From: Parachryseolinea silvisoli
Lineage (GTDB): Bacteria > Bacteroidota > Bacteroidia > Cytophagales > Cyclobacteriaceae
NCBI RefSeq assembly: GCF_021190955.1
Contig: NZ_JAIOAO010000004.1
Span: 310,001 to 374,000 of the forward strand
Direction: 5' to 3'
Length of the DNA stretch: 64,000 bases
Of this stretch, positions 1 through 64,000 are shown piece after piece; positions within the stretch are counted from its first letter, which is position 1; the number at the start of each line of letters is the position of its first letter. The notes beneath the pieces were generated by a model. The model made no database searches. It was not told the origin of the DNA and saw only the letters and a list, made by a program, of their open reading frames with translations. The translations under genes were made by a program, and so were the position numbers.

Positions 1-40
1 TGATATCAATTACGAGGCAGCAGAAGAAGACGAAGAGTAG
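1..40 (+). CDS. C-terminal tail of an upstream gene (partial)
   Basis: A reading frame open from the window edge ends in TAG at 38-40 and encodes the acidic tail DINYEAAEEDEE. The catalase ATG follows four bases later. Only twelve codons are visible, so no function can be given. The close spacing suggests the upstream gene is co-transcribed with the catalase. It could also be a chance open frame. Confidence 0.4.
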   Translation, partial: DINYEAAEEDEE

Positions 41-43
41 CGT

Positions 44-2230
44 ATGAGCAAAGAAACTACGGGTAAGCAACCTTTGCCGAACGATAACGACAAAGCAAAA
101 GACCTCGCGCCGGACATTGAAGTAAGCACCGGCGAGTTCATGACCACCAACCAGGGAGTCCGGATAAACGACGATCAAAATTCGTTGAAGGCCGGTGACC
201 GTGGTCCTACGCTGCTGGAGGATTTCATCATGCGTGAGAAGATCACTCACTTCGATCACGAACGCATTCCTGAACGCATTGTGCATGCCCGTGGCTCTGC
301 CGCGCACGGTGTCTTTAAAGTATATAAATCACTGGCGCCGTATACCCGTGCTGGTTTTCTACAAGATCCTAACAAAGAGACACCGGTATTTGTACGGTTC
401 TCCACTGTAGCAGGCTCCCGCGGCTCTACAGACCTCGCACGTGACGTGCGGGGTTTTGCCGTGAAGTTTTATACAGAGGAAGGAAATTTTGACCTCGTCG
501 GCAACAACATGCCCGTCTTTTTTATACAAGACGCCATGAAGTTCCCCGACCTCGTTCATGCCGTCAAGCCGGAACCTGACAACGAGATCCCACAAGCGGC
601 GTCGGCACATGATACCTTCTGGGATTTTATATCCCTCATGCCCGAGTCTGCGCATATGATTATGTGGACGATGAGCGACCGTGCCATTCCCCGCAGCTAC
701 CGCATGATGGAAGGCTTTGGTGTCCATACCTTCCGGCTTGTCAATGATCAGGGAGTGTCTCACTTTGTCAAATTCCATTGGAAGCCGCTATTGGGTGTCC
801 ACGCCGTAGCGTGGGACGAAGCACAGAACATTTCCGGTAAAGATCCCGACTTCCACCGCCGCGACCTGTGGGATGCCATTGCCAGTGGCAACTTTCCCGA
901 ATGGGAACTGGGCTTGCAGATCGTGCCCGAAGAGGATGAACACAAGTTCGACTTCGACTTGCTTGACCCTACCAAGATCATTCCGGAAGAATTAGTGCCT
1001 GTACAACGGGTGGGCAAGCTGACGCTCAACCGTAATCCCGACAATTTCTTTGCCGAGACCGAACAGGTGGCGTTTCACATCGGCCACGTGGTGCCCGGCA
1101 TTGACTTTACAAACGATCCGCTGTTGCAAGGTCGTTTGTTCTCCTATACCGATACTCAGCTGATCCGCCTGGGTGGACCGAATTTCCACGAGTTGCCGAT
1201 CAACCGCACCATCGCGCCGCTGCATAACAATCAGCGTGATGGCTACGGGCGGCATATGATCAACCGTGGCAAATCCAGCTATAATCCTAACACGCTGGGC
1301 GGCGGGTGTCCCTTCCAGGCCAAGTTTGCCGAGGGTGGATTTACCTCGTACGCCGAGCGCATCGATGCCCACAAGGTACGCGAGCGCAGTCCCAGCTTCC
1401 GCGATCACTTCAGCCAGGCGCGGTTGTTCTTCAATAGTCAGTCCGAGCCCGAGAAGAACCACATTATCGACGCGCTCCGTTTTGAGCTGGGCAAAGTCAA
1501 GACTGTGGCGATCCGCGAGCGTATGCTGGTGATTCTGGCAAATATCGACAACGGCCTCGCGAATGAGGTAGCCTATGGGTTGGGCCTTTCCATTCCCAAA
1601 GAACTGCCCGGAACAATTAACCAGAGCATTCCCGCTGATGCCGATCCCCTATCATATGAGTCGGTCAACCCGGAAGGAAAGCTTGCCCGTTCAGAAGCGC
1701 TAAGTATGGCCAACACGCTCAAGAACAGCATTCGTACGCGTAAGGTGGCCTTTCTTGTGGCCGATGGATTTGATGAGGCCGCCGTTTCTATTGTCCGGAC
1801 AGCCCTGGAGAAAGAAGGCGCCATCGTAGAGATCATCGCTCCGAAACAAGGTTTTATCCTGAGCGAAGATCAAAAACCGCTTGAAGTACACCATAGCTTT
1901 CTCACGGGAGCGTCTGTACTCTACGATGCTGTATATGTACCAGGTGGAGTAAACAGTGTTGCCACATTGGCGGCAGAGGCCAATGCTGTACACTTTCTCA
2001 ACGAAGCCTTTAAACATTGCAAGCCTATTGCAGCCGATGAAGCTGCCCGGCAGGTGCTCGAGGCGACATACTTCCATAAAAAGTTGCCGCCAGATGCCGA
2101 TGAGGATACCGTGCTGCGCGAAGGTGTGGTCGTCCAGCAGGATTTGAAGGCGCTGTCTGACAAGTTTATACTCGCAATGAAACAGCACCGTTTCTGGGAG
2201 CGTGAAAAACCCAGAAGGGTGCCGGCATAA
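44..2230 (+). CDS. katE: Large-subunit catalase (HPII/KatE type)
   Basis: This haem catalase decomposes hydrogen peroxide to water and oxygen in the cytoplasm. At 728 residues it is a clade 2 large-subunit enzyme, not the usual ~500-residue form. The N-terminal extension leads into the catalase core with the distal haem-side His81 in [10 protein letters not shown], the [11 protein letters not shown] stretch, and the proximal haem-ligand Tyr368 in RLFSYTDTQ. From about residue 590 there is a DJ-1/PfpI (class I glutaminase-like) domain, beginning [12 protein letters not shown], as in E. coli KatE. It heads a tight three-gene unit with an SDR (27-bp gap) and a zinc alcohol dehydrogenase, which suggests a stationary-phase or general stress operon. 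Family assignment is secure. Regulation is not visible in the sequence. Confidence 0.96.
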
Positions 2231-2257
2231 ACAATTATAAAATAAACCCTGTACACT

Positions 2258-3073
2258 ATGGAAGCTACAAATCAATATGCCGTCGTTACCGGCGGCACCA
2301 GTGGCATTGGTTACGAACTGGCCCGGCTGCTGGCAAAGGATGGCTATAACCTGATTTTGGCGGCACGCGGTGAGCAAAATCTGATCCGTGTGTCAAACGA
2401 GCTTAAAACCGAATTTGGTATAGACGTGATCCGTATTTCGAAAGACCTTTTTGTACCCGCTCATGCCTTTGAGCTGTACAATGACATTAAAACAAAAAAT
2501 CTTAGCATCGAAATACTGATCAACGATGCGGGACAAGGTCAATATGGTGAATTCCTCGACACCGATCTGCAGCGTGAGCTGGATATCATTAACCTCAACA
2601 TCTCCAGCCTGGTGATCCTGACGAAGCTTTTCCTGCGCGACATGGTAGACCAGGGACATGGCCGCATCATGAACCTTTCGTCTATCGCCAGCAAAATGCC
2701 CGGCCCGTGGCAATCCGTATACCATGGCACTAAGGCCTTTGTGCAGTCGTTTACCGAAGCTGTGCGAAGCGAGGTAAAAGACAAAGGTGTCACGATTACA
2801 GCCCTGCTACCGGGCGCTACCGACACCGACTTCTTCAATAAAGCCGACATGAACGATTCCAGGATCGTACAAGAGGGCAAGCTTGACAACGCAGCCGACG
2901 CCGCGAAGGATGGGTATGAAGCCATGATGAACGGCGACGACATGGTGGTATCGGGCATGAAAAACAAAATGCAGGTTGCCATGAGCAACGTAACGCCCGA
3001 TAGTGCACTGGCCGACAAAATGAAAAAACAGCAAGGTCCTGCAAGGGAGAAGAAAGAAAAACAAGTTCACTAA
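2258..3073 (+). CDS. SDR family NAD(P)-dependent oxidoreductase
   Basis: A classical short-chain dehydrogenase/reductase of 271 residues. The dinucleotide-binding motif TGGTSGIG lies at residues 11-18, NDAG at 89-92, and the catalytic triad is Ser142, Tyr155 and Lys159 (YHGTK). The substrate cannot be read from the sequence. Sequence style resembles the YqjQ/DltE-like SDRs often found in Bacteroidota stress cassettes (recollection). The C-terminus is a Lys/Glu-rich tail (MKKQQGPAREKKEKQ), possibly disordered. It sits between katE and a zinc alcohol dehydrogenase with gaps of 27 and 13 bp, so co-transcription is likely. A carbonyl or aldehyde-detoxifying role after oxidative stress is inference only. 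Confidence 0.9.
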   Translation: MEATNQYAVVTGGTSGIGYELARLLAKDGYNLILAARGEQNLIRVSNELKTEFGIDVIRISKDLFVPAHAFELYNDIKTKNLSIEILINDAGQGQYGEFLDTDLQRELDIINLNISSLVILTKLFLRDMVDQGHGRIMNLSSIASKMPGPWQSVYHGTKAFVQSFTEAVRSEVKDKGVTITALLPGATDTDFFNKADMNDSRIVQEGKLDNAADAAKDGYEAMMNGDDMVVSGMKNKMQVAMSNVTPDSALADKMKKQQGPAREKKEKQVH

Positions 3074-3086
3074 TCTTCCGATACGA

Positions 3087-4256
3087 ATGAAGGCAGCTCG
3101 CATCCATGGACCCCGGTCCGTTACCTACGATACTGTTGACGATCCTGTTGTTAAGGAGAACAGCGATGTAATCCTGAAAGTTACGGCCACGGCCATCTGT
3201 GGCTCAGATCTGCATATATACTCCGGCGGCTTGCCACAACCGCGGCCCATGGTGCTCGGACATGAGTTCATGGGCATTGTCGAGGAGGTGGGCTCGACGG
3301 TTACTAAGCTCAAGCGCGGTGACCGTGTAGTCGTACCTTTTCCGATTGCCTGTGGCCATTGTTTCTTTTGTGCCAATCACTTGCCTGGGCATTGCGAGAA
3401 TAGTAATCCTGAGCATTACGGTCCAGAAGGTGGTTTGCTAAAGGAAAAAGGTGGTGCCCTCTTCGGTTATACCGATCTCTATGGAGGCTATGACGGTGGC
3501 CAGGCCCAGTACGTGCGCGTACCCTATGCCGATGTTGGCCCACGCATTGTCCCAGACAATCTCACCGACGAGCAGGTGCTTTTCCTGACAGATATATTTC
3601 CCACCGGCTATAGCGGTGTGGATTGGGGTGAAGTAAAAGGCGGAGAGACGGTCGCGATCTTTGGTGCCGGTCCCGTAGGCCTTATGGCGGCCAAAAGTGC
3701 CTGGTTACGCGGTGCCGGTCGTGTGATAGTAATAGATACATTACCGTATCGCCTGGCCAAAGCTGAGGCTTCCGCCGCATGCGAAACGATTCTCTGGGAA
3801 GGTGATGGCAAGGATGTGATTGAAAAGATCCGTGAGATGACGCAGGGCCGTGGTGCCGACGTGTGTATCGAGGCCGTTGGATTTGAGCCCGATCGCACGC
3901 TGCTGGATCGCGCCAAAGCGGTTATCCACCTGGAAAAAGGCTCGCCGAAAGTATTGGAAGCGTGTATGAGTGCGGTCCGTCGTGGCGGTATTGTCTCCGT
4001 GCTGGGCGTCTATCCCACAACCTATGACAACTTTCCCATAGGCCAATTCTTTGACAAAGGCATTACGTTGAAAGGTGGCCAGGCTCCCGCACACAAACAC
4101 ATCGACTTGCTGTTGCAATATGTCGTGGAAGGAAAAGTAAAGCTGGATGATATCATCACACATCGTCTTCCACTTTCTCAGGTATCCCATGCGTATAAGA
4201 TATTTAAGGAAAAAGAAGAGGATTGCGTAAAAGTAGTGCTCGATCCCTGGAAGTAA
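3087..4256 (+). CDS. Zinc-dependent alcohol dehydrogenase (MDR family)
   Basis: A medium-chain dehydrogenase of 389 residues. Catalytic-zinc residues are Cys38, His59 and Glu60 (GHE). The structural zinc lobe has Cys89, Cys92, Cys95 and Cys103 (CGHCFFC...C). A Rossmann motif, GAGPVGLMAAKSA, follows in the second half. The length and the extra loop around residues 110-135 resemble the glutathione-independent formaldehyde dehydrogenase-like branch, so the substrate may be a small aldehyde or alcohol (inference). It is the third gene of the catalase unit, 13 bp after the SDR, and is followed by a terminator at 4367-4398. Confidence 0.92.
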   Translation: MKAARIHGPRSVTYDTVDDPVVKENSDVILKVTATAICGSDLHIYSGGLPQPRPMVLGHEFMGIVEEVGSTVTKLKRGDRVVVPFPIACGHCFFCANHLPGHCENSNPEHYGPEGGLLKEKGGALFGYTDLYGGYDGGQAQYVRVPYADVGPRIVPDNLTDEQVLFLTDIFPTGYSGVDWGEVKGGETVAIFGAGPVGLMAAKSAWLRGAGRVIVIDTLPYRLAKAEASAACETILWEGDGKDVIEKIREMTQGRGADVCIEAVGFEPDRTLLDRAKAVIHLEKGSPKVLEACMSAVRRGGIVSVLGVYPTTYDNFPIGQFFDKGITLKGGQAPAHKHIDLLLQYVVEGKVKLDDIITHRLPLSQVSHAYKIFKEKEEDCVKVVLDPWK

Positions 4257-4606
4257 GAAATGGGGAAACCTTAGCGTGAAGAGGGCGTCTCGCATGGCAA
4301 ACAATATACAGCTGGGAAGTATATTATAACCAGCAAATAAGGACAACGTAAACATTCTAAACAGAAGAGGCCGTCTCAGAAAGATGGTCTCTTTTTTTAT
4401 AGAAGGTCAGTAATGAATGAGCAGTGAAAAAAAGTATTCATACACTTATATTTCTTCAAACACGCCACAGAGTATCAAAGTTCCTGCTATCATCATAATT
4501 TTCTTCACGGCGAAATTGTCCTATACACAGTCCCTTTTGTCCTGTATTTCATGTATCCATCGTTGATCGTCAACACGTATACCTCGGTAACAATTTCGAA
4601 TTATGT
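4257..4606. other. Intergenic stretch, no gene seen
   Basis: A 350-bp gap between the alcohol dehydrogenase and the AhpD-like gene. It holds one clear intrinsic terminator (4367-4398) and AT-rich DNA before the next start codon that probably carries its promoter. I found no convincing coding frame on either strand. An ORF reading leftward through 4355 is a shadow of the dehydrogenase. Confidence 0.6.
4367..4398 (+). terminator. Intrinsic terminator of the katE-SDR-ADH unit
   Basis: The arms gaggccgtc (4367-4375) and gatggtctc (4383-4391) form a 9-bp stem with two G-U pairs and a 7-nt loop, followed by a run of T residues to 4398. It lies 110 bp after the ADH stop codon. Confidence 0.75.
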
Positions 4607-5143
4607 ATGAAAACCATTCAAGTACCGATCACCGAAGAGGTAAGTCCCACATCCCAGATACTCTTTGATCAAATCAAAAAGAAAGTAGGCAAGCTTCCCA
4701 ACCTGTACGCCACCATTGGCTATTCTGCTCCCGCCTTAAAAGGCTTTCTCGAGTTTGAAGCATCGCTCAACACTGGCATGTTCACACCGAAAGAACGTGA
4801 AGCCATCGCGCTGATCGTGTCGGAAGTAAATCAATGTGCCTACTGTCTTGCGGCCCATACGATTCTTGCCACATCCAAAGGTTTCACAAAGGCACAGACA
4901 CTTGACATTCGTCGTGGTGAAACAAACGATGCACGGCTAAACACTATTCTTCGTCTGGCAAAATCCATTGTTGAAAACCAGGGGCATGTTGGGGAAGACC
5001 TGGTAGACAATTTCTTTGCGGCGGGGTATCCGCAAGCTGCCCTGGTGGAGTTAACAGGCCTGGTGGCCATCCGAATTTTCACCAATTATGTCTATGCCCT
5101 CACCGACGTGCCGGTCGACTTTCCCGCTGCCGAAGCGCTGTAA
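4607..5143 (+). CDS. Carboxymuconolactone decarboxylase / AhpD-like protein
   Basis: A 178-residue all-alpha protein of the AhpD/carboxymuconolactone decarboxylase family. The redox motif is Cys77-Ala-Tyr-Cys80 with His84 downstream (NQCAYCLAAHTILA), the arrangement used by alkylhydroperoxidase D-type enzymes for thiol-dependent peroxide reduction. Pfam-type CMD proteins of this size are commonly annotated as peroxidase-related. It has its own upstream region after the terminator of the catalase operon, so it may be separately controlled. The location supports a peroxide-defence role. The actual substrate is unknown. Confidence 0.88.
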   Translation: MKTIQVPITEEVSPTSQILFDQIKKKVGKLPNLYATIGYSAPALKGFLEFEASLNTGMFTPKEREAIALIVSEVNQCAYCLAAHTILATSKGFTKAQTLDIRRGETNDARLNTILRLAKSIVENQGHVGEDLVDNFFAAGYPQAALVELTGLVAIRIFTNYVYALTDVPVDFPAAEAL

Positions 5144-5185
5144 TCGGTTTTTCCAGGCCAGTTCCGCCTAAAGTCTATCAATCAA

Positions 5186-5220
5186 CTAATATTATTAGAT
5201 TTTGTAGCTAATGATATTAG
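5186..5220. promoter_or_regulatory. 13-bp inverted repeat upstream of imuA
   Basis: CTAATATTATTAG (5186-5198) and CTAATGATATTAG (5208-5220) are inverted copies that match at 12 of 13 positions across a 9-bp spacer. Each half is itself nearly palindromic. It ends 46 bp before the imuA start. The position and symmetry suggest a repressor operator, plausibly for SOS control, but no LexA gene is in the window and I know of no matching consensus. Confidence 0.5.
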
Positions 5221-5266
5221 TTTTTGTCTAGCTTTGCTCTTCCCAACAAAATGAAAAGAGCCCACC

Positions 5267-5992
5267 ATGTCTGCGGAAAAAGCCGATATCATTGCAGCCT
5301 TGCAACGCGAGATTCTTCGCCTCGAAGGATTCCGGCCGGGCAGCCATGCGGCAGTAGATGTTAGTTTGGGGCCTTTTCAGGAAGCATTTCCCAATGGTAC
5401 CTTTCCAGTCGGTGCCGTGCACGAGTTTCTGACTGCCAGTATGGAACAAGGCGCTGCTACCAGCGGCTTCATGGCCGGCCTGCTGGCGCCGCTAATGGGC
5501 GACAAAGGTGTCGCCATCTGGGTCAGCGCTGCGCGCAGACTTTTCCCTCCGGCTTTGCAGGGGTTTGGTATCTCCCCCGACCGCTTCATCTTTCTGGATC
5601 TGAAAAAAGAACGTGATGTATTGTGGGCCATGGAAGAGGCCCTCAAGTGTGGTGCCCTGGCGGCCGTCGTAGGCGAAGTGCGCGAGATAAGCTTTACCGC
5701 CTCCCGCCGGTTACAACTGGCCGTAGAGCAGAGCCGGGTAACGGGCTTTGTGCTACGGCATGCGCAACGCAACGTGGGTACTACAGCGTGCGTGTCGCGG
5801 TGGCGCATTACGTCCCTGGCGAGTGAACCGGAAGAGGGTTTACCCGGATTGGGATTCCCCCAATGGAAGGTCGAGTTGTTGCGCATGCGCAATGGCAAGA
5901 CCGGCGTGTGGAATATACGGTGGGAAGACGGCACGTTCACACCGGTATATACAACAGTACAGATTCACGAACAACAACAGCAAGTGGGATGA
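5267..5992 (+). CDS. imuA: ImuA-like protein of the translesion mutasome
   Basis: A 241-residue RecA/SulA-like protein, the first gene of an imuA-imuB-dnaE2 cassette. The N-terminal half has the ImuA-type opening (a stretch ending FPVGAVHEFL) followed by a degenerate P-loop ATPase-like fold. The typical Walker A GKT is not visible. In well-studied bacteria ImuA cooperates with ImuB and DnaE2 in DNA-damage-induced mutagenesis. Its stop codon (5990-5992) is one base before the imuB ATG, so translation is probably coupled. Identification rests on both sequence style and gene order. Divergence from proteobacterial ImuA is expected in Bacteroidota. Confidence 0.85.
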   Translation: MSAEKADIIAALQREILRLEGFRPGSHAAVDVSLGPFQEAFPNGTFPVGAVHEFLTASMEQGAATSGFMAGLLAPLMGDKGVAIWVSAARRLFPPALQGFGISPDRFIFLDLKKERDVLWAMEEALKCGALAAVVGEVREISFTASRRLQLAVEQSRVTGFVLRHAQRNVGTTACVSRWRITSLASEPEEGLPGLGFPQWKVELLRMRNGKTGVWNIRWEDGTFTPVYTTVQIHEQQQQVG

Positions 5993-5993
5993 T

Positions 5994-7493
5994 ATGGCGG
6001 GCAGGTATGTATCGATTTGGTTCCGGCACTTAACGACGGATTGGTTCTCGCTCCGGGATCCCGAACGACGCAAGCAACCTTTCGTGCTCACCGCCCCGGT
6101 ACACGGCCGGGTCACGATCGTAGCGGCCAATGCCGTAGCAGAGGCCCGCGGCATCCATACCGGCATGGTGCTGGCCGACGCCCGCGCAGTAGAACCCACG
6201 TTGCAGGCATTGCCTGAAAAACCGGAGCTCGCGAATAAACTACTGCACCGCCTGGCCGAATGGTGCATCCGGTTTACGCCGGTCGTAGCCGTAGACTCCC
6301 CCGATGGATTACTCCTGGACGTCTCGGGGTGTGCCCACCTGTGGGGTGGTGAAACACCGTACCTGGAGACGATCGTCAAAAAGCTGCAAGCCCGTCATTA
6401 CGACGTACAGGCCGCCATGGCCGATACGGCAGGCGTTGCGTGGGGCGTGGCGCGTTTTGGTTGTGCGCCGTGGGTGATCGAGCCTCGCCGCCACCTCGAC
6501 AGGCTGGTAGTACTGCCACCCGAAGCGCTGCGGCTGGAGGCCGACGCTGTCGCCCGCATGCACAAGCTGGGGCTGCATCAGATCGGTCAGTTGATGCACG
6601 TACAGCGCACATCGCTACGCCGCCGTTTTGGCGGGCATTTTTTACAACGGCTGGGACAGGCACTGGGGCACGAAGAAGAAATACTGGAATCCGTACAACC
6701 GGTCGAAGCATACCAGGAGCGCTTGCCCTGCCTGGAGCCGATTGTGACGGCCACGGGCATTGCCATCGCCTTAGAGCAATTGCTACAGACCTTGTGTCAA
6801 CGCCTGCAGCAGGAGCAAAAAGGTTTACGCACCGCAGTGTTGAAAGGGTATCGCGTGGATGGCAAAGTGGAGCAGGTTGCCATTGGTACACATCGCCCAT
6901 CGCACAACCCGCGGCACTTGTTTAAGTTATTCGAAACGTCGCTGCCCACCATCGAGCCGGCGCTCGGCATCGAGCTGTTTATACTGGAAGCACCCAGGGT
7001 AGAAGAACATTATGACCACCAGGAGAAGTTGTGGGAAGGTTATGGTGGGCTAGACGACCAGCGTCTGTCGGAGTTGGTGGATCGCCTGGCCAGTCGCCTG
7101 GGCACAGAGGTTATACACCGGTACCTGCCCGACGAGCACTATTGGCCGGAGCGCTCCTTCCGCCGGGCCACCTCGTTGCAAGAGCAGCCCACGGCACCCT
7201 GGTGTATCGGGCACTTGCGTCCGCTGCAATTGCTGGCCGTGCCGGAGCGTATCGAGGTCACGGCGCTCACGCCCGACCATCCTCCCATGCTGTTTCGGTA
7301 CAAAGGACAGCTGCATACCATTGTGCGTGCCGATGGCCCGGAGCGCATCGAGCAGGAGTGGTGGCTGCAACAAGGTCAGCACCGCGACTATTACCGTGTG
7401 GAAGACGATGCGGGACGCCGGTACTGGCTGTTCCGCCTGGGGCACTACCACGAAAAAATCTACCAATGGTTCATCCACGGCTTCCTGGCCTGA
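5994..7493 (+). CDS. imuB: ImuB: catalytically degenerate Y-family DNA polymerase
   Basis: A 499-residue member of the Y-family polymerase superfamily. The start at 5994 is chosen because it follows the imuA stop by one base and gives the normal N-terminus MAGRYVSIWFRHL. An upstream in-frame start lies inside imuA and would add unrelated residues. True Y-family enzymes have an Asp in the first strand and a DE pair in the palm. Here the first strand reads SIWFRHL and the palm reads LLLDVSGCAHLWGG, so the key acidic residues are missing or altered, as is known for ImuB. ImuB is thought to act as an adaptor linking the beta clamp, ImuA and DnaE2. A little-finger-like region and a C-terminal tail follow. 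Confidence 0.9.
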   Translation: MAGRYVSIWFRHLTTDWFSLRDPERRKQPFVLTAPVHGRVTIVAANAVAEARGIHTGMVLADARAVEPTLQALPEKPELANKLLHRLAEWCIRFTPVVAVDSPDGLLLDVSGCAHLWGGETPYLETIVKKLQARHYDVQAAMADTAGVAWGVARFGCAPWVIEPRRHLDRLVVLPPEALRLEADAVARMHKLGLHQIGQLMHVQRTSLRRRFGGHFLQRLGQALGHEEEILESVQPVEAYQERLPCLEPIVTATGIAIALEQLLQTLCQRLQQEQKGLRTAVLKGYRVDGKVEQVAIGTHRPSHNPRHLFKLFETSLPTIEPALGIELFILEAPRVEEHYDHQEKLWEGYGGLDDQRLSELVDRLASRLGTEVIHRYLPDEHYWPERSFRRATSLQEQPTAPWCIGHLRPLQLLAVPERIEVTALTPDHPPMLFRYKGQLHTIVRADGPERIEQEWWLQQGQHRDYYRVEDDAGRRYWLFRLGHYHEKIYQWFIHGFLA

Positions 7494-7502
7494 TATAAAA
7501 AG

Positions 7503-7508
7503 AGGAGG
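7503..7508 (+). promoter_or_regulatory. Strong Shine-Dalgarno site deciding the dnaE2 start
   Basis: AGGAGG at 7503-7508, four bases before ATG 7513. Most genes here lack a good site, so this one is unusual and supports starting dnaE2 at 7513 instead of at the upstream in-frame codon at 7321 inside imuB. Confidence 0.8.
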
Positions 7509-7512
7509 AAAC

Positions 7513-10500
7513 ATGTCTTACACCGAGCTACAGGTAACAACGAACTTCAGTTTTCTGCGCGGGGCGTCACATCCCGAGGAGATGGTGCAGCGAGCCGCAG
7601 AACTGAGATATACCGCGATTACTGTCACCGATCGCAACACACTGGCGGGCATTGTCCGCGGACACGTAGCGGCGAAGAAGGCCAACATCCGGTATATACC
7701 GGCATGCCGACTCGACCTGCAGGATGGCCCGTCGTTGCTGGCGTTTCCCACGACGATACAAGCATATGCCTGCCTGTCGGGTCTGCTCACCACGGGGAAC
7801 CTACGGGCCGAAAAGGGTGATTGTCATCTCTATAAACATGATGTTTATACCCAACTGCAAGATTGTAAGCTTGTCGTATTGCCGTCGCCGCTCAACGAAC
7901 GCTTCGAGCTGGATGCCACCTTTCTGCAAGATGTACAGGAATACCGCGAAGCGCTCGGCGATGTGCTCTACATTGCCGCCAGCCGTACCTACCGGGGGGA
8001 TGATGCCAAACGTCTTTTTCGGATTGACCAGTTGGCCCGGAAACTGAATATCCCCATGGTGGCGACCAACGACGTGCATTACCACGCACCCGAACGGCGC
8101 GAGCTGCAGGACATCGTCACCTGTGCGCGTGAGAAATGTACCATTCATACGGCAGGTTTCCGGTTGCACCCGAATGCCGAGCGTTATCTCAAGACTGTAG
8201 ACGAAATGGCGCGGCTGTTTCGACAATATCCCGACGCGTTGCAGCGCACGCAGGAGATTACCACGGCATGCACTTTCTCGCTCGATGAGCTGAAATATCA
8301 TTATCCGCAAGAGCTCACCGAGGAGGGGCGTACGCCCCAGGAAGAGCTGACCCATCTCGCCTGGAAAGGAGCCCGGGAAATCTTCGGCGAAACCATTCCC
8401 GAAAAAGTTCAACATGCTATCCGGTATGAGCTGGCATTTATGGAGCAGATGAGCTATGCTACCTATTTCCTCACGGTATACGACATTGTACGGTATGCCC
8501 GTAAGCAGAAAATACTTTGCCAGGGGCGTGGTTCCGCCGCCAACTCCACGGTATGCTATTGTTTGGGCATTACCTCGGTAGATCCTTCCAAGTTCGACCT
8601 GTTGTTCGAGCGGTTTATTTCTTCGGCGCGCAACGAGCCTCCCGACATCGATGTGGACTTTGAGCACGAACGGCGCGAGGAAGTGATGCAATACATCTAT
8701 AACAAATACGGTCGCCATCGTGCCGCTATTGTTGCCACGGTGACGCAGCAACATCACCGGGGCGCTATCCGCGATGTGGGAAAAGCGATGGGGCTGTCGG
8801 TCGATACCATCAACCGTCTGGCCGGCCTGATCTGGAGCTTTCGTGAAGAAGGATTTGATCGCGACCGTATCATCAGTCAGGGCCTCAACCCGGATGAACC
8901 AACCTTGCGAAAGGTGCTGGAGCTAACCACTCAATTCATCGGTTTTCCCCGCCAGCTGGGGCAGCATACCGGTGGCTTTATTATTACGCAGGGTAAGCTT
9001 TCTGACTTGTGCCCGGTATTAAATGCGCGCATGGAAAACCGCACGTGTATAGAATGGAACAAAGATGATATCGAAGCGCTGGGGTTTTTGAAGATCGATG
9101 TGCTTGCGCTCGGCATGCTCACGTGTATTCGTAAAGCGTTTGTTCTGGCGGAGAAACACCATAATCTAAATCTTACGTTGGCGAATATTCCGCAAGACGA
9201 CCCGGAAGTATATAAAATGATCAGTCATGCCGATACCATTGGTGTCTTTCAAATCGAAAGCCGGGCACAGATGTCGATGCTCCCGCGCTTAAAACCTCAA
9301 TGTTTTTATGACCTGGTGATTGAAGTGGCCATCGTGCGACCCGGTCCCATACAGGGCGACATGGTGCATCCTTACCTGCGCCGCCGTAACGGTGAAGAGA
9401 AAGTGGAATATCCTTCGGAAGAATTGAAAGAAATTCTCCATCGTACCATGGGGGTACCATTGTTCCAGGAGCAGGCCATGAAGATCGCCATCGTGGCGGC
9501 GAACTTTACGCCGGCCGAAGCTGACGAATTGCGCCGCAGCATGGCCACGTTCAAAGCCAAAGGCAAGGTTTCATATTTTCGCGAGAAGCTCATCAGTGGT
9601 ATGATCAGGAAAGGGTATCAGCAGGAATATGCCGAGCGCGTGTTCCGGCAGCTGGAGGGGTTCGGTAGTTATGGCTTTCCCGAAAGCCATGCTGCGAGTT
9701 TTGCACTGCTGGTATATGTATCGTCGTGGCTGAAGTGCTATTATCCCGACGTCTTTGCCTGCGCACTGCTCAACAGCATGCCCATGGGATTTTACCAGCC
9801 CGCGCAGCTCATCATCGACGCGCGCAAACACGGCGTAGAAGTCCGCTCCATCGACATCAACCATTCTCAGTGGGATAACACACTCGAAGAACGCGTCGGT
9901 AAATTTTGCGCCCTGCGCCTGGGCTTCCGGCAAGCTAACGGCCTTCGGCAAGAGGATATGGAGGATCTTATCAGGCAGCGTAAGAGTGGATATACTTCCA
10001 TTCATACCCTGCGTGAAGTAGGCGTGCCCCAGGCAGCACTTGAAGCTTTAGCCGATGCCGATGCCTTTCGCTCCGTAGGCCTCGACCGTCGCCAGGCGTT
10101 GTGGGAAGTATCCGTGAAAGACGGCCCGAAAGCACTGTTTCCCGGTCAGCACGCCCGCGAGGCCATCGAAGAAAAGATCACATTGCCGCCGATGGCGCTG
10201 TCCGAGCATGTCGTACAAGATTACGCCGCTATGGCGTTGTCGCTCAAAGCCCATCCTGTCAGCTTTGTTCGTTCTTCTTTGGATCAACTGCGCGTCACAC
10301 CCCTGGGCAGTCTGGCAATGGCGAAAGATGGCGATATAGTAAAAGTAGCAGGCCTGATATTGGTCCGCCAGCGACCAGGTACAGCGACAGGAATTTGTTT
10401 TATCACCCTCGAAGACGAGACCGGCCCCGGCAACCTGGTTGTCTTCCAGCGGTTGTTTGACAAATACCGCAAGGAAATCATCCAGGCCAAGTTGCTGATG

Positions 10501-10722
10501 GTAGAAGGCAAAGTGCAACGCGAGGGCGAGGTGATACACGTTATCGTACAACGCTGCTTTAATATATCGGCCTTATTGCAGGGGTTAATAGCGCCGCGCG
10601 AAACAATGGAGCTCGGCCCCCGCTCGCGCGCCGACGAGACAACAGAACCCGCGGGGGTCAGCAAAGACCGGCAAGCTGTTTTACAAGGAAATATATTTCC
10701 GGAAGGGAGAAACTTCCGGTAA
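7513..10722 (+). CDS. dnaE2: Error-prone DNA polymerase III alpha subunit DnaE2
   Basis: A 1069-residue C-family DNA polymerase, the catalytic member of the ImuA-ImuB-DnaE2 translesion system. An N-terminal PHP domain begins YTELQVTTNFSFLRGASH. The palm motif PDIDVDFEHERREEV places catalytic aspartates at about 378, 380 and 382. Fingers (GQHTGGFIIT region), a helix-hairpin-helix section and a C-terminal OB-fold follow. The length is shorter than replicative DnaE (about 1160) and typical of DnaE2. The start at 7513 is backed by a strong ribosome-binding site and lies 20 bp after imuB. Known function in the family is damage-induced bypass and mutagenesis. Expression here is probably tied to the dyad at 5186-5220. 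Confidence 0.95.
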   Translation: MSYTELQVTTNFSFLRGASHPEEMVQRAAELRYTAITVTDRNTLAGIVRGHVAAKKANIRYIPACRLDLQDGPSLLAFPTTIQAYACLSGLLTTGNLRAEKGDCHLYKHDVYTQLQDCKLVVLPSPLNERFELDATFLQDVQEYREALGDVLYIAASRTYRGDDAKRLFRIDQLARKLNIPMVATNDVHYHAPERRELQDIVTCAREKCTIHTAGFRLHPNAERYLKTVDEMARLFRQYPDALQRTQEITTACTFSLDELKYHYPQELTEEGRTPQEELTHLAWKGAREIFGETIPEKVQHAIRYELAFMEQMSYATYFLTVYDIVRYARKQKILCQGRGSAANSTVCYCLGITSVDPSKFDLLFERFISSARNEPPDIDVDFEHERREEVMQYIYNKYGRHRAAIVATVTQQHHRGAIRDVGKAMGLSVDTINRLAGLIWSFREEGFDRDRIISQGLNPDEPTLRKVLELTTQFIGFPRQLGQHTGGFIITQGKLSDLCPVLNARMENRTCIEWNKDDIEALGFLKIDVLALGMLTCIRKAFVLAEKHHNLNLTLANIPQDDPEVYKMISHADTIGVFQIESRAQMSMLPRLKPQCFYDLVIEVAIVRPGPIQGDMVHPYLRRRNGEEKVEYPSEELKEILHRTMGVPLFQEQAMKIAIVAANFTPAEADELRRSMATFKAKGKVSYFREKLISGMIRKGYQQEYAERVFRQLEGFGSYGFPESHAASFALLVYVSSWLKCYYPDVFACALLNSMPMGFYQPAQLIIDARKHGVEVRSIDINHSQWDNTLEERVGKFCALRLGFRQANGLRQEDMEDLIRQRKSGYTSIHTLREVGVPQAALEALADADAFRSVGLDRRQALWEVSVKDGPKALFPGQHAREAIEEKITLPPMALSEHVVQDYAAMALSLKAHPVSFVRSSLDQLRVTPLGSLAMAKDGDIVKVAGLILVRQRPGTATGICFITLEDETGPGNLVVFQRLFDKYRKEIIQAKLLMVEGKVQREGEVIHVIVQRCFNISALLQGLIAPRETMELGPRSRADETTEPAGVSKDRQAVLQGNIFPEGRNFR

Positions 10723-10830
10723 AGGGAATATATACCTACAAAGCAAGCGTTACCCGGTGCTGGAAAAGCCGGGCGAAACATTCTTCCTCAAAAGTCTTGG
10801 TGATGTCAGACGGAATGTATATCTTCCGGT

Positions 10831-10886
10831 AGAGCCCATCATAGCATGTCTACTACTTGTTGACGTGCTGGATGGGCTCTTTTTTT
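10831..10886 (+). terminator. Intrinsic terminator after dnaE2
   Basis: AGAGCCCATC (10831-10840) pairs with GATGGGCTCT (10871-10880). The interior continues with AGCATGTC against GACGTGCT (one G-U pair), giving a long two-part stem, followed by seven T residues. It ends just before the next gene, which argues that the following start codon lies at or beyond 10897. Confidence 0.85.
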
Positions 10887-10896
10887 GTTGCGGATA

Positions 10897-12624
10897 ATGC
10901 TAACCCCTAACCTGATGAGAAAGCGTAAACAAGCTAAAGGCATTACCATCAATGCCATTGCCGGGACGTATGTTGTATTCCTGGGTCTTAATATTGAAGC
11001 CGCCGCCAGGAAAGGCTTTCGCGGATTTGCCATTCAGCGGCAGGACCATGCCGAGGATGAGCTAACGTGGGCACGCGGTATGAAAACCTTCGAAGCAACG
11101 GAACCAACGCCGGAACAGGGCGAGACTTTCTCGACGCTCAAACATCCCTGGCAGGGCTTTCAGTGGGCAGACTATAGTGCCAAGCCGGGGCATCGCTATA
11201 CATATACGGTTCATGCGATGTATGGAAAACCGGAGGCGCTCGAATCAAGGCGACAAGCAGCGGTCGAAATTACGACAGAGTCCGAGCTTGGCGGCGTACA
11301 CTCCGTATTCTTCAATCGTGGCGCTGTCGCTACGCAGGAATATGCCCGACGTTTTCTGAATAAACCTCCTGAAAAAGCCGGCCCGGGGGCTTACGAATGG
11401 CTATCAAGAGGGCTGGCGGAGTCGATCATCGCCTTTGTAGATGAAGCAAAAAAGGGTGACTCGCTACATGCTGCGATCTACGAGTTTCAATGGTCGGAGG
11501 TACTGGAGGCATTTAAACGCGCAAATTCAAGGGGCGTTAAAGTCACCGTCATTTTTGATGATGTTGAAAACTATGACAAGGAAAAGAAACCTACCGGGCC
11601 GTGGACACCTAATCGGACTCAAATTAAGGCCATGGGAATTGGAAAAATATGTTCTGGTCGCGCTAACGCGAAGCTGATGCATAACAAATTCATAGTCCAT
11701 AGTAAGGGAAAGAAACCGGTGCGGGTCTTGACGGGTTCTACCAATATCACGTTGAACGGTATCTACGGGCATTCCAATCTGGCACACATCGTAGAGGATC
11801 CAAACATCGCCATCGGGTTTAAAGCATATTGGGATCGCCTGAAAAAAGACCTGAAGATAGACAACGCTTACCGCGATGAGAATGTCGAAGCGTTTATGAT
11901 ACCAGCCAAATTTGCCCGTGGCACCTATGCAATATTTTCACCCCGAAGGACGAACCTGGACGTTCTGGATTGGTATGCGCAAATCGCAGGATCGGCTGGT
12001 GATGCGTTATTCATGACGTTTGCATTTGGCATGCATGAAAAATTTAAGAATGTATACCGGCAGCAGGATGAGATCCTTCGGATGGCACTGATGGAAAAAA
12101 CCTTTGCCTCGGGGACAGTCAAGGACCGCGATGAAAAAGATATCCGTGCTATCCGAAAGTTGCCCAACGTTGTTGTGGCTGTGGGCAATCGCATTGTCAC
12201 AAACGCCTTTGATCGTTGGCTTGATGAAATGCGTTCTGTCGACGGAAAAGGCAAGCACGTATACTGGATTCATACAAAATATATGATTGTCGATCCCTTG
12301 GGCAAAGATCCTATTGTTGTTAGTGGGAGCGCAAACTTCAGCAAGGCAAGTACCGATACGAACGATGAGAATATGTTGGTCATCAAGGGAGATAAACGTA
12401 TTGCGGATATTTATTTCGGGGAGTATATGCGGCTATACACGCACTATGCCTTTCGGGAGGCAGTGCAGCGGGCGTTGGAAAGAGAAAAAGCTGGTAACCC
12501 CTCGGATTGGAGACCGCAGTTCCTGGAGACATCAGACGATTGGATGCGACCCTATTTCACAAAAAGCGATCCATCTGCGCGTTATAGCCGTAGAATCTAT
12601 TTCGCAGGCCCGATGAGTACCTGA
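10897..12624 (+). CDS. Phospholipase D-like domain protein
   Basis: A 575-residue protein with two PLD half-sites. The first reads MHNKFIVHSKG...GSTN (HxK but no following Asp). The second, HTKYMIVDP...SGSANFS, is complete. The N-terminal ~130 residues have a fibronectin type III-like look (GFAIQRQDHAEDE..., PGHRYTYTVHAMYG). The PLD fold cleaves phosphodiesters, in phospholipids or nucleic acid; the substrate here is unknown. No signal peptide is evident, so it may be cytoplasmic or exported by another route. The ATG at 10897 is preferred because a TTG at 10885 lies in the terminator T-run; ATG 10915 is also possible. Base composition is somewhat lower in GC than dnaE2, hinting at separate acquisition. 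Confidence 0.8.
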   Translation: MLTPNLMRKRKQAKGITINAIAGTYVVFLGLNIEAAARKGFRGFAIQRQDHAEDELTWARGMKTFEATEPTPEQGETFSTLKHPWQGFQWADYSAKPGHRYTYTVHAMYGKPEALESRRQAAVEITTESELGGVHSVFFNRGAVATQEYARRFLNKPPEKAGPGAYEWLSRGLAESIIAFVDEAKKGDSLHAAIYEFQWSEVLEAFKRANSRGVKVTVIFDDVENYDKEKKPTGPWTPNRTQIKAMGIGKICSGRANAKLMHNKFIVHSKGKKPVRVLTGSTNITLNGIYGHSNLAHIVEDPNIAIGFKAYWDRLKKDLKIDNAYRDENVEAFMIPAKFARGTYAIFSPRRTNLDVLDWYAQIAGSAGDALFMTFAFGMHEKFKNVYRQQDEILRMALMEKTFASGTVKDRDEKDIRAIRKLPNVVVAVGNRIVTNAFDRWLDEMRSVDGKGKHVYWIHTKYMIVDPLGKDPIVVSGSANFSKASTDTNDENMLVIKGDKRIADIYFGEYMRLYTHYAFREAVQRALEREKAGNPSDWRPQFLETSDDWMRPYFTKSDPSARYSRRIYFAGPMST

Positions 12625-12642
12625 TTCCAATGCAAATCACCC

Positions 12643-14361
12643 TCATGCTACCGGCAGATGAAAAGAAAATGTGCTTCCTTTCCCCGGCTCGCTCTCCACC
12701 TGTACACCACCGCCCTGCGCTTCAATAAACTCTTTAGAAATAGCGAGTCCCAACCCCGTTCCCGTCGGTGTACCCGGCACCTGAAAATATTTCTCAAAGA
12801 TCCGCGCTTTATACCGGGCCTCGATGCCTGGCCCGTTGTCTTGCACCGATAGCCGCACATGATGCCCCACACGCGCTGCGCGAATCAGGATGGTACCCCG
12901 CTCAGGACTATAGCGAATGGCGTTCGTCAGAAAGTTTACCAATACCCACGTGGTCTTGTCTGCATCCGCCAGGAGGGGGGGCAGATCTGCCGCGAGCTCA
13001 TGCGCCATGTATACCGGCTTGCGCTCGGCTTGTAGCTGTACCGCTTCAGTGGCCATTTGTATGATGTCAGCCGGGGTAGTCTTGCGGATATCCAGTTTAA
13101 TATTGCCTGTCTCTACTTGTGATAGGTCTAATAGCTCATGCGTGATCTTAGACAGCCGCCAAATCTCGTCGTGTAACGTACGGGTGATGTTCGCCTGCTC
13201 GTCATTCAACGCACCCACACGCGTATCCTGTAATAACTTCACCCCCATCTGCAAAGCAGCGATCGGTGTCTTAAGCTCGTGGGACACCGTTGCAATAAAG
13301 TTAGTCTTCGCCAGATCCTGTTCTTTATAAGTCGTAACGTTCTTCAGCAAAATAACAGTGCCAATATCGACGCGTTCTTTTTCGCCGGTAGGCGAGTAGC
13401 TCACGCGCACGCTTTCTTGGGTAAAGAAGTTCTCTTTAAGCCCCACCATAGCTTTGATCAGTGTCTTCTCCGGGTTGTCGCTTGCGGCGCTTTTGATCAG
13501 GCTGCGGAACAGGTCGTTGTTCACGGCGACATCGGGCGCATAGTGGTCCAATAGCTCCTCCCGTGAAAGATTAAGGATATCAAGTGCCCGCTCGTTGGCA
13601 AAGATGATGCGGCTCTTTTCGTCAAGGCCAATGACGGGGTCGCTCACCCGGTGAATAATGGCCTCGATGCGTTTCTTCTCAAAGAGAATCCGTGCCAGGT
13701 TGCTGTGTTCGTACTCATCCAGCTTTTCAGCCATCTGGTTAAACGCTTCGGCCAGCTCTTCAAACTCGTCGCGGCGATCAAAGTGCAGCCGTTCTTCGTA
13801 ATTCTTGCCGGCAATAGACTTGATGCTATTCGTCAGCTGAATAACGGGGTTGGCGATATAGCCGGGAAAGTTTACAATAAACGTGAAGGCCGCCAGGCTA
13901 CACAACGTACAAATGATAATGAGATACGTAGAGGCGTCGTGTGCCGTCTCTTGCGTGGTCTCATTCTTTCGCACGATCGCTTTCATATTGATGTTCTCCA
14001 GCGCGAGCGATGCATGACGGATGCGCGCCACCACGCTGTCGGACAACCCGGTGTTGCGCAGTTTCTCAAAGGCAGACCGCAGGGCCAGGGTTGCTTCGCG
14101 TTCGCCGGGCTCCGTCACGTTAGTCTCTTGCAGCGTCAGGCTGGTCTCGATACTTTTCATGGCTACTGCCGGGTCCGTACGCAACTGCTCACACGCCGCG
14201 AGAATCTGGTGCGCATACTCTATCGACTCGTAGTTGTCCACCAGGATTTGCTGCGATGACCGCGCCAGGTTGTGCAGGGAATACAGGCCCAGTCCGCCAA
14301 TGGCCAGGATCAGCGCAAAGAGGAAGGTAACACCCCAGGCTACTTTGGTTTTGATGCTCAT
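12643..14361 (-). CDS. HAMP/PAS sensor histidine kinase, partner half of split KdpD
   Basis: A 572-residue membrane histidine kinase. It has a transmembrane helix near residues 7-29, a periplasmic sensor of about 115 residues, a second helix near 145-170, HAMP (about 170-240), PAS (about 250-330), HisKA with phosphoacceptor His361 in SHELKTP, and an ATPase domain with NAIRYSPE, DNGPGI and GTGLGLAISKEF. Its start overlaps the end of the KdpD sensor gene by 4 bp (14358-14361). In Bacteroidota the KdpD sensor and kinase halves are commonly separate genes, and this pair fits that. It presumably phosphorylates a KdpE-like regulator encoded elsewhere, since none is in the window. Confidence 0.92.
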   Translation of the reverse strand: MSIKTKVAWGVTFLFALILAIGGLGLYSLHNLARSSQQILVDNYESIEYAHQILAACEQLRTDPAVAMKSIETSLTLQETNVTEPGEREATLALRSAFEKLRNTGLSDSVVARIRHASLALENINMKAIVRKNETTQETAHDASTYLIIICTLCSLAAFTFIVNFPGYIANPVIQLTNSIKSIAGKNYEERLHFDRRDEFEELAEAFNQMAEKLDEYEHSNLARILFEKKRIEAIIHRVSDPVIGLDEKSRIIFANERALDILNLSREELLDHYAPDVAVNNDLFRSLIKSAASDNPEKTLIKAMVGLKENFFTQESVRVSYSPTGEKERVDIGTVILLKNVTTYKEQDLAKTNFIATVSHELKTPIAALQMGVKLLQDTRVGALNDEQANITRTLHDEIWRLSKITHELLDLSQVETGNIKLDIRKTTPADIIQMATEAVQLQAERKPVYMAHELAADLPPLLADADKTTWVLVNFLTNAIRYSPERGTILIRAARVGHHVRLSVQDNGPGIEARYKARIFEKYFQVPGTPTGTGLGLAISKEFIEAQGGGVQVESEPGKGSTFSFHLPVA

Positions 14362-15503
14362 GATAGTATGACTAAATCTATATCCGACCCCGAAAGTTTT
14401 TTGACCAGCCGGGTAAACGACGACGTACGCGTCAGAATCTTCCAGAGCCGCAGCCGGGGCATGCCCATGCAGATCGTGGTGATCTGGCGTTGCTCCGCCA
14501 CGTCGATGATAGACGATGGTATATTGTCGCTTTTTACCTGAATCACTTCCGCTCCCATTTCCGTCGCCATCTTAAAGTTGTTGATCAGGTGTCGCTGCAC
14601 CGACAGCTTGATGCGGTTTACATCTTCGGAGCTGGTCTGAACATAGAGTACACACCACTTCGAATTATAATAACTGGCCAGGCGCGCCGTCTTACGAATA
14701 ATCATCCGGGCATTGTCGGCATTGCTGCTGATACAGGCCAGAAAGCGTTCATGCCGTAGCCGTGCGTTGACAGTAACTTCCGAATCTACCTTGCGCTCGA
14801 CCTGTGAGGCTACTTCTTTCAGCGCCAGCTCGCGCAGCTGTAAGATCTTATCGGACTGGAAAAAATTGCTTAACGCGGTCTCGATCTTCGAAGCTTCATA
14901 GATCTTGCCCTCTTTCAGACGGGCGATCAGCTCGTCCGCCGTCAGGTCGATATTGACAACTTCGTCGGCCAGCTGCAATACTTTATCCGGTACACGCTCG
15001 GTGACCGCAATGCCCGTGATCGACCGCACTTCTTCGTTGATGCTTTCAATGTGCTGAATGTTTACCGCACTGATTACACTGATGCCGGCATCGAGAATTT
15101 CCAATACATCTTGCCAGCGCTTTTCATGCTTGCTACCGGGAATGTTCGTGTGCGCCAGCTCGTCGACGATGACGAGCTCAGGATGGAGGTTTAAGATAGC
15201 TTGTAGATCCATCTCGTCCAACTCCTTACCCTTATAGAAAACGGTCTTGCGCGCGATGATCGGCAGCCCATCGACCAGCACATGCGTCTCACGCCGGTTA
15301 TGCGTCTCGATATATCCGATCTGCACATCGACGCCGTTGCGCATCAGGCTATGGGCTTCTTGCAACATGCGATACGTTTTCCCGACACCGGCGCTCATGC
15401 CGATATATACTTTAAACTTGCCGCGCCGGGACTTTCGGATCAAGCCCAGGAAATGCTGAACAGATTCTTCTTTTTCGCGCATGATGGAGTCAGTAGTAGT
15501 CAC
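14358..15503 (-). CDS. kdpD: KdpD N-terminal sensor protein (KdpD + USP domains, no kinase)
   Basis: A 381-residue protein matching only the cytoplasmic N-terminal part of KdpD. The KdpD domain carries a Walker A-like GMSAGVGKTY near residues 35-45 and VDELAHTNIPGS, and a universal-stress-protein-like domain follows (about 245-370). The transmembrane, HisKA and ATPase parts of E. coli KdpD are absent and are supplied by the next, overlapping gene. In E. coli the N-terminal domain tunes KdpD to intracellular K+ and ATP. It follows the porin gene, separated by 78 bp that contain competing hairpins, so its expression may be set lower than that of the transporter genes. Confidence 0.93.
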   Translation of the reverse strand: MTTTDSIMREKEESVQHFLGLIRKSRRGKFKVYIGMSAGVGKTYRMLQEAHSLMRNGVDVQIGYIETHNRRETHVLVDGLPIIARKTVFYKGKELDEMDLQAILNLHPELVIVDELAHTNIPGSKHEKRWQDVLEILDAGISVISAVNIQHIESINEEVRSITGIAVTERVPDKVLQLADEVVNIDLTADELIARLKEGKIYEASKIETALSNFFQSDKILQLRELALKEVASQVERKVDSEVTVNARLRHERFLACISSNADNARMIIRKTARLASYYNSKWCVLYVQTSSEDVNRIKLSVQRHLINNFKMATEMGAEVIQVKSDNIPSSIIDVAEQRQITTICMGMPRLRLWKILTRTSSFTRLVKKLSGSDIDLVILS

Positions 15504-15523
15504 AGCCTTACTTTAAAATAGCA

Positions 15524-15572
15524 TAGAAGCACCCGGCATGGGGGCTTCTATAATGGTTATCCATGCCGGGTG
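15524..15572 (-). promoter_or_regulatory. Competing hairpins between porin and kdpD
   Basis: CACCCGGCATGG (15530-15541) pairs perfectly with CCATGCCGGGTG (15561-15572). Overlapping it, TAGAAGC (15524-15530) pairs with GCTTCTA (15544-15550). The two stems share bases and cannot both form. The position between porin and kdpD in a minus-strand operon suggests attenuation or differential RNA stability (inference). Confidence 0.55.
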
Positions 15573-15581
15573 TATCATACC

Positions 15582-16667
15582 CTAAAAACTTATCGCCAGC
15601 GCGGTAGTCACAAAGGTATTGTTTTTTGAAACATCGTTGCCTTCTTCGAAGATGGCGTCTTTACCGGTAAGGTGACGGGCTTCGACCCGCCACACGGCAT
15701 GGGCGTTCAGCTGATAGTCGAAGTTGGCGGAAACACCCGTAGTCTTAAAGCCGTTCGGCGTGCCCGTGGCAATGATCACCCCGTTCTCGTCCTGGTAATA
15801 TTCACCCCGCACTGCAAGCGCCAGCTTTTCGCTTAGGGCAAACCTGGCGATAATGATGGGTGAAATCCAGGAGTTGGTGGAGCTGCTCTCCGGGTTCTTT
15901 TCTTCCATACCATAGTCGAGCCCGACGGTAATACCTACTGCTTTCGATACCTGCAGGATGGCATAAAAGTTATGGAAGTACCGCATCTGGCGGGCGCTGT
16001 CAGGTTTGTCAGTACCAATAAAGCTGCTGCTGTTCAGCGTTATCTTATCAGAAGGTTTGAAGGTGATCTGTGTGCCGAAGGAGGGCAGTGAGTTACCGTC
16101 CACCCGCTGGATGCGCTGCCAGCCGTTCAGGATCAATCCTGATAGAAACCATTTGCCGTTGTCGGTGGTGTACGAAACCTTCGCACCCGCCTCGTAGTAG
16201 GGTGTATTGTCGGCCATGATGCTGCGCGTCAGCGCCCAGCAGTCTTTACCGATGGCACTCTCAAAGCCGATGTGTGAACCAAAGATACCGGCATCGATCC
16301 ATAGGTTTCGGGTAGACGACAGTTTGACACCGGCATTGGCTTCGTAGATATTCTTGAGTACGCCCGGCTCGGCTGCCAGGTTGGCGTTGGCATACGTGCC
16401 GGTCATGATGGCCAGATTGGCGCGTACGTTGTCGGTTGTATAGGCACCCCGTATAAAGCCCAGATTGACATTTACTTCGTTGTGCCGGTTGTGCGAGTAT
16501 ACGAACGATGGCTGCGTATTGTTATCGGGTTGGTTGAAATTATATAAGTAGTAGGCTTCTACGTAACCGCTTACTGTAAAGGGCGAAGGCTTGAGTGTAT
16601 CCTGTGCTTCTTGCGCCTCAGCCGCTGCGGTAATACATAGAAGGGCAATAACGAACGATTTTTTCAT
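15582..16667 (-). CDS. Outer-membrane beta-barrel porin in the kdp operon (BBP2/OmpL-like)
   Basis: A 361-residue protein with a signal peptide (MKKSFVIALLCITAAAEAQ) followed by alternating beta-strand sequence with many aromatic residues, ending in F (ALAISF), as expected of an outer-membrane barrel. It starts mature sequence with FTVSGYVEAYYLYNF, typical of the putative beta-barrel porin-2 family. It is placed between kdpC (19-bp gap) and kdpD, so it very likely serves K+ passage across the outer membrane during potassium limitation. Porins of this type beside kdp genes are common in Bacteroidota (recollection). Ion selectivity cannot be read from sequence. Confidence 0.85.
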   Translation of the reverse strand: MKKSFVIALLCITAAAEAQEAQDTLKPSPFTVSGYVEAYYLYNFNQPDNNTQPSFVYSHNRHNEVNVNLGFIRGAYTTDNVRANLAIMTGTYANANLAAEPGVLKNIYEANAGVKLSSTRNLWIDAGIFGSHIGFESAIGKDCWALTRSIMADNTPYYEAGAKVSYTTDNGKWFLSGLILNGWQRIQRVDGNSLPSFGTQITFKPSDKITLNSSSFIGTDKPDSARQMRYFHNFYAILQVSKAVGITVGLDYGMEEKNPESSSTNSWISPIIIARFALSEKLALAVRGEYYQDENGVIIATGTPNGFKTTGVSANFDYQLNAHAVWRVEARHLTGKDAIFEEGNDVSKNNTFVTTALAISF

Positions 16668-16686
16668 AGTTATGATTGTTTCAAAA

Positions 16687-17253
16687 TTATGGTTTTAGTT
16701 GATCCAGGGCAATATTCAGGCGCAGTACGTGCACGCGTGCCGGGCCAAACAGACCCAACATCGGTGATTCGGTATAGGTGTCCACCAGCGATTCGAGTAC
16801 CTGTGGTGTCACGCCCCGCACGTGTGCGATACGGGCAATCTGTACCCGCGCCGCTTGTGGCGAGATGTGTGGATCAAGACCGCTGCCGGAGGCCGTCACG
16901 AGGTCGGCGGGAATTTGTTCCTTCGTGACAGTCGGGTTATGCACCAGGAAGGTGTCGATACGCGCCGCTACTACCGCCAGGTAGTCAGGGTTACTCGGAC
17001 CCTTGTTGCTACCGGCAGAGCCTGCCGCATTATAGTCCACGGCCGATGGACGGCCCCAGAAATATTTGTCATCGGTAAACTTCTGACCGATGCGGGCGTA
17101 GCCCACAACCTTACCGTTGGTGGAGAGCGTCTCACCGCGGCCACCACCCGGGGTCAACCGGCCTACGGCAGCAATAAAGAGCGGATAAAGCACGGCCAGC
17201 ACAATGATCAGGGCCACCGTCAGCTTCAGGGATATTAACAGATTTTTTTTCAT
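16687..17253 (-). CDS. kdpC: K+-transporting ATPase subunit C
   Basis: A 188-residue KdpC with one N-terminal transmembrane segment (LLISLKLTVALIIVLAVLYPL) and a periplasmic domain containing the family hallmarks PSAVDYNAAGSAGSN and ASGSGLDPHISP. KdpC stabilises the KdpFABC complex and affects nucleotide affinity. It is 17 bp downstream of kdpB. Length is normal for the family. Confidence 0.97.
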   Translation of the reverse strand: MKKNLLISLKLTVALIIVLAVLYPLFIAAVGRLTPGGGRGETLSTNGKVVGYARIGQKFTDDKYFWGRPSAVDYNAAGSAGSNKGPSNPDYLAVVAARIDTFLVHNPTVTKEQIPADLVTASGSGLDPHISPQAARVQIARIAHVRGVTPQVLESLVDTYTESPMLGLFGPARVHVLRLNIALDQLKP

Positions 17254-17270
17254 ACCAATGTTTTTGTGCG

Positions 17271-19340
17271 TTAAATGAACACTCCCAGGACCAGGTCGAT
17301 CAACTTGATGCCGATAAAAGGCACCACGATACCACCCACGCCGTAGATCAGCAGGTTGCGGCGTAACAGCGCCGATGCGCCGATGGGCTTATACGCCACG
17401 CCCCGCAACGCCAGGGGTATCAGCAGCGGAATGATGATGGCGTTGAAAATGATCGCCGACAGGATCGCCGACTCGGGGCTCTTCAAGCTCATGATGTTTA
17501 GTGCCTGCAAGGCCGGGATCGAGGTAATGAACAACGCCGGCACGATGGCAAAATATTTCGCTACGTCGTTGGCGACCGAGAAGGTTGTCAGCGTACCACG
17601 GGTAATGAGCAGCTGCTTGCCGATCTCCACCACTTCAATCAGCTTGGTCGGATCGTTGTCCAGGTCCACCATGTTGCCGGCTTCCTTCGCGGCCTGTGTA
17701 CCGCTGTTCATCGATACGCCGACGTCGGCTTGTGCCAGGGCGGGGGCGTCGTTGGTACCGTCACCCATCATCGCGACCAGCTTACCGGAAGCCTGTTCTT
17801 TTTTAATATACTCCATCTTATCCTCGGGCTTCGCCTCGGCAATGAAGTCGTCGACACCAGCTTTTTCGGCGATATACTTTGCCGTTAGCGGATTGTCGCC
17901 CGTAACCATCACCGTTTTTACACCCATTTTACGAAGGCGCTCAAAGCGCTCGGTAATGCCGGGCTTGATCACGTCTTGCAGCTCGATAGCGCCGTATACA
18001 ATGTCGTTCTGTGCTACGACGAGCGGTGTACCGCCATTGGCAGCGATTTTCTCTACGGCCGCGTGGATATCCTCAGGCACCCGGTTACCGGCTTTCTCCA
18101 CCAGTTTGCGGATCGCATCATACGCGCCCTTGCGGATCACCCGGCCGTCGAGGTCGATGCCGGATGTACGCGTCTCGGCCGAGAACTTGATGATGCGCGC
18201 ATTCGGCACACCATAGGTCAGGTCGCTGCTGCTGCCCACCAGTGCAGGATGTTTATACCCACGCGAAGCCGCCAGCTCTACGATCGATTTACCTTCGGGC
18301 GTTTCGTCTGCCAGGGAAGCGATCGTAGCGCACTCGATCAGGTCGTCTTCGGTAATACCCTTTGCCGGGTGGAACTTCGTGGCGCGGCGGTTACCGATGG
18401 TAATAGTACCGGTCTTATCTAGCAGCAGCACGTCTATATCGCCTGCTGTCTCTACGGCCTTACCGCTTTTGGCAATCACGTTTGCGCCCAGCGCACGGTC
18501 CATACCGGCAATGCCGATAGCGGATAAGAGACCACCGATAGTGGTCGGGATCAGACACACAAAGAGTGAAATAAAGGCAGCAATAGTAATCGGTGTGCCG
18601 GCATAATCGGCATAAGGCTTCAGCGCTACACACACGATCAGAAAGATCATGGTAAAAGCCGCCAGCAGGATTGTCAGCGCGATTTCGTTCGGTGTCTTCT
18701 GACGTGAAGCGCCTTCCACCAGGGCGATCATCTTGTCGAGAAAGGTTTCGCCTGGCGCCGTCGTTACGCGCACCTGGATGCGGTCGGAGAGTACTTTTGT
18801 ACCACCCGTTACCGATGATTTGTCACCACCCGCCTCGCGGATCACAGGGGCCGACTCACCGGTAATGGCAGATTCGTCCACGGTGGCAATGCCTTCTACG
18901 ATCTCACCGTCGATCGGGATAATATCGCCGGCTTCGCAAACGAAGACGTCGCCTTTTTTCAACTGCGACGAAGCCACGACCTGGATATGGCCTGTGCCGT
19001 CGGTGATCTTTTTCGCGCGGGTCTCCTCGCGGGTTTTACGTAAGCTTTCGGCCTGCGCTTTACCGCGGGCTTCGGCCAGCCCTTCGGCAAAGTTGGCGAA
19101 GAGCACGGTGATCAGCAGGATGATAAAGATGGTAACGTTATACCACAGCGTACCTTGCGTAGCGTCGCCGGTAATCATCTGGTTCAGTACAACCGCCAGC
19201 ATGACCGCCGTACAAATCTCGACGGCAAACATCACGGGATTCTTCCACATCAGCCGCGGGTCCAGTTTGACAAACGACTGCCGCAGGGCGGTGCCGACCA
19301 ACGCCGGCTCAAATAATTTTATATTGCGTTTACGTGACAT
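17271..19340 (-). CDS. kdpB: K+-transporting P-type ATPase subunit B
   Basis: A 689-residue P1A-type ATPase, the energising subunit of KdpFABC. The phosphorylated Asp308 sits in DKTGTIT. TGES near residue 160, [22 protein letters not shown] and [18 protein letters not shown] mark the actuator, nucleotide and phosphorylation domains. Transmembrane helices fall at the expected places. The gene lies 8 bp after kdpA and 17 bp before kdpC. Confidence 0.98.
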
Positions 19341-19348
19341 GACTCAGG

Positions 19349-21064
19349 TTATTTAAGCGAGAAATATTCGGCCAGCGGACCCAGGGCCAGCGGCGGGAAA
19401 AAGGACAGGGCCGTAACAATCACGATCACCGCAAAGGTCATCATGCCGAAGGTGAAGGAGTCCGTGCGAAGTGTGCCGGCGGCTTCCGGTATATACTTCT
19501 TGCGGGCCAGCAGGCCGGCAATCGCTACGGGACCGATAATCGGCAGGAAGCGACCCAGGATCAGCACAAAGCCCGTGGTTACGTTCCAGAAAATATTGTT
19601 GTCGCCAAGGCCTTCAAAACCACTGCCGTTGTTGGCATTGGCCGAAGTATACTCGTACAACATCTCCGAGAAGCCGTGGAAACTCGGGTTGTTTAGCCAT
19701 GCCGACGGCTTCACCGTCCAGGCAATGTCCGGTTGGTTTGCGACAAAGTAAGCGGCTATACCCGTCATACCTTTTACCAGAAAGGCCGACAGCAATGTTA
19801 CCATCATCGCGATCTTTACTTCGCGTGCTTCCACCTTGTGTCCCATAAACTCAGGTGTACGGCCGACCATTAATCCGGAGATAAAGACGGCGATGATGAT
19901 GTAGATGTAGTAGTTCAGAATACCCACTCCGCAGCCGCCGTAGAAGGCGTTCACCATCATGCCCAGCATTTGCATCATACCCGACAAAGGCATGGAGCTA
20001 TCGTGCATGGAATTTACCGAACCGGTAGAAATGATTGTCGTGACAATACTCCAGTATGCCGAAGACGCGGGACCGAATCGTACTTCTTTCCCTTCCATCG
20101 CACCGGTAGTTTGCGATACTCCCAGGTTGGCGATGGCCGGGCTGCCGTTGATCTCATAGACCATCGTCGGGATCACCAGCAAGAGCATACCGACCGTCAT
20201 CACGCCGAAGATCACATAGGCAAACTTCTTCTGGCGGATATAGAGGCCCAGCGCAAAGATCACCGCAATGGGAATGATCATTTGCATGAGCAGTTCGAGC
20301 ATGTTGGTGAAATAGGTGGGGTTCTCGAGCGGGTGCGCCGAGTTGGCGCCAAACCAACCACCGCCGTTGGTACCGATGTGTTTGATGGCGATCATACCGG
20401 CCGCCGGTCCGCGCGACACTTGTACGGTGTCGCCTTGCAGCGTGGTAATGGTATCTTTGCCGTCAAAGCTCGTAGGCGCGCCGTTAAAGGCCAGCAATAC
20501 CGCGCCGACGATACACAAGGGTAACAGGATGCGGGTGTTGGTTTTCAGAAAGATCTCCCAGAAGTTACCCAGGTTGTCGGTAGTCTTTGCGCGCAGGCTG
20601 TTGAGTACACCGATCAGCATGGCAATACCGGTAGCGGCACTCACAAATTGCAGGAAGGTGATCACAAACAATTGTGTGAAGTACGTTACACCCGACTCGC
20701 CCGAGTAGTGTTGCAGGTCGCAGTTCACCAGGAAGCTGATGATGGTGTTAAAGGCCAGGTCGGGAGTTTGCGCGGGATTGCCGTCGGGGTTCAGCGGCAG
20801 CCGGTCCTGGAAGAGTAATAAAAAGAAGCCGTAGACAAACCACACGAGGTTGATGGTCAGCATGGCTTTCAGAAACTGCTTCCAGTTCATGGGCTCCTGC
20901 GGATTGATGCCGCACACGCGGTACAGGAATCGTTCGACGGGCAGCAAAAAGTCGGAGAACGTTTTTTCGCCGCTAAACACCCGGGCGATATATACTCCCA
21001 GCGGATATGCCAGCAGGACCGTGATAAGAAAGGTGACGATCACACCCAAGATTTCAGTATTCAT
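19349..21064 (-). CDS. kdpA: K+-transporting ATPase subunit A (K+ channel-like)
   Basis: A 571-residue polytopic membrane protein, the K+-selective channel-like subunit. The four pore-loop repeats can be seen around TYFTQLFVITFLQFVSA, GTNGGGWFGANSAHPLENP, FYGGCGVGILNYY and TSANANNGSGFEGLG. The second holds the GGG-type selectivity residues. It is 13 bp downstream of kdpF. Length is normal. Confidence 0.98.
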   Translation of the reverse strand: MNTEILGVIVTFLITVLLAYPLGVYIARVFSGEKTFSDFLLPVERFLYRVCGINPQEPMNWKQFLKAMLTINLVWFVYGFFLLLFQDRLPLNPDGNPAQTPDLAFNTIISFLVNCDLQHYSGESGVTYFTQLFVITFLQFVSAATGIAMLIGVLNSLRAKTTDNLGNFWEIFLKTNTRILLPLCIVGAVLLAFNGAPTSFDGKDTITTLQGDTVQVSRGPAAGMIAIKHIGTNGGGWFGANSAHPLENPTYFTNMLELLMQMIIPIAVIFALGLYIRQKKFAYVIFGVMTVGMLLLVIPTMVYEINGSPAIANLGVSQTTGAMEGKEVRFGPASSAYWSIVTTIISTGSVNSMHDSSMPLSGMMQMLGMMVNAFYGGCGVGILNYYIYIIIAVFISGLMVGRTPEFMGHKVEAREVKIAMMVTLLSAFLVKGMTGIAAYFVANQPDIAWTVKPSAWLNNPSFHGFSEMLYEYTSANANNGSGFEGLGDNNIFWNVTTGFVLILGRFLPIIGPVAIAGLLARKKYIPEAAGTLRTDSFTFGMMTFAVIVIVTALSFFPPLALGPLAEYFSLK

Positions 21065-21077
21065 AATAGGTTATGCA

Positions 21078-21158
21078 TTAAAATTTCTCCGGGTTCACCA
21101 ACGCGTACAGCAGGTAGCATAACACGGCAATGGCGATGAAAAACAGGAACATCATCAT
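21078..21158 (-). CDS. kdpF: K+-transporting ATPase subunit F (26 residues)
   Basis: A 26-codon gene with ATG at 21156-21158 and TAA at 21078-21080. It encodes a single hydrophobic helix (FLFFIAIAVLCYLLYAL) ending in the KdpF signature NPEKF. KdpF stabilises the KdpABC complex in the membrane. It sits 13 bp upstream of kdpA. Two further in-frame ATGs at 21153 and 21150 are possible starts. Confidence 0.9.
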   Translation of the reverse strand: MMMFLFFIAIAVLCYLLYALVNPEKF

Positions 21159-21161
21159 AGG

Positions 21162-21245
21162 TTAAATGTTTTCGAAGTAATCGACCGACTTGTAGAGCAG
21201 CGCGAAGCACACCATGCCCGCCAATAAAAGAATGATTGTGATCAT
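21162..21245 (-). CDS. 27-residue single-helix membrane peptide upstream of kdpF
   Basis: ATG at 21243-21245 and TAA at 21162-21164 bound a 27-codon frame: a hydrophobic helix (IILLLAGMVCFALLY) then KSVDYFENI. It lies 3 bp upstream of kdpF and reads in the same direction. It resembles KdpF in size and topology but lacks the PEKF end. Candidates are a second F-like subunit or a small regulatory peptide of the pump. The conserved-looking tail and tight spacing favour a real gene, though short frames can arise by chance. Confidence 0.6.
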   Translation of the reverse strand: MITIILLLAGMVCFALLYKSVDYFENI

Positions 21246-21276
21246 ATCCGTATAGTTATGGTTTATGGTTACAGGG

Positions 21277-21627
21277 TTACACGCCGCTGGCGTACAGCTG
21301 GCGCGCATACTCCAGCCGTAATTCCCGGGGCATAAAGGGCTCGATCGACTTGTGTGCCGCCGGGCGCAGATCGATCGAACGCGACAGGGTATAGAGGTAT
21401 ACATTCACGATGCCGTTGCGCACCGTCTGATTACCTTCCTTAAAAAGCTTACAGGCCACTACCAGGAAACGCTCCAGCTTCCGGAATTTATTCTCTTCGC
21501 ACAGCTGTACCGATGCCTCTGCGAAATGCTGGATAGAAGTATAGTACTGGCGGGCAAGTTGAGCGCTGTCGCTGCAGGCAGGGACTTCGCCGTCCAGCAT
21601 GACTAACGCGGTTTTTTCAGTGATCAT
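21277..21627 (-). CDS. Small cytoplasmic protein at the head of the kdp operon (DUF7674-like)
   Basis: A 116-residue soluble, helical protein. The start at 21627 (MITEKTALVM) is chosen over the upstream frame to 21699, whose extra residues look non-coding. The sequence contains CEENKFRKLERFLVVACKL and VRNGIVNVYLYTLS. I associate it with the DUF7674-type proteins that often precede kdp in Bacteroidota (recollection, not checked). It is the first gene of the minus-strand operon, 31 bp before the 27-residue peptide. Function is unknown; a regulatory or sensor role in K+ homeostasis is inference. Confidence 0.75.
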   Translation of the reverse strand: MITEKTALVMLDGEVPACSDSAQLARQYYTSIQHFAEASVQLCEENKFRKLERFLVVACKLFKEGNQTVRNGIVNVYLYTLSRSIDLRPAAHKSIEPFMPRELRLEYARQLYASGV

Positions 21628-22008
21628 AGTCGTTGTTATTTGCAATCGAAGCCCCATAGGCCAAAGACTATGCAAGGTTTTTAATTGCCTGAAAATCAAT
21701 TCCTTGGTTATTATTGACTCGTAATAACCCTTCGGATTCCGAAGGGTATGTGCAGAAACGGAAGGGGAGTTACCGTACAGAAACGCCTCTTGCTGAACAT
21801 TCGCGCGGCAAACCGGACAACGGAAACATTGTAATCGTCTATCCCGGTGATCTCGCCCATCGCCCGCAACACGCGCAACAGTGTGTTGAAAGGAGCCTAC
21901 GACCTGTTGTCGAAAATGAACAACAACGAAGAGGAGGACACCATCATGGATAGGTGTTTGGCGGTACGGTTTTTTACTGCTTTTGGGTGAACATTAAACC
22001 GATCGCAT
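21628..22008. other. Divergent intergenic region between kdp and NmrA-like gene
   Basis: A 381-bp gap that must contain the kdp promoter (leftward) and the promoter of the NmrA-like gene (rightward). It holds the hairpin at 21727-21747 and, on the kdp strand, a TAGTCTTTG near 21670 that resembles a TAnnTTTG -7 box with one extra spacer base. A 51-codon open stretch at 21835-21990 looks faintly coding and may be a gene remnant. Confidence 0.5.
21727..21747. promoter_or_regulatory. Perfect 9-bp hairpin upstream of the kdp operon
   Basis: ACCCTTCGG (21727-21735) and CCGAAGGGT (21739-21747) are perfect inverted copies around a 3-bp centre, 100 bp upstream of the first kdp-operon gene. No T-run follows on either strand that would make it an obvious terminator. 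It could be an operator or an mRNA leader element. Confidence 0.4.
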
Positions 22009-22884
22009 ATGCATATCATATTGGGAGCCACCGGCCACATTGGGTCGGTGTTAATCAAACTGCTGGCGGAACGGGGCGAGCAGGTCACAGGCGTGACACA
22101 TAACCGTGGTAAAGTAAAACAGATCGAAGCCGCCGGCGCAAAAGCCGCGGTCGTCGACATACAGGATACGAATGGGCTACGCGCACTTTTTAAAAAAGGC
22201 ACGCGTCTTTACTTACTCAATCCTCCCGGCAACTTTGCAGCCGATTCACTGGCCGAGGAAAAACAGTCGATCAGCTCGATCCTGTCGGCATTGGTAGATT
22301 CGCTTATTGAAAAGATCGTTGCCGAATCGACCTATGGCGCGCAGCCAGGCGACCAGCTCGGCGACCTGGATGTATTATACGGTATGGAGCAAGCGTTGGC
22401 CATGACCCCACGTTACGTTTCCATTTTGCGTGGTTCGTATTACATGAGCAACTTCGATATGGACCTGGGCACGGCCCGCTCCGAGGGTAAGATCTATACA
22501 CTTTTTCCCGTCGACTTTAAAATTCCGATGGTCGCTCCTGCGGATATTGCGCACTTCGCCGCAGACCTCTTGCTGGAAGCCAAAGAAAATACGGGGCTGC
22601 ACTACATCACGGGTCCACAGGACTACACACCACGCGCAGTAGCCAACGCATTCAGTAAAGCCCTCGGCCACCCCGTAGAAGCCGTCGCGGTAGAACGCCG
22701 CCAATGGCAGGAGTTCCTGATGAAAGCCGGCTTCTCCGAAGCGTCTGCCACGTCTATGGCCAACATGACGGCCGTTACGTTGGAGCAAAACTTCGAGGTA
22801 GGCAAGACGCCGAAGCGCGGTAATATTACCCTGGAAGAATATATTGACAACCTGGTGAAAAACCAGGAACACGAAATGGCGTAA
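22009..22884 (+). CDS. NmrA-like NAD(P)-binding oxidoreductase
   Basis: A 291-residue atypical short-chain dehydrogenase of the NmrA/TMR type. The N-terminal Rossmann motif is ILGATGHIGSVLIKLLAERG. AESTYGAQPGDQLGDL falls where SDRs have the catalytic Ser region, and the usual YxxxK is not obvious. Relatives act as NAD(P)H-dependent quinone reductases or redox sensors. It stands alone, divergent from kdp and convergent with the next minus-strand gene (5-bp gap). Substrate unknown. Confidence 0.85.
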   Translation: MHIILGATGHIGSVLIKLLAERGEQVTGVTHNRGKVKQIEAAGAKAAVVDIQDTNGLRALFKKGTRLYLLNPPGNFAADSLAEEKQSISSILSALVDSLIEKIVAESTYGAQPGDQLGDLDVLYGMEQALAMTPRYVSILRGSYYMSNFDMDLGTARSEGKIYTLFPVDFKIPMVAPADIAHFAADLLLEAKENTGLHYITGPQDYTPRAVANAFSKALGHPVEAVAVERRQWQEFLMKAGFSEASATSMANMTAVTLEQNFEVGKTPKRGNITLEEYIDNLVKNQEHEMA

Positions 22885-22889
22885 TTGGA

Positions 22890-23663
22890 TTATTTTGATG
22901 TGACCTGTGTGCTGTTTACGGGAATGGCGGGATTCTTATCCGGTATATAGTTCGGTGGATATTCTTTCCAGACATTCTTGTAGGCAGTGCTATACTTCTT
23001 CGATAAAAAACGCTGGAGCAAATTGGGGCGTAATGCAGTGGCTGCCTTGATGCGTGCCGTTTCCAGGTGTTGATATTGTTGCGTGATCAGAATCTGGATG
23101 TTTTTGTTACGATTTTCGCAATTCTTCTGAATCTGCTTTGTAAGCTCATTTTCTGCATATTGCCTGAAACGCTTGTTATAGTCTGAAATCTCCGCCCTGT
23201 ATTCAAGGTCCCTGGCAGTTATACGTGACTGGAATGAATGAGCCGCAGTTGTAAGATTTTCGACGTGTTTAATCATATCATTGAGGGATTCCATGACGTA
23301 TTTGAGATCGGGAAATTTTAAAGACTCAAACGAAGTTATTTTTTTGCCGTTATAAATGGGCATTTTGATGGGGTCAGGAGTTTTATGCAATGGATAATCA
23401 ATATCCAAATTAATATTCGGATTCGCCTGAACGCAACCTTCCTTCTTCCACGCCTGTAAGGAATCAAGAAATTTGATCTCCTGATTGTAGCTTCTTAGCA
23501 AGCCCTCGGTTTCTCGGGAGTAGATCATCTCCAAAGGTACTTCTTGTCTTTGTTTAAGAGCTTCTAAGGCATTGCGTAGGCGTTTAAAGCGACTTTGCGC
23601 GTGTGACATTTGGACGCAGCAGAGACAAAGAGTGGTGAGTAAAATGAAAGTGAAGCGAATCAT
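22890..23663 (-). CDS. Secreted hypothetical protein, second gene of an unknown pair
   Basis: A 257-residue protein with a signal peptide (MIRFTFILLTTLCLCCVQMSHAQ) and a helical, charged mature part. Residues 100-200 have long coiled-coil-like stretches (MIKHVENLTTAAHSFQSR, NELTKQIQKN). I do not recognise a family. Its start overlaps the end of the upstream membrane protein by 4 bp, so the two are translationally coupled. It is probably periplasmic and may bind the extracytoplasmic part of that partner (inference). GC content is clearly lower than that of the surrounding genes. Confidence 0.7.
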   Translation of the reverse strand: MIRFTFILLTTLCLCCVQMSHAQSRFKRLRNALEALKQRQEVPLEMIYSRETEGLLRSYNQEIKFLDSLQAWKKEGCVQANPNINLDIDYPLHKTPDPIKMPIYNGKKITSFESLKFPDLKYVMESLNDMIKHVENLTTAAHSFQSRITARDLEYRAEISDYNKRFRQYAENELTKQIQKNCENRNKNIQILITQQYQHLETARIKAATALRPNLLQRFLSKKYSTAYKNVWKEYPPNYIPDKNPAIPVNSTQVTSK

Positions 23664-25378
23664 AGTGGGGGTGTTTGGTAGTTCATATTGTACATCTTAT
23701 GTGTTCGTCGATTGATACTGTCGGTTCTTGCGAGTAGGACCTGCAAATTTGCCTCAATTTCATGGATCGTAGTAACATAGATATCACCCGACCCTCCAAT
23801 GACCAGATCTCCATCATCTCCATAGACAGTTTCTGTTGTCCGGATAGAGTTGTCGATATTGTCACTACCATAAACAGTCCGGGAGTTGTCAATAGTACCG
23901 ATACTTCCAATCTCGCTGATATACCCCGGAATGTACCAGTTGGCATACGTATAAGGCCACGCGGGGTCACTCAGATTGATATGATTAGGATTGACCGGTT
24001 TTAATCCCTGCAGAAACATGAGAAAATATAGGAGGATAAGCGATTTTAATCCGGCATTCTGCAGCTGTGGTGTTGCCTGATATAAGATGAGTAACGCAAA
24101 GGTAATGGAGAACAATGTCAGCAGGTCAATTTTCTGTACGTGTTTCAGCAAGTTGGAGGCCGCCTCGATGGATTCTTTTTGCCGTTTGCTGATAGCTTGC
24201 TCCAGGGTTGCCCGGTAATAGGAGGTATAGGAACGGGTGGCCAGGAATTGCTGACCGATGACTCGGAGACGGTTTATGCGCCGCGTTGTATCACTAAATT
24301 CATGTTTAAGCGATGCCACTATAGCCGGTGTGATTTTTTGAAGATTTTGCGTGTTAAAATTTTCGAAGGGATTTACGCCCCTGGACACAGAATCGGCAAT
24401 GGCTATATTAAGGAGGTATTCTGTTCGAAGGGCTCCTTGATGGATCAGCTGGTCGGTCTCCTTCAATGTTGTATAATATTTCTCATCTTCTTTGAGCAAA
24501 TCCTGCAAAACGAAGGGATTTAGATAGAGGTGCCAATAGGAGGATGAATCAACCTTTGCAGAATCTTTTGTCGATATATTTTTAGCCGGAAGTGTTGTCG
24601 TATTACTTGCTTTCACAGTGATAGTTACTTCTGTGCTACGGTTGGAAGGAGCTTTCTGATCATCCGCAGGCTTTTCCGGTTTCGGTAATGTATGCATAGC
24701 ATAGAGTCCACAGGCGAAGAAGACAGCCATGCACAACGTGACAAACGATAGCCCTTTTGCCCCCGCCACTGTGCGGAGTGTTATCATCACACGCTGGATA
24801 AAGGGTGATCGGGACGAATTTCCGTCTTGCGATGCTGTCGTTGGCTGATCTGTAAAGTGAACCAGCAGCAGTAACATCCAAAGCACTACAATGGTAATAA
24901 CGAAACGATCCCGTTGAAATTGAGACGGAACACAGACATCGATACACACGATCACGAGAATAAAAAGCAGTATCACGATCTGAATGGGCTTTTTTCGGGG
25001 TAACCGTATCCGTAGCCCATCCTTTATTATGTTCTTGGGAAGTTGGATTTTGCTGAATGCATAGAGATAGACAATATAGAGTATAAGGGGTAGCGTGAGG
25101 TAGCAGATTTTAAAGATGACAAAAAGGTTGGTGCGATCGTTTGCGTCCTTGAAGAGCTCCGCGATAAATTTGAAGGTGAGCGGATGGAAAAAGTCAAACG
25201 AGATAAACCCCAGTACGACCAGCTTCAGAACGTCGCCGAACTTGTCATTGAGGACGCCGTGTACTTTCTCCTGGAAAGAAGATAGGTACAATTCTCTTTT
25301 TTGATTGGTGTTGTGGATCCGTTGTTGAGGCCGAGTGCTGGCATAACGACGACGTCCTCGGAGGTATTTGGAGCTCAT
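23660..25378 (-). CDS. Polytopic membrane protein of unknown function
   Basis: A 572-residue protein; the start at 25378 (MSSKYLRGRRRY) is preferred over 25420. Five hydrophobic segments lie in the first 230 residues (for example KPIQIVILLFILVIVCIDV and GLSFVTLCMAVFFACGLYAM). A long polar region of about 200 residues follows, then two more segments (LLTLFSITFALLILYQA, SLILLYFLMFLQGL). A C-terminal part is rich in Gly, Ser, Thr and Asp (YGSDNIDNS, GDDGDLVIGGSGD). I recognise no domain. It is coupled to a secreted protein gene by a 4-bp overlap. AT-rich composition suggests horizontal acquisition. A terminator-like hairpin sits in its leader. Confidence 0.7.
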   Translation of the reverse strand: MSSKYLRGRRRYASTRPQQRIHNTNQKRELYLSSFQEKVHGVLNDKFGDVLKLVVLGFISFDFFHPLTFKFIAELFKDANDRTNLFVIFKICYLTLPLILYIVYLYAFSKIQLPKNIIKDGLRIRLPRKKPIQIVILLFILVIVCIDVCVPSQFQRDRFVITIVVLWMLLLLVHFTDQPTTASQDGNSSRSPFIQRVMITLRTVAGAKGLSFVTLCMAVFFACGLYAMHTLPKPEKPADDQKAPSNRSTEVTITVKASNTTTLPAKNISTKDSAKVDSSSYWHLYLNPFVLQDLLKEDEKYYTTLKETDQLIHQGALRTEYLLNIAIADSVSRGVNPFENFNTQNLQKITPAIVASLKHEFSDTTRRINRLRVIGQQFLATRSYTSYYRATLEQAISKRQKESIEAASNLLKHVQKIDLLTLFSITFALLILYQATPQLQNAGLKSLILLYFLMFLQGLKPVNPNHINLSDPAWPYTYANWYIPGYISEIGSIGTIDNSRTVYGSDNIDNSIRTTETVYGDDGDLVIGGSGDIYVTTIHEIEANLQVLLARTDSINRRTHKMYNMNYQTPPL

Positions 25379-25402
25379 AGTGAAGTTAGAGTAAAGCCAA
25401 TA

Positions 25403-25447
25403 GAAAAGCCCATCACACACTCTTTGTCCAAGAGGTTATGATGGGCT
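25403..25447 (-). promoter_or_regulatory. Terminator-like hairpin in the leader of the membrane-protein gene
   Basis: On the minus strand AGCCCATCA and TGATGGGCT (25407-25415 with 25439-25447) form a 9-bp outer stem. An inner CTCTT/AAGAG stem adds to it, and TTTT follows. It lies about 25 bp upstream of the start at 25378, so it would terminate or attenuate transcription entering that gene. The outer stem sequence matches the terminator at 10831-10880. Confidence 0.5.
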
Positions 25448-25801
25448 CATAATCATTACTGAATCTCGTAAATAACCCGGAAATGACAAAATTTCGAGCC
25501 GAGATATTTTAGTCTCGGGATTGGAGCATGAACATTCCAACCGTCATAGGAGCGGGGTGTTTGGGGTGGGGTTGGTCAACATAGCCCGTAGCGAACTTTT
25601 TTTTGTAAGTGTCACCCCCTCCGATTTACATCGCCGGTTGGCTTTTTTCATCCGTTCGCCGCCCGTAGGACCTGGTTTCCGGCGATCGCCGGGCATGAAA
25701 AAGTATACCCGCCGGGTATTGGTTTTGGGGTATATACTTGTGGATTATCCCGCAACATGAGGTATATATTCCAACATTCAGGGATATAGTTCCTGTATTC
25801 A

Positions 25802-25816
25802 GAATAAATCGTATTA
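25802..25816. promoter_or_regulatory. 15-bp element shared with the hydroxyproline operon (copy 1)
   Basis: GAATAAATCGTATTA, identical to 30665-30679, with an internal AATA-N5-TATT dyad. It ends 86 bp before the susC start. About 57 bp downstream is TACTTTCA (25859-25866), a weak match to the Bacteroidota -7 box TAnnTTTG. Copy 2 has the same spacing to its box, which points to a common activator site. Confidence 0.65.
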
Positions 25817-25902
25817 CGTCAGGATAATTTCTGGAAAAACGTGTGTCTGTGTTTTCTCTACTTTCAATGCATCATAATAGACCTAATTAAACCTAAGATT
25901 GC

Positions 25903-28902
25903 ATGAGAAAGTATTTTACCAAACGCTTGATGGCGGCGTTGGCGCTTTTAGCGTCGGCGTTGCTGTATCAGCAGGCCGCGGCACAGGTGACCGTTTCCGG
26001 AAAGGTAGTTTCCGAAGATAACGAGTCACTGCCGGGCGTGAGCGTGATGTTGAAAGGAACATCACTGGGAACGACGACAGATGCCGGTGGACGCTTTACT
26101 ATAGCGGTACCAGGATCCGAATCGGTGTTGATCCTCAGCTTTGTCGGCTATGTAAGCGAAGAAGTACCGGTGGGCAGTCAAACCAGCCTGGAGATCCGAT
26201 TGGTGCCCGACCTGCAGTCATTACAAGAGGTTGTCGTGATCGGTTATGGCACGCAGAAGAAAGAAAATGTTACCACCGCCATTGCCAGTGTCAAGGAAAA
26301 GGATTTCACCACGGGGGCTATGCGCGATGCATCCGAACTGATCAAAGGCAAGGTGGCGGGCCTCGTGATCGACAACGGATCCGGTGATCCGGGCTCGGGC
26401 CCCAACATCTCGCTGCGCGGTATCGCGACCATTAGCGGGTCGACCACGCCGCTGATCCTGATCAACGGCATCCCCGGCGATTTTAATACCGTGGCGCCGG
26501 CCGACATCGTTTCGATCGAAGTATTGAAAGATGCTTCCGCGGCGGCCATCTACGGCACACGGGGCGCCAACGGCGTAATTCTGATCACTACCCGTGGCGG
26601 CGACCGCGATCGCGCCCCCTCGGTAGTTTACAACCACTACTCGGCGGTTTCCAATATTTACCGCAAACCGGAATTCCTCAACGCGGGCGAATACCTCGAG
26701 CGCGCCAAAACCTTCGACTTCGTCAGTAACTACGTGGAAGAGGCCGAAGCCAATGGCGGCGTGGGCGACACCGACTGGCTGGACCTCATCACCCGCACAG
26801 CCTATACGCAGAATCATAACCTGTCGGTGCAGGGTGGCGGCGCGTCGTCTACCTACGCGCTGGCTGTTAACTATATTTCGCAGGAAGGGATCTTCCTCAA
26901 GTCGGACAACGACGAATTTCGCGTGTCGCTGGACCTGAACCAGTACCTGCTGGAAGACAAGGTCAAGATCAACGTCAACCTGCTGCGTGGGGTGCAGAAG
27001 CGTGGTGCGCTGGGCGATGGCAGCTCGTTCAACCCGCTCATTTACCGCAATGCCCTGATCCGCAACCCGCTATTGAAAGTGAAGGACGATGAAGGCAACT
27101 GGATCGACCCAGTCAAGTTCCAATACTACAACCCGCTGACCATGATCGAAGAAACGAACGGCGAGCTCAACAATTCCTGGACAAGGTTAACGTCCAACGT
27201 CACCGTGGAGCCACTGGCGGGCTGGAAGACAAATCTTATGGTGGCCCAGGAAATAAAGGATGGCTTCGCCGGGTATGCCGAAACTAAAAAGCACTATTCC
27301 ACTACACGCAATGGCCGCAATGGCTTTGCTTCGCGCAGCGACATCCACAGCAAAACCAACTACCTGGAGCTGACCTCGCAGTACGAGCGGCTGATGGGCG
27401 ACCACCACGTTACGGTATTGGGCGGTTACAGCTACCAGTACAATGTGAACGAGGGGGGCTGGGCCAACAACTACGACTTCCCGACAGACAAATATTCGTA
27501 TAACAACCTGGGCGCTGGCAATGCCATGCGCGACGGGCTGGCCCGGATGTCGAGCTATAAGGACGACAACACGCTGGTCGGTTTCTTTGCCCGGGCAGGG
27601 TATACGTTCCGCGACAAGTTCAACGTGCTGGCCAGTGTGCGGCGCGAAGGCTCGTCGAAGTTCGGCACCAACTATAAATGGGGTACATTCCCGTCGGCTT
27701 CGGCCAGCTGGTTGATCAACCGTGAGTCATTTATGGAGAATGTGTCGGGTCTTACCTTGCTTAAACTACGGGCAGGCTACGGCGTGACGGGCGTGATTCC
27801 AGCTGATTCGTATCGGTCCAAGACAGCGCTGGACTATTCGGGCAGCTTCTTCTATAACAACGGCAAGTGGGTACCGCCGCTGCAGAACAGCTGGAACCCC
27901 AATCCCAACCTGCGCTGGGAGAAGTCGCAGGAGGTGAACATCGGCGTGGACTTCGAGCTGTTCAACCGCCGGCTGACCGGTAGCGTAGATGGCTACTTCA
28001 AGACGACCAAAGACCTGTTGTTCGAGTACCGTGTGCCCACGCCGCCAAACCTGGCCGACCGCACGCTGGCCAATGTGGGTGAGATGGAAAACAAGGGTAT
28101 CGAAATCCTGCTGCGCGGTACGCCGGTGCGTACCAGCAACTTCGAGTGGAACTCGACGGTAACGATGTCGCACAACCGCAACGAGCTGCTGAGCTTGTCC
28201 AACGACCTGTATAAGATCGAGGGCGACTATATCAACACCGGCGACGCCGGCGACCCGATCTCGATGACTACACACCGTGTGAAAGTGGGACAACCGCTGG
28301 GTAATTTCTGGGGCCTGAAGTCGGTGGACATCAGCGAAGACGGCCTGTGGGTGATCGAGCTGCCCAACGGCGAGCGCCGCGTGATGGACGACAACGTACT
28401 GTCGCAGGATCCCAACCGCCAGATCCTGGGCAACGGCATTCCCAAATACCGCATGGGCTGGACCAACACCTTCCGCTACAAGAATTTTGATTTGAGCGTG
28501 GTGATGAACGGTGCCTTCGGCTTCCAGATCCTGAACTTCCAACGCATGTTCTATGAAAATCCCAACATCAACTACAACGTGCTGGAGTCAGCGTTCGATA
28601 ATGTATACGGCAAGCGGCTGCTGGGCTACACGCGTCAGGCGTATGTGAGCTATTATATCGAAGACGGCGATTACCTGAAGGTAGACAACGCTACGCTAGG
28701 GTATAACTTCAATGTATCGAACCTCAAGTTTATCCGGGGCGTGCGGTTGTATGTGTCAGGCTCGAACCTGGCAACCATTACCGGGTATAAGGGCGTGGAC
28801 CCGGAGATCCGGCGCGACGACCTGTTGTTCCAGGGCAACGACAACCGGGACAAGTTCCCGTCCATCCGGACCTATACCCTGGGGGTGAATGTAAACTTCT
28901 AA
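25903..28902 (+). CDS. SusC/RagA-family TonB-dependent outer-membrane transporter
   Basis: A 999-residue protein: signal peptide (ends near QQAAAQ), carboxypeptidase regulatory-like domain (about residues 28-105, VSGKVVSEDNESLPGVSVMLKG...), the conserved SusC segment VVIGYGTQKKENVT, a plug domain (about 115-235, ending IYGTRGANGVILITTRGG), and a 22-strand-type barrel to the C-terminal TLGVNVNF. SusC proteins import bulky ligands, oligosaccharides or peptides, with a SusD lid and TonB energy. The susD gene follows after 12 bp. The neighbouring hydroxyproline and arabinofuranosidase genes and the shared upstream element suggest import of arabinosylated hydroxyproline peptides or oligosaccharides (inference). 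No anti-sigma FecR/sigma pair is nearby. Confidence 0.96.
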   Translation: MRKYFTKRLMAALALLASALLYQQAAAQVTVSGKVVSEDNESLPGVSVMLKGTSLGTTTDAGGRFTIAVPGSESVLILSFVGYVSEEVPVGSQTSLEIRLVPDLQSLQEVVVIGYGTQKKENVTTAIASVKEKDFTTGAMRDASELIKGKVAGLVIDNGSGDPGSGPNISLRGIATISGSTTPLILINGIPGDFNTVAPADIVSIEVLKDASAAAIYGTRGANGVILITTRGGDRDRAPSVVYNHYSAVSNIYRKPEFLNAGEYLERAKTFDFVSNYVEEAEANGGVGDTDWLDLITRTAYTQNHNLSVQGGGASSTYALAVNYISQEGIFLKSDNDEFRVSLDLNQYLLEDKVKINVNLLRGVQKRGALGDGSSFNPLIYRNALIRNPLLKVKDDEGNWIDPVKFQYYNPLTMIEETNGELNNSWTRLTSNVTVEPLAGWKTNLMVAQEIKDGFAGYAETKKHYSTTRNGRNGFASRSDIHSKTNYLELTSQYERLMGDHHVTVLGGYSYQYNVNEGGWANNYDFPTDKYSYNNLGAGNAMRDGLARMSSYKDDNTLVGFFARAGYTFRDKFNVLASVRREGSSKFGTNYKWGTFPSASASWLINRESFMENVSGLTLLKLRAGYGVTGVIPADSYRSKTALDYSGSFFYNNGKWVPPLQNSWNPNPNLRWEKSQEVNIGVDFELFNRRLTGSVDGYFKTTKDLLFEYRVPTPPNLADRTLANVGEMENKGIEILLRGTPVRTSNFEWNSTVTMSHNRNELLSLSNDLYKIEGDYINTGDAGDPISMTTHRVKVGQPLGNFWGLKSVDISEDGLWVIELPNGERRVMDDNVLSQDPNRQILGNGIPKYRMGWTNTFRYKNFDLSVVMNGAFGFQILNFQRMFYENPNINYNVLESAFDNVYGKRLLGYTRQAYVSYYIEDGDYLKVDNATLGYNFNVSNLKFIRGVRLYVSGSNLATITGYKGVDPEIRRDDLLFQGNDNRDKFPSIRTYTLGVNVNF

Positions 28903-28914
28903 CAGCAACAGACT

Positions 28915-30528
28915 ATGAACATGCTAACGATAAAACGATTTTTTACAGGCCTGGCATTTACGACGGCGATGTTTTCCTGTACCGATCTGAACGAGAACCT
29001 GTACGACATCATCACAGCCGAAGAAACCGAGCTTACGGCAGACGACCTGAGCACGATTATCGCGCCGGCCTTTACCCGGTTCCAGACAGTATACTGGGGA
29101 TGGAACGGCCTCTTTGATGTATACGAAGAATCATCCGACCTCATCGTGACGCCGTTCCGCGTCGGCAACGGGTGGGGCGACCTGTACCTGGATCTGCACA
29201 AGCATTCGTGGGGTCCCTTTATCGAGCACGCCAACAACCTGTGGGTAAACGTTTACAACGGCATTACCTATACGAACAAAGCCATGCTCACCATCGAGGG
29301 CCTTGCGGACGTGGAAGGCAAAGACAAGGCCCTCGCGGAGCTGCGGGGGTTGCGGGCGATCTACTACTACATTTTGTTTGACAACTTCCGCGGTGTGCCG
29401 CTGGTGACGCGGTTCGATTTACCGCAGGGCTACCTGCCGGAGCATAATACGGGCAAGGAAGTGTACGACTTTGTTGAAAGCGAGCTGACGGAGGTCATGC
29501 CGTTGTTGAGTGAAGTGACCGATGGCACAACCTATGGCCGGGTAACGAAGTGGGCCGCCAAGATGACGTTGGCCAAGTTGTATTTGAACTCGGAGGTATA
29601 CTTCGGCACCCCTCGCTGGGACGATGCCAAAGCGCAGGTGCAGGATATCATTGAGAGCGGCGAGTTTTCCTTACAGGCAAATTATGCGGACAACTTCAAG
29701 GTAGCGAATGATGTGGCGTCTAACCTGGAGCAGATCTTCTCGATCCCCTTTGACGATATTAATGCGCCGGGATCTTATTATCCGTATAAGACGCTGCATG
29801 CGTTGAGTCAGCCGACGTACAACATGCGGGAATCGCCGTGGGGTGGAAGCTGTGGGATACCGCAGTTTATCGATACCTATGACGAAGACGACAGCCGGTT
29901 GGCCGAATGCTGGCTGGGTGGGCCGCAGTTTACGAGTGGCGGCGCGCCGATCATGGCGGGGGATGTGCAATTCGAGTATATCAACTACGTGACCAGTGCG
30001 GATGCAGCCGAGTTTAATGAAGGCTTCCGGTTTATCAAGTATCAGATTGCGGGGTTGGATGGTAAGGGCAACGATGTGCCGTTCTACCGGTATGCGGATG
30101 CATTGATGATCAAGGCGGAGTGTTTGTTGCGTACGGGCGGTGCCGACGAGGCGGCGGCGATCGTGACGGAGGTGCGGCAGCGGAACTTCCGCAGTGAGCC
30201 GGAGAAGGCGATCGTGACAGGGGCGGAATTGCTGGAAGGGAGCCGGTATAATTACGGGCCGTATGAGGCGGGTGTGATTACGGAGGAAGAAGGCGGCGAG
30301 GATATCGTCTATGGCCGGTTCCTGGACGAGCTGGCGTGGGAGTTTGTAGGAGAGCATCACCGGAAGCAGGACCTCATTCGCTTTAAGACGACGGAGGAGG
30401 ACAAATCCGTGTATATCGCCAAGTCGTGGTTGACGCACAAGCCGAGCGCGAAGTTTCGGGAAGTCTATCCTATACCCCAGCCGCAACGGGAGACGAATTC
30501 CAACCTGGGGCAGAATGACGGGTACTAA
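28915..30528 (+). CDS. SusD/RagB-family nutrient-binding lipoprotein
   Basis: A 537-residue lipoprotein with a signal peptide ending in the lipobox AMFSC (Cys22), then the SusD opening TDLNENLYDI. TPR-like helices include LRGLRAIYYYILFDNFRGVPLVT, the typical SusD signature, and the C-terminal region has LIRFKTTEEDKSVY and YPIPQPQRETN. It would form the surface lid on the SusC barrel. It is 12 bp after susC in the same operon, with a strong hairpin at 30550-30578 after its stop. Confidence 0.95.
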   Translation: MNMLTIKRFFTGLAFTTAMFSCTDLNENLYDIITAEETELTADDLSTIIAPAFTRFQTVYWGWNGLFDVYEESSDLIVTPFRVGNGWGDLYLDLHKHSWGPFIEHANNLWVNVYNGITYTNKAMLTIEGLADVEGKDKALAELRGLRAIYYYILFDNFRGVPLVTRFDLPQGYLPEHNTGKEVYDFVESELTEVMPLLSEVTDGTTYGRVTKWAAKMTLAKLYLNSEVYFGTPRWDDAKAQVQDIIESGEFSLQANYADNFKVANDVASNLEQIFSIPFDDINAPGSYYPYKTLHALSQPTYNMRESPWGGSCGIPQFIDTYDEDDSRLAECWLGGPQFTSGGAPIMAGDVQFEYINYVTSADAAEFNEGFRFIKYQIAGLDGKGNDVPFYRYADALMIKAECLLRTGGADEAAAIVTEVRQRNFRSEPEKAIVTGAELLEGSRYNYGPYEAGVITEEEGGEDIVYGRFLDELAWEFVGEHHRKQDLIRFKTTEEDKSVYIAKSWLTHKPSAKFREVYPIPQPQRETNSNLGQNDGY

Positions 30529-30549
30529 CGAATAATGAAGATGGCAGAT

Positions 30550-30578
30550 AACTGGCGCGGGTGCATCTCGCGCCAGTT
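30550..30578 (+). terminator. Hairpin after susD
   Basis: AACTGGCGCG (30550-30559) and CGCGCCAGTT (30569-30578) form a perfect 10-bp GC-rich stem with a 9-nt loop. No T-run follows, so it may be a Rho-dependent or mRNA-stabilising end and not a classical intrinsic terminator. It separates susCD from the hydroxyproline operon. Confidence 0.55.
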
Positions 30579-30664
30579 GCCCTGCAATTCCCAACTATTG
30601 GGCTGTAACCCTCCTGGGATCGATACCAGATATTCTTCAAGTTGTAGAAAATAGAGTCATTTGG

Positions 30665-30679
30665 GAATAAATCGTATTA
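30665..30679. promoter_or_regulatory. 15-bp element shared with susC (copy 2)
   Basis: GAATAAATCGTATTA, identical to 25802-25816. It ends 78 bp before the start codon of the first hydroxyproline gene and begins 58 bp before the -7 box at 30723. The position would suit an activator at a promoter lacking a -33 box. Confidence 0.65.
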
Positions 30680-30722
30680 GTAGAAGGTAAAGACGTATAA
30701 CCCAGGGGGCTGGTTCTTGCCC

Positions 30723-30730
30723 TATTTTTG
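30723..30730 (+). promoter_or_regulatory. Bacteroidota -7 box of the hydroxyproline operon
   Basis: TATTTTTG matches the TAnnTTTG consensus exactly, 27 bp before ATG 30758. No TTTG or TTG is found at the usual -33 distance, suggesting dependence on an activator. Confidence 0.5.
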
Positions 30731-30757
30731 TCTATAGGTATTTTAACCATATTCATC

Positions 30758-31696
30758 ATGATCACATGGAAAGGAGTGTTTCCTGCGGTAACGACGAAGT
30801 TTACGGCAGATGACAAACTGGATTTTAAGGCGTTTGAGAAAAACGTAGAGGCGCAATTGAAGGCCGGTGTGCACGGCATCATCATTGGCGGAACGTTGGG
30901 GGAGTCCAGTGTGCTGTCGCCGGCAGAAAAGCAGGAGCTGTTGAAGTTCACGGTGCAGACCGTGGGGGGACGGGTGCCCGTTGTCCTCAACATCGCAGAA
31001 GGCGCGACACGCGACGCCGTACAGATTGCCGAGAGCGCGCAGAAGAACGGCCTGGACGGCCTCATGCTGTTGCCACCCATGCGGTATAAATCCGATCACC
31101 GTGAGACAGTCACATACTTTAAGACCATTGCCAAAGCCACCGACCTGCAGATCATGATCTATAACAATCCCGTCGACTACAAAGTAGACGTGACGCTGGA
31201 TATGTTCGAAGACCTGACCGAAAGCAAAAATATCGACGCCGTAAAGGAATCGACGCGTGACGTAGTGAATATCACGCGCATGGTGAATCGCTTTGGCGAC
31301 CGCTTCAGCATCATGAGTGGTGTGGATACACTGGCGATGGAGAGCCTGGTCGTGGGCGCTAAGGGCTGGGTAGCCGGGCTGGTGTGTGCCTTTCCCGAAG
31401 AGACTGTCGCCATTTATAACCTGGTGAAGGAAGGCCGTATCCAGGAGGCCGTGGAAATCAACCGCTGGTTTATGCCGCTGTTGGAGCTGGATACGTTTGC
31501 CAAACTGGTGCAATATATCAAGCTGGCCGAAGCCGAAGTGGGCCTGGGCACGGAAACGGTACGGGCGCCGCGACTGGTATTGGCAGGAGAGGAGCGCACC
31601 GAGGTATTAACGATCATCCGCGATGCGCTGAAGAAACGACCCGTGCTGCCACGCAGCAATGGCCAGTCCGTTAAGCCTACCGCGCTTACAACATGA
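30758..31696 (+). CDS. DapA-superfamily lyase, probable 1-pyrroline-4-hydroxy-2-carboxylate deaminase
   Basis: A 312-residue class I aldolase-like barrel of the dihydrodipicolinate synthase family. The motif GGTLGES (44-50), Tyr135 in IYNNPVDY and Schiff-base Lys163 in AVKESTR give the family catalytic set. The start at 30758 (MITWKGVFPA) is the normal family N-terminus; an upstream TTG frame is not needed. Context defines the reaction: next to 2-oxoglutarate-semialdehyde dehydrogenase, hydroxyproline epimerase and a D-amino-acid oxidase-like gene, it should convert 1-pyrroline-4-hydroxy-2-carboxylate to 2-oxoglutarate semialdehyde with loss of ammonia. It overlaps the dehydrogenase gene by 4 bp. 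A true DapA for lysine synthesis is less likely. Confidence 0.88.
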   Translation: MITWKGVFPAVTTKFTADDKLDFKAFEKNVEAQLKAGVHGIIIGGTLGESSVLSPAEKQELLKFTVQTVGGRVPVVLNIAEGATRDAVQIAESAQKNGLDGLMLLPPMRYKSDHRETVTYFKTIAKATDLQIMIYNNPVDYKVDVTLDMFEDLTESKNIDAVKESTRDVVNITRMVNRFGDRFSIMSGVDTLAMESLVVGAKGWVAGLVCAFPEETVAIYNLVKEGRIQEAVEINRWFMPLLELDTFAKLVQYIKLAEAEVGLGTETVRAPRLVLAGEERTEVLTIIRDALKKRPVLPRSNGQSVKPTALTT

Positions 31697-33177
31697 TGGG
31701 CCAGCAACAGCTCGACAACGTTGTGCAGCAGGCTGCGCAGGCGTTTGACGTGTACCGCGCCGTGAGTGGTGCGCGCAAGGCGGCATTCCTGGAGGCGATT
31801 GCCGCCGGTATTGAAGCGATCACCGACGAGTTGGTGCCCCTGGCACAAGCAGAGACACACTTGCCCGAGGCACGTCTGCGCGGCGAGATCGGACGCACGA
31901 CGGGGCAGCTACGCGCGTTTGCCGCATTGGTGGCTGAAGGACATTGGGTACAGGCAACCATCGATACCGCGCGGCCGGAGCGCAAGCCTGTGGCGAAGCC
32001 CGACCTGCGCAAAATGTTGGTGCCCCTTGGGCCGGTGGTAGTCTTTGGCGCGAGCAATTTTCCCTTTGCCTTTTCCACGGCGGGGGGCGACACAGCGTCG
32101 GCCCTGGCAGCGGGATGTTCCGTGATCGTAAAGAGTCACCCGGCGCATCCGAATACGTCGGCACGGGTGGCGGCGGTGATCACCACAGTGGCCCGTGCGA
32201 CCGGTATGCCGGCCGATGTATTCCAACACATCGAAGACTCCAGCATCGAGGTGGGGCAACAACTCGTAAAACACCCGCTGACGCAAGCCGTGGCCTTTAC
32301 TGGCTCACAGCAAGGCGGTATGGCGTTATATCATCTCGCCGCGCAACGGCCCGACCCGATCCCGGTGTTTGCCGAAATGGGCAGTGTCAATCCCGTCGTC
32401 GTATTGCCCGGGATAGTACAGACTAACACGGCGTTGCCTGCTATAGTGGCCGCATCCATTGTACAGGGCGTCGGACAGTTTTGTACCAACCCCGGGTTAC
32501 TGTTTATTCTACGTGGCGATGGGTTGGGTGGTTTTCTGACGGCGCTGGGCGATGCCATTCACAACAGTGCGCCGGGCACGATGCTCCACACCGGCATTGC
32601 CAAAAACTATAGTATAAAAAAAGCGAACGCCACGGCGCAGGCCGGCGTCTCAGTCCTCGGGACCGCGATGGATGCACACGGCGACACCCAGGGCGTGCCG
32701 ACGGTGGCACGTGTACATGCGCGTGATTTTATTCATAATCCGGCGCTGCACGAAGAAGTTTTCGGACCTTTCTCCCTCGTGGTCACCTGTGATAGTATAG
32801 ACGAGCTGCGGGAAGCGCTGGCAGCATTGCCGGGACAGCTCACCACGTCGCTGTTTGGAACAACCGCAGAGTTGGAACAACAGGCAGGCCTGGTGGCGGC
32901 GTTACAAAAACGGTGTGGACGAATGATCTTTAACGGTGTGCCCACCGGCGTAGAGGTGTGCAAAGCCATGCAGCATGGCGGGCCGTTTCCGGCTACTACC
33001 GATGCGCGGTTTACATCCGTCGGCACGGATGCACTCTATCGGTTTGTGCGGCCGTTCAGTTATCAGGATGCGCCGGAAGCCTTGTTGCCGCCGGAGCTGC
33101 GCAACGACAACCCGCAGCAGATTCTTCGATGTATAGACAATAAATGGACTACTGAACAGGTCCTGGCATTAACCTGA
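31693..33177 (+). CDS. 2-oxoglutarate semialdehyde (2,5-dioxovalerate) dehydrogenase
   Basis: A 494-residue aldehyde dehydrogenase of the 2,5-dioxovalerate dehydrogenase branch. The N-terminal helix region includes LPEARLRGEIGRTTGQLR, a hallmark of this branch. Asn122 (FGASNFPFAFS), Glu228 (FAEMGSVNPV) and the nucleophile Cys264 (GQFCTNPG) form the active site. It oxidises 2-oxoglutarate semialdehyde to 2-oxoglutarate with NAD(P)+, the final step of hydroxyproline (or L-arabinose/uronate) degradation. The ATG overlaps the previous stop (ATGA), so the two are translationally coupled. Because non-phosphorylated L-arabinose catabolism ends with the same step, this enzyme could in principle serve both, but no arabinose dehydrogenase or dehydratase is present here. 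Confidence 0.92.
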   Translation: MMGQQQLDNVVQQAAQAFDVYRAVSGARKAAFLEAIAAGIEAITDELVPLAQAETHLPEARLRGEIGRTTGQLRAFAALVAEGHWVQATIDTARPERKPVAKPDLRKMLVPLGPVVVFGASNFPFAFSTAGGDTASALAAGCSVIVKSHPAHPNTSARVAAVITTVARATGMPADVFQHIEDSSIEVGQQLVKHPLTQAVAFTGSQQGGMALYHLAAQRPDPIPVFAEMGSVNPVVVLPGIVQTNTALPAIVAASIVQGVGQFCTNPGLLFILRGDGLGGFLTALGDAIHNSAPGTMLHTGIAKNYSIKKANATAQAGVSVLGTAMDAHGDTQGVPTVARVHARDFIHNPALHEEVFGPFSLVVTCDSIDELREALAALPGQLTTSLFGTTAELEQQAGLVAALQKRCGRMIFNGVPTGVEVCKAMQHGGPFPATTDARFTSVGTDALYRFVRPFSYQDAPEALLPPELRNDNPQQILRCIDNKWTTEQVLALT

Positions 33178-33199
33178 TCCTTATCTTGTAGAAGCGACC

Positions 33200-34204
33200 A
33201 TGAAGAAGACATTTTTTTGTATCGATGCCCATACCTGCGGCAACCCGGTGCGGTTGGTGGCCGGTGGCGGCCCGGCCCTGGAAGGGAAAAACATGAGTGA
33301 GAAGCGGCAGCACTTCCTGCGCGAATACGACTGGATACGCAAAGGATTGATGTTCGAGCCACGCGGTCACGACATGATGAGCGGCAGTATACTGTACCCG
33401 CCGTGTGATCCGCAGAACGATGTGGCCGTGCTGTTCATTGAGACCAGTGGCTGTTTGCCGATGTGCGGACACGGTACCATCGGCACGGTAACGATCGCCA
33501 TCGAAGAGGGACTTGTTGTACCCAAACAGCCGGGTGTATTGAATGTCGAGGTGCCTGCCGGGCTGATCCGTATTGAATATACCCAGCGCGAAAGCGACAA
33601 CAAAGTAACGTCGGTCAAGATCCGGAACATCAAATCTTTCCTGGCGGCCGAGAATCTCACGGCCGAATGCCCGGACCTCGGCGAGCTGCGGCTCGACGTA
33701 TCATACGGTGGAAACTTCTACGCCATCGTCGACGTGCAGGAGAACTTCCCGGGCCTGGAACATTTCCGCGCCGAGCAGCTCATCGGCTGGAGCCGCGAGC
33801 TGCGCAAGAACATCAACGCGAAGTATACCTTCGTCCATCCCGAGAATCCCACCATCAACGGCTGTAGCCACATCCTGTGGGCGGGGCTGGTGATCGACCC
33901 TGCGTCCACGGCACGCAATGCCGTGTTTTACGGCGACAAGGCCATCGACCGCTCGCCGTGTGGCACCGGCACCTCGGCACGCCTGGCACAGTGGTATGCC
34001 AAAGGAAAATTGAAAGCGGGCGAGCCCTTTATCCATGAAAGCATCATCGGGTCGAAGTTTATCGGCCGGGTGGAAGAGGGCACCACGCTGGATGGCAAGC
34101 CTGCCATTGTGCCCAGCATCGAAGGATGGGCCGTGGTGACCGGGTATAATACCATCATCATGGACGACAACGATCCCTATAAACACGGCTTCCAGGTAAT
34201 CTAA
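33200..34204 (+). CDS. 4-hydroxyproline 2-epimerase
   Basis: A 334-residue proline racemase-family protein. Both catalytic cysteines are present, Cys89 in LPMCGHGTIG and Cys254 in SPCGTGTSA. That fits a two-base racemase or epimerase and argues against trans-3-hydroxyproline dehydratase, which replaces the first Cys. The opening FCIDAHTCGNPVRLV is normal for the family. It converts trans-4-hydroxy-L-proline to cis-4-hydroxy-D-proline, the first step of the pathway. It is placed between the aldehyde dehydrogenase (22 bp) and the FAD oxidoreductase (17 bp). Proline racemase remains formally possible but does not suit the operon. Confidence 0.92.
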   Translation: MKKTFFCIDAHTCGNPVRLVAGGGPALEGKNMSEKRQHFLREYDWIRKGLMFEPRGHDMMSGSILYPPCDPQNDVAVLFIETSGCLPMCGHGTIGTVTIAIEEGLVVPKQPGVLNVEVPAGLIRIEYTQRESDNKVTSVKIRNIKSFLAAENLTAECPDLGELRLDVSYGGNFYAIVDVQENFPGLEHFRAEQLIGWSRELRKNINAKYTFVHPENPTINGCSHILWAGLVIDPASTARNAVFYGDKAIDRSPCGTGTSARLAQWYAKGKLKAGEPFIHESIIGSKFIGRVEEGTTLDGKPAIVPSIEGWAVVTGYNTIIMDDNDPYKHGFQVI

Positions 34205-34221
34205 CAGCGCGACAGAGCGGC

Positions 34222-35469
34222 ATGAAACATATAGCAGTAATCGGCGGCGGTGTAATCGGACTCAACACCGCATATTATTTACAACAGGCGGGACATCGTG
34301 TTACCATCTTTGAAAAAGGCAGGCTCGACGACACCTGCTCCATCGGCAACGCGGGCATGGTCGTGCCCAGCCACATCGTGCCGCTGGCCGCGCCGGGCAT
34401 GATTGCCAAAGGCATCCGGTGGATGTTTAATGCCAAGAGCCCTTTCTATGTGCGCCCGCGCCTGAGCGGCGACCTGATCAAGTGGGGTCTGAAGTTTTAT
34501 AATCATGCCAACGCCGATCACGTGCACCGTTCCGCGCCGTTGCTGAAGGAAATCAGTCTGATGAGCAGGGACCTGTTCCGCCAACTGAAGCAAGCGGGAG
34601 AGTTCGATTTCGGCTACGAAGAACGTGGCTTGCTGATGTTGTTCCAGACAGCTGAAACGGAAAGGGAAGAGATCGAAGCTGCCCACCTGGCCAACCGTCA
34701 TGGTGTGAAAGCAGAAATACTAACCCTGGCCGAAGTGCAGAAACTGGAACCCGATGTACGCGTAACAGCCCGGGGCGGAGTGTACTTTCCAGGGGATGCG
34801 CAATTGATACCACAGCAGTTAGTGGCCGGCCTGGCTGCACACCTGCAGCAAAACGGGGTCACGATCCATACCAACCAGGGCGTAGAGACGATCCGCACGG
34901 AGAATGACCGTATTGTACACATCGTAACAGGTGGCGTGCCACAAGCTTTTGACGAGTATATCATCGCTACGGGGGCGTGGTCCGGCGAAGTATGCGCGCA
35001 GCTCAACCTGGGCTTGCCCATGCAATCGGGCAAAGGCTATAGCTTTACCTTGCAAGATGTCGCCAGGAACATTCGCATTCCCACGCTGTTGCTGGAAGGC
35101 CGCGTGGCGGTAACGCCCATGGGGAATGCACTGCGCTTTGGCGGAACCATGGAGATTGCCGGCACCGACCGATCGGTGAACATGAACCGCGTGCAGGGCA
35201 TTGTCGAAACGATTCCGAAATACTACCCCGACATGAACGTCGGAATACCGGATGTCAGCACGGTGTGGAGCGGCCTGCGTCCGTGCTCACCCGATGGCTT
35301 ACCCTATATCGGCCGCTCGCGGCGGTATAAAAACCTGATACTGGCCACAGGCCACTCCATGATGGGCGTCAGCCTGGCGCCGGCCACGGGCAAGCTCGTC
35401 AGCCAGATCGTAGACAACACGCCGACCAGCATGGACATTACAGCCTTTGACCCGGAACGGTTCGATTAA
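34222..35469 (+). CDS. FAD-dependent D-amino acid dehydrogenase, probable D-hydroxyproline dehydrogenase
   Basis: A 415-residue DadA/DAO-type flavoprotein. The FAD-binding Rossmann motif is IAVIGGGVIGLNTAYYLQQAGH at the N-terminus, followed by CSIGNAGMVVPSHIVPLAAPG. The C-terminal RPCSPDGLPYIGRS and ATGHSMMGVSLAPATGK are typical. In the operon it should oxidise cis-4-hydroxy-D-proline to 1-pyrroline-4-hydroxy-2-carboxylate. In Pseudomonas the equivalent enzyme may be heteromeric, whereas here a single large subunit seems to suffice. Last gene of the operon, 17 bp after the epimerase; hairpins follow at 35479-35526. Confidence 0.9.
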   Translation: MKHIAVIGGGVIGLNTAYYLQQAGHRVTIFEKGRLDDTCSIGNAGMVVPSHIVPLAAPGMIAKGIRWMFNAKSPFYVRPRLSGDLIKWGLKFYNHANADHVHRSAPLLKEISLMSRDLFRQLKQAGEFDFGYEERGLLMLFQTAETEREEIEAAHLANRHGVKAEILTLAEVQKLEPDVRVTARGGVYFPGDAQLIPQQLVAGLAAHLQQNGVTIHTNQGVETIRTENDRIVHIVTGGVPQAFDEYIIATGAWSGEVCAQLNLGLPMQSGKGYSFTLQDVARNIRIPTLLLEGRVAVTPMGNALRFGGTMEIAGTDRSVNMNRVQGIVETIPKYYPDMNVGIPDVSTVWSGLRPCSPDGLPYIGRSRRYKNLILATGHSMMGVSLAPATGKLVSQIVDNTPTSMDITAFDPERFD

Positions 35470-35478
35470 TACCTGCTG

Positions 35479-35526
35479 CCGGGAACATCTTATCCCGGAA
35501 AATAGCGCAACCCCTGTTGGAGGGGT
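35479..35526 (+). terminator. Two hairpins at the end of the hydroxyproline operon
   Basis: CCGGGA (35479-35484) pairs with TCCCGG (35493-35498), and ACCCCT (35510-35515) pairs with AGGGGT (35521-35526). No T-run follows, so termination efficiency is uncertain. Read-through into the arabinofuranosidase genes is possible. Confidence 0.4.
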
Positions 35527-35580
35527 AAAATCCTACCGGCAGTTGATAATATCGACCAAAATCGGTGTCGGGATTCGGGG

Positions 35581-35588
35581 TAAGTTTG
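35581..35588 (+). promoter_or_regulatory. Candidate -7 box for the GH127 gene
   Basis: TAAGTTTG fits TAnnTTTG exactly, 21 bp before ATG 35610. No -33 TTTG is found at normal spacing, so it would be a weak or activated promoter. Confidence 0.4.
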
Positions 35589-35609
35589 GAATACCATCGA
35601 ACAGAACCT

Positions 35610-38024
35610 ATGCGTTATTATACCATGACAGGCAGAAATATACTCGCCATACTACTATGGCTCGGCGCGCGAACGGCAGGCGCACAAACAGCCCCCTTGC
35701 AGGCGGGTGATTATCCCATTCAGCCTGTGCTGTTCAACGCGGTAAAATTGCAAGATCATTTCTGGGCGCCGCGCATTAAAACCAACCATGAAGTAACGAT
35801 CCCCTTTACCCTGGGGAAATGCGAGTCGACGGGACGGATCAAAAACTTCGAGATCGCCGCGGGGCTAAAGACCGGAGTCTTTGGTACGGAATTCCCCTTC
35901 GACGATACCGATGTTTACAAGATCATCGAGGGCGCGAGTTATTCGCTGCAGATCTTCAAAGACCCCGCCCTGGAGGCAAAAGTCGATACGCTTGTGGCGC
36001 TGATCGGCAAAGCCCAGGAATCCGACGGTTATATCTATACGAACCGCACCATCATGGGCGCCAAGGGCCATGAATGGGCCGGTACCAGGCGGTGGGAGAA
36101 AGAAGCCGATCTCAGTCACGAGCTGTACAACATCGGCCACCTCATCGAAGCGGGCGTTGCGCATTACCATGCCACCGGCAAACGGGCGTTGCTCGATATT
36201 TCCATCAAAGCGGCCGACCGCGTATGCGCCGACTTCGGTCCGGACAAACTGCATACCTACTCCGGTCATCAGATCATCGAGCTGGCCATGGCCAAGCTGT
36301 ACAAAGTAACGGGTGACAAGAAATACCTGGAGATGGGCAAGTTCCTGCTCGACGTCCGTGGACCGGGCGGCGATGCCTACAACCAGGCCCACAAAAGCGT
36401 GGTGGACCAGCACGAGGCCGTCGGCCACGCCGTACGGGCGGCGTATATGTATGCCGGAATGGCCGACATCGCCGCCCTCACATCCGATGCGCGGTATATC
36501 AAAGCGATTGATGACATCTGGGAAGACGCCGTGTATAAAAAAATGTACGTCACGGGTGGCATCGGCTCGACGGGCAACGGCGAGGCTTTTGGCGCGGCGT
36601 ATGAGCTCCCCAACATGTCGGCATATAACGAGACGTGTGCGTCCATTGCCAATGTATATTGGAACTACCGCTTGTTTCTCCTGCACGGTGATGCAAAATA
36701 CTACGACGTACTGGAACGTACGTTGTACAACGCTTTCCTGTCGGGTGTATCGCTGACCGGCGACCGGTTCTTTTATCCGAACCCGTTGGAGTCGCACGGA
36801 CAGCATCAGCGTAGCCCCTGGTTTAGCTGCGCATGCTGTCCCAGCAATGTGACGCGTTTTGTGCCTTCGATAGGTGGCTATTTCTATGCACAGAAGGATC
36901 AATCGCTTTACGTAAACTTATACGGCGAAAGCACTGCCGACTTTGCCGTGGGCAAGACGCCGGTTACGCTGAAGCAAAAAACAAACTACCCGTGGGAGGG
37001 TGATATACAAATCGAGGTGACGCCGGCCCAGGCCGCGACGTTTGATATTCGTCTGCGTATTCCCGGGTGGGCGCAAGACACGCCAATGGCAGGTGATCTT
37101 TACCGCTTCCGCGATAAGGCTACGGCGCAACCGCAGGTATCGGTAAACGGCAAAGCCGTGCCATTGACGACCAATAAGGGATACGCGGTACTTGATCGTA
37201 AATGGAAGAAAGGCGACGTCATTCGTATCACGTTACCGATGCCTGTACGGCGGGTAGTCGGTAATACACACATTGCCGCCGACCAGGACAAATATGCCTA
37301 TCAACGTGGCCCGCTGGTATATTGTGCCGAATGGCCCGACTACGCGGAAAAGAAAGTACTGAACATCGTCGTGCCCGACGATGCCAGGATGCAAGCCGTT
37401 TATACTCCCGACTTGTTTAACGGCGTGTACCGGCTCCAGACAAAGGGCGAGGCCGCGGCCCGCGCGTCCGAAACCGAGATTAAAACGCAACCTGTCGACG
37501 TAACGCTCATACCCTATTTTGCCTGGGCCCACCGGGGGGCGGGAGAGATGACGGTATGGATTCCGCGCAAGGCCGGTGTGGCACAACCTACGCCCGCGCC
37601 GACAATTGCCTCGAAGAGTAAGCTGTCGGCTTCACACAAAGCGCGTACGCTGATGGCCCTGAACGATCAGATGGTGCCGCGCAGCTCCAACGACCAGAGC
37701 ATTATCTTTTACCACTGGTGGCCGCTGAAGGACACCGTGCAGTGGGTACAATACGATTTTGAGAAACCGGCGCGTGTCGGCGGTTCGCAGGTATATTGGT
37801 TTGACGACAGCCCGTTTGGCGACTGTCGCTTGCCTTTGGGATGGCGGCTGTTATACCGCCAGGGCGAACAATGGCTGCCGGTGAAAAATACTGCACCGTA
37901 CGGCGTGGAGAAAGACCGTTACTCGGGCGTGTCGTTCGAGCCCGTGACGACCGACGCCTTGCGCCTGGAGGTGACGTTGCCCAAAGAACATTCTGCCGGC
38001 ATCCTGGAGTGGTCTGTGCAGTAA
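35610..38024 (+). CDS. GH127 family beta-L-arabinofuranosidase
   Basis: An 804-residue DUF1680/GH127 glycosidase. Signal peptide MRYYTMTGRNILAILLWLGARTAGAQ; ATG 35610 is chosen (35625 is an alternative). The zinc-thiolate active site of this family is complete: Glu341 and Cys343 in NETCAS, then Cys409 and Cys410 in CACCPSN, matching Glu338, Cys340, Cys417 and Cys418 of Bifidobacterium HypBA1. HypBA1 removes beta-1,2-linked L-arabinofuranose from hydroxyproline-linked chains of extensins. A C-terminal module (about 680-804) looks like an F5/8 type C or CBM32-like fold and also occurs at the N-terminus of the secreted protein at 46213. Probably periplasmic. The GH146-type gene follows after 35 bp. 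Confidence 0.92.
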   Translation: MRYYTMTGRNILAILLWLGARTAGAQTAPLQAGDYPIQPVLFNAVKLQDHFWAPRIKTNHEVTIPFTLGKCESTGRIKNFEIAAGLKTGVFGTEFPFDDTDVYKIIEGASYSLQIFKDPALEAKVDTLVALIGKAQESDGYIYTNRTIMGAKGHEWAGTRRWEKEADLSHELYNIGHLIEAGVAHYHATGKRALLDISIKAADRVCADFGPDKLHTYSGHQIIELAMAKLYKVTGDKKYLEMGKFLLDVRGPGGDAYNQAHKSVVDQHEAVGHAVRAAYMYAGMADIAALTSDARYIKAIDDIWEDAVYKKMYVTGGIGSTGNGEAFGAAYELPNMSAYNETCASIANVYWNYRLFLLHGDAKYYDVLERTLYNAFLSGVSLTGDRFFYPNPLESHGQHQRSPWFSCACCPSNVTRFVPSIGGYFYAQKDQSLYVNLYGESTADFAVGKTPVTLKQKTNYPWEGDIQIEVTPAQAATFDIRLRIPGWAQDTPMAGDLYRFRDKATAQPQVSVNGKAVPLTTNKGYAVLDRKWKKGDVIRITLPMPVRRVVGNTHIAADQDKYAYQRGPLVYCAEWPDYAEKKVLNIVVPDDARMQAVYTPDLFNGVYRLQTKGEAAARASETEIKTQPVDVTLIPYFAWAHRGAGEMTVWIPRKAGVAQPTPAPTIASKSKLSASHKARTLMALNDQMVPRSSNDQSIIFYHWWPLKDTVQWVQYDFEKPARVGGSQVYWFDDSPFGDCRLPLGWRLLYRQGEQWLPVKNTAPYGVEKDRYSGVSFEPVTTDALRLEVTLPKEHSAGILEWSVQ

Positions 38025-38059
38025 TCTTTTTGTTTATCTATATCCATTACCCAAAACCT

Positions 38060-40462
38060 ATGTTCTTTTATTTGAACCGTTTTCCCCGTGTATCGGCCCT
38101 CGTCCGCCGCAGTGTGACGTTATCCATCAGTGTACTGTCCGCCTGGTGTGTCAGTGCGCAGTCTTATATTCCGGAGGAGGCTAACCCGCGGGTAAAGGTT
38201 GCCGATAAGATGCCGGTGGCGGTCTATCCCTTTTCCTTGCAGGAGGTGAGCTTGTTGCCGAGTGTATTTACCGAGGCGCGGGATGCCGACCGGCAGTACC
38301 TGTTGAAGATCGAGCCGGATCGCCTGCTGTCGCAATTCCGATCCCACTCGGGGTTAACACCCAAGGCTGATAAATATGGCGGATGGGAGAGCGACGGTCT
38401 GGCGGGGCACACATTGGGCCATTACCTGTCAGCCTGTGCGTTGGACTATGCGGCTTCCGGTAATCCCGAAATGCTCAGGCGCGTCAACTATATCGTCGAC
38501 GAGCTGTATGCGTGCCAGGTCGCACGCAAGACAGGCTACGTGGGCGCTATCCCGCGGGAGGACTCGGTGTTCCTGGAAGTATCACAAGGCGACATCCGGT
38601 CGCGTGGCTTCGACCTGAATGGTAGCTGGTCGCCGTGGTATACCATTCACAAAGTCATGGCCGGGCTGCTCGATGCATACCTGTATTGCCATAATGACCG
38701 GGCGTTACAAGTAGAGAAAGGCATAGCCGACTGGACGGGGCAGGTATTAAAAGACCTGAACGACGCGCAGATTCAAAAGATGTTGTTGTGTGAATACGGC
38801 GGCATGAATGAGACGCTGGTGAATACGTATGCCTTTACCGGTGACAAAAAGTATCTGGATCTGTCGTATAAATTTCACGACCGGGTAGTGCTCGACTCGT
38901 TGGCGCACCAGGTAGATAACCTTCCGGGGCGACATTCCAACACCCAAATTCCCAAAGTGATTGGTACCGTGCGACGCTATCAGTTGACAGGCAACCGCAA
39001 TGACCTGGTGACGGGCGACTTTTTCTGGAAGACGGTCGTACAACATCATTCTTACGCACCGGGTGGCAACAGCAACTACGAATACCTGGGTGATCGCGAT
39101 AAGCTAAACGACAAGCTGACGGACAATACCATGGAGACGTGCAATACCTACAACATGCTCAAGCTGACGCGGCACCTGTTTGCCCTGCAGCCGTCGGCCG
39201 GCCTGATGGATTTTTACGAACGGGCGTTGTACAACCACATCCTGGCGTCTCAGCATCATAAGACCGGCATGATGTGTTATTTCGTACCGCTGCGGATGGG
39301 CACGATTAAAGAGTTCAGCGATGAGTTTAATACGTTTACATGCTGTGTAGGATCAGGCATCGAAAACCACGTGAAGTATGGCGAGAGCATTTACTTCCGC
39401 GGTAAGGATGGTAGTGTATATGTCAATCTGTTCATCCCGTCGGTGTTGCATTGGAAAGCGAAAGACTTTCGCATCACGCTGAACAGCCGCATACCGCAGG
39501 GTAAAACGGTTACGCTCACCATCGGTACTGGCAAAGCACAGGAACGTACCCTGCGCTTCCGGAAGCCACAATGGGCACCCGCGACCGTGGCCGTCCGCGT
39601 GAACGGCAAAGCGGTGCAGGCGCCATTGGATGCGGATGGCTATCTGACCCTGCGTCGTACATGGAAAAACAACGACGTGGTGGAGATCGACCTGGAGTCG
39701 TCACTCTATACTGTCGCAATGCCCGACAATGCCGCACGGCAAGCCTTCTTTTATGGGCCGGTATTGCTGGCCGGAAACCTCGGTAAGCAGGAGCCTGACC
39801 CTTCCACCGGCATAACGGTATTGGTCGCGGCGGAACAGAGCGCAAATAAGATGCTGGAGAAACTCCCCGGCGATTCGTTGACCTTTCGTACCCGAAGCAT
39901 CGGTGCACCCGCCGATGTTACGCTGCAGCCTTTTTATAACCTCGACGACGAGTATTATTCGGTGTATTGGGACGTCTTTACACCCGCCGCCTGGAAAGAA
40001 GAGCAGCAGCGCTACGAGGCGCGCAAACGGGAGGTCTATGCCCTGGAGAAGAGTACCGTCGATATCCTGCGGATAGGAGAGATGCAGCCCGAGCGCGACC
40101 ACAACTTCACGGGCGATAAAGTAGAAACAGGCGAGCTGCATACACGCAAGTTCCGCGTGGCGAACGACGGTGGGCATTTCAGCTTTACTATGAAGGTAAT
40201 ACCCGGCTTCTCGTACAACCTGGTCGGCACCTATTGGGGCATGGACAACCGCGGGCGGAATTTCGATATCCTGGTGGATGGCGAAAAGATTGCCAGCGTC
40301 GATCTGAACAAGTTCAAGGAAAGTAAGTTTTACGACATTACGTATAGAATCCCTTCGCACCTTGTCGCAGACAAGACGAGCGTAAAGGTCACGTTCCAGG
40401 CGAAGGCGAAGAATCAGGCCGGACCTGTTTATGGCGTACGGCTCGTAAAAGAATCACAATAG
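38060..40462 (+). CDS. DUF1680 glycosidase, GH146-like beta-L-arabinofuranosidase
   Basis: An 800-residue second DUF1680 enzyme with signal peptide ending SAWCVSAQ. The start at 38060 avoids a long overlap with the preceding gene that the open frame would allow. The Glu-Cys3 set is present: Glu359 and Cys361 in METCNTYN, and Cys428-Cys429 in FTCCVGSGIENH. The CCVGSGIENH wording is typical of the GH146 branch, which includes a Bacteroides beta-L-arabinofuranosidase (established knowledge, recalled). It is only distantly like its GH127 neighbour, so the pair is not a recent duplication. The C-terminal region carries a DUF4986/DUF6805-like beta domain (SFTMKVIPGFSYNLVGTYWG). Likely removes another beta-L-Araf linkage from the same substrate. 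Confidence 0.88.
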   Translation: MFFYLNRFPRVSALVRRSVTLSISVLSAWCVSAQSYIPEEANPRVKVADKMPVAVYPFSLQEVSLLPSVFTEARDADRQYLLKIEPDRLLSQFRSHSGLTPKADKYGGWESDGLAGHTLGHYLSACALDYAASGNPEMLRRVNYIVDELYACQVARKTGYVGAIPREDSVFLEVSQGDIRSRGFDLNGSWSPWYTIHKVMAGLLDAYLYCHNDRALQVEKGIADWTGQVLKDLNDAQIQKMLLCEYGGMNETLVNTYAFTGDKKYLDLSYKFHDRVVLDSLAHQVDNLPGRHSNTQIPKVIGTVRRYQLTGNRNDLVTGDFFWKTVVQHHSYAPGGNSNYEYLGDRDKLNDKLTDNTMETCNTYNMLKLTRHLFALQPSAGLMDFYERALYNHILASQHHKTGMMCYFVPLRMGTIKEFSDEFNTFTCCVGSGIENHVKYGESIYFRGKDGSVYVNLFIPSVLHWKAKDFRITLNSRIPQGKTVTLTIGTGKAQERTLRFRKPQWAPATVAVRVNGKAVQAPLDADGYLTLRRTWKNNDVVEIDLESSLYTVAMPDNAARQAFFYGPVLLAGNLGKQEPDPSTGITVLVAAEQSANKMLEKLPGDSLTFRTRSIGAPADVTLQPFYNLDDEYYSVYWDVFTPAAWKEEQQRYEARKREVYALEKSTVDILRIGEMQPERDHNFTGDKVETGELHTRKFRVANDGGHFSFTMKVIPGFSYNLVGTYWGMDNRGRNFDILVDGEKIASVDLNKFKESKFYDITYRIPSHLVADKTSVKVTFQAKAKNQAGPVYGVRLVKESQ

Positions 40463-40475
40463 CCGCAACAGCACG

Positions 40476-41363
40476 TTACCGTAACACGACGTCCATTTTA
40501 TTCTCCTGTAGCTTCCGGAATTCCGTGGGGGTGATCGAACACACCGAACGGAATTTCCGGTTGAAGTTTGAGAGATTGTTAAATCCCACCTCCATCGATA
40601 TTTGCGAAATGCTCAGGTCGTTTTGCTGCAGCAGCTTGCGCGCATGGCCAATGCGGATCTCCGTCAGGAAATCGACATACGACTTGCGCGTGCGTTTTTT
40701 AAAGTAGCGGCAAAACGAGTTGGTCGTCATGTGCGCCAGGTAAGCTACTTCATCCAGCGAGATTTTGCGGTGGAACTCGTTCATCGTAAAGCGGTAGATG
40801 TCGGCCAGCTTGCGGCCGTCCTGCTCATCAAAGTCACTGTATACGCCGGAGGAGGCCAGCGGCTCCAGGCTTTTGTTCGACGACAGGATGCTAAGGATTT
40901 TCAGCAGCACGATGATGCGGTCCATGCCCGTCTTTTTGAACAGGTGTTTGATGAGCTGCGCCACGCGGCTTTTGATAGGTTCCTGAATGAGCAGGCCGCG
41001 CTCACTGCTTTTGGCGAGCTCGTTCAGGTGCGCCATCTCCGGCATGGAAAGAAACGTTTCGCCGAAGGTCTTCCACTCGAAGAAGAGCGAGAGCGAGTGC
41101 GCTTGCCCCTCCCGTTGGTGTTCATAATATTTCCGGTCGTTGCGGAAAACGTGGGGCAGGTTCGGGCCGATCAGGAATATATCACCGGGTTTGAAGGCTC
41201 CGATAAAGTCGCCGACGATTACTTTACCGTCGCTTTCAAGGATCAGCGTAAGTTGTATTTCCGGATGCTGGTGGAGGTTGTCGTAAAAATGAACCTCATG
41301 GTCTTCCTGCAGCCGAAAAGATTCCTGCGATGTCTTCGGAATTTTAAAGGGTAGAATCTTCAT
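40476..41363 (-). CDS. AraC-family transcriptional regulator
   Basis: A 295-residue regulator with a cupin-like sensor (HLHQHPEIQLTLI, KPGDIFLIGPNLPHVFRND) and a C-terminal double helix-turn-helix (ISLDEVAYLAHMTTNSFCRYFKKRT, LSISQISMEVGFNNLSNFNRKFR). Cupin AraC proteins in Bacteroidota often respond to sugars. It is convergent with the GH146-like gene (13-bp gap) and divergent from GH51, with a clear dyad between them. It is the only transcription factor inside the arabinose/hydroxyproline region and so the first candidate for binding the 15-bp element, though that is untested. Confidence 0.93.
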   Translation of the reverse strand: MKILPFKIPKTSQESFRLQEDHEVHFYDNLHQHPEIQLTLILESDGKVIVGDFIGAFKPGDIFLIGPNLPHVFRNDRKYYEHQREGQAHSLSLFFEWKTFGETFLSMPEMAHLNELAKSSERGLLIQEPIKSRVAQLIKHLFKKTGMDRIIVLLKILSILSSNKSLEPLASSGVYSDFDEQDGRKLADIYRFTMNEFHRKISLDEVAYLAHMTTNSFCRYFKKRTRKSYVDFLTEIRIGHARKLLQQNDLSISQISMEVGFNNLSNFNRKFRSVCSITPTEFRKLQENKMDVVLR

Positions 41364-41405
41364 AAGGGTGGTATGATTACAATAATAAATATAATAAATT
41401 TATTA

Positions 41406-41428
41406 TTAATTGTGAAGTTTACAATTAA
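41406..41428. promoter_or_regulatory. 8-bp dyad in the AraC-GH51 divergent region
   Basis: TTAATTGT (41406-41413) and ACAATTAA (41421-41428) are perfect inverted copies across 7 bp, in a very AT-rich stretch 43 bp upstream of the AraC start and about 170 bp upstream of GH51. It is a candidate autoregulatory operator. Confidence 0.5.
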
Positions 41429-41597
41429 CGAAATTGCAACGCACTCAATTTTGCTTATGCATAATACTACTTTATTCACATTATTCGATTGTTTGCGCAA
41501 ACGCAAAACGTCGGATTTTTCAGGTAAAATTGTATCGATGGGCGGCAATATCCATGAAACGCTTTCTGGAGCGATGGACATAATTTCGAGCCTACAG

Positions 41598-44135
41598 ATG
41601 AAGCGTTTTTGTTTAAGTATAGTTGTTTGTGTGAGTGTGCACCTTGCGATGGCGCAGACTGCCCGAATCTCGATATCCGGTGCGACAACGGGTGCGACGG
41701 TATCCCGTGATTTGCACGGTATCTTTTTCGAAGAGATCAGCCACGGCGGTGAGGGCGGGTTGTATGGCGAGCTGATTCAAAACCGCGGCTTTGAGGAAAG
41801 TAAAATACCCGAGGGCTGTACGCTGGATTCGGGTTTCCTGGTCCCTCCGCGCACGCCGCATTATAGCGCAGACCAGGTCGTAGACTGGAAGATGCCGTTT
41901 GAAGCGAAGAACGATTATCCCGGCTGGTCGCTGGCAACCAGCGGTGGCGCCATCGCGCACCTGGCAGTAGACCTTTCGCAACCGTTATACCCCGAGACGC
42001 CGCGTTCGTTGAAAATTACTATAGCATCGATGCCGCGAACCGCGAACGTTGCCGTGATAAACGAAGGGTTCTGGGGAATCTCCGTGCAACAGGGTGCTGC
42101 CTATACCCTGACCTTCTATAGCCGCGCGGAAAAGTACAACGGTGGCATGACGGCACGCCTGGTGAGTGCTGACGGCAAAACATTGGCCGAGCATGTTTTC
42201 GAACGTGTGCAGGGACGTGGCTGGAAAAAATACACGGCCACGCTACGCGCACAGGCGAGCGATGCACAGGCTACATTTCAAGTAGTATTGTCCCGGCCGG
42301 GCACCGTGTGGCTGGATTTTGTTTCGTTGTTTCCGTTAGAGACGTTTCGTAACCGGCCCAACGGCCTGCGGCCGGATCTGGCGCAATACCTGGCCGATCT
42401 GAAGCCGGCGTTTGTGCGATGGCCCGGTGGATGTTTTGTGGAGGGCATCAGTCCCCAGAGCGCGCCGAACTGGAAAAAATCACTCGGCCCCGTCGAACGG
42501 CGCCCCGGCACATACAGTCCGTGGGGCTATTGGTCCAGCGATGGACTGGGCTACCACGAGTTCCTGCAATTCTGTGAAGACATCGGTGCCGACGCGCTGT
42601 ATGTATTTAATTGCGGCGTGTCGTGCGAAATGCGCAGCGGTGTATATGTGGAAGACGCGCACGTCGACACCCTCGTGGCCAGCGTTCTCGAGGCGATCGA
42701 ATATGCCATTGGCCCGCAGGAGTCCCGTTGGGGCAAGGTCCGGGCGCAGCAAGGCCATCCGGAACCGTTTCCCTTGCGGTACGTGGAGGTAGGCAATGAG
42801 CAAGTGGGCGAGCGGTATGCAAAACGGTTTAACATCTTTTATAAAGCCATTAAAGAAAAGTACCCGCAACTCGAAATATTGGCGGCGATGGGCATAGCCC
42901 ACCTCAGCCAACCCACGATCCGCACGGTCGAGAAGATGGACATCGCCGACGAGCATGCGTACAAAGCCGCGGGGTGGGCCATGGCGTATGCGGACTGGTA
43001 CGACAAATATCCGCGAAAGGACTGGAAGCTCTATGTCGGCGAGTACGCCTGCAACGCCGGTGTCGGCGCGGGCAACATGGCCGCAGCTCTGAATGACGCC
43101 ACGTTCATCCTGGGCATGGAACGAAACTCCGACCTGGTGACGATGAGCAGCTATGCGCCATTGCTGGAGAATATACACGACACCGACTGGCCGGTAAACC
43201 TGATCCGGTTTGATGCCGGCCGAAGCTTTGCCCGCATATCCTACTATGCCATCAAAATGCTAAATGAGCACAAAGCCTCGGTAAACCTGGCAACGCAGGT
43301 AGCGGTGCCGGTAGACACAGTCACGGCGGCGTTTACCGGCAAGATCGGGCTCAGTACGTGGGACACGCAAACCGAGTATAAGGATGTGGAAGTGATACAA
43401 GACGGCAAGGTAGTATACCAGTCCGGCGTGATCCGGAAGGAGGATTGGCATCTGACCGGCGGACAGTGGGAGGTACGCGACAGTGTCCTCGCCCAAACGA
43501 AGGAAGGTGCCTGGCCGCTGGCATTGCTGAATACGAAATCATTCGACAGGTATACCTTAAAGTTGAAGGCTCGTAAGACGGGTGGCCATAATGCGTTCAT
43601 GATACCTTTTGCGTTCCGCGACGATCAGCAATACATGCGCGTGCACCTGGGCGCCTGGCTCAACAAGGTGGCAGCCTTTGAGACCGTCACAAAAGGCGCC
43701 GATGCGATCGTATCGCAGCCCGTGCGATTGGAAAAGCCCGTGGAGCTGAACCGGTGGTACGCCATCGAGCTGCGTGTCAATGCCACCACGGTGGAGTGTT
43801 ACCTGGACGGCAAACGGTTGATGACCTATCACACCCCGGCCGACCTGTTTGCAATTGCCGGCCGCGACGACAAGACGGGGGAGTTGGTGATCAAAATAGT
43901 GAATGCCGTCGGGCATGCCCGACCGGTGTCGATCGCGGTAAACGATCTCGCCCTGGAGCCGACGGGTACCGCCGTGGTGCTGGCGGCAGAGTCGCCGGAC
44001 GACGAGAACTCATTCGAGTCGCCGCAGCGGTTCGTGCCACAGACGGAGTCCGTGCACAGCATCGCAAAACATTTTGAGTATGTAGTGAAACCCTGGTCCG
44101 TGACGGTGTTGCGGGCCCGGATCAAACGACCCTGA
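41598..44135 (+). CDS. GH51 alpha-L-arabinofuranosidase
   Basis: An 845-residue exported GH51 enzyme. The start at 41598 gives a proper signal peptide (MKRFCLSIVVCVSVHLAMAQ); the upstream open frame to 41373 is AT-rich promoter DNA. After a carbohydrate-binding-like N-terminal part (about 20-260), the catalytic barrel has acid/base Glu401 in EVGNEQ and nucleophile Glu482 in VGEYAC. A LamG-like insert (about 625-770, DWHLTGGQWEVRD...) precedes the closing beta domain (LRARIKRP). GH51 removes terminal alpha-L-arabinofuranose. Extensin side chains end in an alpha-1,3-linked arabinofuranose, so it would complement the two beta enzymes, although arabinan or arabinoxylan are alternative targets. 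A terminator follows at 44194. Confidence 0.94.
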   Translation: MKRFCLSIVVCVSVHLAMAQTARISISGATTGATVSRDLHGIFFEEISHGGEGGLYGELIQNRGFEESKIPEGCTLDSGFLVPPRTPHYSADQVVDWKMPFEAKNDYPGWSLATSGGAIAHLAVDLSQPLYPETPRSLKITIASMPRTANVAVINEGFWGISVQQGAAYTLTFYSRAEKYNGGMTARLVSADGKTLAEHVFERVQGRGWKKYTATLRAQASDAQATFQVVLSRPGTVWLDFVSLFPLETFRNRPNGLRPDLAQYLADLKPAFVRWPGGCFVEGISPQSAPNWKKSLGPVERRPGTYSPWGYWSSDGLGYHEFLQFCEDIGADALYVFNCGVSCEMRSGVYVEDAHVDTLVASVLEAIEYAIGPQESRWGKVRAQQGHPEPFPLRYVEVGNEQVGERYAKRFNIFYKAIKEKYPQLEILAAMGIAHLSQPTIRTVEKMDIADEHAYKAAGWAMAYADWYDKYPRKDWKLYVGEYACNAGVGAGNMAAALNDATFILGMERNSDLVTMSSYAPLLENIHDTDWPVNLIRFDAGRSFARISYYAIKMLNEHKASVNLATQVAVPVDTVTAAFTGKIGLSTWDTQTEYKDVEVIQDGKVVYQSGVIRKEDWHLTGGQWEVRDSVLAQTKEGAWPLALLNTKSFDRYTLKLKARKTGGHNAFMIPFAFRDDQQYMRVHLGAWLNKVAAFETVTKGADAIVSQPVRLEKPVELNRWYAIELRVNATTVECYLDGKRLMTYHTPADLFAIAGRDDKTGELVIKIVNAVGHARPVSIAVNDLALEPTGTAVVLAAESPDDENSFESPQRFVPQTESVHSIAKHFEYVVKPWSVTVLRARIKRP

Positions 44136-44193
44136 CCGCGGCGACGCGGCAACGCCATCGAATAACGCCGATTGGAGTTATTTGGTTTGGGTG

Positions 44194-44221
44194 AGCCCCG
44201 TCTGTCCGGACGGGGCTTTTT
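44194..44221 (+). terminator. Intrinsic terminator after GH51
   Basis: AGCCCCGTC (44194-44202) and GACGGGGCT (44209-44217) form a perfect 9-bp stem with a 6-nt loop, followed by TTTTT. Confidence 0.9.
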
Positions 44222-44303
44222 GATAGAAGGCGGTTAAGATACTATCAGGATTCGCTAATTTACGATCCATGAATCGGATGTACCGATCTTTAACTTTAGC
44301 CCT

Positions 44304-45974
44304 ATGCTCTCTTCGTCTTACACCGTCCGGATCGCCTGCGCGATCTTCCTGATGCTCACCTTTGTTCCGGGTTGCCTGCAAGCACAGGCGCCTGTGTTTA
44401 CCCACGACGATACCCTGCGTGGCACCATCACCCGTGAGCGTGCGTGGTGGGACTTGTTGTATTATCATCTCGATATTAACGTCGATCCGGCGAAGAAGCA
44501 GTTGTCGGGCAAAGTGACGGTGCAATACAAAGTACTGGAGCCCTATACCGTATTACAGATCGATCTGCAACAGCCCCTGGTAATCACCCAGGTGTTGATG
44601 GGCAAAAAGAAGCTTACGTTCACGCGCGACGGCAGCAATGCCTATAAGATTACGCTGCCGCAGGCTCCCGCCAGGGATGCCATCCAATCATTGGATGTGT
44701 ATTACAACGGCAGCCCGGTAGTAGCCAAGAACCCACCGTGGCAGGGTGGCATTCAATGGGTCAAGGCCACCGACGGTTCGCCGTTTATTGCAACCTCGTG
44801 CCAGGGCCTCGGGGCCAGCGTGTGGTGGCCGTGCAAAGATCATATGTATGACGAGCCCGACAGTATGCTCATGAGCATCACCGTGCCGGAAGACCTGATG
44901 GATGTTTCCAACGGCCGGCTGCGCAGTGTAGTCGAAAACAAAAAGGCTAAGACAAAAACCTATAACTGGTTTGTCGGCAATCCTATCAACAACTACGGTG
45001 TAAACCTCAACATTGCTAAATACGCGCACTTTGCCGACACACTGCACGGCGAAGCGGGTACCCTTGATCTGAATTTCTATGTGCTGCCCGAGAATTTGGA
45101 GAAGGCCAAAGTACAGTTCAAACAAGCCAAGCTGATGCTAAAAGCCTTTGAGTATTGGTTCGGTCCGTACCCGTTCTACAAGGACGGCTACAAATTGGTA
45201 GAAGCGCCCTACCTGGGCATGGAACATCAAAGCTCGGTCACGTACGGCAATGGCTATGGCAATGGTTATCGCGGGCGCGACCTGTCGGGCACGGGATACG
45301 GTTTGAAATGGGACTTTATCATCATCCACGAATCCGGGCATGAGTGGTATGCCAACAACATTACCTATCGGGATATAGCCGACATGTGGATTCACGAATC
45401 CTTCACGAACTACTCGGAAGGTTTGTACACCGAGTATTACTTTGGCAAGGAAGCGGCCACGGACTATGTGGTCGGCACGCGGCGGGGCATTCAGAACAAT
45501 ACGCCGATCATTGGCGTTTACAATGTCAACAAAAGCGGCTCTGGTGACATGTATCCCAAGGGGGGCAACATGCTGCACACCCTCCGGCACAGCATTGGCA
45601 ATGATGTGTTATTCCGCGATATCCTGCGGGGTATGAACAAAACCTTCTATCACCAAACGGTGCGCACGGAACAGATCGAAGGGTATATCTCAAAACGAGC
45701 CGGACGCGACTACTCAAAAGTATTTGATCAATACCTGCGGTCGGTAAAAGTTCCCCAATTCGAATACTATTACGCGGGTAATAAACTATTCTACCGTTGG
45801 TCCAACATCGTGTCCGGCTTTGACTTGCCCCTCCGTCTGTCGGATGGTGCGGGGGCTATTGTATTATATCCAACGGCCCAGTGGCAATCACAAGAGCCGA
45901 TTATCGACAAGCCGATCGATGCCAAATACCTCGAGCGCATGTACTATATCACCGTGCGCGATACCGCTCAATAA
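44304..45974 (+). CDS. M1-family metallopeptidase (aminopeptidase)
   Basis: A 556-residue M1 zinc aminopeptidase with signal peptide ending GCLQAQ. The zinc site is His342-Glu343-x-x-His346 (HESGHEW) with third ligand Glu365 in WIHESFTNYSEG, the M1 spacing HEXXH-x18-E. The usual N-terminal beta domain starts YYHLDINVDPAKKQLSGKV. At this length it lacks the large C-terminal helical domain of PepN-type enzymes. It would act in the periplasm on exported or imported peptides. It is transcribed alone between two hairpins. Next to the hydroxyproline and arabinosidase genes it may release amino acids from deglycosylated glycoprotein peptides, but M1 enzymes are common, so this link is tentative. Confidence 0.93.
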   Translation: MLSSSYTVRIACAIFLMLTFVPGCLQAQAPVFTHDDTLRGTITRERAWWDLLYYHLDINVDPAKKQLSGKVTVQYKVLEPYTVLQIDLQQPLVITQVLMGKKKLTFTRDGSNAYKITLPQAPARDAIQSLDVYYNGSPVVAKNPPWQGGIQWVKATDGSPFIATSCQGLGASVWWPCKDHMYDEPDSMLMSITVPEDLMDVSNGRLRSVVENKKAKTKTYNWFVGNPINNYGVNLNIAKYAHFADTLHGEAGTLDLNFYVLPENLEKAKVQFKQAKLMLKAFEYWFGPYPFYKDGYKLVEAPYLGMEHQSSVTYGNGYGNGYRGRDLSGTGYGLKWDFIIIHESGHEWYANNITYRDIADMWIHESFTNYSEGLYTEYYFGKEAATDYVVGTRRGIQNNTPIIGVYNVNKSGSGDMYPKGGNMLHTLRHSIGNDVLFRDILRGMNKTFYHQTVRTEQIEGYISKRAGRDYSKVFDQYLRSVKVPQFEYYYAGNKLFYRWSNIVSGFDLPLRLSDGAGAIVLYPTAQWQSQEPIIDKPIDAKYLERMYYITVRDTAQ

Positions 45975-46007
45975 CCGGCTAATATCCTATTATCATCAGC
46001 TAAGATC

Positions 46008-46031
46008 AGCGAAGCAGGCCCCTGCTTCGCT
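46008..46031. terminator. 11-bp hairpin after the M1 peptidase gene
   Basis: AGCGAAGCAGG (46008-46018) and CCTGCTTCGCT (46021-46031) pair perfectly with only a 2-nt centre. No T-run follows. Likely an mRNA end structure or an intergenic palindrome. Confidence 0.5.
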
Positions 46032-46212
46032 ATGTAATTTCATTTGTGCTTTGTGATGTAGTGTGTGTGCTATGTATAGCATCGCAAGAGTACGATCATG
46101 TCGCTGATGGCGTTGGATGAATCATCGTTGGAACGCGCATGACAGATATTCCCATGTATAGTTGGTGATAGTTCTATATAGAGTTCTTTTTCAACCTTAA
46201 AAACAGTTCGTT

Positions 46213-48807
46213 ATGAGAAAATCTACTTCGCTGAAGTTAGTAGTATGGCTGCTGGTGTGTTGCGCGTGGGCGCAGCAGGCGGTGGCGCAGACCAACGTGG
46301 CCTTAACGGCCACATCGTCCACGTCGTATGTGTCGTCCTGGGAAACCCTGGCGGCCGTAAACGACGGTTTTACCCCGGCGAATTCGAATGACAAATCGCA
46401 CGGCGCGTACGGCAACTGGAACAACCCAAACTCCACACAATGGGTACAATACGACTGGACCACAACATACCAGGTCACTTCGATCGAAGTATACTGGTTC
46501 GACGATGGCGGCGGTGTGCGCGTACCGACGACGGCCAACGTCGAATATTGGAACGGCGCCACATGGGTGACCCTCGCGCCCATTCCAAAGGTGATCAATA
46601 CCTTTAACGTGGCGTCATTCTCCTCGGTGGCACTGAGCCGCATGCGCGTGTCGATGCTGAACACCACCCAATCCACGGGCATCCTGGAATGGCGTGTGCT
46701 CGGTACGCCCGTGACCAACTGTCCCGGCACCACCATCGTGCCCCAAACACAAATCAACGGCGGCAGCTGGACGCAGACCGCATCCGCTACGATCGCCGCG
46801 GGTGGCTCCGTGCGTTTTGGCCCGACACCCTCTTCCGGCGGGGCCTGGAGCTGGACGGGTCCGAATGGCTTTACCGCGACTACGCGCGAGATTCTGATCA
46901 GCAATGTACAAGGCGCGCAGGCAGGCACGTACGTGGCACTGTATACCAACAGTTGTGGTACACAGACCACGCAAAACTTCACCATTACGCTGAGCGGCAG
47001 CGGCACCGGCAATCCCTATAGCTGGCCTGCGTACTCGCCCACCATTGCCTACAACTTCCGCGATGAGTTCCCCGCACTGAGTACACCGACACAAGTATTG
47101 AACGATTGTCCGCAGGTGGTGTCAACGCAGTCCTCCAACTGGTGGTGCTTCCGCAAAGGGCCCACGGCCAACGCGCTCGTGACGAGCGCCGCCGTGACAC
47201 CCATGCTGGCACGGATGAACACGGACTTCGCGTATTTCCGTGACGAGATGGGCTGGCCGCCCGACCTGCGTGCTAAGAACGGGTATCGCAGCGCGGTATA
47301 CCTGTATGGTTCGGGGTTGTGCACCGATAATGCGTCCAATACTGAGCTGGGCGGCTGGCAGAGTGCGATTAGCTACAACGGCGTAAGCTGGCCCATGGTG
47401 CTGGCCTCTTATTATCCCATCTACAGCTTCGACCCGGCCAGTACATACGGCGACCGGCTGGCGCAGCAGGGCGCTATGGTGCACGAAGGTATACACGCAC
47501 TGTTGGCCGACCTGCCCGGTGTTAAACAATCGGCATGGTTCCACGAAGGTGGCAACGTATGGCTGCAACAGACGGCCGATGCCCGACGCACCAACAACTT
47601 CGGCAGCATGGGCGACCTGAACGGCACAGACTTCATCGCTCCATTTATGCCCATCGAATGTTATTCCGGCTGGCTGCAAGACGGCAGCTTTGGCGGACCA
47701 TCGGCCGAAGGGGTAAACATGTTCAACGGCAACCAGCAGATCTGCACCTGGCGCACCTACCTCGGTGGTCACCAGTATAGCAGCTCGTTCCCGACCTTCC
47801 TGGGCAACACCCTGGGCGATGCCTCCGTGCCGTGGATCTGGCGCAACGCCCCTAACCGCGTGCTGGCCGGCATCGCATCGGGCATCGGCGCCGCGCAGAT
47901 GCGCCGGTTGATTACGGAGTATCGTGCCAAGCAAGCGCTGATCGACTTCGGTCCGTGGAACAACGCCATCCTGGCACTGATGAACGCACACTTTGGTCAG
48001 GCTATACAAGCTGAGTGGCAGCCCTCGTGGCTGAACCCGGCGGTGTGGAATGCTACACCCTATGTGCAGACCACGAACAACAGCGGTGTGCTGACCCCGG
48101 AAGCCCGCACGCTGCCAGGGTGGTCAGGCGCCAACCAGATACCGCTGCTCGTGACAGGCAATATGGTGACGGTAAACTTTCAACCCATCGGTGCGAATAT
48201 GACATGTCAGTTAGTATACCGCTCTACCACCGGCGTGCCGGTCTATAGCGATTTTGTATCGAGTGGCAATGTAAGCCTACGGCTGGATTTGCCTCCGGCG
48301 AACAATGTAGTCATCGCCGTGATTACGAACACCGACTATATATACAATGGCGAGAGCACGCGCACAGCGCATTATGACTATCGGTTGCAGTTGGTGACTG
48401 GGGTTACGGGTACTGCGAGCGTTACAACCAAGTGGTTCACATCGGTATCACTGGCCGGCGCACGTACGGCAGGAGCCGAGGTCGGGATTGATATGTCGAA
48501 GTATTGTACGCACTCGTATCAGCATACACAGGAAGTGGCCGAGGTGCAGAAGATTATTAACCCCAATACTTTTCAAATGTATCCGAATCCCGTGGCAGAG
48601 AGCAGCCATGTAACGTTGGAGTTTGCAAATGCGGAAGGGGAGGAGACCGCCATTGCTATTTTGACAACGCAGGGGAGGAAGGTGTTTGAGACCGTAACGA
48701 CGGATAAGCACTACGTGGTCGAATCGAAGAACTTGCGGAAGGGATCTTATATCGTGAAGATTTCCAATAGTAAGACCAGTACGACGCAGACGTTGATTGT
48801 GCAGTAG
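46213..48807 (+). CDS. T9SS-secreted putative metallopeptidase with discoidin-like domain
   Basis: An 864-residue secreted protein. Order: signal peptide (to VAQTN near residue 27), F5/8 type C-like domain (about 27-165, QWVQYDW, VYWFDD, GILEWRV), an Ig-like domain (about 170-260), a central domain with His424-Glu425-Gly-Ile-His428 (HEGIHALL) and a second HEGGNVW at 444, and a C-terminal type A T9SS sorting domain (YPNPVAESS ... TQTLIVQ). HEXXH followed 15 residues later by HEGG suggests a gluzincin-like zinc peptidase, but I cannot name the family. The discoidin-like module resembles the C-terminus of the GH127 enzyme in this locus. Expected at the cell surface or secreted. Peptide cleavage of a glycoprotein substrate is inference. 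Confidence 0.82.
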   Translation: MRKSTSLKLVVWLLVCCAWAQQAVAQTNVALTATSSTSYVSSWETLAAVNDGFTPANSNDKSHGAYGNWNNPNSTQWVQYDWTTTYQVTSIEVYWFDDGGGVRVPTTANVEYWNGATWVTLAPIPKVINTFNVASFSSVALSRMRVSMLNTTQSTGILEWRVLGTPVTNCPGTTIVPQTQINGGSWTQTASATIAAGGSVRFGPTPSSGGAWSWTGPNGFTATTREILISNVQGAQAGTYVALYTNSCGTQTTQNFTITLSGSGTGNPYSWPAYSPTIAYNFRDEFPALSTPTQVLNDCPQVVSTQSSNWWCFRKGPTANALVTSAAVTPMLARMNTDFAYFRDEMGWPPDLRAKNGYRSAVYLYGSGLCTDNASNTELGGWQSAISYNGVSWPMVLASYYPIYSFDPASTYGDRLAQQGAMVHEGIHALLADLPGVKQSAWFHEGGNVWLQQTADARRTNNFGSMGDLNGTDFIAPFMPIECYSGWLQDGSFGGPSAEGVNMFNGNQQICTWRTYLGGHQYSSSFPTFLGNTLGDASVPWIWRNAPNRVLAGIASGIGAAQMRRLITEYRAKQALIDFGPWNNAILALMNAHFGQAIQAEWQPSWLNPAVWNATPYVQTTNNSGVLTPEARTLPGWSGANQIPLLVTGNMVTVNFQPIGANMTCQLVYRSTTGVPVYSDFVSSGNVSLRLDLPPANNVVIAVITNTDYIYNGESTRTAHYDYRLQLVTGVTGTASVTTKWFTSVSLAGARTAGAEVGIDMSKYCTHSYQHTQEVAEVQKIINPNTFQMYPNPVAESSHVTLEFANAEGEETAIAILTTQGRKVFETVTTDKHYVVESKNLRKGSYIVKISNSKTSTTQTLIVQ

Positions 48808-48830
48808 GGCCCAACGATCACCAATAGTAA

Positions 48831-48863
48831 AAAACCCGGGACGACCACTCGTCCCGGGTTTTT
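48831..48863. terminator. Bidirectional intrinsic terminator
   Basis: AAAACCCGGGACGA (48831-48844) pairs perfectly with TCGTCCCGGGTTTT (48849-48862) around a 4-nt loop, with A and T runs on both sides. It serves the convergent genes ending at 48807 (+) and 48952 (-). Confidence 0.95.
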
Positions 48864-48951
48864 ATATAGGAAGGAAATAAAAAAAGCAGAGGGGAAGCTT
48901 GATCACTAAATGGCATAGAAGGAAGTGATCCAATAGCCCTCTGCAGTTTCT

Positions 48952-51033
48952 TTATAAGAACCTTGCGGCAATGACCTGCGTGTCAAACGGGGTAATCCCC
49001 GCGTCTACGGCAAAGATAGTGTCTGCTTTTTCTTTTTCCAACACGCGTTCCCCGCGGGCTTCGATGTGTAATGAGAATAAATCGTAGAGTGATGTTTTCA
49101 CCAGCGAGGTCATGGCACGCGTCAGGACCATCATGGCGGGCATGTTGGTGGCAGCGTTGTTGGGCGCGAAGGGCGGCATTCTGCTCAGCGAGAGGTCGGT
49201 CCAGAGAATTTGCCGGTCGACCAGGTCGAGGATCATGGGGATACATCCCCGGGCGTTGGCCGTGATGTCCACTTTGTTTTCTACCGTGCGGGGCTCGTAG
49301 ATCTCACCGCTGTTGGCCTCCTGGCGAATCATCACACCGGCGAAGCATTCGGGCAGGTTGCAGAAGGGTTGCTCGGTGTAGGCATTCAGGCACATGATGA
49401 TATACCGCGCGCCCTTTTCGTGCAACGTGCTGATGTCGATGTCAATGAACTCCGAGGCGCCCGTTGGGGCAGAGGTAATGTCGCCGCTGTGATAGCCGCC
49501 CAGTGTTGTCAGGTTGTAGTACGCTAACTCGTCTACCAGCTGGTGCTCGCCGGTAATGGCCACTGCGCTCAGGTCAATGTCCGCGCGCGAGCTGCCTTCC
49601 CGCCACCAGACAAAGAACCGGATGATGTTGCCCTGCGGCAACGGCAGCTTGCTGCCGCGCGAGACGGTGCGCAACGCTTTCGACGCAGAGCGCAATGTGA
49701 ACGGCACCGTAAAGTTATGCAGGGCTTCGTCCAAAAAAACTTTGCCAAGGGGCGGCAACGTGGCAAAGCGATTGACCAGATGCTTGCGGCAAGCATCTTT
49801 AACCGCCTGACAGGTTTCGGATGATAACACCGGCAGGTTGTACGGAAGTGCAAACGCCTTGCTGGCCTCGCCTTTGGGAAAGAACACCCGCAGATTATTT
49901 GGCGTAAGGCGGTATTCAAAGTGCGTGAGCACTTGCAGTAATACAGCCGTTGACACGCGGTCGCCTACGGCGTCGAACGCATTTATTACCGCGTGTGGAT
50001 CCGTAGTGTTCCGCAGCAGCCGATCCAGTCGACGGGCCAGCTCGCCGGGGCGTGTAGCCAGTAGCGTGGTGGCCGCCGGTATATCGTGTTGTTCCACGGC
50101 CATCTCTACCTTGCTGTAGAATGTGCGGTAGTGTTTGTCGTTGCGCAGTGTCTCAAAGGCTTGTGCGCTGCGCGGGAATTGCTTCGTATACTCCGACGGG
50201 TGCAACTTTTCGCCCAGCCGCTTCCACACCTCGCGGTATTTCAGCATGTCGTCCAGGGAGCATGTGGACTGCTCCAGCAGATGCAACAGCATCTTTCGGC
50301 GCGGACGGCTCAGCTTGTGAAAGCGGGTCTTTTCCGCCAGGCTCACGTCGCCGTTAAAATAGGCGACCACCAGACGCAACACGTCTGTCGCCGTTTTGCA
50401 GTGACGTGTTAACAGGCGGTCGGCCGCTGTGGTATACAGCAACAGCAGTGCTCCGACGAAGGCCATATTTTCTTTGTGAGGCATAACGTCGGGCACCAGG
50501 CGCCCGATGTCGTTCTGGTAGTGTTGTGCAAACCAGAGCAGCGTGTGTTTATCGGAATTGGAGGTGGATACTTTGGAGCCTGCGAGATCTGTGAAGATAC
50601 TTTCAAAATCTTCCAGGGTGCCGAGGTCGATGATTTTACGCGGTGGCGTGCCGTGTAGTGGCGCACGTTCTTCCGTATCGTATTCCGGCAAGATGCGCAT
50701 GTCCAGCGCATCGCCCAGGTAGTGTAGCCAGGCGTTGGTGCAAAGCTCGGCCTGGGAGGCTTCCATCACCTGCCACGGAAAATTCGGATACATCGGTGTG
50801 TGGACGACATGCGCTCCTACCGAGGTTTTTAAGGCCGGGATGAGCGTCTTGTAAAATGCTTCCAGTTCTTCCAGCGACAGGGTGGCTACACGCTCCGCCA
50901 GCGCCTTCGAAAATGTAAAGCCCAGGCTTCCAATGTTCTCCAGCAAGCTTTGTACATAGTGATCGGGTTGGGTCGCAGTACCCGGCGGCAGAAAAACCTT
51001 GCGTTTGCGCGCGATGTAGATCTCGTGATTCAT
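48952..51033 (-). CDS. TerD-like protein of the MXAN_6230/SCO0854 type, RING part not seen
   Basis: A 693-residue cytoplasmic protein. The C-terminal ~250 residues carry a TerD-like (stress/tellurium-resistance, calcium-binding) domain with SSRADIDLSAVAI, GGYHSGDITSAPTGASEFIDIDI and PFCNLPECFAGVM. The rest is helical. The family name I recall, MXAN_6230/SCO0854, often includes a RING-type zinc finger. The first 200 residues here hold only one or two Cys, so I see no RING. TerD domains are linked to membrane stress, phage or chemical defence. The gene stands alone between a terminator and the acyltransferase gene (124-bp gap). Function unknown. Confidence 0.75.
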   Translation of the reverse strand: MNHEIYIARKRKVFLPPGTATQPDHYVQSLLENIGSLGFTFSKALAERVATLSLEELEAFYKTLIPALKTSVGAHVVHTPMYPNFPWQVMEASQAELCTNAWLHYLGDALDMRILPEYDTEERAPLHGTPPRKIIDLGTLEDFESIFTDLAGSKVSTSNSDKHTLLWFAQHYQNDIGRLVPDVMPHKENMAFVGALLLLYTTAADRLLTRHCKTATDVLRLVVAYFNGDVSLAEKTRFHKLSRPRRKMLLHLLEQSTCSLDDMLKYREVWKRLGEKLHPSEYTKQFPRSAQAFETLRNDKHYRTFYSKVEMAVEQHDIPAATTLLATRPGELARRLDRLLRNTTDPHAVINAFDAVGDRVSTAVLLQVLTHFEYRLTPNNLRVFFPKGEASKAFALPYNLPVLSSETCQAVKDACRKHLVNRFATLPPLGKVFLDEALHNFTVPFTLRSASKALRTVSRGSKLPLPQGNIIRFFVWWREGSSRADIDLSAVAITGEHQLVDELAYYNLTTLGGYHSGDITSAPTGASEFIDIDISTLHEKGARYIIMCLNAYTEQPFCNLPECFAGVMIRQEANSGEIYEPRTVENKVDITANARGCIPMILDLVDRQILWTDLSLSRMPPFAPNNAATNMPAMMVLTRAMTSLVKTSLYDLFSLHIEARGERVLEKEKADTIFAVDAGITPFDTQVIAARFL

Positions 51034-51157
51034 GAAGCGATTTAGCCTGAAGTAACAAAGAAATCAGGACTTTTAAAATCTTCCTGATCGTGCTACAAAG
51101 CTGAATCATGCCTGCGCAGTCTATTTGCGTAGTAAAAAAAATGTGCGACTACCCCGG

Positions 51158-52207
51158 CTACTTCCTTTTCAAACCAAACAACACCCGCACCACATTTATT
51201 CGTCGCACCACGCCTTCATAAAAAACAAAACAGCCCACAACCGTAAACAGCACCAACAGCACAAACTGCACCGGCGCAGGAACATCCAGCAGAAAGATGA
51301 GAAATGATCCCAGCGACAGAAAAACCATGTGCAGAATATACACCGGATACGCTGCCTCGCTCAAATACCGCAAGCGATCCCCTGGCTTGTTCAAATACCG
51401 ATAGCCAAACGCAAAGACCGATAAAATCCATCCATGCGATTCCGGCACCAGATAAGCGGGGGCCATCATAGTATACTTCACCAGCCGAACAACGAAGAGT
51501 GTCACGGCCAACGTCAGAAACACCCAGCGCCACCGTAGCAACATCTTCCAAAACGGCTCCCCACTCAATATGAAACAGAATCCGAAGAAAAAGGCAAGCA
51601 TACCCAGAAAGAACCCATGCCATGTCAATGCATACAGCTCATAAGGATGAGCATCAGTCAGCCGGGCCTCCAGGATAAAAGCCCCTGCCATCACCAGCAA
51701 ACCAAGCGGTGTGCTAAACAATTTCCGTATCGCGCAGGCTACGCGACCGTCTTCACGACGTTGGAGGTAATACACCACCGGCAGTAACACCACCACGTAG
51801 ACAAAGATGTTGCCGAGAAACCACAAATGACCGGGGTTGGGGGTGTACGACTCTTTAAACCCATTGTAACGCTGCCACAGGTATATATGGGCGGGTACAA
51901 TCAATACAAACCCAACAAGGAACGGCACAAGAATGCGGCGCGTGCGCTCCCAGAGCAGTTGCCCCGCCGTGCGATTCTGCAGGGCAAAGTATACCCCCAT
52001 GCCCGAGACAAAAAATAGTAAGGGTATCCGCCAGATGTTGAGCATACCCATCGGCAACCACAGCGCAGGCCACGGAGTCGGGGCGGTAATAAAGCTCAGC
52101 ATAATGCCCCACGATTGAAAGGCAATGGCCACGTGGTAGATCAGGAGAAGACCGATCGCGATCACCCGGATCCAGTCGATATCGTAACGTCTGCTCGTCG
52201 GTAACAT
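51158..52207 (-). CDS. Acyltransferase family 3 membrane protein
   Basis: A 349-residue integral membrane protein with about ten helices. The opening YDIDWIRVIAIGLLLIYHVAIAF has the family's DxxR and catalytic-type His. RRILVPFLVGFVLI, PGHLWFLGNIFVY and the C-terminal LYVILHM-like stretch (YPVYILHMVFL) are typical. Such proteins O-acylate sugars of envelope polymers or modify osmoregulated glucans. It is 21 bp downstream of the ankyrin lipoprotein gene on the same strand, so the two probably form an operon. Acceptor unknown. Confidence 0.9.
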   Translation of the reverse strand: MLPTSRRYDIDWIRVIAIGLLLIYHVAIAFQSWGIMLSFITAPTPWPALWLPMGMLNIWRIPLLFFVSGMGVYFALQNRTAGQLLWERTRRILVPFLVGFVLIVPAHIYLWQRYNGFKESYTPNPGHLWFLGNIFVYVVVLLPVVYYLQRREDGRVACAIRKLFSTPLGLLVMAGAFILEARLTDAHPYELYALTWHGFFLGMLAFFFGFCFILSGEPFWKMLLRWRWVFLTLAVTLFVVRLVKYTMMAPAYLVPESHGWILSVFAFGYRYLNKPGDRLRYLSEAAYPVYILHMVFLSLGSFLIFLLDVPAPVQFVLLVLFTVVGCFVFYEGVVRRINVVRVLFGLKRK

Positions 52208-52228
52208 CTGGCGGAAGGGTTGGTGTGG

Positions 52229-52816
52229 TTACTTCAGCATGTCGGCAATGACCGGACGCGTCTGTTCGATATAGGCGTAGTCCAGCGTCAGGCCCATAGG
52301 CGAGAGCATCTTGCCCATCATATCATACGCGTCCTTCACATCGGCAAACGGGCCGGCCACTGACTCGTAGGGTGTCGCGCCATACTTGTTTTTAATGGTC
52401 TTGTCGGCGCCTTTGTCGAGCAGCATGCGCACGATCTCCGGGCGGCAGAAGAAAGCTGCCGTGTGCAGGGGCGTAGAACCGTCGTTGTTGATAAAGTTGA
52501 GGTCGGCGCCCGCTTCGATCAGGGTGCGGGCCATTTCGGTCTTGCCAAAGACTGCGGCCGTAATAAGCGGACTCGACCCGCCAAAGGGATCTTTTTCATT
52601 CAGGTTGGTGCCCGCCTGGATGTGTTGTTGCAGTGCGCCCAGGTTTTCGGTCAGGACTGCCGTGTGGATATCGACCGGTGGCGCGGAGACACTTGTGGCA
52701 GTGTTGTCGGCCTGGGCCTTTTCGGCGGGGCCTTTGCACGACTGCAGGGTCAACAGAGCGCCGGCCGCGAACAGGGCGGCAGCGAAACATGCGATGTTAA
52801 AGCGGTTTGTTTTCAT
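52229..52816 (-). CDS. Ankyrin-repeat lipoprotein
   Basis: A 195-residue protein with a lipoprotein signal (LLTLQSC, Cys27) followed by about three ankyrin repeats (residues 50-170: DPFGGSSPLITAAVFGKTEM, DGSTPLHTAAFFCRPEIV, KYGATPYESVAGPFADV). Ankyrin repeats are protein-binding scaffolds. It lies upstream of the acyltransferase gene and divergent from a membrane-bound AraC/TPR regulator, which might control it (inference). Confidence 0.9.
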   Translation of the reverse strand: MKTNRFNIACFAAALFAAGALLTLQSCKGPAEKAQADNTATSVSAPPVDIHTAVLTENLGALQQHIQAGTNLNEKDPFGGSSPLITAAVFGKTEMARTLIEAGADLNFINNDGSTPLHTAAFFCRPEIVRMLLDKGADKTIKNKYGATPYESVAGPFADVKDAYDMMGKMLSPMGLTLDYAYIEQTRPVIADMLK

Positions 52817-53010
52817 GTGTTTGACGGTTTCGGATTTGTGTGTTTTTATGCTGTAAAGGTGGGGCAGATCGCCGCCGCAGGCTAAACACGCGCGCAGCCA
52901 AAACCGTCAAGTTTGCGGGAGCCGGTATAAATTATGATGAATCGATATAAAATTTGATGCAAATGATGGCGCAAAGGGTAAATTGTACGTGAAATAGCCC
53001 AATAGCCGCC

Positions 53011-55086
53011 ATGTCGCCTATGCCCGTTTCCGACAACGAATTTCTGCAGGAGATCACCACGCTGATCGAAGAGAACATTGCCAACGAGCAATTCGGAGTA
53101 TCGGAGTTAGCCGAGAAAATGAACATGAGCCGGTCAAACCTGTTGCGCAAGGTTAAAAAGCACACCGACTCGCCCGTAAACCAGCTCATCCGCGAGGTGC
53201 GGTTGAAGCGGGGCATGGCGCTGCTGCGGACGACGGCGCTGAATGTGTCCGAGGTCTCGGACCAGGTGGGCTTTGGCAGCGTGTCGTATTTCATCAAATG
53301 TTTTCGGGAGTATTACGGCTATCCGCCGGGGGAGGCAGGAAAGCGGGCGGCTGTGACGGAAGCCGCCGTCGTTGAACCACCGGTCCGGCTGGAACGTACG
53401 CCCGGGCGCTGGTCCGCACGGCTACGTTGGGCCGTCGTGGCGCTCATCGTAGTTGCCGCGTTGTTGATGGGATATTACATGTGGCACCGCACGGCCACCA
53501 GGCCTTTGCTTGAAAAATCCATTGCCGTACTCCCCTTTAAGAACGACAGCGGCGACTCCACCAACCTGTACCTGATCAACGGTCTGATGGAGTCGACGCT
53601 AAACAACCTGCAGAAGATCCGTGATCTGCGGGTGATCAGCCGTACGACATCGGAGAAATACCGGAACACCGCCAAGTCCATTCCGGAAATGGCGCATGAG
53701 CTAAACGTTAATTATTTTATCGAGGGCAGCGGGCAGAAGATCGGTGACCAGATCTTGCTTAACATCCAGCTAATCGAAGGCACCACCGACAGACACCTTT
53801 GGTCGCGGCAATATAAACGCGAGGCCAAAGATATCTTTGCCTTGCAGCAAGAAATCGCGCATAGCATTGCCAAAGAGATTCAGGCCTTTATTACGCCGGA
53901 AGAAGCACAACAGATCGAGAAGATTCCAACGGAAGACCTGGAAGCATACGATGAGTATATGAAAGGACGGGAGCTGCTGTACGAAAGCTCAACGGGGTCG
54001 TTGCAGAAGTCGATCAACTTGTTTCAGGATGCCATCAAACGGGATCCACATTTTGCGCAGGCCTATGCTGCCGCATCCATTGCCTACTATTACCTCGACT
54101 TGTTCCAGATCAACAAGAAGTATGCAAAAGAGATCAGTGAGTATGCAGACAAAGCCCTGCTGTACGACGAAAAGTCGGCCGAGAGCTTAATCGCCAAAGC
54201 GCTGTTCTTCATGCACAAGAAAGAATATAAAGAAGCTGCGCCGTACCTGGAGAAAGCGCTGGAGTTTAATCCGAACTCGGGCATCGTAGCGCACTTTCTC
54301 TCAGAGCTATACAATGGCTACTTACCCAATGCGGAGAAATACATCGAGTACGCCTTGCTGGGGGTGCGGATCGATGGCGGCTCCGGCGACTCCTCTACCG
54401 TCAGCTATAAATACCTGCATCTGAGCAATGCGCTGATGCAGGCGGGTTTTATCGACGAGGCCCTGGAATACATAAACAAGTCACTGGCCTATAAGCCCGA
54501 CAATCCGTTCTCCGGCTACCTGCGCATTTACATCCTGTATGCCAAGCACGAAGACGTGCAAAGCACCTGCAGTGCCCTGGTAAAGGAATTTCAAAAGGAT
54601 ACTACAAATTTTATCATGCTGCAGGAAGTCGGTAAGATGTATTACTTCCAGCGTAATTACGCCGAAGCTTATAAATACTATAAACGCTACCTCGCCATTA
54701 CGGAGGCGAAAGGAATGGATATCTTCAAACACGAAAACCTGAAGATCGGCATCGTGTTGCAGAAGGTGGGACAGGAAAAGAAAGGGCGGGAGCGTATCGA
54801 AGCCTTCCAGCGGTATATAGAAACAGACAGCTCCATCTACCGACACGCCAGCCTGGCGGCCTACTATTCTTACCTCGGCGATGCGCCGAAAGCAATCGAG
54901 CACCTGAAGTTGTTTTCGGGGGAAAAGGACTACCAATATTGGGTCCTCTTTTTTACCGTCGATCCGATTGCTGATTCGGTCGAAGACCTGCCGGAGTTCA
55001 AGAAAGCCATGCAGATGGTGCGCGATCGCTTCTGGGAGAATCATAAAAAGGTACGCGCGAACCTGGAAGAGAAGGGACTGCTCTGA
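53011..55086 (+). CDS. Membrane-anchored AraC-type regulator with TPR domain
   Basis: A 691-residue one-component regulator. An AraC helix-turn-helix is at the N-terminus (about 12-108, SELAEKMNMSRSNLLRKVKKH and VSEVSDQVGFGSVSYFIKCFRE). One transmembrane helix spans about 138-158. A FlgO/adenylate-cyclase-associated type domain follows (about 168-290, KSIAVLPFKNDSGDSTN, DIFALQQEIAHSIAKEIQ), then TPR repeats to the end. DNA binding is therefore cytoplasmic and the TPR part should be periplasmic. The architecture is recurrent in Bacteroidota, but ligands are unknown. Divergent from the ankyrin lipoprotein gene. Confidence 0.88.
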   Translation: MSPMPVSDNEFLQEITTLIEENIANEQFGVSELAEKMNMSRSNLLRKVKKHTDSPVNQLIREVRLKRGMALLRTTALNVSEVSDQVGFGSVSYFIKCFREYYGYPPGEAGKRAAVTEAAVVEPPVRLERTPGRWSARLRWAVVALIVVAALLMGYYMWHRTATRPLLEKSIAVLPFKNDSGDSTNLYLINGLMESTLNNLQKIRDLRVISRTTSEKYRNTAKSIPEMAHELNVNYFIEGSGQKIGDQILLNIQLIEGTTDRHLWSRQYKREAKDIFALQQEIAHSIAKEIQAFITPEEAQQIEKIPTEDLEAYDEYMKGRELLYESSTGSLQKSINLFQDAIKRDPHFAQAYAAASIAYYYLDLFQINKKYAKEISEYADKALLYDEKSAESLIAKALFFMHKKEYKEAAPYLEKALEFNPNSGIVAHFLSELYNGYLPNAEKYIEYALLGVRIDGGSGDSSTVSYKYLHLSNALMQAGFIDEALEYINKSLAYKPDNPFSGYLRIYILYAKHEDVQSTCSALVKEFQKDTTNFIMLQEVGKMYYFQRNYAEAYKYYKRYLAITEAKGMDIFKHENLKIGIVLQKVGQEKKGRERIEAFQRYIETDSSIYRHASLAAYYSYLGDAPKAIEHLKLFSGEKDYQYWVLFFTVDPIADSVEDLPEFKKAMQMVRDRFWENHKKVRANLEEKGLL

Positions 55087-55166
55087 ATAAAAGATAACAA
55101 TTTCGAAAAGTCTGGAAGTTGGCGCGTCGTGCAGGTGATCGTTATCTTGCCTCGAACGATTGAATT

Positions 55167-56204
55167 ATGAAAAAGTCACGTATCATGCTGGGATGCTTCC
55201 TGTTGATGTCGGTGTTTTCGGGCCATGCGCAATCGGGCTCCGCCGTACGTCTGTTTCTGACAAACTACACACTGGCGAAAGATGATGTCGTCGGGCAAGT
55301 GAAGCTCACACCGGACGCGGCCATACGCACCGTGGCGCTGAGCGGCCCCGACGCCGCGGCGTTTACGGTCGACGAGGAAAACCGGCTGTTGGTCAAAAAA
55401 GGCAAACGCAATAAAGCGGGCCGCTATGCCCTAACCGTAACGGCGACTACCACCTCCGGCCAGGCCCTCACAAAGGCCTTTACGCTTTTAGATGACAATT
55501 TTATTCGCAATAAAGTCATTGCCCACCGCGGCGCCTGGAAAAACACAGGTGCCCCTGAAAACTCCATCGCCGCACTGGGCCATGCCGTAACGTTGGGCTG
55601 CGAGGGCAGCGAGTTCGACGTACACATGTCGGCTGATTCATTGCCGGTCATCAACCACGACGCATCGATACAAAATACCTCCATTGCCAGGACGCCGTCA
55701 CGCGAGCTGCTGGCGCTGAAACTTTCCAACGGCGAGCCGATGCCAACGCTCGAACAGTATTTGAAAGCAGGCCTTGACCAACAGAAGACAAAGCTCATTC
55801 TCGAAATCAAAGCATCTGAATTAGGGAAAGAACATTCGATAGCCCTTACACGCAAGATTGTAGCCCTGGTGGAGGACTTACAAGCACAGGCGTGGGTAGA
55901 CTATATCAGCTTTGATTACGATGTGTGTTTGGAAGTGATGAAGCTGGCGCCGTATGCGCATGTTGCCTATTTGAAGGGAGATAAGACTCCCGCGGAGCTG
56001 GCGGCCGATCATTTCTTTGGCTTAGATTACCACTTCAACGTGTTGCAAAAGAACGCGGATTGGGTGGCAAGCGCTAAACAACATAAGCTTACTGTCAATG
56101 TCTGGACGGCGAACGACAAGGCGCTGTTAGAAGATTTACTGCGTCAGCAAGTTGACTTTATTACTACGAACGAACCGGAGTTGTTATTGTCACTATTGAA
56201 GTAA
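55167..56204 (+). CDS. Exported glycerophosphodiester phosphodiesterase with N-terminal beta domain
   Basis: A 345-residue protein with signal peptide ending FSGHAQ, an Ig or cadherin-like beta domain (about 25-110, ending KAFTLL), and a GDPD catalytic barrel: VIAHRGAWKNTGAPENS with the catalytic His, EFDVHMS, and a second His in INHDAS. GDPD enzymes hydrolyse glycerophosphodiesters to glycerol-3-phosphate and an alcohol. It has its own upstream gap of 80 bp. The N-terminal beta domain is an addition to the minimal family form. Confidence 0.9.
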   Translation: MKKSRIMLGCFLLMSVFSGHAQSGSAVRLFLTNYTLAKDDVVGQVKLTPDAAIRTVALSGPDAAAFTVDEENRLLVKKGKRNKAGRYALTVTATTTSGQALTKAFTLLDDNFIRNKVIAHRGAWKNTGAPENSIAALGHAVTLGCEGSEFDVHMSADSLPVINHDASIQNTSIARTPSRELLALKLSNGEPMPTLEQYLKAGLDQQKTKLILEIKASELGKEHSIALTRKIVALVEDLQAQAWVDYISFDYDVCLEVMKLAPYAHVAYLKGDKTPAELAADHFFGLDYHFNVLQKNADWVASAKQHKLTVNVWTANDKALLEDLLRQQVDFITTNEPELLLSLLK

Positions 56205-56343
56205 TAACAGTAATGGCTACTGTCGCGACGAGAATGATTGTTTTTTCCGCCTCGATGCGAAATCGTTCCGCTTCCTTGCCTATGCCCTCCTAAACCTCGC
56301 CGAATTCTCACAACCCTGCGTTCTTGCCTAAAAAACAAATCAC

Positions 56344-56541
56344 ATGAACGCAGCACTGGAACGAAAAATCATCCGCTGGCTTCACATCCTGGCCAGCATT
56401 CCCATCATCGGCTATGTCTACGGCCCTGTATCGACCATCCCCGAAGCGGTCATTGCCGTGCGTTGGGGTATCCTGCCCGCGGTGGCACTCTCCGGATTGT
56501 GGTTATGGAAAGGCCCCTGGGTAAAGCGGTTATTCCGGTAA
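56344..56541 (+). CDS. Small two-helix membrane protein before a LytS-type kinase
   Basis: A 65-residue protein with two hydrophobic segments (WLHILASIPIIGYVYG and GILPAVALSGLWLWKG) and a basic C-terminus (KRLFR). I do not recognise a named family. It lies 21 bp upstream of the histidine kinase gene in the same direction, so it is probably co-transcribed with the two-component system and could modulate the kinase. Confidence 0.7.
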   Translation: MNAALERKIIRWLHILASIPIIGYVYGPVSTIPEAVIAVRWGILPAVALSGLWLWKGPWVKRLFR

Positions 56542-56562
56542 GAATATCGAATTTGTAACATC

Positions 56563-57573
56563 ATGACCTGGATCGAAAATAAATATGTGCAGCGCATCGG
56601 CATCACCGCGGTCGTCGCGGCAGCAGGCTGGTTCATACGCCAGGCGCTGATGCCCGACATGCAGCTGTTTCAGCACATCGTGGCAACGATCGCCTTCATC
56701 GTGTTCATTCAGATCGTGTGGGAAATCTACGAGCGCGTGCACCGGGCGCTAAACCGTTGGATGCCGTTCTCGCGATACCTGTACGGGCGCATCGTTGTTC
56801 AGCTGGCCTCGGGCGTCGCCATCATCATGGTGCTACGGTGGGCGATGATGTACCCGTTGCAACATCGCTTCCCGACAGTCTTTAGCGACGACGTGGTGAC
56901 CGTGATGTTAATCGCCCATATCGGCATCGCCATTGCTATCAACATGATCTTTATCAGCGCGCACTTTATACAGCAGTGGAAAGAAGAGCTGCTGCGTATA
57001 GCACGTATCGAAAAAGAAAAGGCACAGCTGCAGTATCATCATTTAAAGAATCAGATAAACCCGCACTTTCTTTTCAACGCGCTGACATCGCTGGATGCCT
57101 TAGTCAAGACCGACCCCGCGCTGGCGTCGCATTACATCAACCATCTCTCGAAAGTATACCGCTATGTACTGGACCACGAAGAGCGCGAGGTGGTGGGCCT
57201 GCCATGGGAGCTGGACTTTATTCAACACTACATGGCGCTGCAACGTATCCGGTTTCGCGAGGCCCTCCTCGTAGACATTGCACTGTCGCCGGAGGCCGGT
57301 GAGAAAAAGATCGTGTTGGTGACGCTGCAGATGTTGATCGACAATGCCATCAAACACAACGAGATCCACCCGGCACGCCCGCTCACGATCCGCATTTTTG
57401 ACCGCGAAGGTTTCCTCGTCGTGACAAATAACGTACAACCCAAAGCCTTGCTGGAGCCGTCCACGCGGCAGGGGCTGCGACAGTTGGTAGAACTGTATGG
57501 CTACCTGAGTGACCGGTCCGTGAAGATTACCGGTACCGATACCACGTTTACGGTTGAAATCCCTTTACTATGA
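56563..57573 (+). CDS. LytS/YehU-type sensor histidine kinase
   Basis: A 336-residue kinase with four membrane segments in the first 140 residues, then the His_kinase motif QINPHFLFNALTSLD (phosphoacceptor His168) and an ATPase domain with DNAIKHNE. This short LytS-like layout is common in Bacteroidota and pairs with LytTR regulators. The stop overlaps the regulator's start by 4 bp. The small membrane protein precedes it. Signal unknown. Confidence 0.93.
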   Translation: MTWIENKYVQRIGITAVVAAAGWFIRQALMPDMQLFQHIVATIAFIVFIQIVWEIYERVHRALNRWMPFSRYLYGRIVVQLASGVAIIMVLRWAMMYPLQHRFPTVFSDDVVTVMLIAHIGIAIAINMIFISAHFIQQWKEELLRIARIEKEKAQLQYHHLKNQINPHFLFNALTSLDALVKTDPALASHYINHLSKVYRYVLDHEEREVVGLPWELDFIQHYMALQRIRFREALLVDIALSPEAGEKKIVLVTLQMLIDNAIKHNEIHPARPLTIRIFDREGFLVVTNNVQPKALLEPSTRQGLRQLVELYGYLSDRSVKITGTDTTFTVEIPLL

Positions 57574-58334
57574 ACATCCTGATCCTGGAAGACGAGCCAC
57601 TGGTAGCCGAGCAGTTGATGGGGCATATCCATCATTTGGCACCGCATGCTACGTTGGCCGGCCCCCTGGCAAGCGTACAGGAAGCGCGCGCGTGGTTTCG
57701 GAAACATCCGGAGCCCGATTTGATTTTAGCCGACGTACAGCTGTCGGATGGGATTAGTATAGACCTGTTGCTGGACCTGAAGCCGGACAGCCCGATCATC
57801 TTTACCACCGCCTACGACCAATATGCCATCCGTGCCTTTAAGGTAAACAGCATCGACTATTTGCTGAAGCCAGTTCAATACGACGAGCTCCGGGCAGCGC
57901 TCGACAAATTTCGCGAATTACGGCAACAGGGCAGTAGCCGGCTGTCGCTGGAAGAGCTTGCACGCTTCCTGGAAGGAAATCCCGTGCCGGCGCGCTACAA
58001 AGAAAACGTTATCATTCACAGTGGCCCGCAAGCGCAACGCATCGAGGAAAAGGATATTGCTTGTTTTATCAAACGCGATCTGATCTTCCTCCAGACACTG
58101 GACCGTCGCCTGCTGGTAACGGAGTACCGGTCATTGGACGAGGTGGAGGAGGTTGTAGACCCGGCGCGTTACTTTCGGGCCAACCGGCAGCTGTTGGTAC
58201 ACCGGCGTATCATCGGGGGGTATAAAACAGATCTTCAGGGCAAGCTGCAGCTCACCCTGAAGATCGATGTATCGGAAACGCCTGCCGTGAGCAAAGAGAA
58301 AGCCGCGGCGTTCAAACGTTGGTTTGAAGCTTAA
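57570..58334 (+). CDS. LytTR-family response regulator
   Basis: A 254-residue regulator: receiver domain (1-120) with phosphoacceptor Asp55 in ILADVQLSDG and KPVQYDELRAAL, then a C-terminal LytTR DNA-binding domain (about 150-250, ARYFRANRQLLVHRRIIGG). Coupled to the kinase by a 4-bp overlap. It converges with the beta-helix gene, with 4 bp of shared ends at 58331-58334. Confidence 0.94.
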   Translation: MNILILEDEPLVAEQLMGHIHHLAPHATLAGPLASVQEARAWFRKHPEPDLILADVQLSDGISIDLLLDLKPDSPIIFTTAYDQYAIRAFKVNSIDYLLKPVQYDELRAALDKFRELRQQGSSRLSLEELARFLEGNPVPARYKENVIIHSGPQAQRIEEKDIACFIKRDLIFLQTLDRRLLVTEYRSLDEVEEVVDPARYFRANRQLLVHRRIIGGYKTDLQGKLQLTLKIDVSETPAVSKEKAAAFKRWFEA

Positions 58335-60127
58335 GGACGGTTGGCAACGACTACCCGTGTGGTTTGTTGCGCGGCGCCATACAATACCCGCACCAGGTAG
58401 ACACCACCCGGTAAGGTGTTTACATCCCAGGTTATCTCCGTGTCGCGTGTTTGCGCGCGTCGCAGCTCTTCGCCGCGAACATTGTAGAGTATAAAGATGC
58501 GGTCGCCCGGAACCTCCGTAGTTTGAATCGTAATTTGCCGTTGCGCCGGGCTGGGAAAGGCGTTCAGCTTAATGAGGGCAATGTCGTTACCACCCGAAGC
58601 TGTAACGGTACCACTGGTGCTGAGGCCTTCATAGGCGCCAATATCGACGCGACTGTTCAATAGGCGCGGTTGGCCGCCAAAGTCCGTTTCGTTGGTGAGC
58701 AGCGCAGTGGCCGGGTCGCCCATGTCGATGGCGGCGCTGCCCGTTTTGAGCTGCAGGTTGGGCGTCGGCAAAGTAGCGGAGATTAAGCCAGGCGCGATAA
58801 ACCGGGAGTTTGCATCCTGCGACGCACCGGTTTTGTATTTGCCAAAGTCGCTATATTCTTTGTTGCGCCAGTTGATGTTGATGTCATCCGGTTTGCCCAG
58901 GGCAGTATAATAAAGGTTGTAGTTGAAGATATTGCCGGTTTGCGGTGAGATGTTCTCGAGCGACAACAGCGTGTTTTCACTGCCCGCGAAGACGATGTTA
59001 TTCTGAAATACACACTGTGAGGCTTTGGTGACATAAATTTCGCCGGAGCCGTTCTTCCTGGAGTCATTTTTAAGCAATGTGTTGTTCCTGAAAATACTGC
59101 TCAGCACCTGGCCCGTTGTCTCGTTGGTATACCCGCCGACCGCGATGCCCGCGTCTTCGTTGTTGTAAAAGAGATTGTCGACAACCGTGATGCGCTCGGT
59201 TGTACCGTTCTCTTCGGCGCCTACTTCAATGCCGTAGCCGTTTTCATAGCACGTATTCCGGCGGACGATAACATCCATCGCGCCGTCGGCATAGATGCCG
59301 CCGCTGGTGGCGTAGAGCGCCGTGTTACGATAGCAGGTGTTTTTTTCGATCAGACCGTTGCGGGCGTGGTCCAGCGCGGGTACGGTACATTCACCGTAGT
59401 TGCCGCCGGCGTAAATGCCAATGTTAATGTTGTCGTGCACGCGGTTGTTGGTGACGGTAAACCCGTCGACGTTGGCGTCGATCGAAAGTACTTCGCTATA
59501 GCCGGGAATGTTGTCGTAGAACTCGCAACTGTCAACCACCAGGTTGGTGATCGCGCGCTGCGCGGTGGTGCCGCGACCGTACACAATAAACGGCTGTGCG
59601 TTGTCATTATCGCCCGGAATGGCCGTCTTGCTGGTGGTCCAGCGGATGTTGCGAACCGTAAGCTTGCGAAAGGAGAGGGTTGTCGACGTAGCCCCCGCTT
59701 CACACTCGACGAGTATACCCTGGGCGTTGTTCCTGGTAAGGTTTTGCAAGGTAAAACCCTCGAAGGTTAGGTAGCTTTGGTTCACAATCTTCAGCAACGT
59801 CGTGCCCGATGTACCGGTACCGTCGAGGAATACTGCCTCCTGCGGATATGCCTTGAAGACAATGGGCTCATTGGCGGCGCCACTCACGTTGATCGTAACA
59901 TTTTCCTTGTACGTGCCCCCGCGGATCAGTACCGTACTGTTGCGCGTCGCGTTATTGGCCGCGTTCTGAATGGTTTTCCAGGCAGTGCCTGGCGTCAGGC
60001 CATTGTTGCTGTTATTGCCGTTGGTGCCGTCGACATAATATACTGTTTGGGAAAAGGCCTGGATAAAGGAAAGTTGCAGTACCAGGCAGACTGCCAGTCG
60101 AAACAAGGTTGTCGTAATAACGTTCAT
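58331..60127 (-). CDS. Right-handed beta-helix protein with T9SS sorting domain
   Basis: A 598-residue secreted protein. Signal peptide (ends SFIQAFSQ), then VYYVDGTNGNNSNNGLTPGTAWKTIQNA, the standard opening of Bacteroidota parallel beta-helix proteins. Repeated short beta turns follow (TVRNIRWT, VDSCEFYDNIPGYSEV, NTCYENGYGIEVGAEENGT), and a type A T9SS domain ends it (LNAFPSPAQRQITIQT ... GGVYLVRVLYG). Folds of this kind occur in polysaccharide lyases and hydrolases, but I cannot identify a catalytic motif. Likely surface-exposed or released. Not obviously linked to its neighbours. Confidence 0.9.
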   Translation of the reverse strand: MNVITTTLFRLAVCLVLQLSFIQAFSQTVYYVDGTNGNNSNNGLTPGTAWKTIQNAANNATRNSTVLIRGGTYKENVTINVSGAANEPIVFKAYPQEAVFLDGTGTSGTTLLKIVNQSYLTFEGFTLQNLTRNNAQGILVECEAGATSTTLSFRKLTVRNIRWTTSKTAIPGDNDNAQPFIVYGRGTTAQRAITNLVVDSCEFYDNIPGYSEVLSIDANVDGFTVTNNRVHDNINIGIYAGGNYGECTVPALDHARNGLIEKNTCYRNTALYATSGGIYADGAMDVIVRRNTCYENGYGIEVGAEENGTTERITVVDNLFYNNEDAGIAVGGYTNETTGQVLSSIFRNNTLLKNDSRKNGSGEIYVTKASQCVFQNNIVFAGSENTLLSLENISPQTGNIFNYNLYYTALGKPDDININWRNKEYSDFGKYKTGASQDANSRFIAPGLISATLPTPNLQLKTGSAAIDMGDPATALLTNETDFGGQPRLLNSRVDIGAYEGLSTSGTVTASGGNDIALIKLNAFPSPAQRQITIQTTEVPGDRIFILYNVRGEELRRAQTRDTEITWDVNTLPGGVYLVRVLYGAAQQTTRVVVANRP

Positions 60128-60263
60128 AGATTAAATTTTTTGTGTACTAAAGCATAGCAACAGGACGAAGGAATGGCAAATCTAACCCTTTCCGAAGAAT
60201 CGATCTTTCAGGGTATATAGGCGTCGGCAGGTTCGCTCTTTTCAGGGTCGGGAGGAAGTATAG

Positions 60264-60288
60264 CGTGGGCGTGACAAAAACGCCCACG
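60264..60288. terminator. 9-bp hairpin in the gap before the beta-helix gene
   Basis: CGTGGGCGT (60264-60272) and ACGCCCACG (60280-60288) pair perfectly with a 7-nt loop. Located in the 226-bp gap between two minus-strand genes. Confidence 0.45.
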
Positions 60289-60329
60289 GTACACGGGGAA
60301 AGGATGTTGCAACAGTTACCGTAAAACAT

Positions 60330-60345
60330 CCCGGATATATCCGGG
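60330..60345 (-). terminator. 16-bp palindrome just after the Gfo/Idh/MocA gene
   Basis: CCCGGATATATCCGGG is a perfect palindrome 8 bp beyond the stop codon of the minus-strand oxidoreductase gene, followed on that strand by ATGTTTTAC. Probably part of its transcript end. Confidence 0.5.
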
Positions 60346-60353
60346 TATAATTG

Positions 60354-61478
60354 TTATAGTGATAATGGTACTTTTTTACCCGTCTTAACCGCCTGGTAAA
60401 TAGCGTCGATGATCTTCATGTCTTTCAGACCTTCCAGGCCGTCCATCGATACCACGGGTTGTTTTCCGTTCAGGATCATCTCGGCCATTTCGTCCATTTG
60501 TACCGTCTGATGGGTGACATGGGGGAAGTTTAGTTCGCCGGCACTGGTACGGCCTTCGATCGGTCCATAGCCAGTCGCCGGCTTCAGCTCGGCAAAGCCC
60601 TTCTCGCCGTCGAGAAAGAAGCTGTCGAGATTATTCATGGAGTAGGTAGACAGGCAGGAGGCCACAGCCCCCGACGGAAAGCCCAGCTGGAACTGGATCG
60701 TTTCGTCAACGCCCTCTTTAAACTTTACCGGATCGGTCTTCGTCTCCTGCGCCGTAACCCATACCGGCTCTTCGCCAACCATATACCGGGATCCGTTCAC
60801 GGAATATATACCGATATCCATCATCGCGCCTCCGCCCGCCAGCTGCTTGTTCAGGCGCCACTGCCCCGGATCGCCAATGCGGAAACCCGACAGCCCCTGG
60901 AAGAACAGGATCTTGCCAAATTTTCCTTCTTTGCGCAGGCGGATGATTTCCAATGTCTTGGGCTCGAGGTGCATGCGGTAGCCGATCAGTAATTTTACAT
61001 TGGCTTTTTTACAGGCGTCTACCATTTCCTGTCCTTCGGCGGCGTTCAGCGCCATAGGCTTTTCACAGATCACATGTTTACCGGCTTTGGCTACACGAAT
61101 AACCTGCTCGCGGTGCAACGCGTTGGGGGTAATGACATACACGGCGTCAATGTCCGGATTGTCTTTAATGGCATCGAAGTTGGTATAGTTGTAGCAATTC
61201 TTTTCGGGGATGGCGTACTTCTTTTGCCAGTCTTTGATCTTGGACGGTGTACCGCTGATCACGCCGGTAATCTTTGCCTTCTTGCAATCTTGCATCGCTT
61301 CGGCTACACGGTTGCCATAACTGCCAAGGCCCATGATGGCTACTTTGAGCACGGGACCCTGGTACGGTGGGGAGGAATGGAGGAAGGAAGTCGTGTTGCC
61401 TTTGGCCATCGATGAAATAACAGGGAGCGCCAGGCCGGCAGCAGCGAGCTTTTGTAAGAAGTCTCTACGGGTTTTCAT
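60354..61478 (-). CDS. Tat-exported Gfo/Idh/MocA-family oxidoreductase
   Basis: A 374-residue NAD(P)-dependent sugar or inositol oxidoreductase. The N-terminus MKTRRDFLQKLAAAGLALPVIS is a twin-arginine signal, so the enzyme is exported folded with its cofactor. The start at 61478 is preferred; ATG 61484 adds two residues. The Rossmann motif is VAIMGLGSYGNRVAEAM, and the family hallmark CEKPMALNA carries the catalytic-type Lys. The closing part has the beta-sheet domain (GGGAMMDIGIYSVNGSRYM). Resembles glucose-fructose oxidoreductase-like proteins. Substrate unknown. Standing alone on the minus strand. Confidence 0.92.
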   Translation of the reverse strand: MKTRRDFLQKLAAAGLALPVISSMAKGNTTSFLHSSPPYQGPVLKVAIMGLGSYGNRVAEAMQDCKKAKITGVISGTPSKIKDWQKKYAIPEKNCYNYTNFDAIKDNPDIDAVYVITPNALHREQVIRVAKAGKHVICEKPMALNAAEGQEMVDACKKANVKLLIGYRMHLEPKTLEIIRLRKEGKFGKILFFQGLSGFRIGDPGQWRLNKQLAGGGAMMDIGIYSVNGSRYMVGEEPVWVTAQETKTDPVKFKEGVDETIQFQLGFPSGAVASCLSTYSMNNLDSFFLDGEKGFAELKPATGYGPIEGRTSAGELNFPHVTHQTVQMDEMAEMILNGKQPVVSMDGLEGLKDMKIIDAIYQAVKTGKKVPLSL

Positions 61479-61708
61479 AAGCATGCGGGTTTAACTTGAT
61501 TAGGAAAAGTTAACGATTTGTACCGCAGCGAAGAAGAGCATCCATGTTTTTTCCGGTATAGTACCTGTATTGGTGACAGCCGGTACAATCGGTACAGCGC
61601 GCGGATCAATCCCCACGTCGCCAGGATCCCGGCATTATTTTTTGGCAGGCAATGCGCAGCGCACCGCCGTCACTTCGGCAGGGGTAAAAATGTATAGGAT
61701 AGGTTGGG

Positions 61709-62413
61709 TTAGCGGAACACCAGGGTTCCAAATTTCTGATAGGTGTGAAAGCTCGGCCCGGTCTTTTTCCACGTCCACGTGGTATACCCCTGGTCGTAGT
61801 CCAGGCGGTAGAAGTTGCCGCGCCATTGGGTGCCTGCTTGTGGTGGTTTACCCATAAGCGGATGCAGTACCCGGTACGGTATAAAGAACTCGCCCTGCCA
61901 GCGGGTGACGGTGGCCATGCTTTTTCTGGCACCACCTTCTATAGCGGTGGCGTGTTGTACTTTTTTCTCGCCTTCGTAGTGCATCGGCGCCCAGCCCCCG
62001 GACCGGCCGTTGAGGTGAACCATCAGTAGCGGCCACTCGTAGTTAAGTGGCGACAGCTCGTATTCAAAGTACATCACCTGCGAGGTATCCGGCCATAGAA
62101 AAACTTCGATAGCGTCTTGTCTAAACAGCGGTTGAAAATCTTTGTCGTAGGTAGTGCTCAGCTTTTGATCAACGCAGTCAAACAGGAAATATAAACCCTT
62201 GTCCGAATAGAGCGCTTTGATGCGCGTCAGGGGCGGTTCGCCCGATACTTCCTGTACGGGTAAAGTTACCCAATCGGTTTTATTCCAGGCCGTGGCGCGG
62301 CCGTCGCCGGTAATAGTAAAGTCGGAAGTCTTAACAATGAACAGGCGTGACGTGTCCTGTGTCGACACCGCCTGTTGGGCCGCCAACCGGAAGGACCCGA
62401 CAAAAAAGAGCAT
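61709..62413 (-). CDS. Secreted CBM9-like carbohydrate-binding protein
   Basis: A protein of about 234 residues with a carbohydrate-binding module 9-like beta sandwich: ITGDGRATAWNKTDWVTL, LYFLFDCVDQKLS, QDAIEVFLWPD, then WRGNFYRLDYD and the C-terminal FGTLVFR. The first ATG with a hydrophobic leader is 62413 (MLFFVGSFRLAAQQ). The open frame continues to 62608, and a TTG upstream would give a longer signal peptide (VIRHYLIMLFFVGSF), so the exact start is unsure. Such proteins bind sugars or act with surface enzymes. No enzyme is adjacent except the Gfo-type oxidoreductase 225 bp downstream. Confidence 0.8.
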   Translation of the reverse strand: MLFFVGSFRLAAQQAVSTQDTSRLFIVKTSDFTITGDGRATAWNKTDWVTLPVQEVSGEPPLTRIKALYSDKGLYFLFDCVDQKLSTTYDKDFQPLFRQDAIEVFLWPDTSQVMYFEYELSPLNYEWPLLMVHLNGRSGGWAPMHYEGEKKVQHATAIEGGARKSMATVTRWQGEFFIPYRVLHPLMGKPPQAGTQWRGNFYRLDYDQGYTTWTWKKTGPSFHTYQKFGTLVFR

Positions 62414-62584
62414 GATGAGATAGTGTCTGATAACAGTAGATGTTAGGGTTAACAATACGGTTCTGATGCTATTCCGTGATGGGTACGGTATAGCATGTTG
62501 ATGATAGCTAAAATTCCGGTCGATCCGAATAGAAATTGTGATAAAACGCCCAGGACTTATATGAACGCGCAATCCCCCTCTTAA

Positions 62585-62618
62585 GCTCACATGTGTGCGT
62601 TCATGCACACATGTGAGC
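62585..62618. repeat. 14-bp perfect inverted repeat
   Basis: GCTCACATGTGTGC (62585-62598) and GCACACATGTGAGC (62605-62618) form a perfect stem with a 6-nt loop. Related TGTGAG words recur to 62670 (GTGTGAGAGCG against CGCGCTCACAC). It lies between two minus-strand genes and just after the DinB-like gene on that strand, so it may act as its transcript end. It could also be a REP-like element. Confidence 0.6.
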
Positions 62619-62671
62619 AGAGCGAGTGTGACGTGTGAGAGCGGCCACTCTTTTCTTCGCGCTCACACTGA

Positions 62672-63190
62672 TTAATGTCTGTCCCAGAACGGTGGCGGCT
62701 CGATGCCGAGTCCGCGCAGGTATACATACCCTTGACCGCGGTGATGGATCTCATTATCCATAAAATACATTGCTGCCCAATATACTGGACCTTCCCATTG
62801 GCCAAATACTTTTTCTATTTCCTGAAAACGCTCCGCCGTGATCTGCGGCCAGTATTCATTGATCTCGTCTGTCGACTCGTCCCACAACTTCAGCAGTGCA
62901 GCCTTGGTAGTCGCTCCCTGTAGTTTCTTCTGGACGTCGTCGTAAGAATCCCATTTGCCGAGTGCCAGGCCGCGTACGCCCGGACCCGCCATGGTCAACA
63001 TCTCAATGGCCAATTGCGCGAAAGGGCGCATGCCACCGATCGAATAGGTAAAGAGTTTATCTTCCGGGAAAGCTTCGATTACACGTCGGGTCAGTCCCCG
63101 GTGGCTTTGCCAGTGGTTCAGAAAAATTTGTGAAGTCAGCACCGTCGTTTCTGCAACAGCGGGTGATAGGGGGAATGTCTTGTTTTCCAT
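62672..63190 (-). CDS. DinB/YfiT-family metal-dependent protein
   Basis: A 172-residue four-helix DinB-like protein. The His residues for metal binding are seen in LNHWQSHRG and in NEIHHRGQGYVYLRGLG. Members include thiol transferases and damage-induced proteins of unknown function. It stands divergently from ogt, an alkylation repair gene, with 141 bp between them. Confidence 0.85.
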   Translation of the reverse strand: MENKTFPLSPAVAETTVLTSQIFLNHWQSHRGLTRRVIEAFPEDKLFTYSIGGMRPFAQLAIEMLTMAGPGVRGLALGKWDSYDDVQKKLQGATTKAALLKLWDESTDEINEYWPQITAERFQEIEKVFGQWEGPVYWAAMYFMDNEIHHRGQGYVYLRGLGIEPPPFWDRH

Positions 63191-63331
63191 ACCGTGAGAA
63201 TTTATAATTGTTAAGCAAAGAAACGTAGGGGCTGTGTCAGCCCTATGTCAGGATGCCGCCGCCACGACAAACTTTTTTTAAAAAAAACTTTGCCTGGGCG
63301 CCGTGTGTTTACGTAGAGTACGGAAGTTACA

Positions 63332-63841
63332 ATGGAATATTATTACAAACGAATGTCCTCTCCCGTCGGCATGCTTAGGCTGATCGCTCACAACGACGAC
63401 CTGGCGGCGGTGCTGTGGGAACATGATACACCCGGACGGGCCCAGGGCGACGATGCGGCCATTCTACAGGAGGATCACCCCGTGCTGGGGGAGGCCGAAC
63501 GGCAATTGTCCGAATACTTCCGCGGTGAGCGTGAACAGTTTACCCTCAAGCTCTCTTTTGCGGGCACGCCTTTCCAGCAACAGGTGTGGCAGGCATTGTT
63601 AACCATTCCGTTTGGTGAAACACGCACGTATGGTGAAATGGCCCGGCAAGTCGGCAGTCAATGCGGTGGCCGCGCCATCGGCGGTGCCGTCAACAAAAAT
63701 CCCATTTCGATCATTGCGCCTTGTCACCGGGTGATTGGCGCCACGGGGAAACTGGTGGGGTTTGCCGGCGGCCTCGAAAACAAAGCGTATCTGCTCAAGC
63801 TTGAACACGAAAAAAGGAATCCATCACTATGGGGCGTCTAG
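63332..63841 (+). CDS. ogt: Methylated-DNA--protein-cysteine methyltransferase
   Basis: A 169-residue O6-alkylguanine repair protein. The acceptor Cys131 lies in IAPCHRVIGATGKLVGFAGGLENK. The helix-turn-helix FGETRTYGEMARQVG and N-terminal domain (YYKRMSSPVGMLRLIAHNDDLAAVLW) are normal. It transfers alkyl groups from damaged guanine or thymine to itself. An AlkA-type glycosylase frame begins within its last codons, forming an alkylation-repair pair. Confidence 0.96.
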   Translation: MEYYYKRMSSPVGMLRLIAHNDDLAAVLWEHDTPGRAQGDDAAILQEDHPVLGEAERQLSEYFRGEREQFTLKLSFAGTPFQQQVWQALLTIPFGETRTYGEMARQVGSQCGGRAIGGAVNKNPISIIAPCHRVIGATGKLVGFAGGLENKAYLLKLEHEKRNPSLWGV

Positions 63842-64000
63842 TCAAAACTACAACATCGCCGGTGGTCCCCACATTTTCTACCGGAAACTTTCAAACCCCT
63901 CTGCGACCACGTAGCCGCACGCGACAAAGACCTGAAAGCCATTTTAGAAGCATACGACTACCCGCCGATGTGGACGCGCCCCAACACGTTCGAAAGCCTC
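63829..64000 (+). CDS. Start of an AlkA-type DNA-3-methyladenine glycosylase, partial and apparently frameshifted
   Basis: The DNA after ogt encodes FKPLCDHVAARDKDL and then YDYPPMWTRPNTFESL, a clear N-terminal glycosylase signature, running off the window. That frame (the frame of the ogt stop) has no ATG, GTG or TTG before the motif. ATG 63829, inside ogt, opens the adjacent frame. Removing one C from the run at 63867-63870 would join them as VVPHFLPETFKPL. So either a sequencing error, a real frameshift or an unusual start exists. The product would excise alkylated bases. Confidence 0.6.
   Translation, partial: MGRLVKTTTSPVVPTFSTGNFQTPLRPRSRTRQRPESHFRSIRLPADVDAPQHVRKP

Follow-up and report, generated by a model that had tools for sequence, protein, structure and literature searches.

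The region from 25.9 to 48.8 kb of the window, which here means the whole stretch of 64,000 nucleotides analysed from the genome of Parachryseolinea silvisoli, is probably a variant of a polysaccharide utilization locus (PUL) for arabinosylated hydroxyproline (Hyp) glycopeptides, as judged from sequence comparisons. An earlier note on this DNA had named a SusC/SusD importer, Hyp catabolic enzymes, arabinofuranosidases, a regulator, an M1 peptidase and a secreted HEXXH protein, and every one of these genes was recovered at its place with Pfam and NCBIfam. The region contains an adjacent SusC/SusD pair together with CAZymes and a regulator (Pfam), which is the gene content by which PULs are recognized. 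All of the genes are located on the plus strand, with the exception of the gene for the regulator. The assignment of start sites and of signal peptides relied on visual inspection, and the first ATG codons of the GH127, GH146 and GH51 genes look too early. Scans for promoters and terminators identified 17 and 22 sites, respectively, versus 14.8 and 20.0 in shuffled sequences.

The first 2 genes encode a SusC-type TonB-dependent transporter (25903..28902; Pfam Plug, TonB receptor/barrel, and CarbopepD_reg_2) and a SusD lipoprotein (28915..30528; SusD_RagB and SusD-like_3). They are followed by 4 genes for Hyp catabolism, which include the gene for the 4-hydroxyproline 2-epimerase, HypE (33200..34204; Pro_racemase, 428 bits). 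This protein was named as a 4-hydroxyproline epimerase by NCBIfam NF010578 with 592 bits, against a cut-off of 376, and contains both of the motifs MCGHG and SPCGTGT, the cysteines of which we take to be catalytic. The other 3 proteins were placed at the family level, none of the NCBIfam families shown having reached its cut-off, and consist of a DapA-family lyase, which is probably a 1-pyrroline-4-hydroxy-2-carboxylate deaminase (30728..31696; DHDPS, 211 bits), an aldehyde dehydrogenase (ALDH), which is probably an alpha-ketoglutaric semialdehyde dehydrogenase (31693..33177; Aldedh), and an FAD-dependent D-amino-acid dehydrogenase, which is probably a D-hydroxyproline dehydrogenase (34222..35469; DAO, 253 bits). 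We infer that these 3 proteins function in the Hyp route. Across 135 Hyp loci in the order, relatives were present of the DapA protein in 125, of the DAO protein in 121, of the ALDH in 96, and of the AraC-family regulator in 87, and the latter adjoin the DapA gene in many Hyp loci.

The earlier note had also predicted that genes for arabinose use and for a Hyp transporter lie elsewhere, and the former as well as a candidate for the latter were located in the genome. An araB-araD-araA-araR cluster is situated 42 kb upstream on the same contig, and a 65% identical orthologue of an amino-acid permease, of a type that is linked to Hyp genes in other genomes, is encoded on another contig. A Chitinophaga metagenome-assembled genome (locus L023) contains Hyp genes, the permease, GH51, and araR-araB-araD-araA in a single neighborhood, and relatives of araR, araB, and araD adjoin HypE in another Chitinophaga locus (L025). 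The Hyp route and the non-phosphorylative arabinose route have their last step in common, as they meet at alpha-ketoglutaric semialdehyde, and sharing of the ALDH, along with the DapA protein, between the 2 routes would explain the neighborhood without a glycopeptide. We give this explanation next to no credence, because the genome encodes araB-araD-araA, the epimerase is a 4-hydroxyproline epimerase, and a family of the arabinonate dehydratase type was absent among the locus genes scanned with Pfam.

The 2 DUF1680 proteins encoded downstream of the Hyp genes were set apart by their best solved structures, which were 6EX6 for the first and 5OPJ for the second, here taken to be BT3674 and BT0349, respectively. 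The first is a GH127 beta-L-arabinofuranosidase-like enzyme (35565..38024; DUF1680 catalytic domain, 371 bits) with a C-terminal F5/8-like module, and its solved matches were, in order, 6EX6, 4QJY, 5MQO, and 3WKW. HypBA1, presumably represented by 3WKW, was not its closest relative among these structures, with 753 bits to 6EX6 versus 329 bits to 3WKW. An assignment as an aceric acid hydrolase was rejected, since the score for NF049879 was 489 bits, below the cut-off of 950, and 5MQO, which we assume to be BT1003, was merely the third solved match. The residues E356, C358, C424, and C425 were unchanged in 40 of 40 alignment rows and, if the ligand positions follow the HypBA1 numbering as we assume, are likely to form a zinc-binding Cys3-Glu set. 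Such a set is stated in PMC10850190. The second protein is a GH146 beta-L-arabinofuranosidase-like enzyme (37841..40462, with a probable start at 38060; DUF1680 catalytic domain, 397 bits), which contains ETC and TCC motifs and matched 5OPJ with 505 bits, 8K7X with 215 bits, and the GH127 structures with about 60 bits or less. The gene for the AraC-family regulator (40476..41363, minus strand; HTH_18) separates it from the gene for a GH51 alpha-L-arabinofuranosidase-like enzyme (41373..44135, the true start probably being downstream; ASD1 and Alpha-L-AF_C), for which the best solved match was MgGH51 6zps with 260 bits. Because clustering, with 1 representative scanned, had indicated that 8 of 80 Hyp loci contain a GH27-type gene, the genome was searched for PF16499 (GH27-type), which had no match.

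The target might be an arabinogalactan protein (AGP) rather than an extensin, in which case type II arabinogalactan would be the substrate of the GH127 enzyme, which would attack its terminal beta-Araf, while the AGP backbone would be used by means of the Hyp genes. AGPs are likewise rich in Hyp, and the structure nearest to the GH127 enzyme is 6EX6, here taken as BT3674. The latter works with exo-galactanases on larch arabinogalactan, according to PMC10850190. However, no galactanase-type family was present among the locus genes scanned with Pfam, and the bonds of Ara1-4-Hyp match the set of GH146, GH127, and GH51 enzymes, so that we consider an AGP target improbable.

Downstream of the GH51 gene are the genes for an M1 peptidase (44304..45974; Peptidase_M1) and a secreted T9SS protein (46213..48807; F5_F8 type C and Por_Secre_tail). 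The M1 peptidase carries the HEXXH-18-E zinc motif, and a relative was identified in 25 of the 135 Hyp loci in the order and in 9 of 80 other Hyp loci. The T9SS protein contains an F5/8-like module related to that of the GH127 enzyme and a HEXXH motif at residue 424, in a region that matched no Pfam peptidase family and was present in 3 of 39 genomes, all from the genus of the source genome. Outside the genus, no relatives were identified among the sets searched, and Pfam, PDB, and plasmids yielded none of note. An identity as DUF6055 was rejected, since there was no Pfam match and a BLASTP comparison with the DUF6055 protein in locus L077 aligned the T9SS tail only; a phmmer search for this link gave no match in the Hyp-locus open reading frames. 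When the HEXXH region was modeled with AlphaFold from a single sequence, the mean pLDDT was 32.5, and the model was set aside. It is uncertain whether the protein belongs to the Hyp/arabinose system.

The 7.95 Mb genome contains a single Pro_racemase match and 4 DUF1680 proteins above the cut-off, 2 of which adjoin the Pro_racemase gene, and since the linkage also recurs in other genera and families, the pairing of glycosidases and Hyp genes exceeds chance. The linkage was surveyed in 390 genomes of the order within 25 kb of the Hyp epimerase. With top and weaker groups separated at score gaps after the lists had been viewed, and with expected counts that presuppose uniform and independent placement in genomes of 6.5 or 6.7 Mb, which are in fact related, HypE was located near 10 of 20 top-group GH127 genes (0.16 expected), 7 of 14 top-group GH146 genes (0.10 expected), and 18 of 39 top-group SusD genes (0.30 expected; a single genus code accounts for 12 of these 18), compared with 6 of 88 (0.68 expected), 0 of 53 (0.41 expected), and 0 of 47 (0.37 expected) in the respective weaker groups. 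The top-group homologues near HypE span seven genus codes for GH127 and five for GH146, and the 2 top groups were close to each other in 10 of 12 cases. The pairing of the epimerase with GH127 and GH146, for which the earlier note had suggested such a survey, is thus recurrent. The SusD top group was also found near weaker GH127 genes (9 of 35) and weaker GH146 genes (5 of 21), and its tie to glycosidases is therefore not confined to the closest ones.

An alternative explanation is that 2 independent modules are neighbors by chance, one being a general operon for Hyp peptides from any source, collagen included, and the other a PUL for arabinan or pectin side chains with GH127, GH146, and GH51. 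A DUF1680 gene was located within about 10 kb in only 7 of the 135 Hyp loci in the order, so most Hyp operons lack a nearby glycosidase of this family. In favor of a joint system, on the other hand, the 80 other Hyp loci contained, in the stretch covered per locus, a DUF1680 gene in 17 cases and a peptidase-type gene in 28. Independent modules would also fit with the best match of the GH146 enzyme, 5OPJ, which we take to suit arabinan, as does GH51, and with several SusD relatives of 45% to 58% identity (L181, L190, L191, L198, L204, and L205) that have Hyp genes as neighbors but no DUF1680 match in the stretch read. Furthermore, in 3 of the 6 genus-mates (G393, G394, and G392), gaps of 21, 30, and 37 kb, respectively, separated the Hyp genes from the group of GH127, GH146, and AraC genes, and visual inspection of the 15 kb read within the gap in G393 revealed no glycosidase or peptidase. 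In another genus-mate (G395), no GH146 DNA match was listed and the M1 match was located on a separate contig.

The proximity of HypE to the closest GH127 and GH146 homologues across genus codes, and never to the weaker GH146 genes, argues against independent modules, as does one genome from another family (L101), in which the order DapA-ALDH-HypE-DAO-GH127-GH146 is followed by M1. Conservation of gene order, which the earlier note had named as a test, was thus observed in another family and was broken in half of the genus-mates. In the GH127 tree, Hyp linkage requires 9 changes, 8 of which are forced by well-supported branches, indicating that the pairing has been gained or lost repeatedly, which also speaks against independent modules. 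Taken together, we find a chance neighborhood unlikely. The combined glycan-plus-aglycone system proposed in the earlier note is supported insofar as the association has been kept in relatives, most clearly in the closest homologues, whereas extensin as the specific substrate found no such support.

For a locus that targets arabinosylated Hyp glycopeptides, the following scheme can be proposed. Peptides from plant or green-algal hydroxyproline-rich glycoproteins (HRGP) would be cleaved outside the cell and imported by SusCD. In the periplasm, GH51 may remove the alpha-Araf cap, GH127 the beta-1,2-linked Araf, and GH146 the Araf on Hyp, while the M1 peptidase would trim the deglycosylated peptides. 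Free Hyp could enter the cytoplasm via the APC permease encoded elsewhere and be converted to 2-oxoglutarate by epimerization (HypE), oxidation (DAO), deamination (DapA), and the ALDH, and the arabinose would be processed by AraA, AraB, and AraD. The AraC protein probably senses Hyp or an Ara-Hyp compound, and the genes are predicted to be co-expressed.

Plant walls contain extensins and related glycoproteins as a cross-linked component, and to our knowledge little is known about their use by bacteria as a source of both carbon and nitrogen. PULs are usually understood as systems for sugar release, a concept that would become broader if a single locus also broke down the amino acid to which the glycan is attached. 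Such a locus would offer a genomic marker for the use of Hyp glycoproteins and provide concrete enzymes and a SusCD lineage as candidates for Ara-Hyp. In a wider sense, there may be a recurrent class of Bacteroidota PULs that takes a plant cell-wall glycoprotein to central metabolism from both sides of the glycosidic bond, with a dedicated SusCD lineage for the import of Ara-Hyp glycopeptides and with the 2 halves joined repeatedly, a prospect for which we see the chances as evenly balanced.

The system in Bifidobacterium longum, with HypBA1, HypBA2, HypAA, and Bll4HypBA1, similarly contains GH127 and GH146 members for Hyp-linked beta-L-arabino-oligosaccharides (PMC10850190, PMC7263609), and among these, Bll4HypBA1 is a characterized GH146 enzyme with activity toward the Araf-linked Hyp in HRGP (PMC10850190). 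It differs in having an ABC importer and arabinose as the carbon source, and Hyp use is not mentioned in the available parts of these sources. The Parachryseolinea locus instead has SusCD, GH51, and Hyp catabolic genes, and neither GH43 nor GH121 was found among the genes scanned. The XeHypBA1/BA2/AA cluster of Xanthomonas euvesicatoria degrades HRGP arabinosides and adjoins a prolyl oligopeptidase gene, although this gene is reported to be broken, and the available text nowhere mentions catabolism, assimilation, or TonB (PMC6085000). For Latescibacteria (WS3), it has been proposed in silico that GH127 frees arabinose from extensin Hyp and that the same cells use AGP and peptides, with amino-acid transport; in contrast to the locus described here, this was a genome-wide inventory, in the available part without Hyp catabolic genes or a joint locus (PMC4454575). 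A full-text search, judged by titles and the beginnings of abstracts and excluding subscription papers, found no literature linking Hyp catabolism with a PUL, and the available text of a genome-neighborhood study of the proline racemase superfamily (PMC4113996) nowhere mentions arabin-, TonB, or collagen. The Bacteroides PULs with BT3674 (GH127) and BT0349 (GH146) contain the same enzyme types, 6EX6 and 5OPJ being the closest structures. We know of no amino-acid catabolism in these PULs. Bacterial operons for trans-4-hydroxyproline contain the same 4 families, namely HypE, D-Hyp dehydrogenase, deaminase, and alpha-ketoglutaric semialdehyde (KGSA) dehydrogenase, but in Parachryseolinea these genes are joined to SusCD and arabinofuranosidases.

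The 12 genes that the earlier note had named between about 25.9 and 48.8 kb of the window were all confirmed in position and family by Pfam and NCBIfam profile searches. As judged from its sequence, the epimerase of trans-4-hydroxyproline (Hyp), here called HypE, is the firmest assignment of the locus, with 592 bits against the NCBIfam 4-hydroxyproline epimerase family (cut-off 376) and both cysteine motifs present. The DapA-like, ALDH, and FAD enzymes (the latter referred to as DAO) were assigned at the family level, and these predictions were strengthened by context. The two DUF1680 proteins were separated into GH127 and GH146 according to their solved relatives, and residues E356, C358, C424, and C425 of the GH127 protein were retained in all 40 aligned sequences. 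It was also noted that the C-terminal module of the GH127 protein is related to the N-terminal module of the HEXXH protein (35% over 146 residues), a hint that the two may share a common target.

Other parts of the window encoded a DnaE-type DNA polymerase III alpha (7321-10722), which together with the preceding open reading frame is perhaps part of a mutagenesis cassette, kdp-type potassium transport genes with a KdpD sensor domain and a P-type ATPase (14358-21064), and a 693-residue protein that had no Pfam match at an E-value of 0.1 (48952-51033).

Hyp loci were collected in two sets. The first consisted of the best 80 of at least 584 confirmed HypE relatives in genome_contigs, and is thereby biased to close relatives; several of its contigs were short and nearly all titles were from Bacteroidota. 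Among these best 80 of at least 584, 17 contained a DUF1680 gene, 18 a gene for GH127, GH146, or GH51, and 28 a gene for M1, M24, DPPIV, or DUF885, and the genera represented included Chitinophaga, Mucilaginibacter, Pedobacter, Rufibacter, Flavihumibacter, Sinomicrobium, and Galbibacter. For the second set, a search of 390 genomes from the order gave a Pro_racemase match above the cut-off in 157; 150 listed places were taken and 135 stretches were read, mostly of about 20 kb and some ended by contig ends. Relatives of DapA were found in 125 of the 135 stretches, DAO in 121, ALDH in 96, AraC in 87, peptidase-type genes in 65, and DUF1680 genes in 7, and no ara genes were found in any of them. 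One stretch from another family (L101) had the gene order of the window, with AraC on the minus strand, DapA, ALDH, HypE, DAO, GH127 (57%), GH146 (61%), and then an M1 relative (368 residues, 59%), except that AraC preceded DapA and GH51 was not seen in the stretch.

The DUF885 protein, found in 22 of the best 80 of at least 584 loci and in 42 of the 135 order stretches (e.g. L048:12243-14123), is one of the most frequent companions of Hyp operons, and is possibly a peptidase for Hyp peptides. A DUF5695 protein was encoded in Pedobacter Hyp loci (L061:370-3150, with relatives in L046, L052, and L053). Furthermore, a GH27-type alpha-galactosidase, called from a sequence cluster across loci of which one representative was scanned for family, was present in 8 of the best 80 of at least 584 loci (e.g. 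L079:4107-6482), 5 of them titled Mucilaginibacter and 6 of them also containing GH127. Extensins carry alpha-galactose on serine, which would suit such an enzyme in Hyp loci.

According to the earlier note, a Hyp transporter and the arabinose genes would have to lie elsewhere in the genome if its idea was right, and candidates for both are present. In this genome (13 contigs totaling 7,945,725 bases; completeness 98.3%), which had one proline-racemase-family match and four DUF1680 proteins above the Pfam cut-off, two of them in the locus, the genes araB-araD-araA and a Nudix/AraR-type regulator (araR), followed by a second GH51 gene, were located at 291606-298038 of the window's own contig C8 (L089:1606-8038). 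The sole araA match was at C8:294090, and the block from araB to araR was about 42 kb upstream of the SusC gene. An amino-acid permease family was linked to Hyp genes in 27 of the 135 order stretches and 10 of the 80 loci of the first set, and its orthologue was found on another contig (C9:143982, 65%; next best 33%), with Hyp as its inferred cargo. Two Chitinophaga loci held related genes: L023, a MAG, had the order AraC, DapA, ALDH, permease, GH51, HypE, DAO, DUF885, M61 peptidase, araR, araB, araD, and araA, and in L025 HypE was adjoined by relatives of araR, araB, and araD.

If the pairing is meaningful, the closest homologues should be located near HypE (at most 25 kb) more often than others. 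Among the listed matches, with the cut-offs between closest and weaker placed at score gaps once the lists had been seen, and with two or three best candidates scored per genome so that the weaker groups did not hold every paralogue, the closest homologues were near HypE in 10 of 20 cases for GH127 (expected 0.16), 7 of 14 for GH146 (0.10), and 18 of 39 for SusD (0.30), versus 6 of 88 (0.68), 0 of 53 (0.41), and 0 of 47 (0.37) for the weaker ones. The expected counts assume uniform placement and a genome size of 6.5 or 6.7 Mb, and only genomes with a listed HypE were counted, which removed 1 of 21 GH127, 3 of 17 GH146, and 4 of 43 SusD places from the top groups. For all DUF1680 places (150 listed), 15 of 89 were near HypE, with 0.71 expected. 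The linked GH127 spanned seven genus codes, with two tandem places in one genome, and GH146 five; one genus code accounted for 12 of the 18 SusD cases. Also among the listed matches, the closest GH127 and GH146 were near each other in 10 of 12 cases, and near top-group SusD in 5 of 11 and 5 of 9, respectively; weaker homologues were likewise near top-group SusD (9 of 35 and 5 of 21).

In a DNA search of six genomes of the genus with a 19,901-base query, G391 was collinear with the window locus at 83% to 84%, apart from roughly 2.2 kb of additional sequence separating DAO from GH127. G395 contained DapA to DAO, GH127, AraC, GH51, a SusD-like fragment, and the HEXXH gene within about 23 kb; the search listed no GH146 match, and the M1 match was on a different contig. 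The Hyp block was separated from the GH127-GH146-AraC block by 21 kb in G393, 30 kb in G394, and 37 kb in G392, on a single contig each, and the two were split over two contigs in G390; no glycosidase or peptidase was recognized in 15 kb between the blocks of G393, as judged from translations alone. The association is therefore one of neighborhood and not always a single operon. A GH127 tree of 40 sequences, 20 of them Hyp-linked, contained nine linkage changes, eight of which were forced by well-supported branches, compared with 13.7 changes upon label shuffling (5 of 500 shuffles were as low as nine). Within the limits set by near-copies, long branches, and contig breaks, the tree indicates that the Hyp-GH127 pairing has been gained or lost many times.

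Of 39 genomes searched for the HEXXH region (roughly residues 250-700 of the protein encoded at window 46213-48807), three contained it, each belonging to this genus and two of them being among the six genus-mates; Pfam and plasmid searches gave no relatives, and none of the PDB matches was credible. The region is possibly a new metallopeptidase family, and because it was confined to the genus among the 39 genomes, the HEXXH protein is an unproven member of the system. In its place, three further Hyp loci (L062, L072, and L077) encoded proteins related to a DUF6055 HEXXH protein, the one in L077 bearing a T9SS tail.

Judged by eye without a predictor, SusD and M1 were lipoprotein-like, the GH127, GH146, and GH51 proteins had signal peptides, and the Hyp enzymes had none; the HEXXH protein carried a T9SS tail. 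The three glycosidases would fit the bonds of Ara1-4-Hyp, namely the alpha-Araf cap, beta-1,2-Araf, and Araf-Hyp; for the last of these a GH146 enzyme, Bll4HypBA1, is known (PMC10850190). The solved relative nearest to GH127 was, however, 6EX6 and not HypBA1, which makes the linkage proposed for this enzyme tentative. The finding that glycan and aglycone genes share a neighborhood is real and has more support than the earlier note could give it; arabinosylated Hyp glycopeptides are unproven as the substrate. The locus is best read as a polysaccharide utilization locus joined to the catabolism of the glycosylated amino acid, its substrate being putative.
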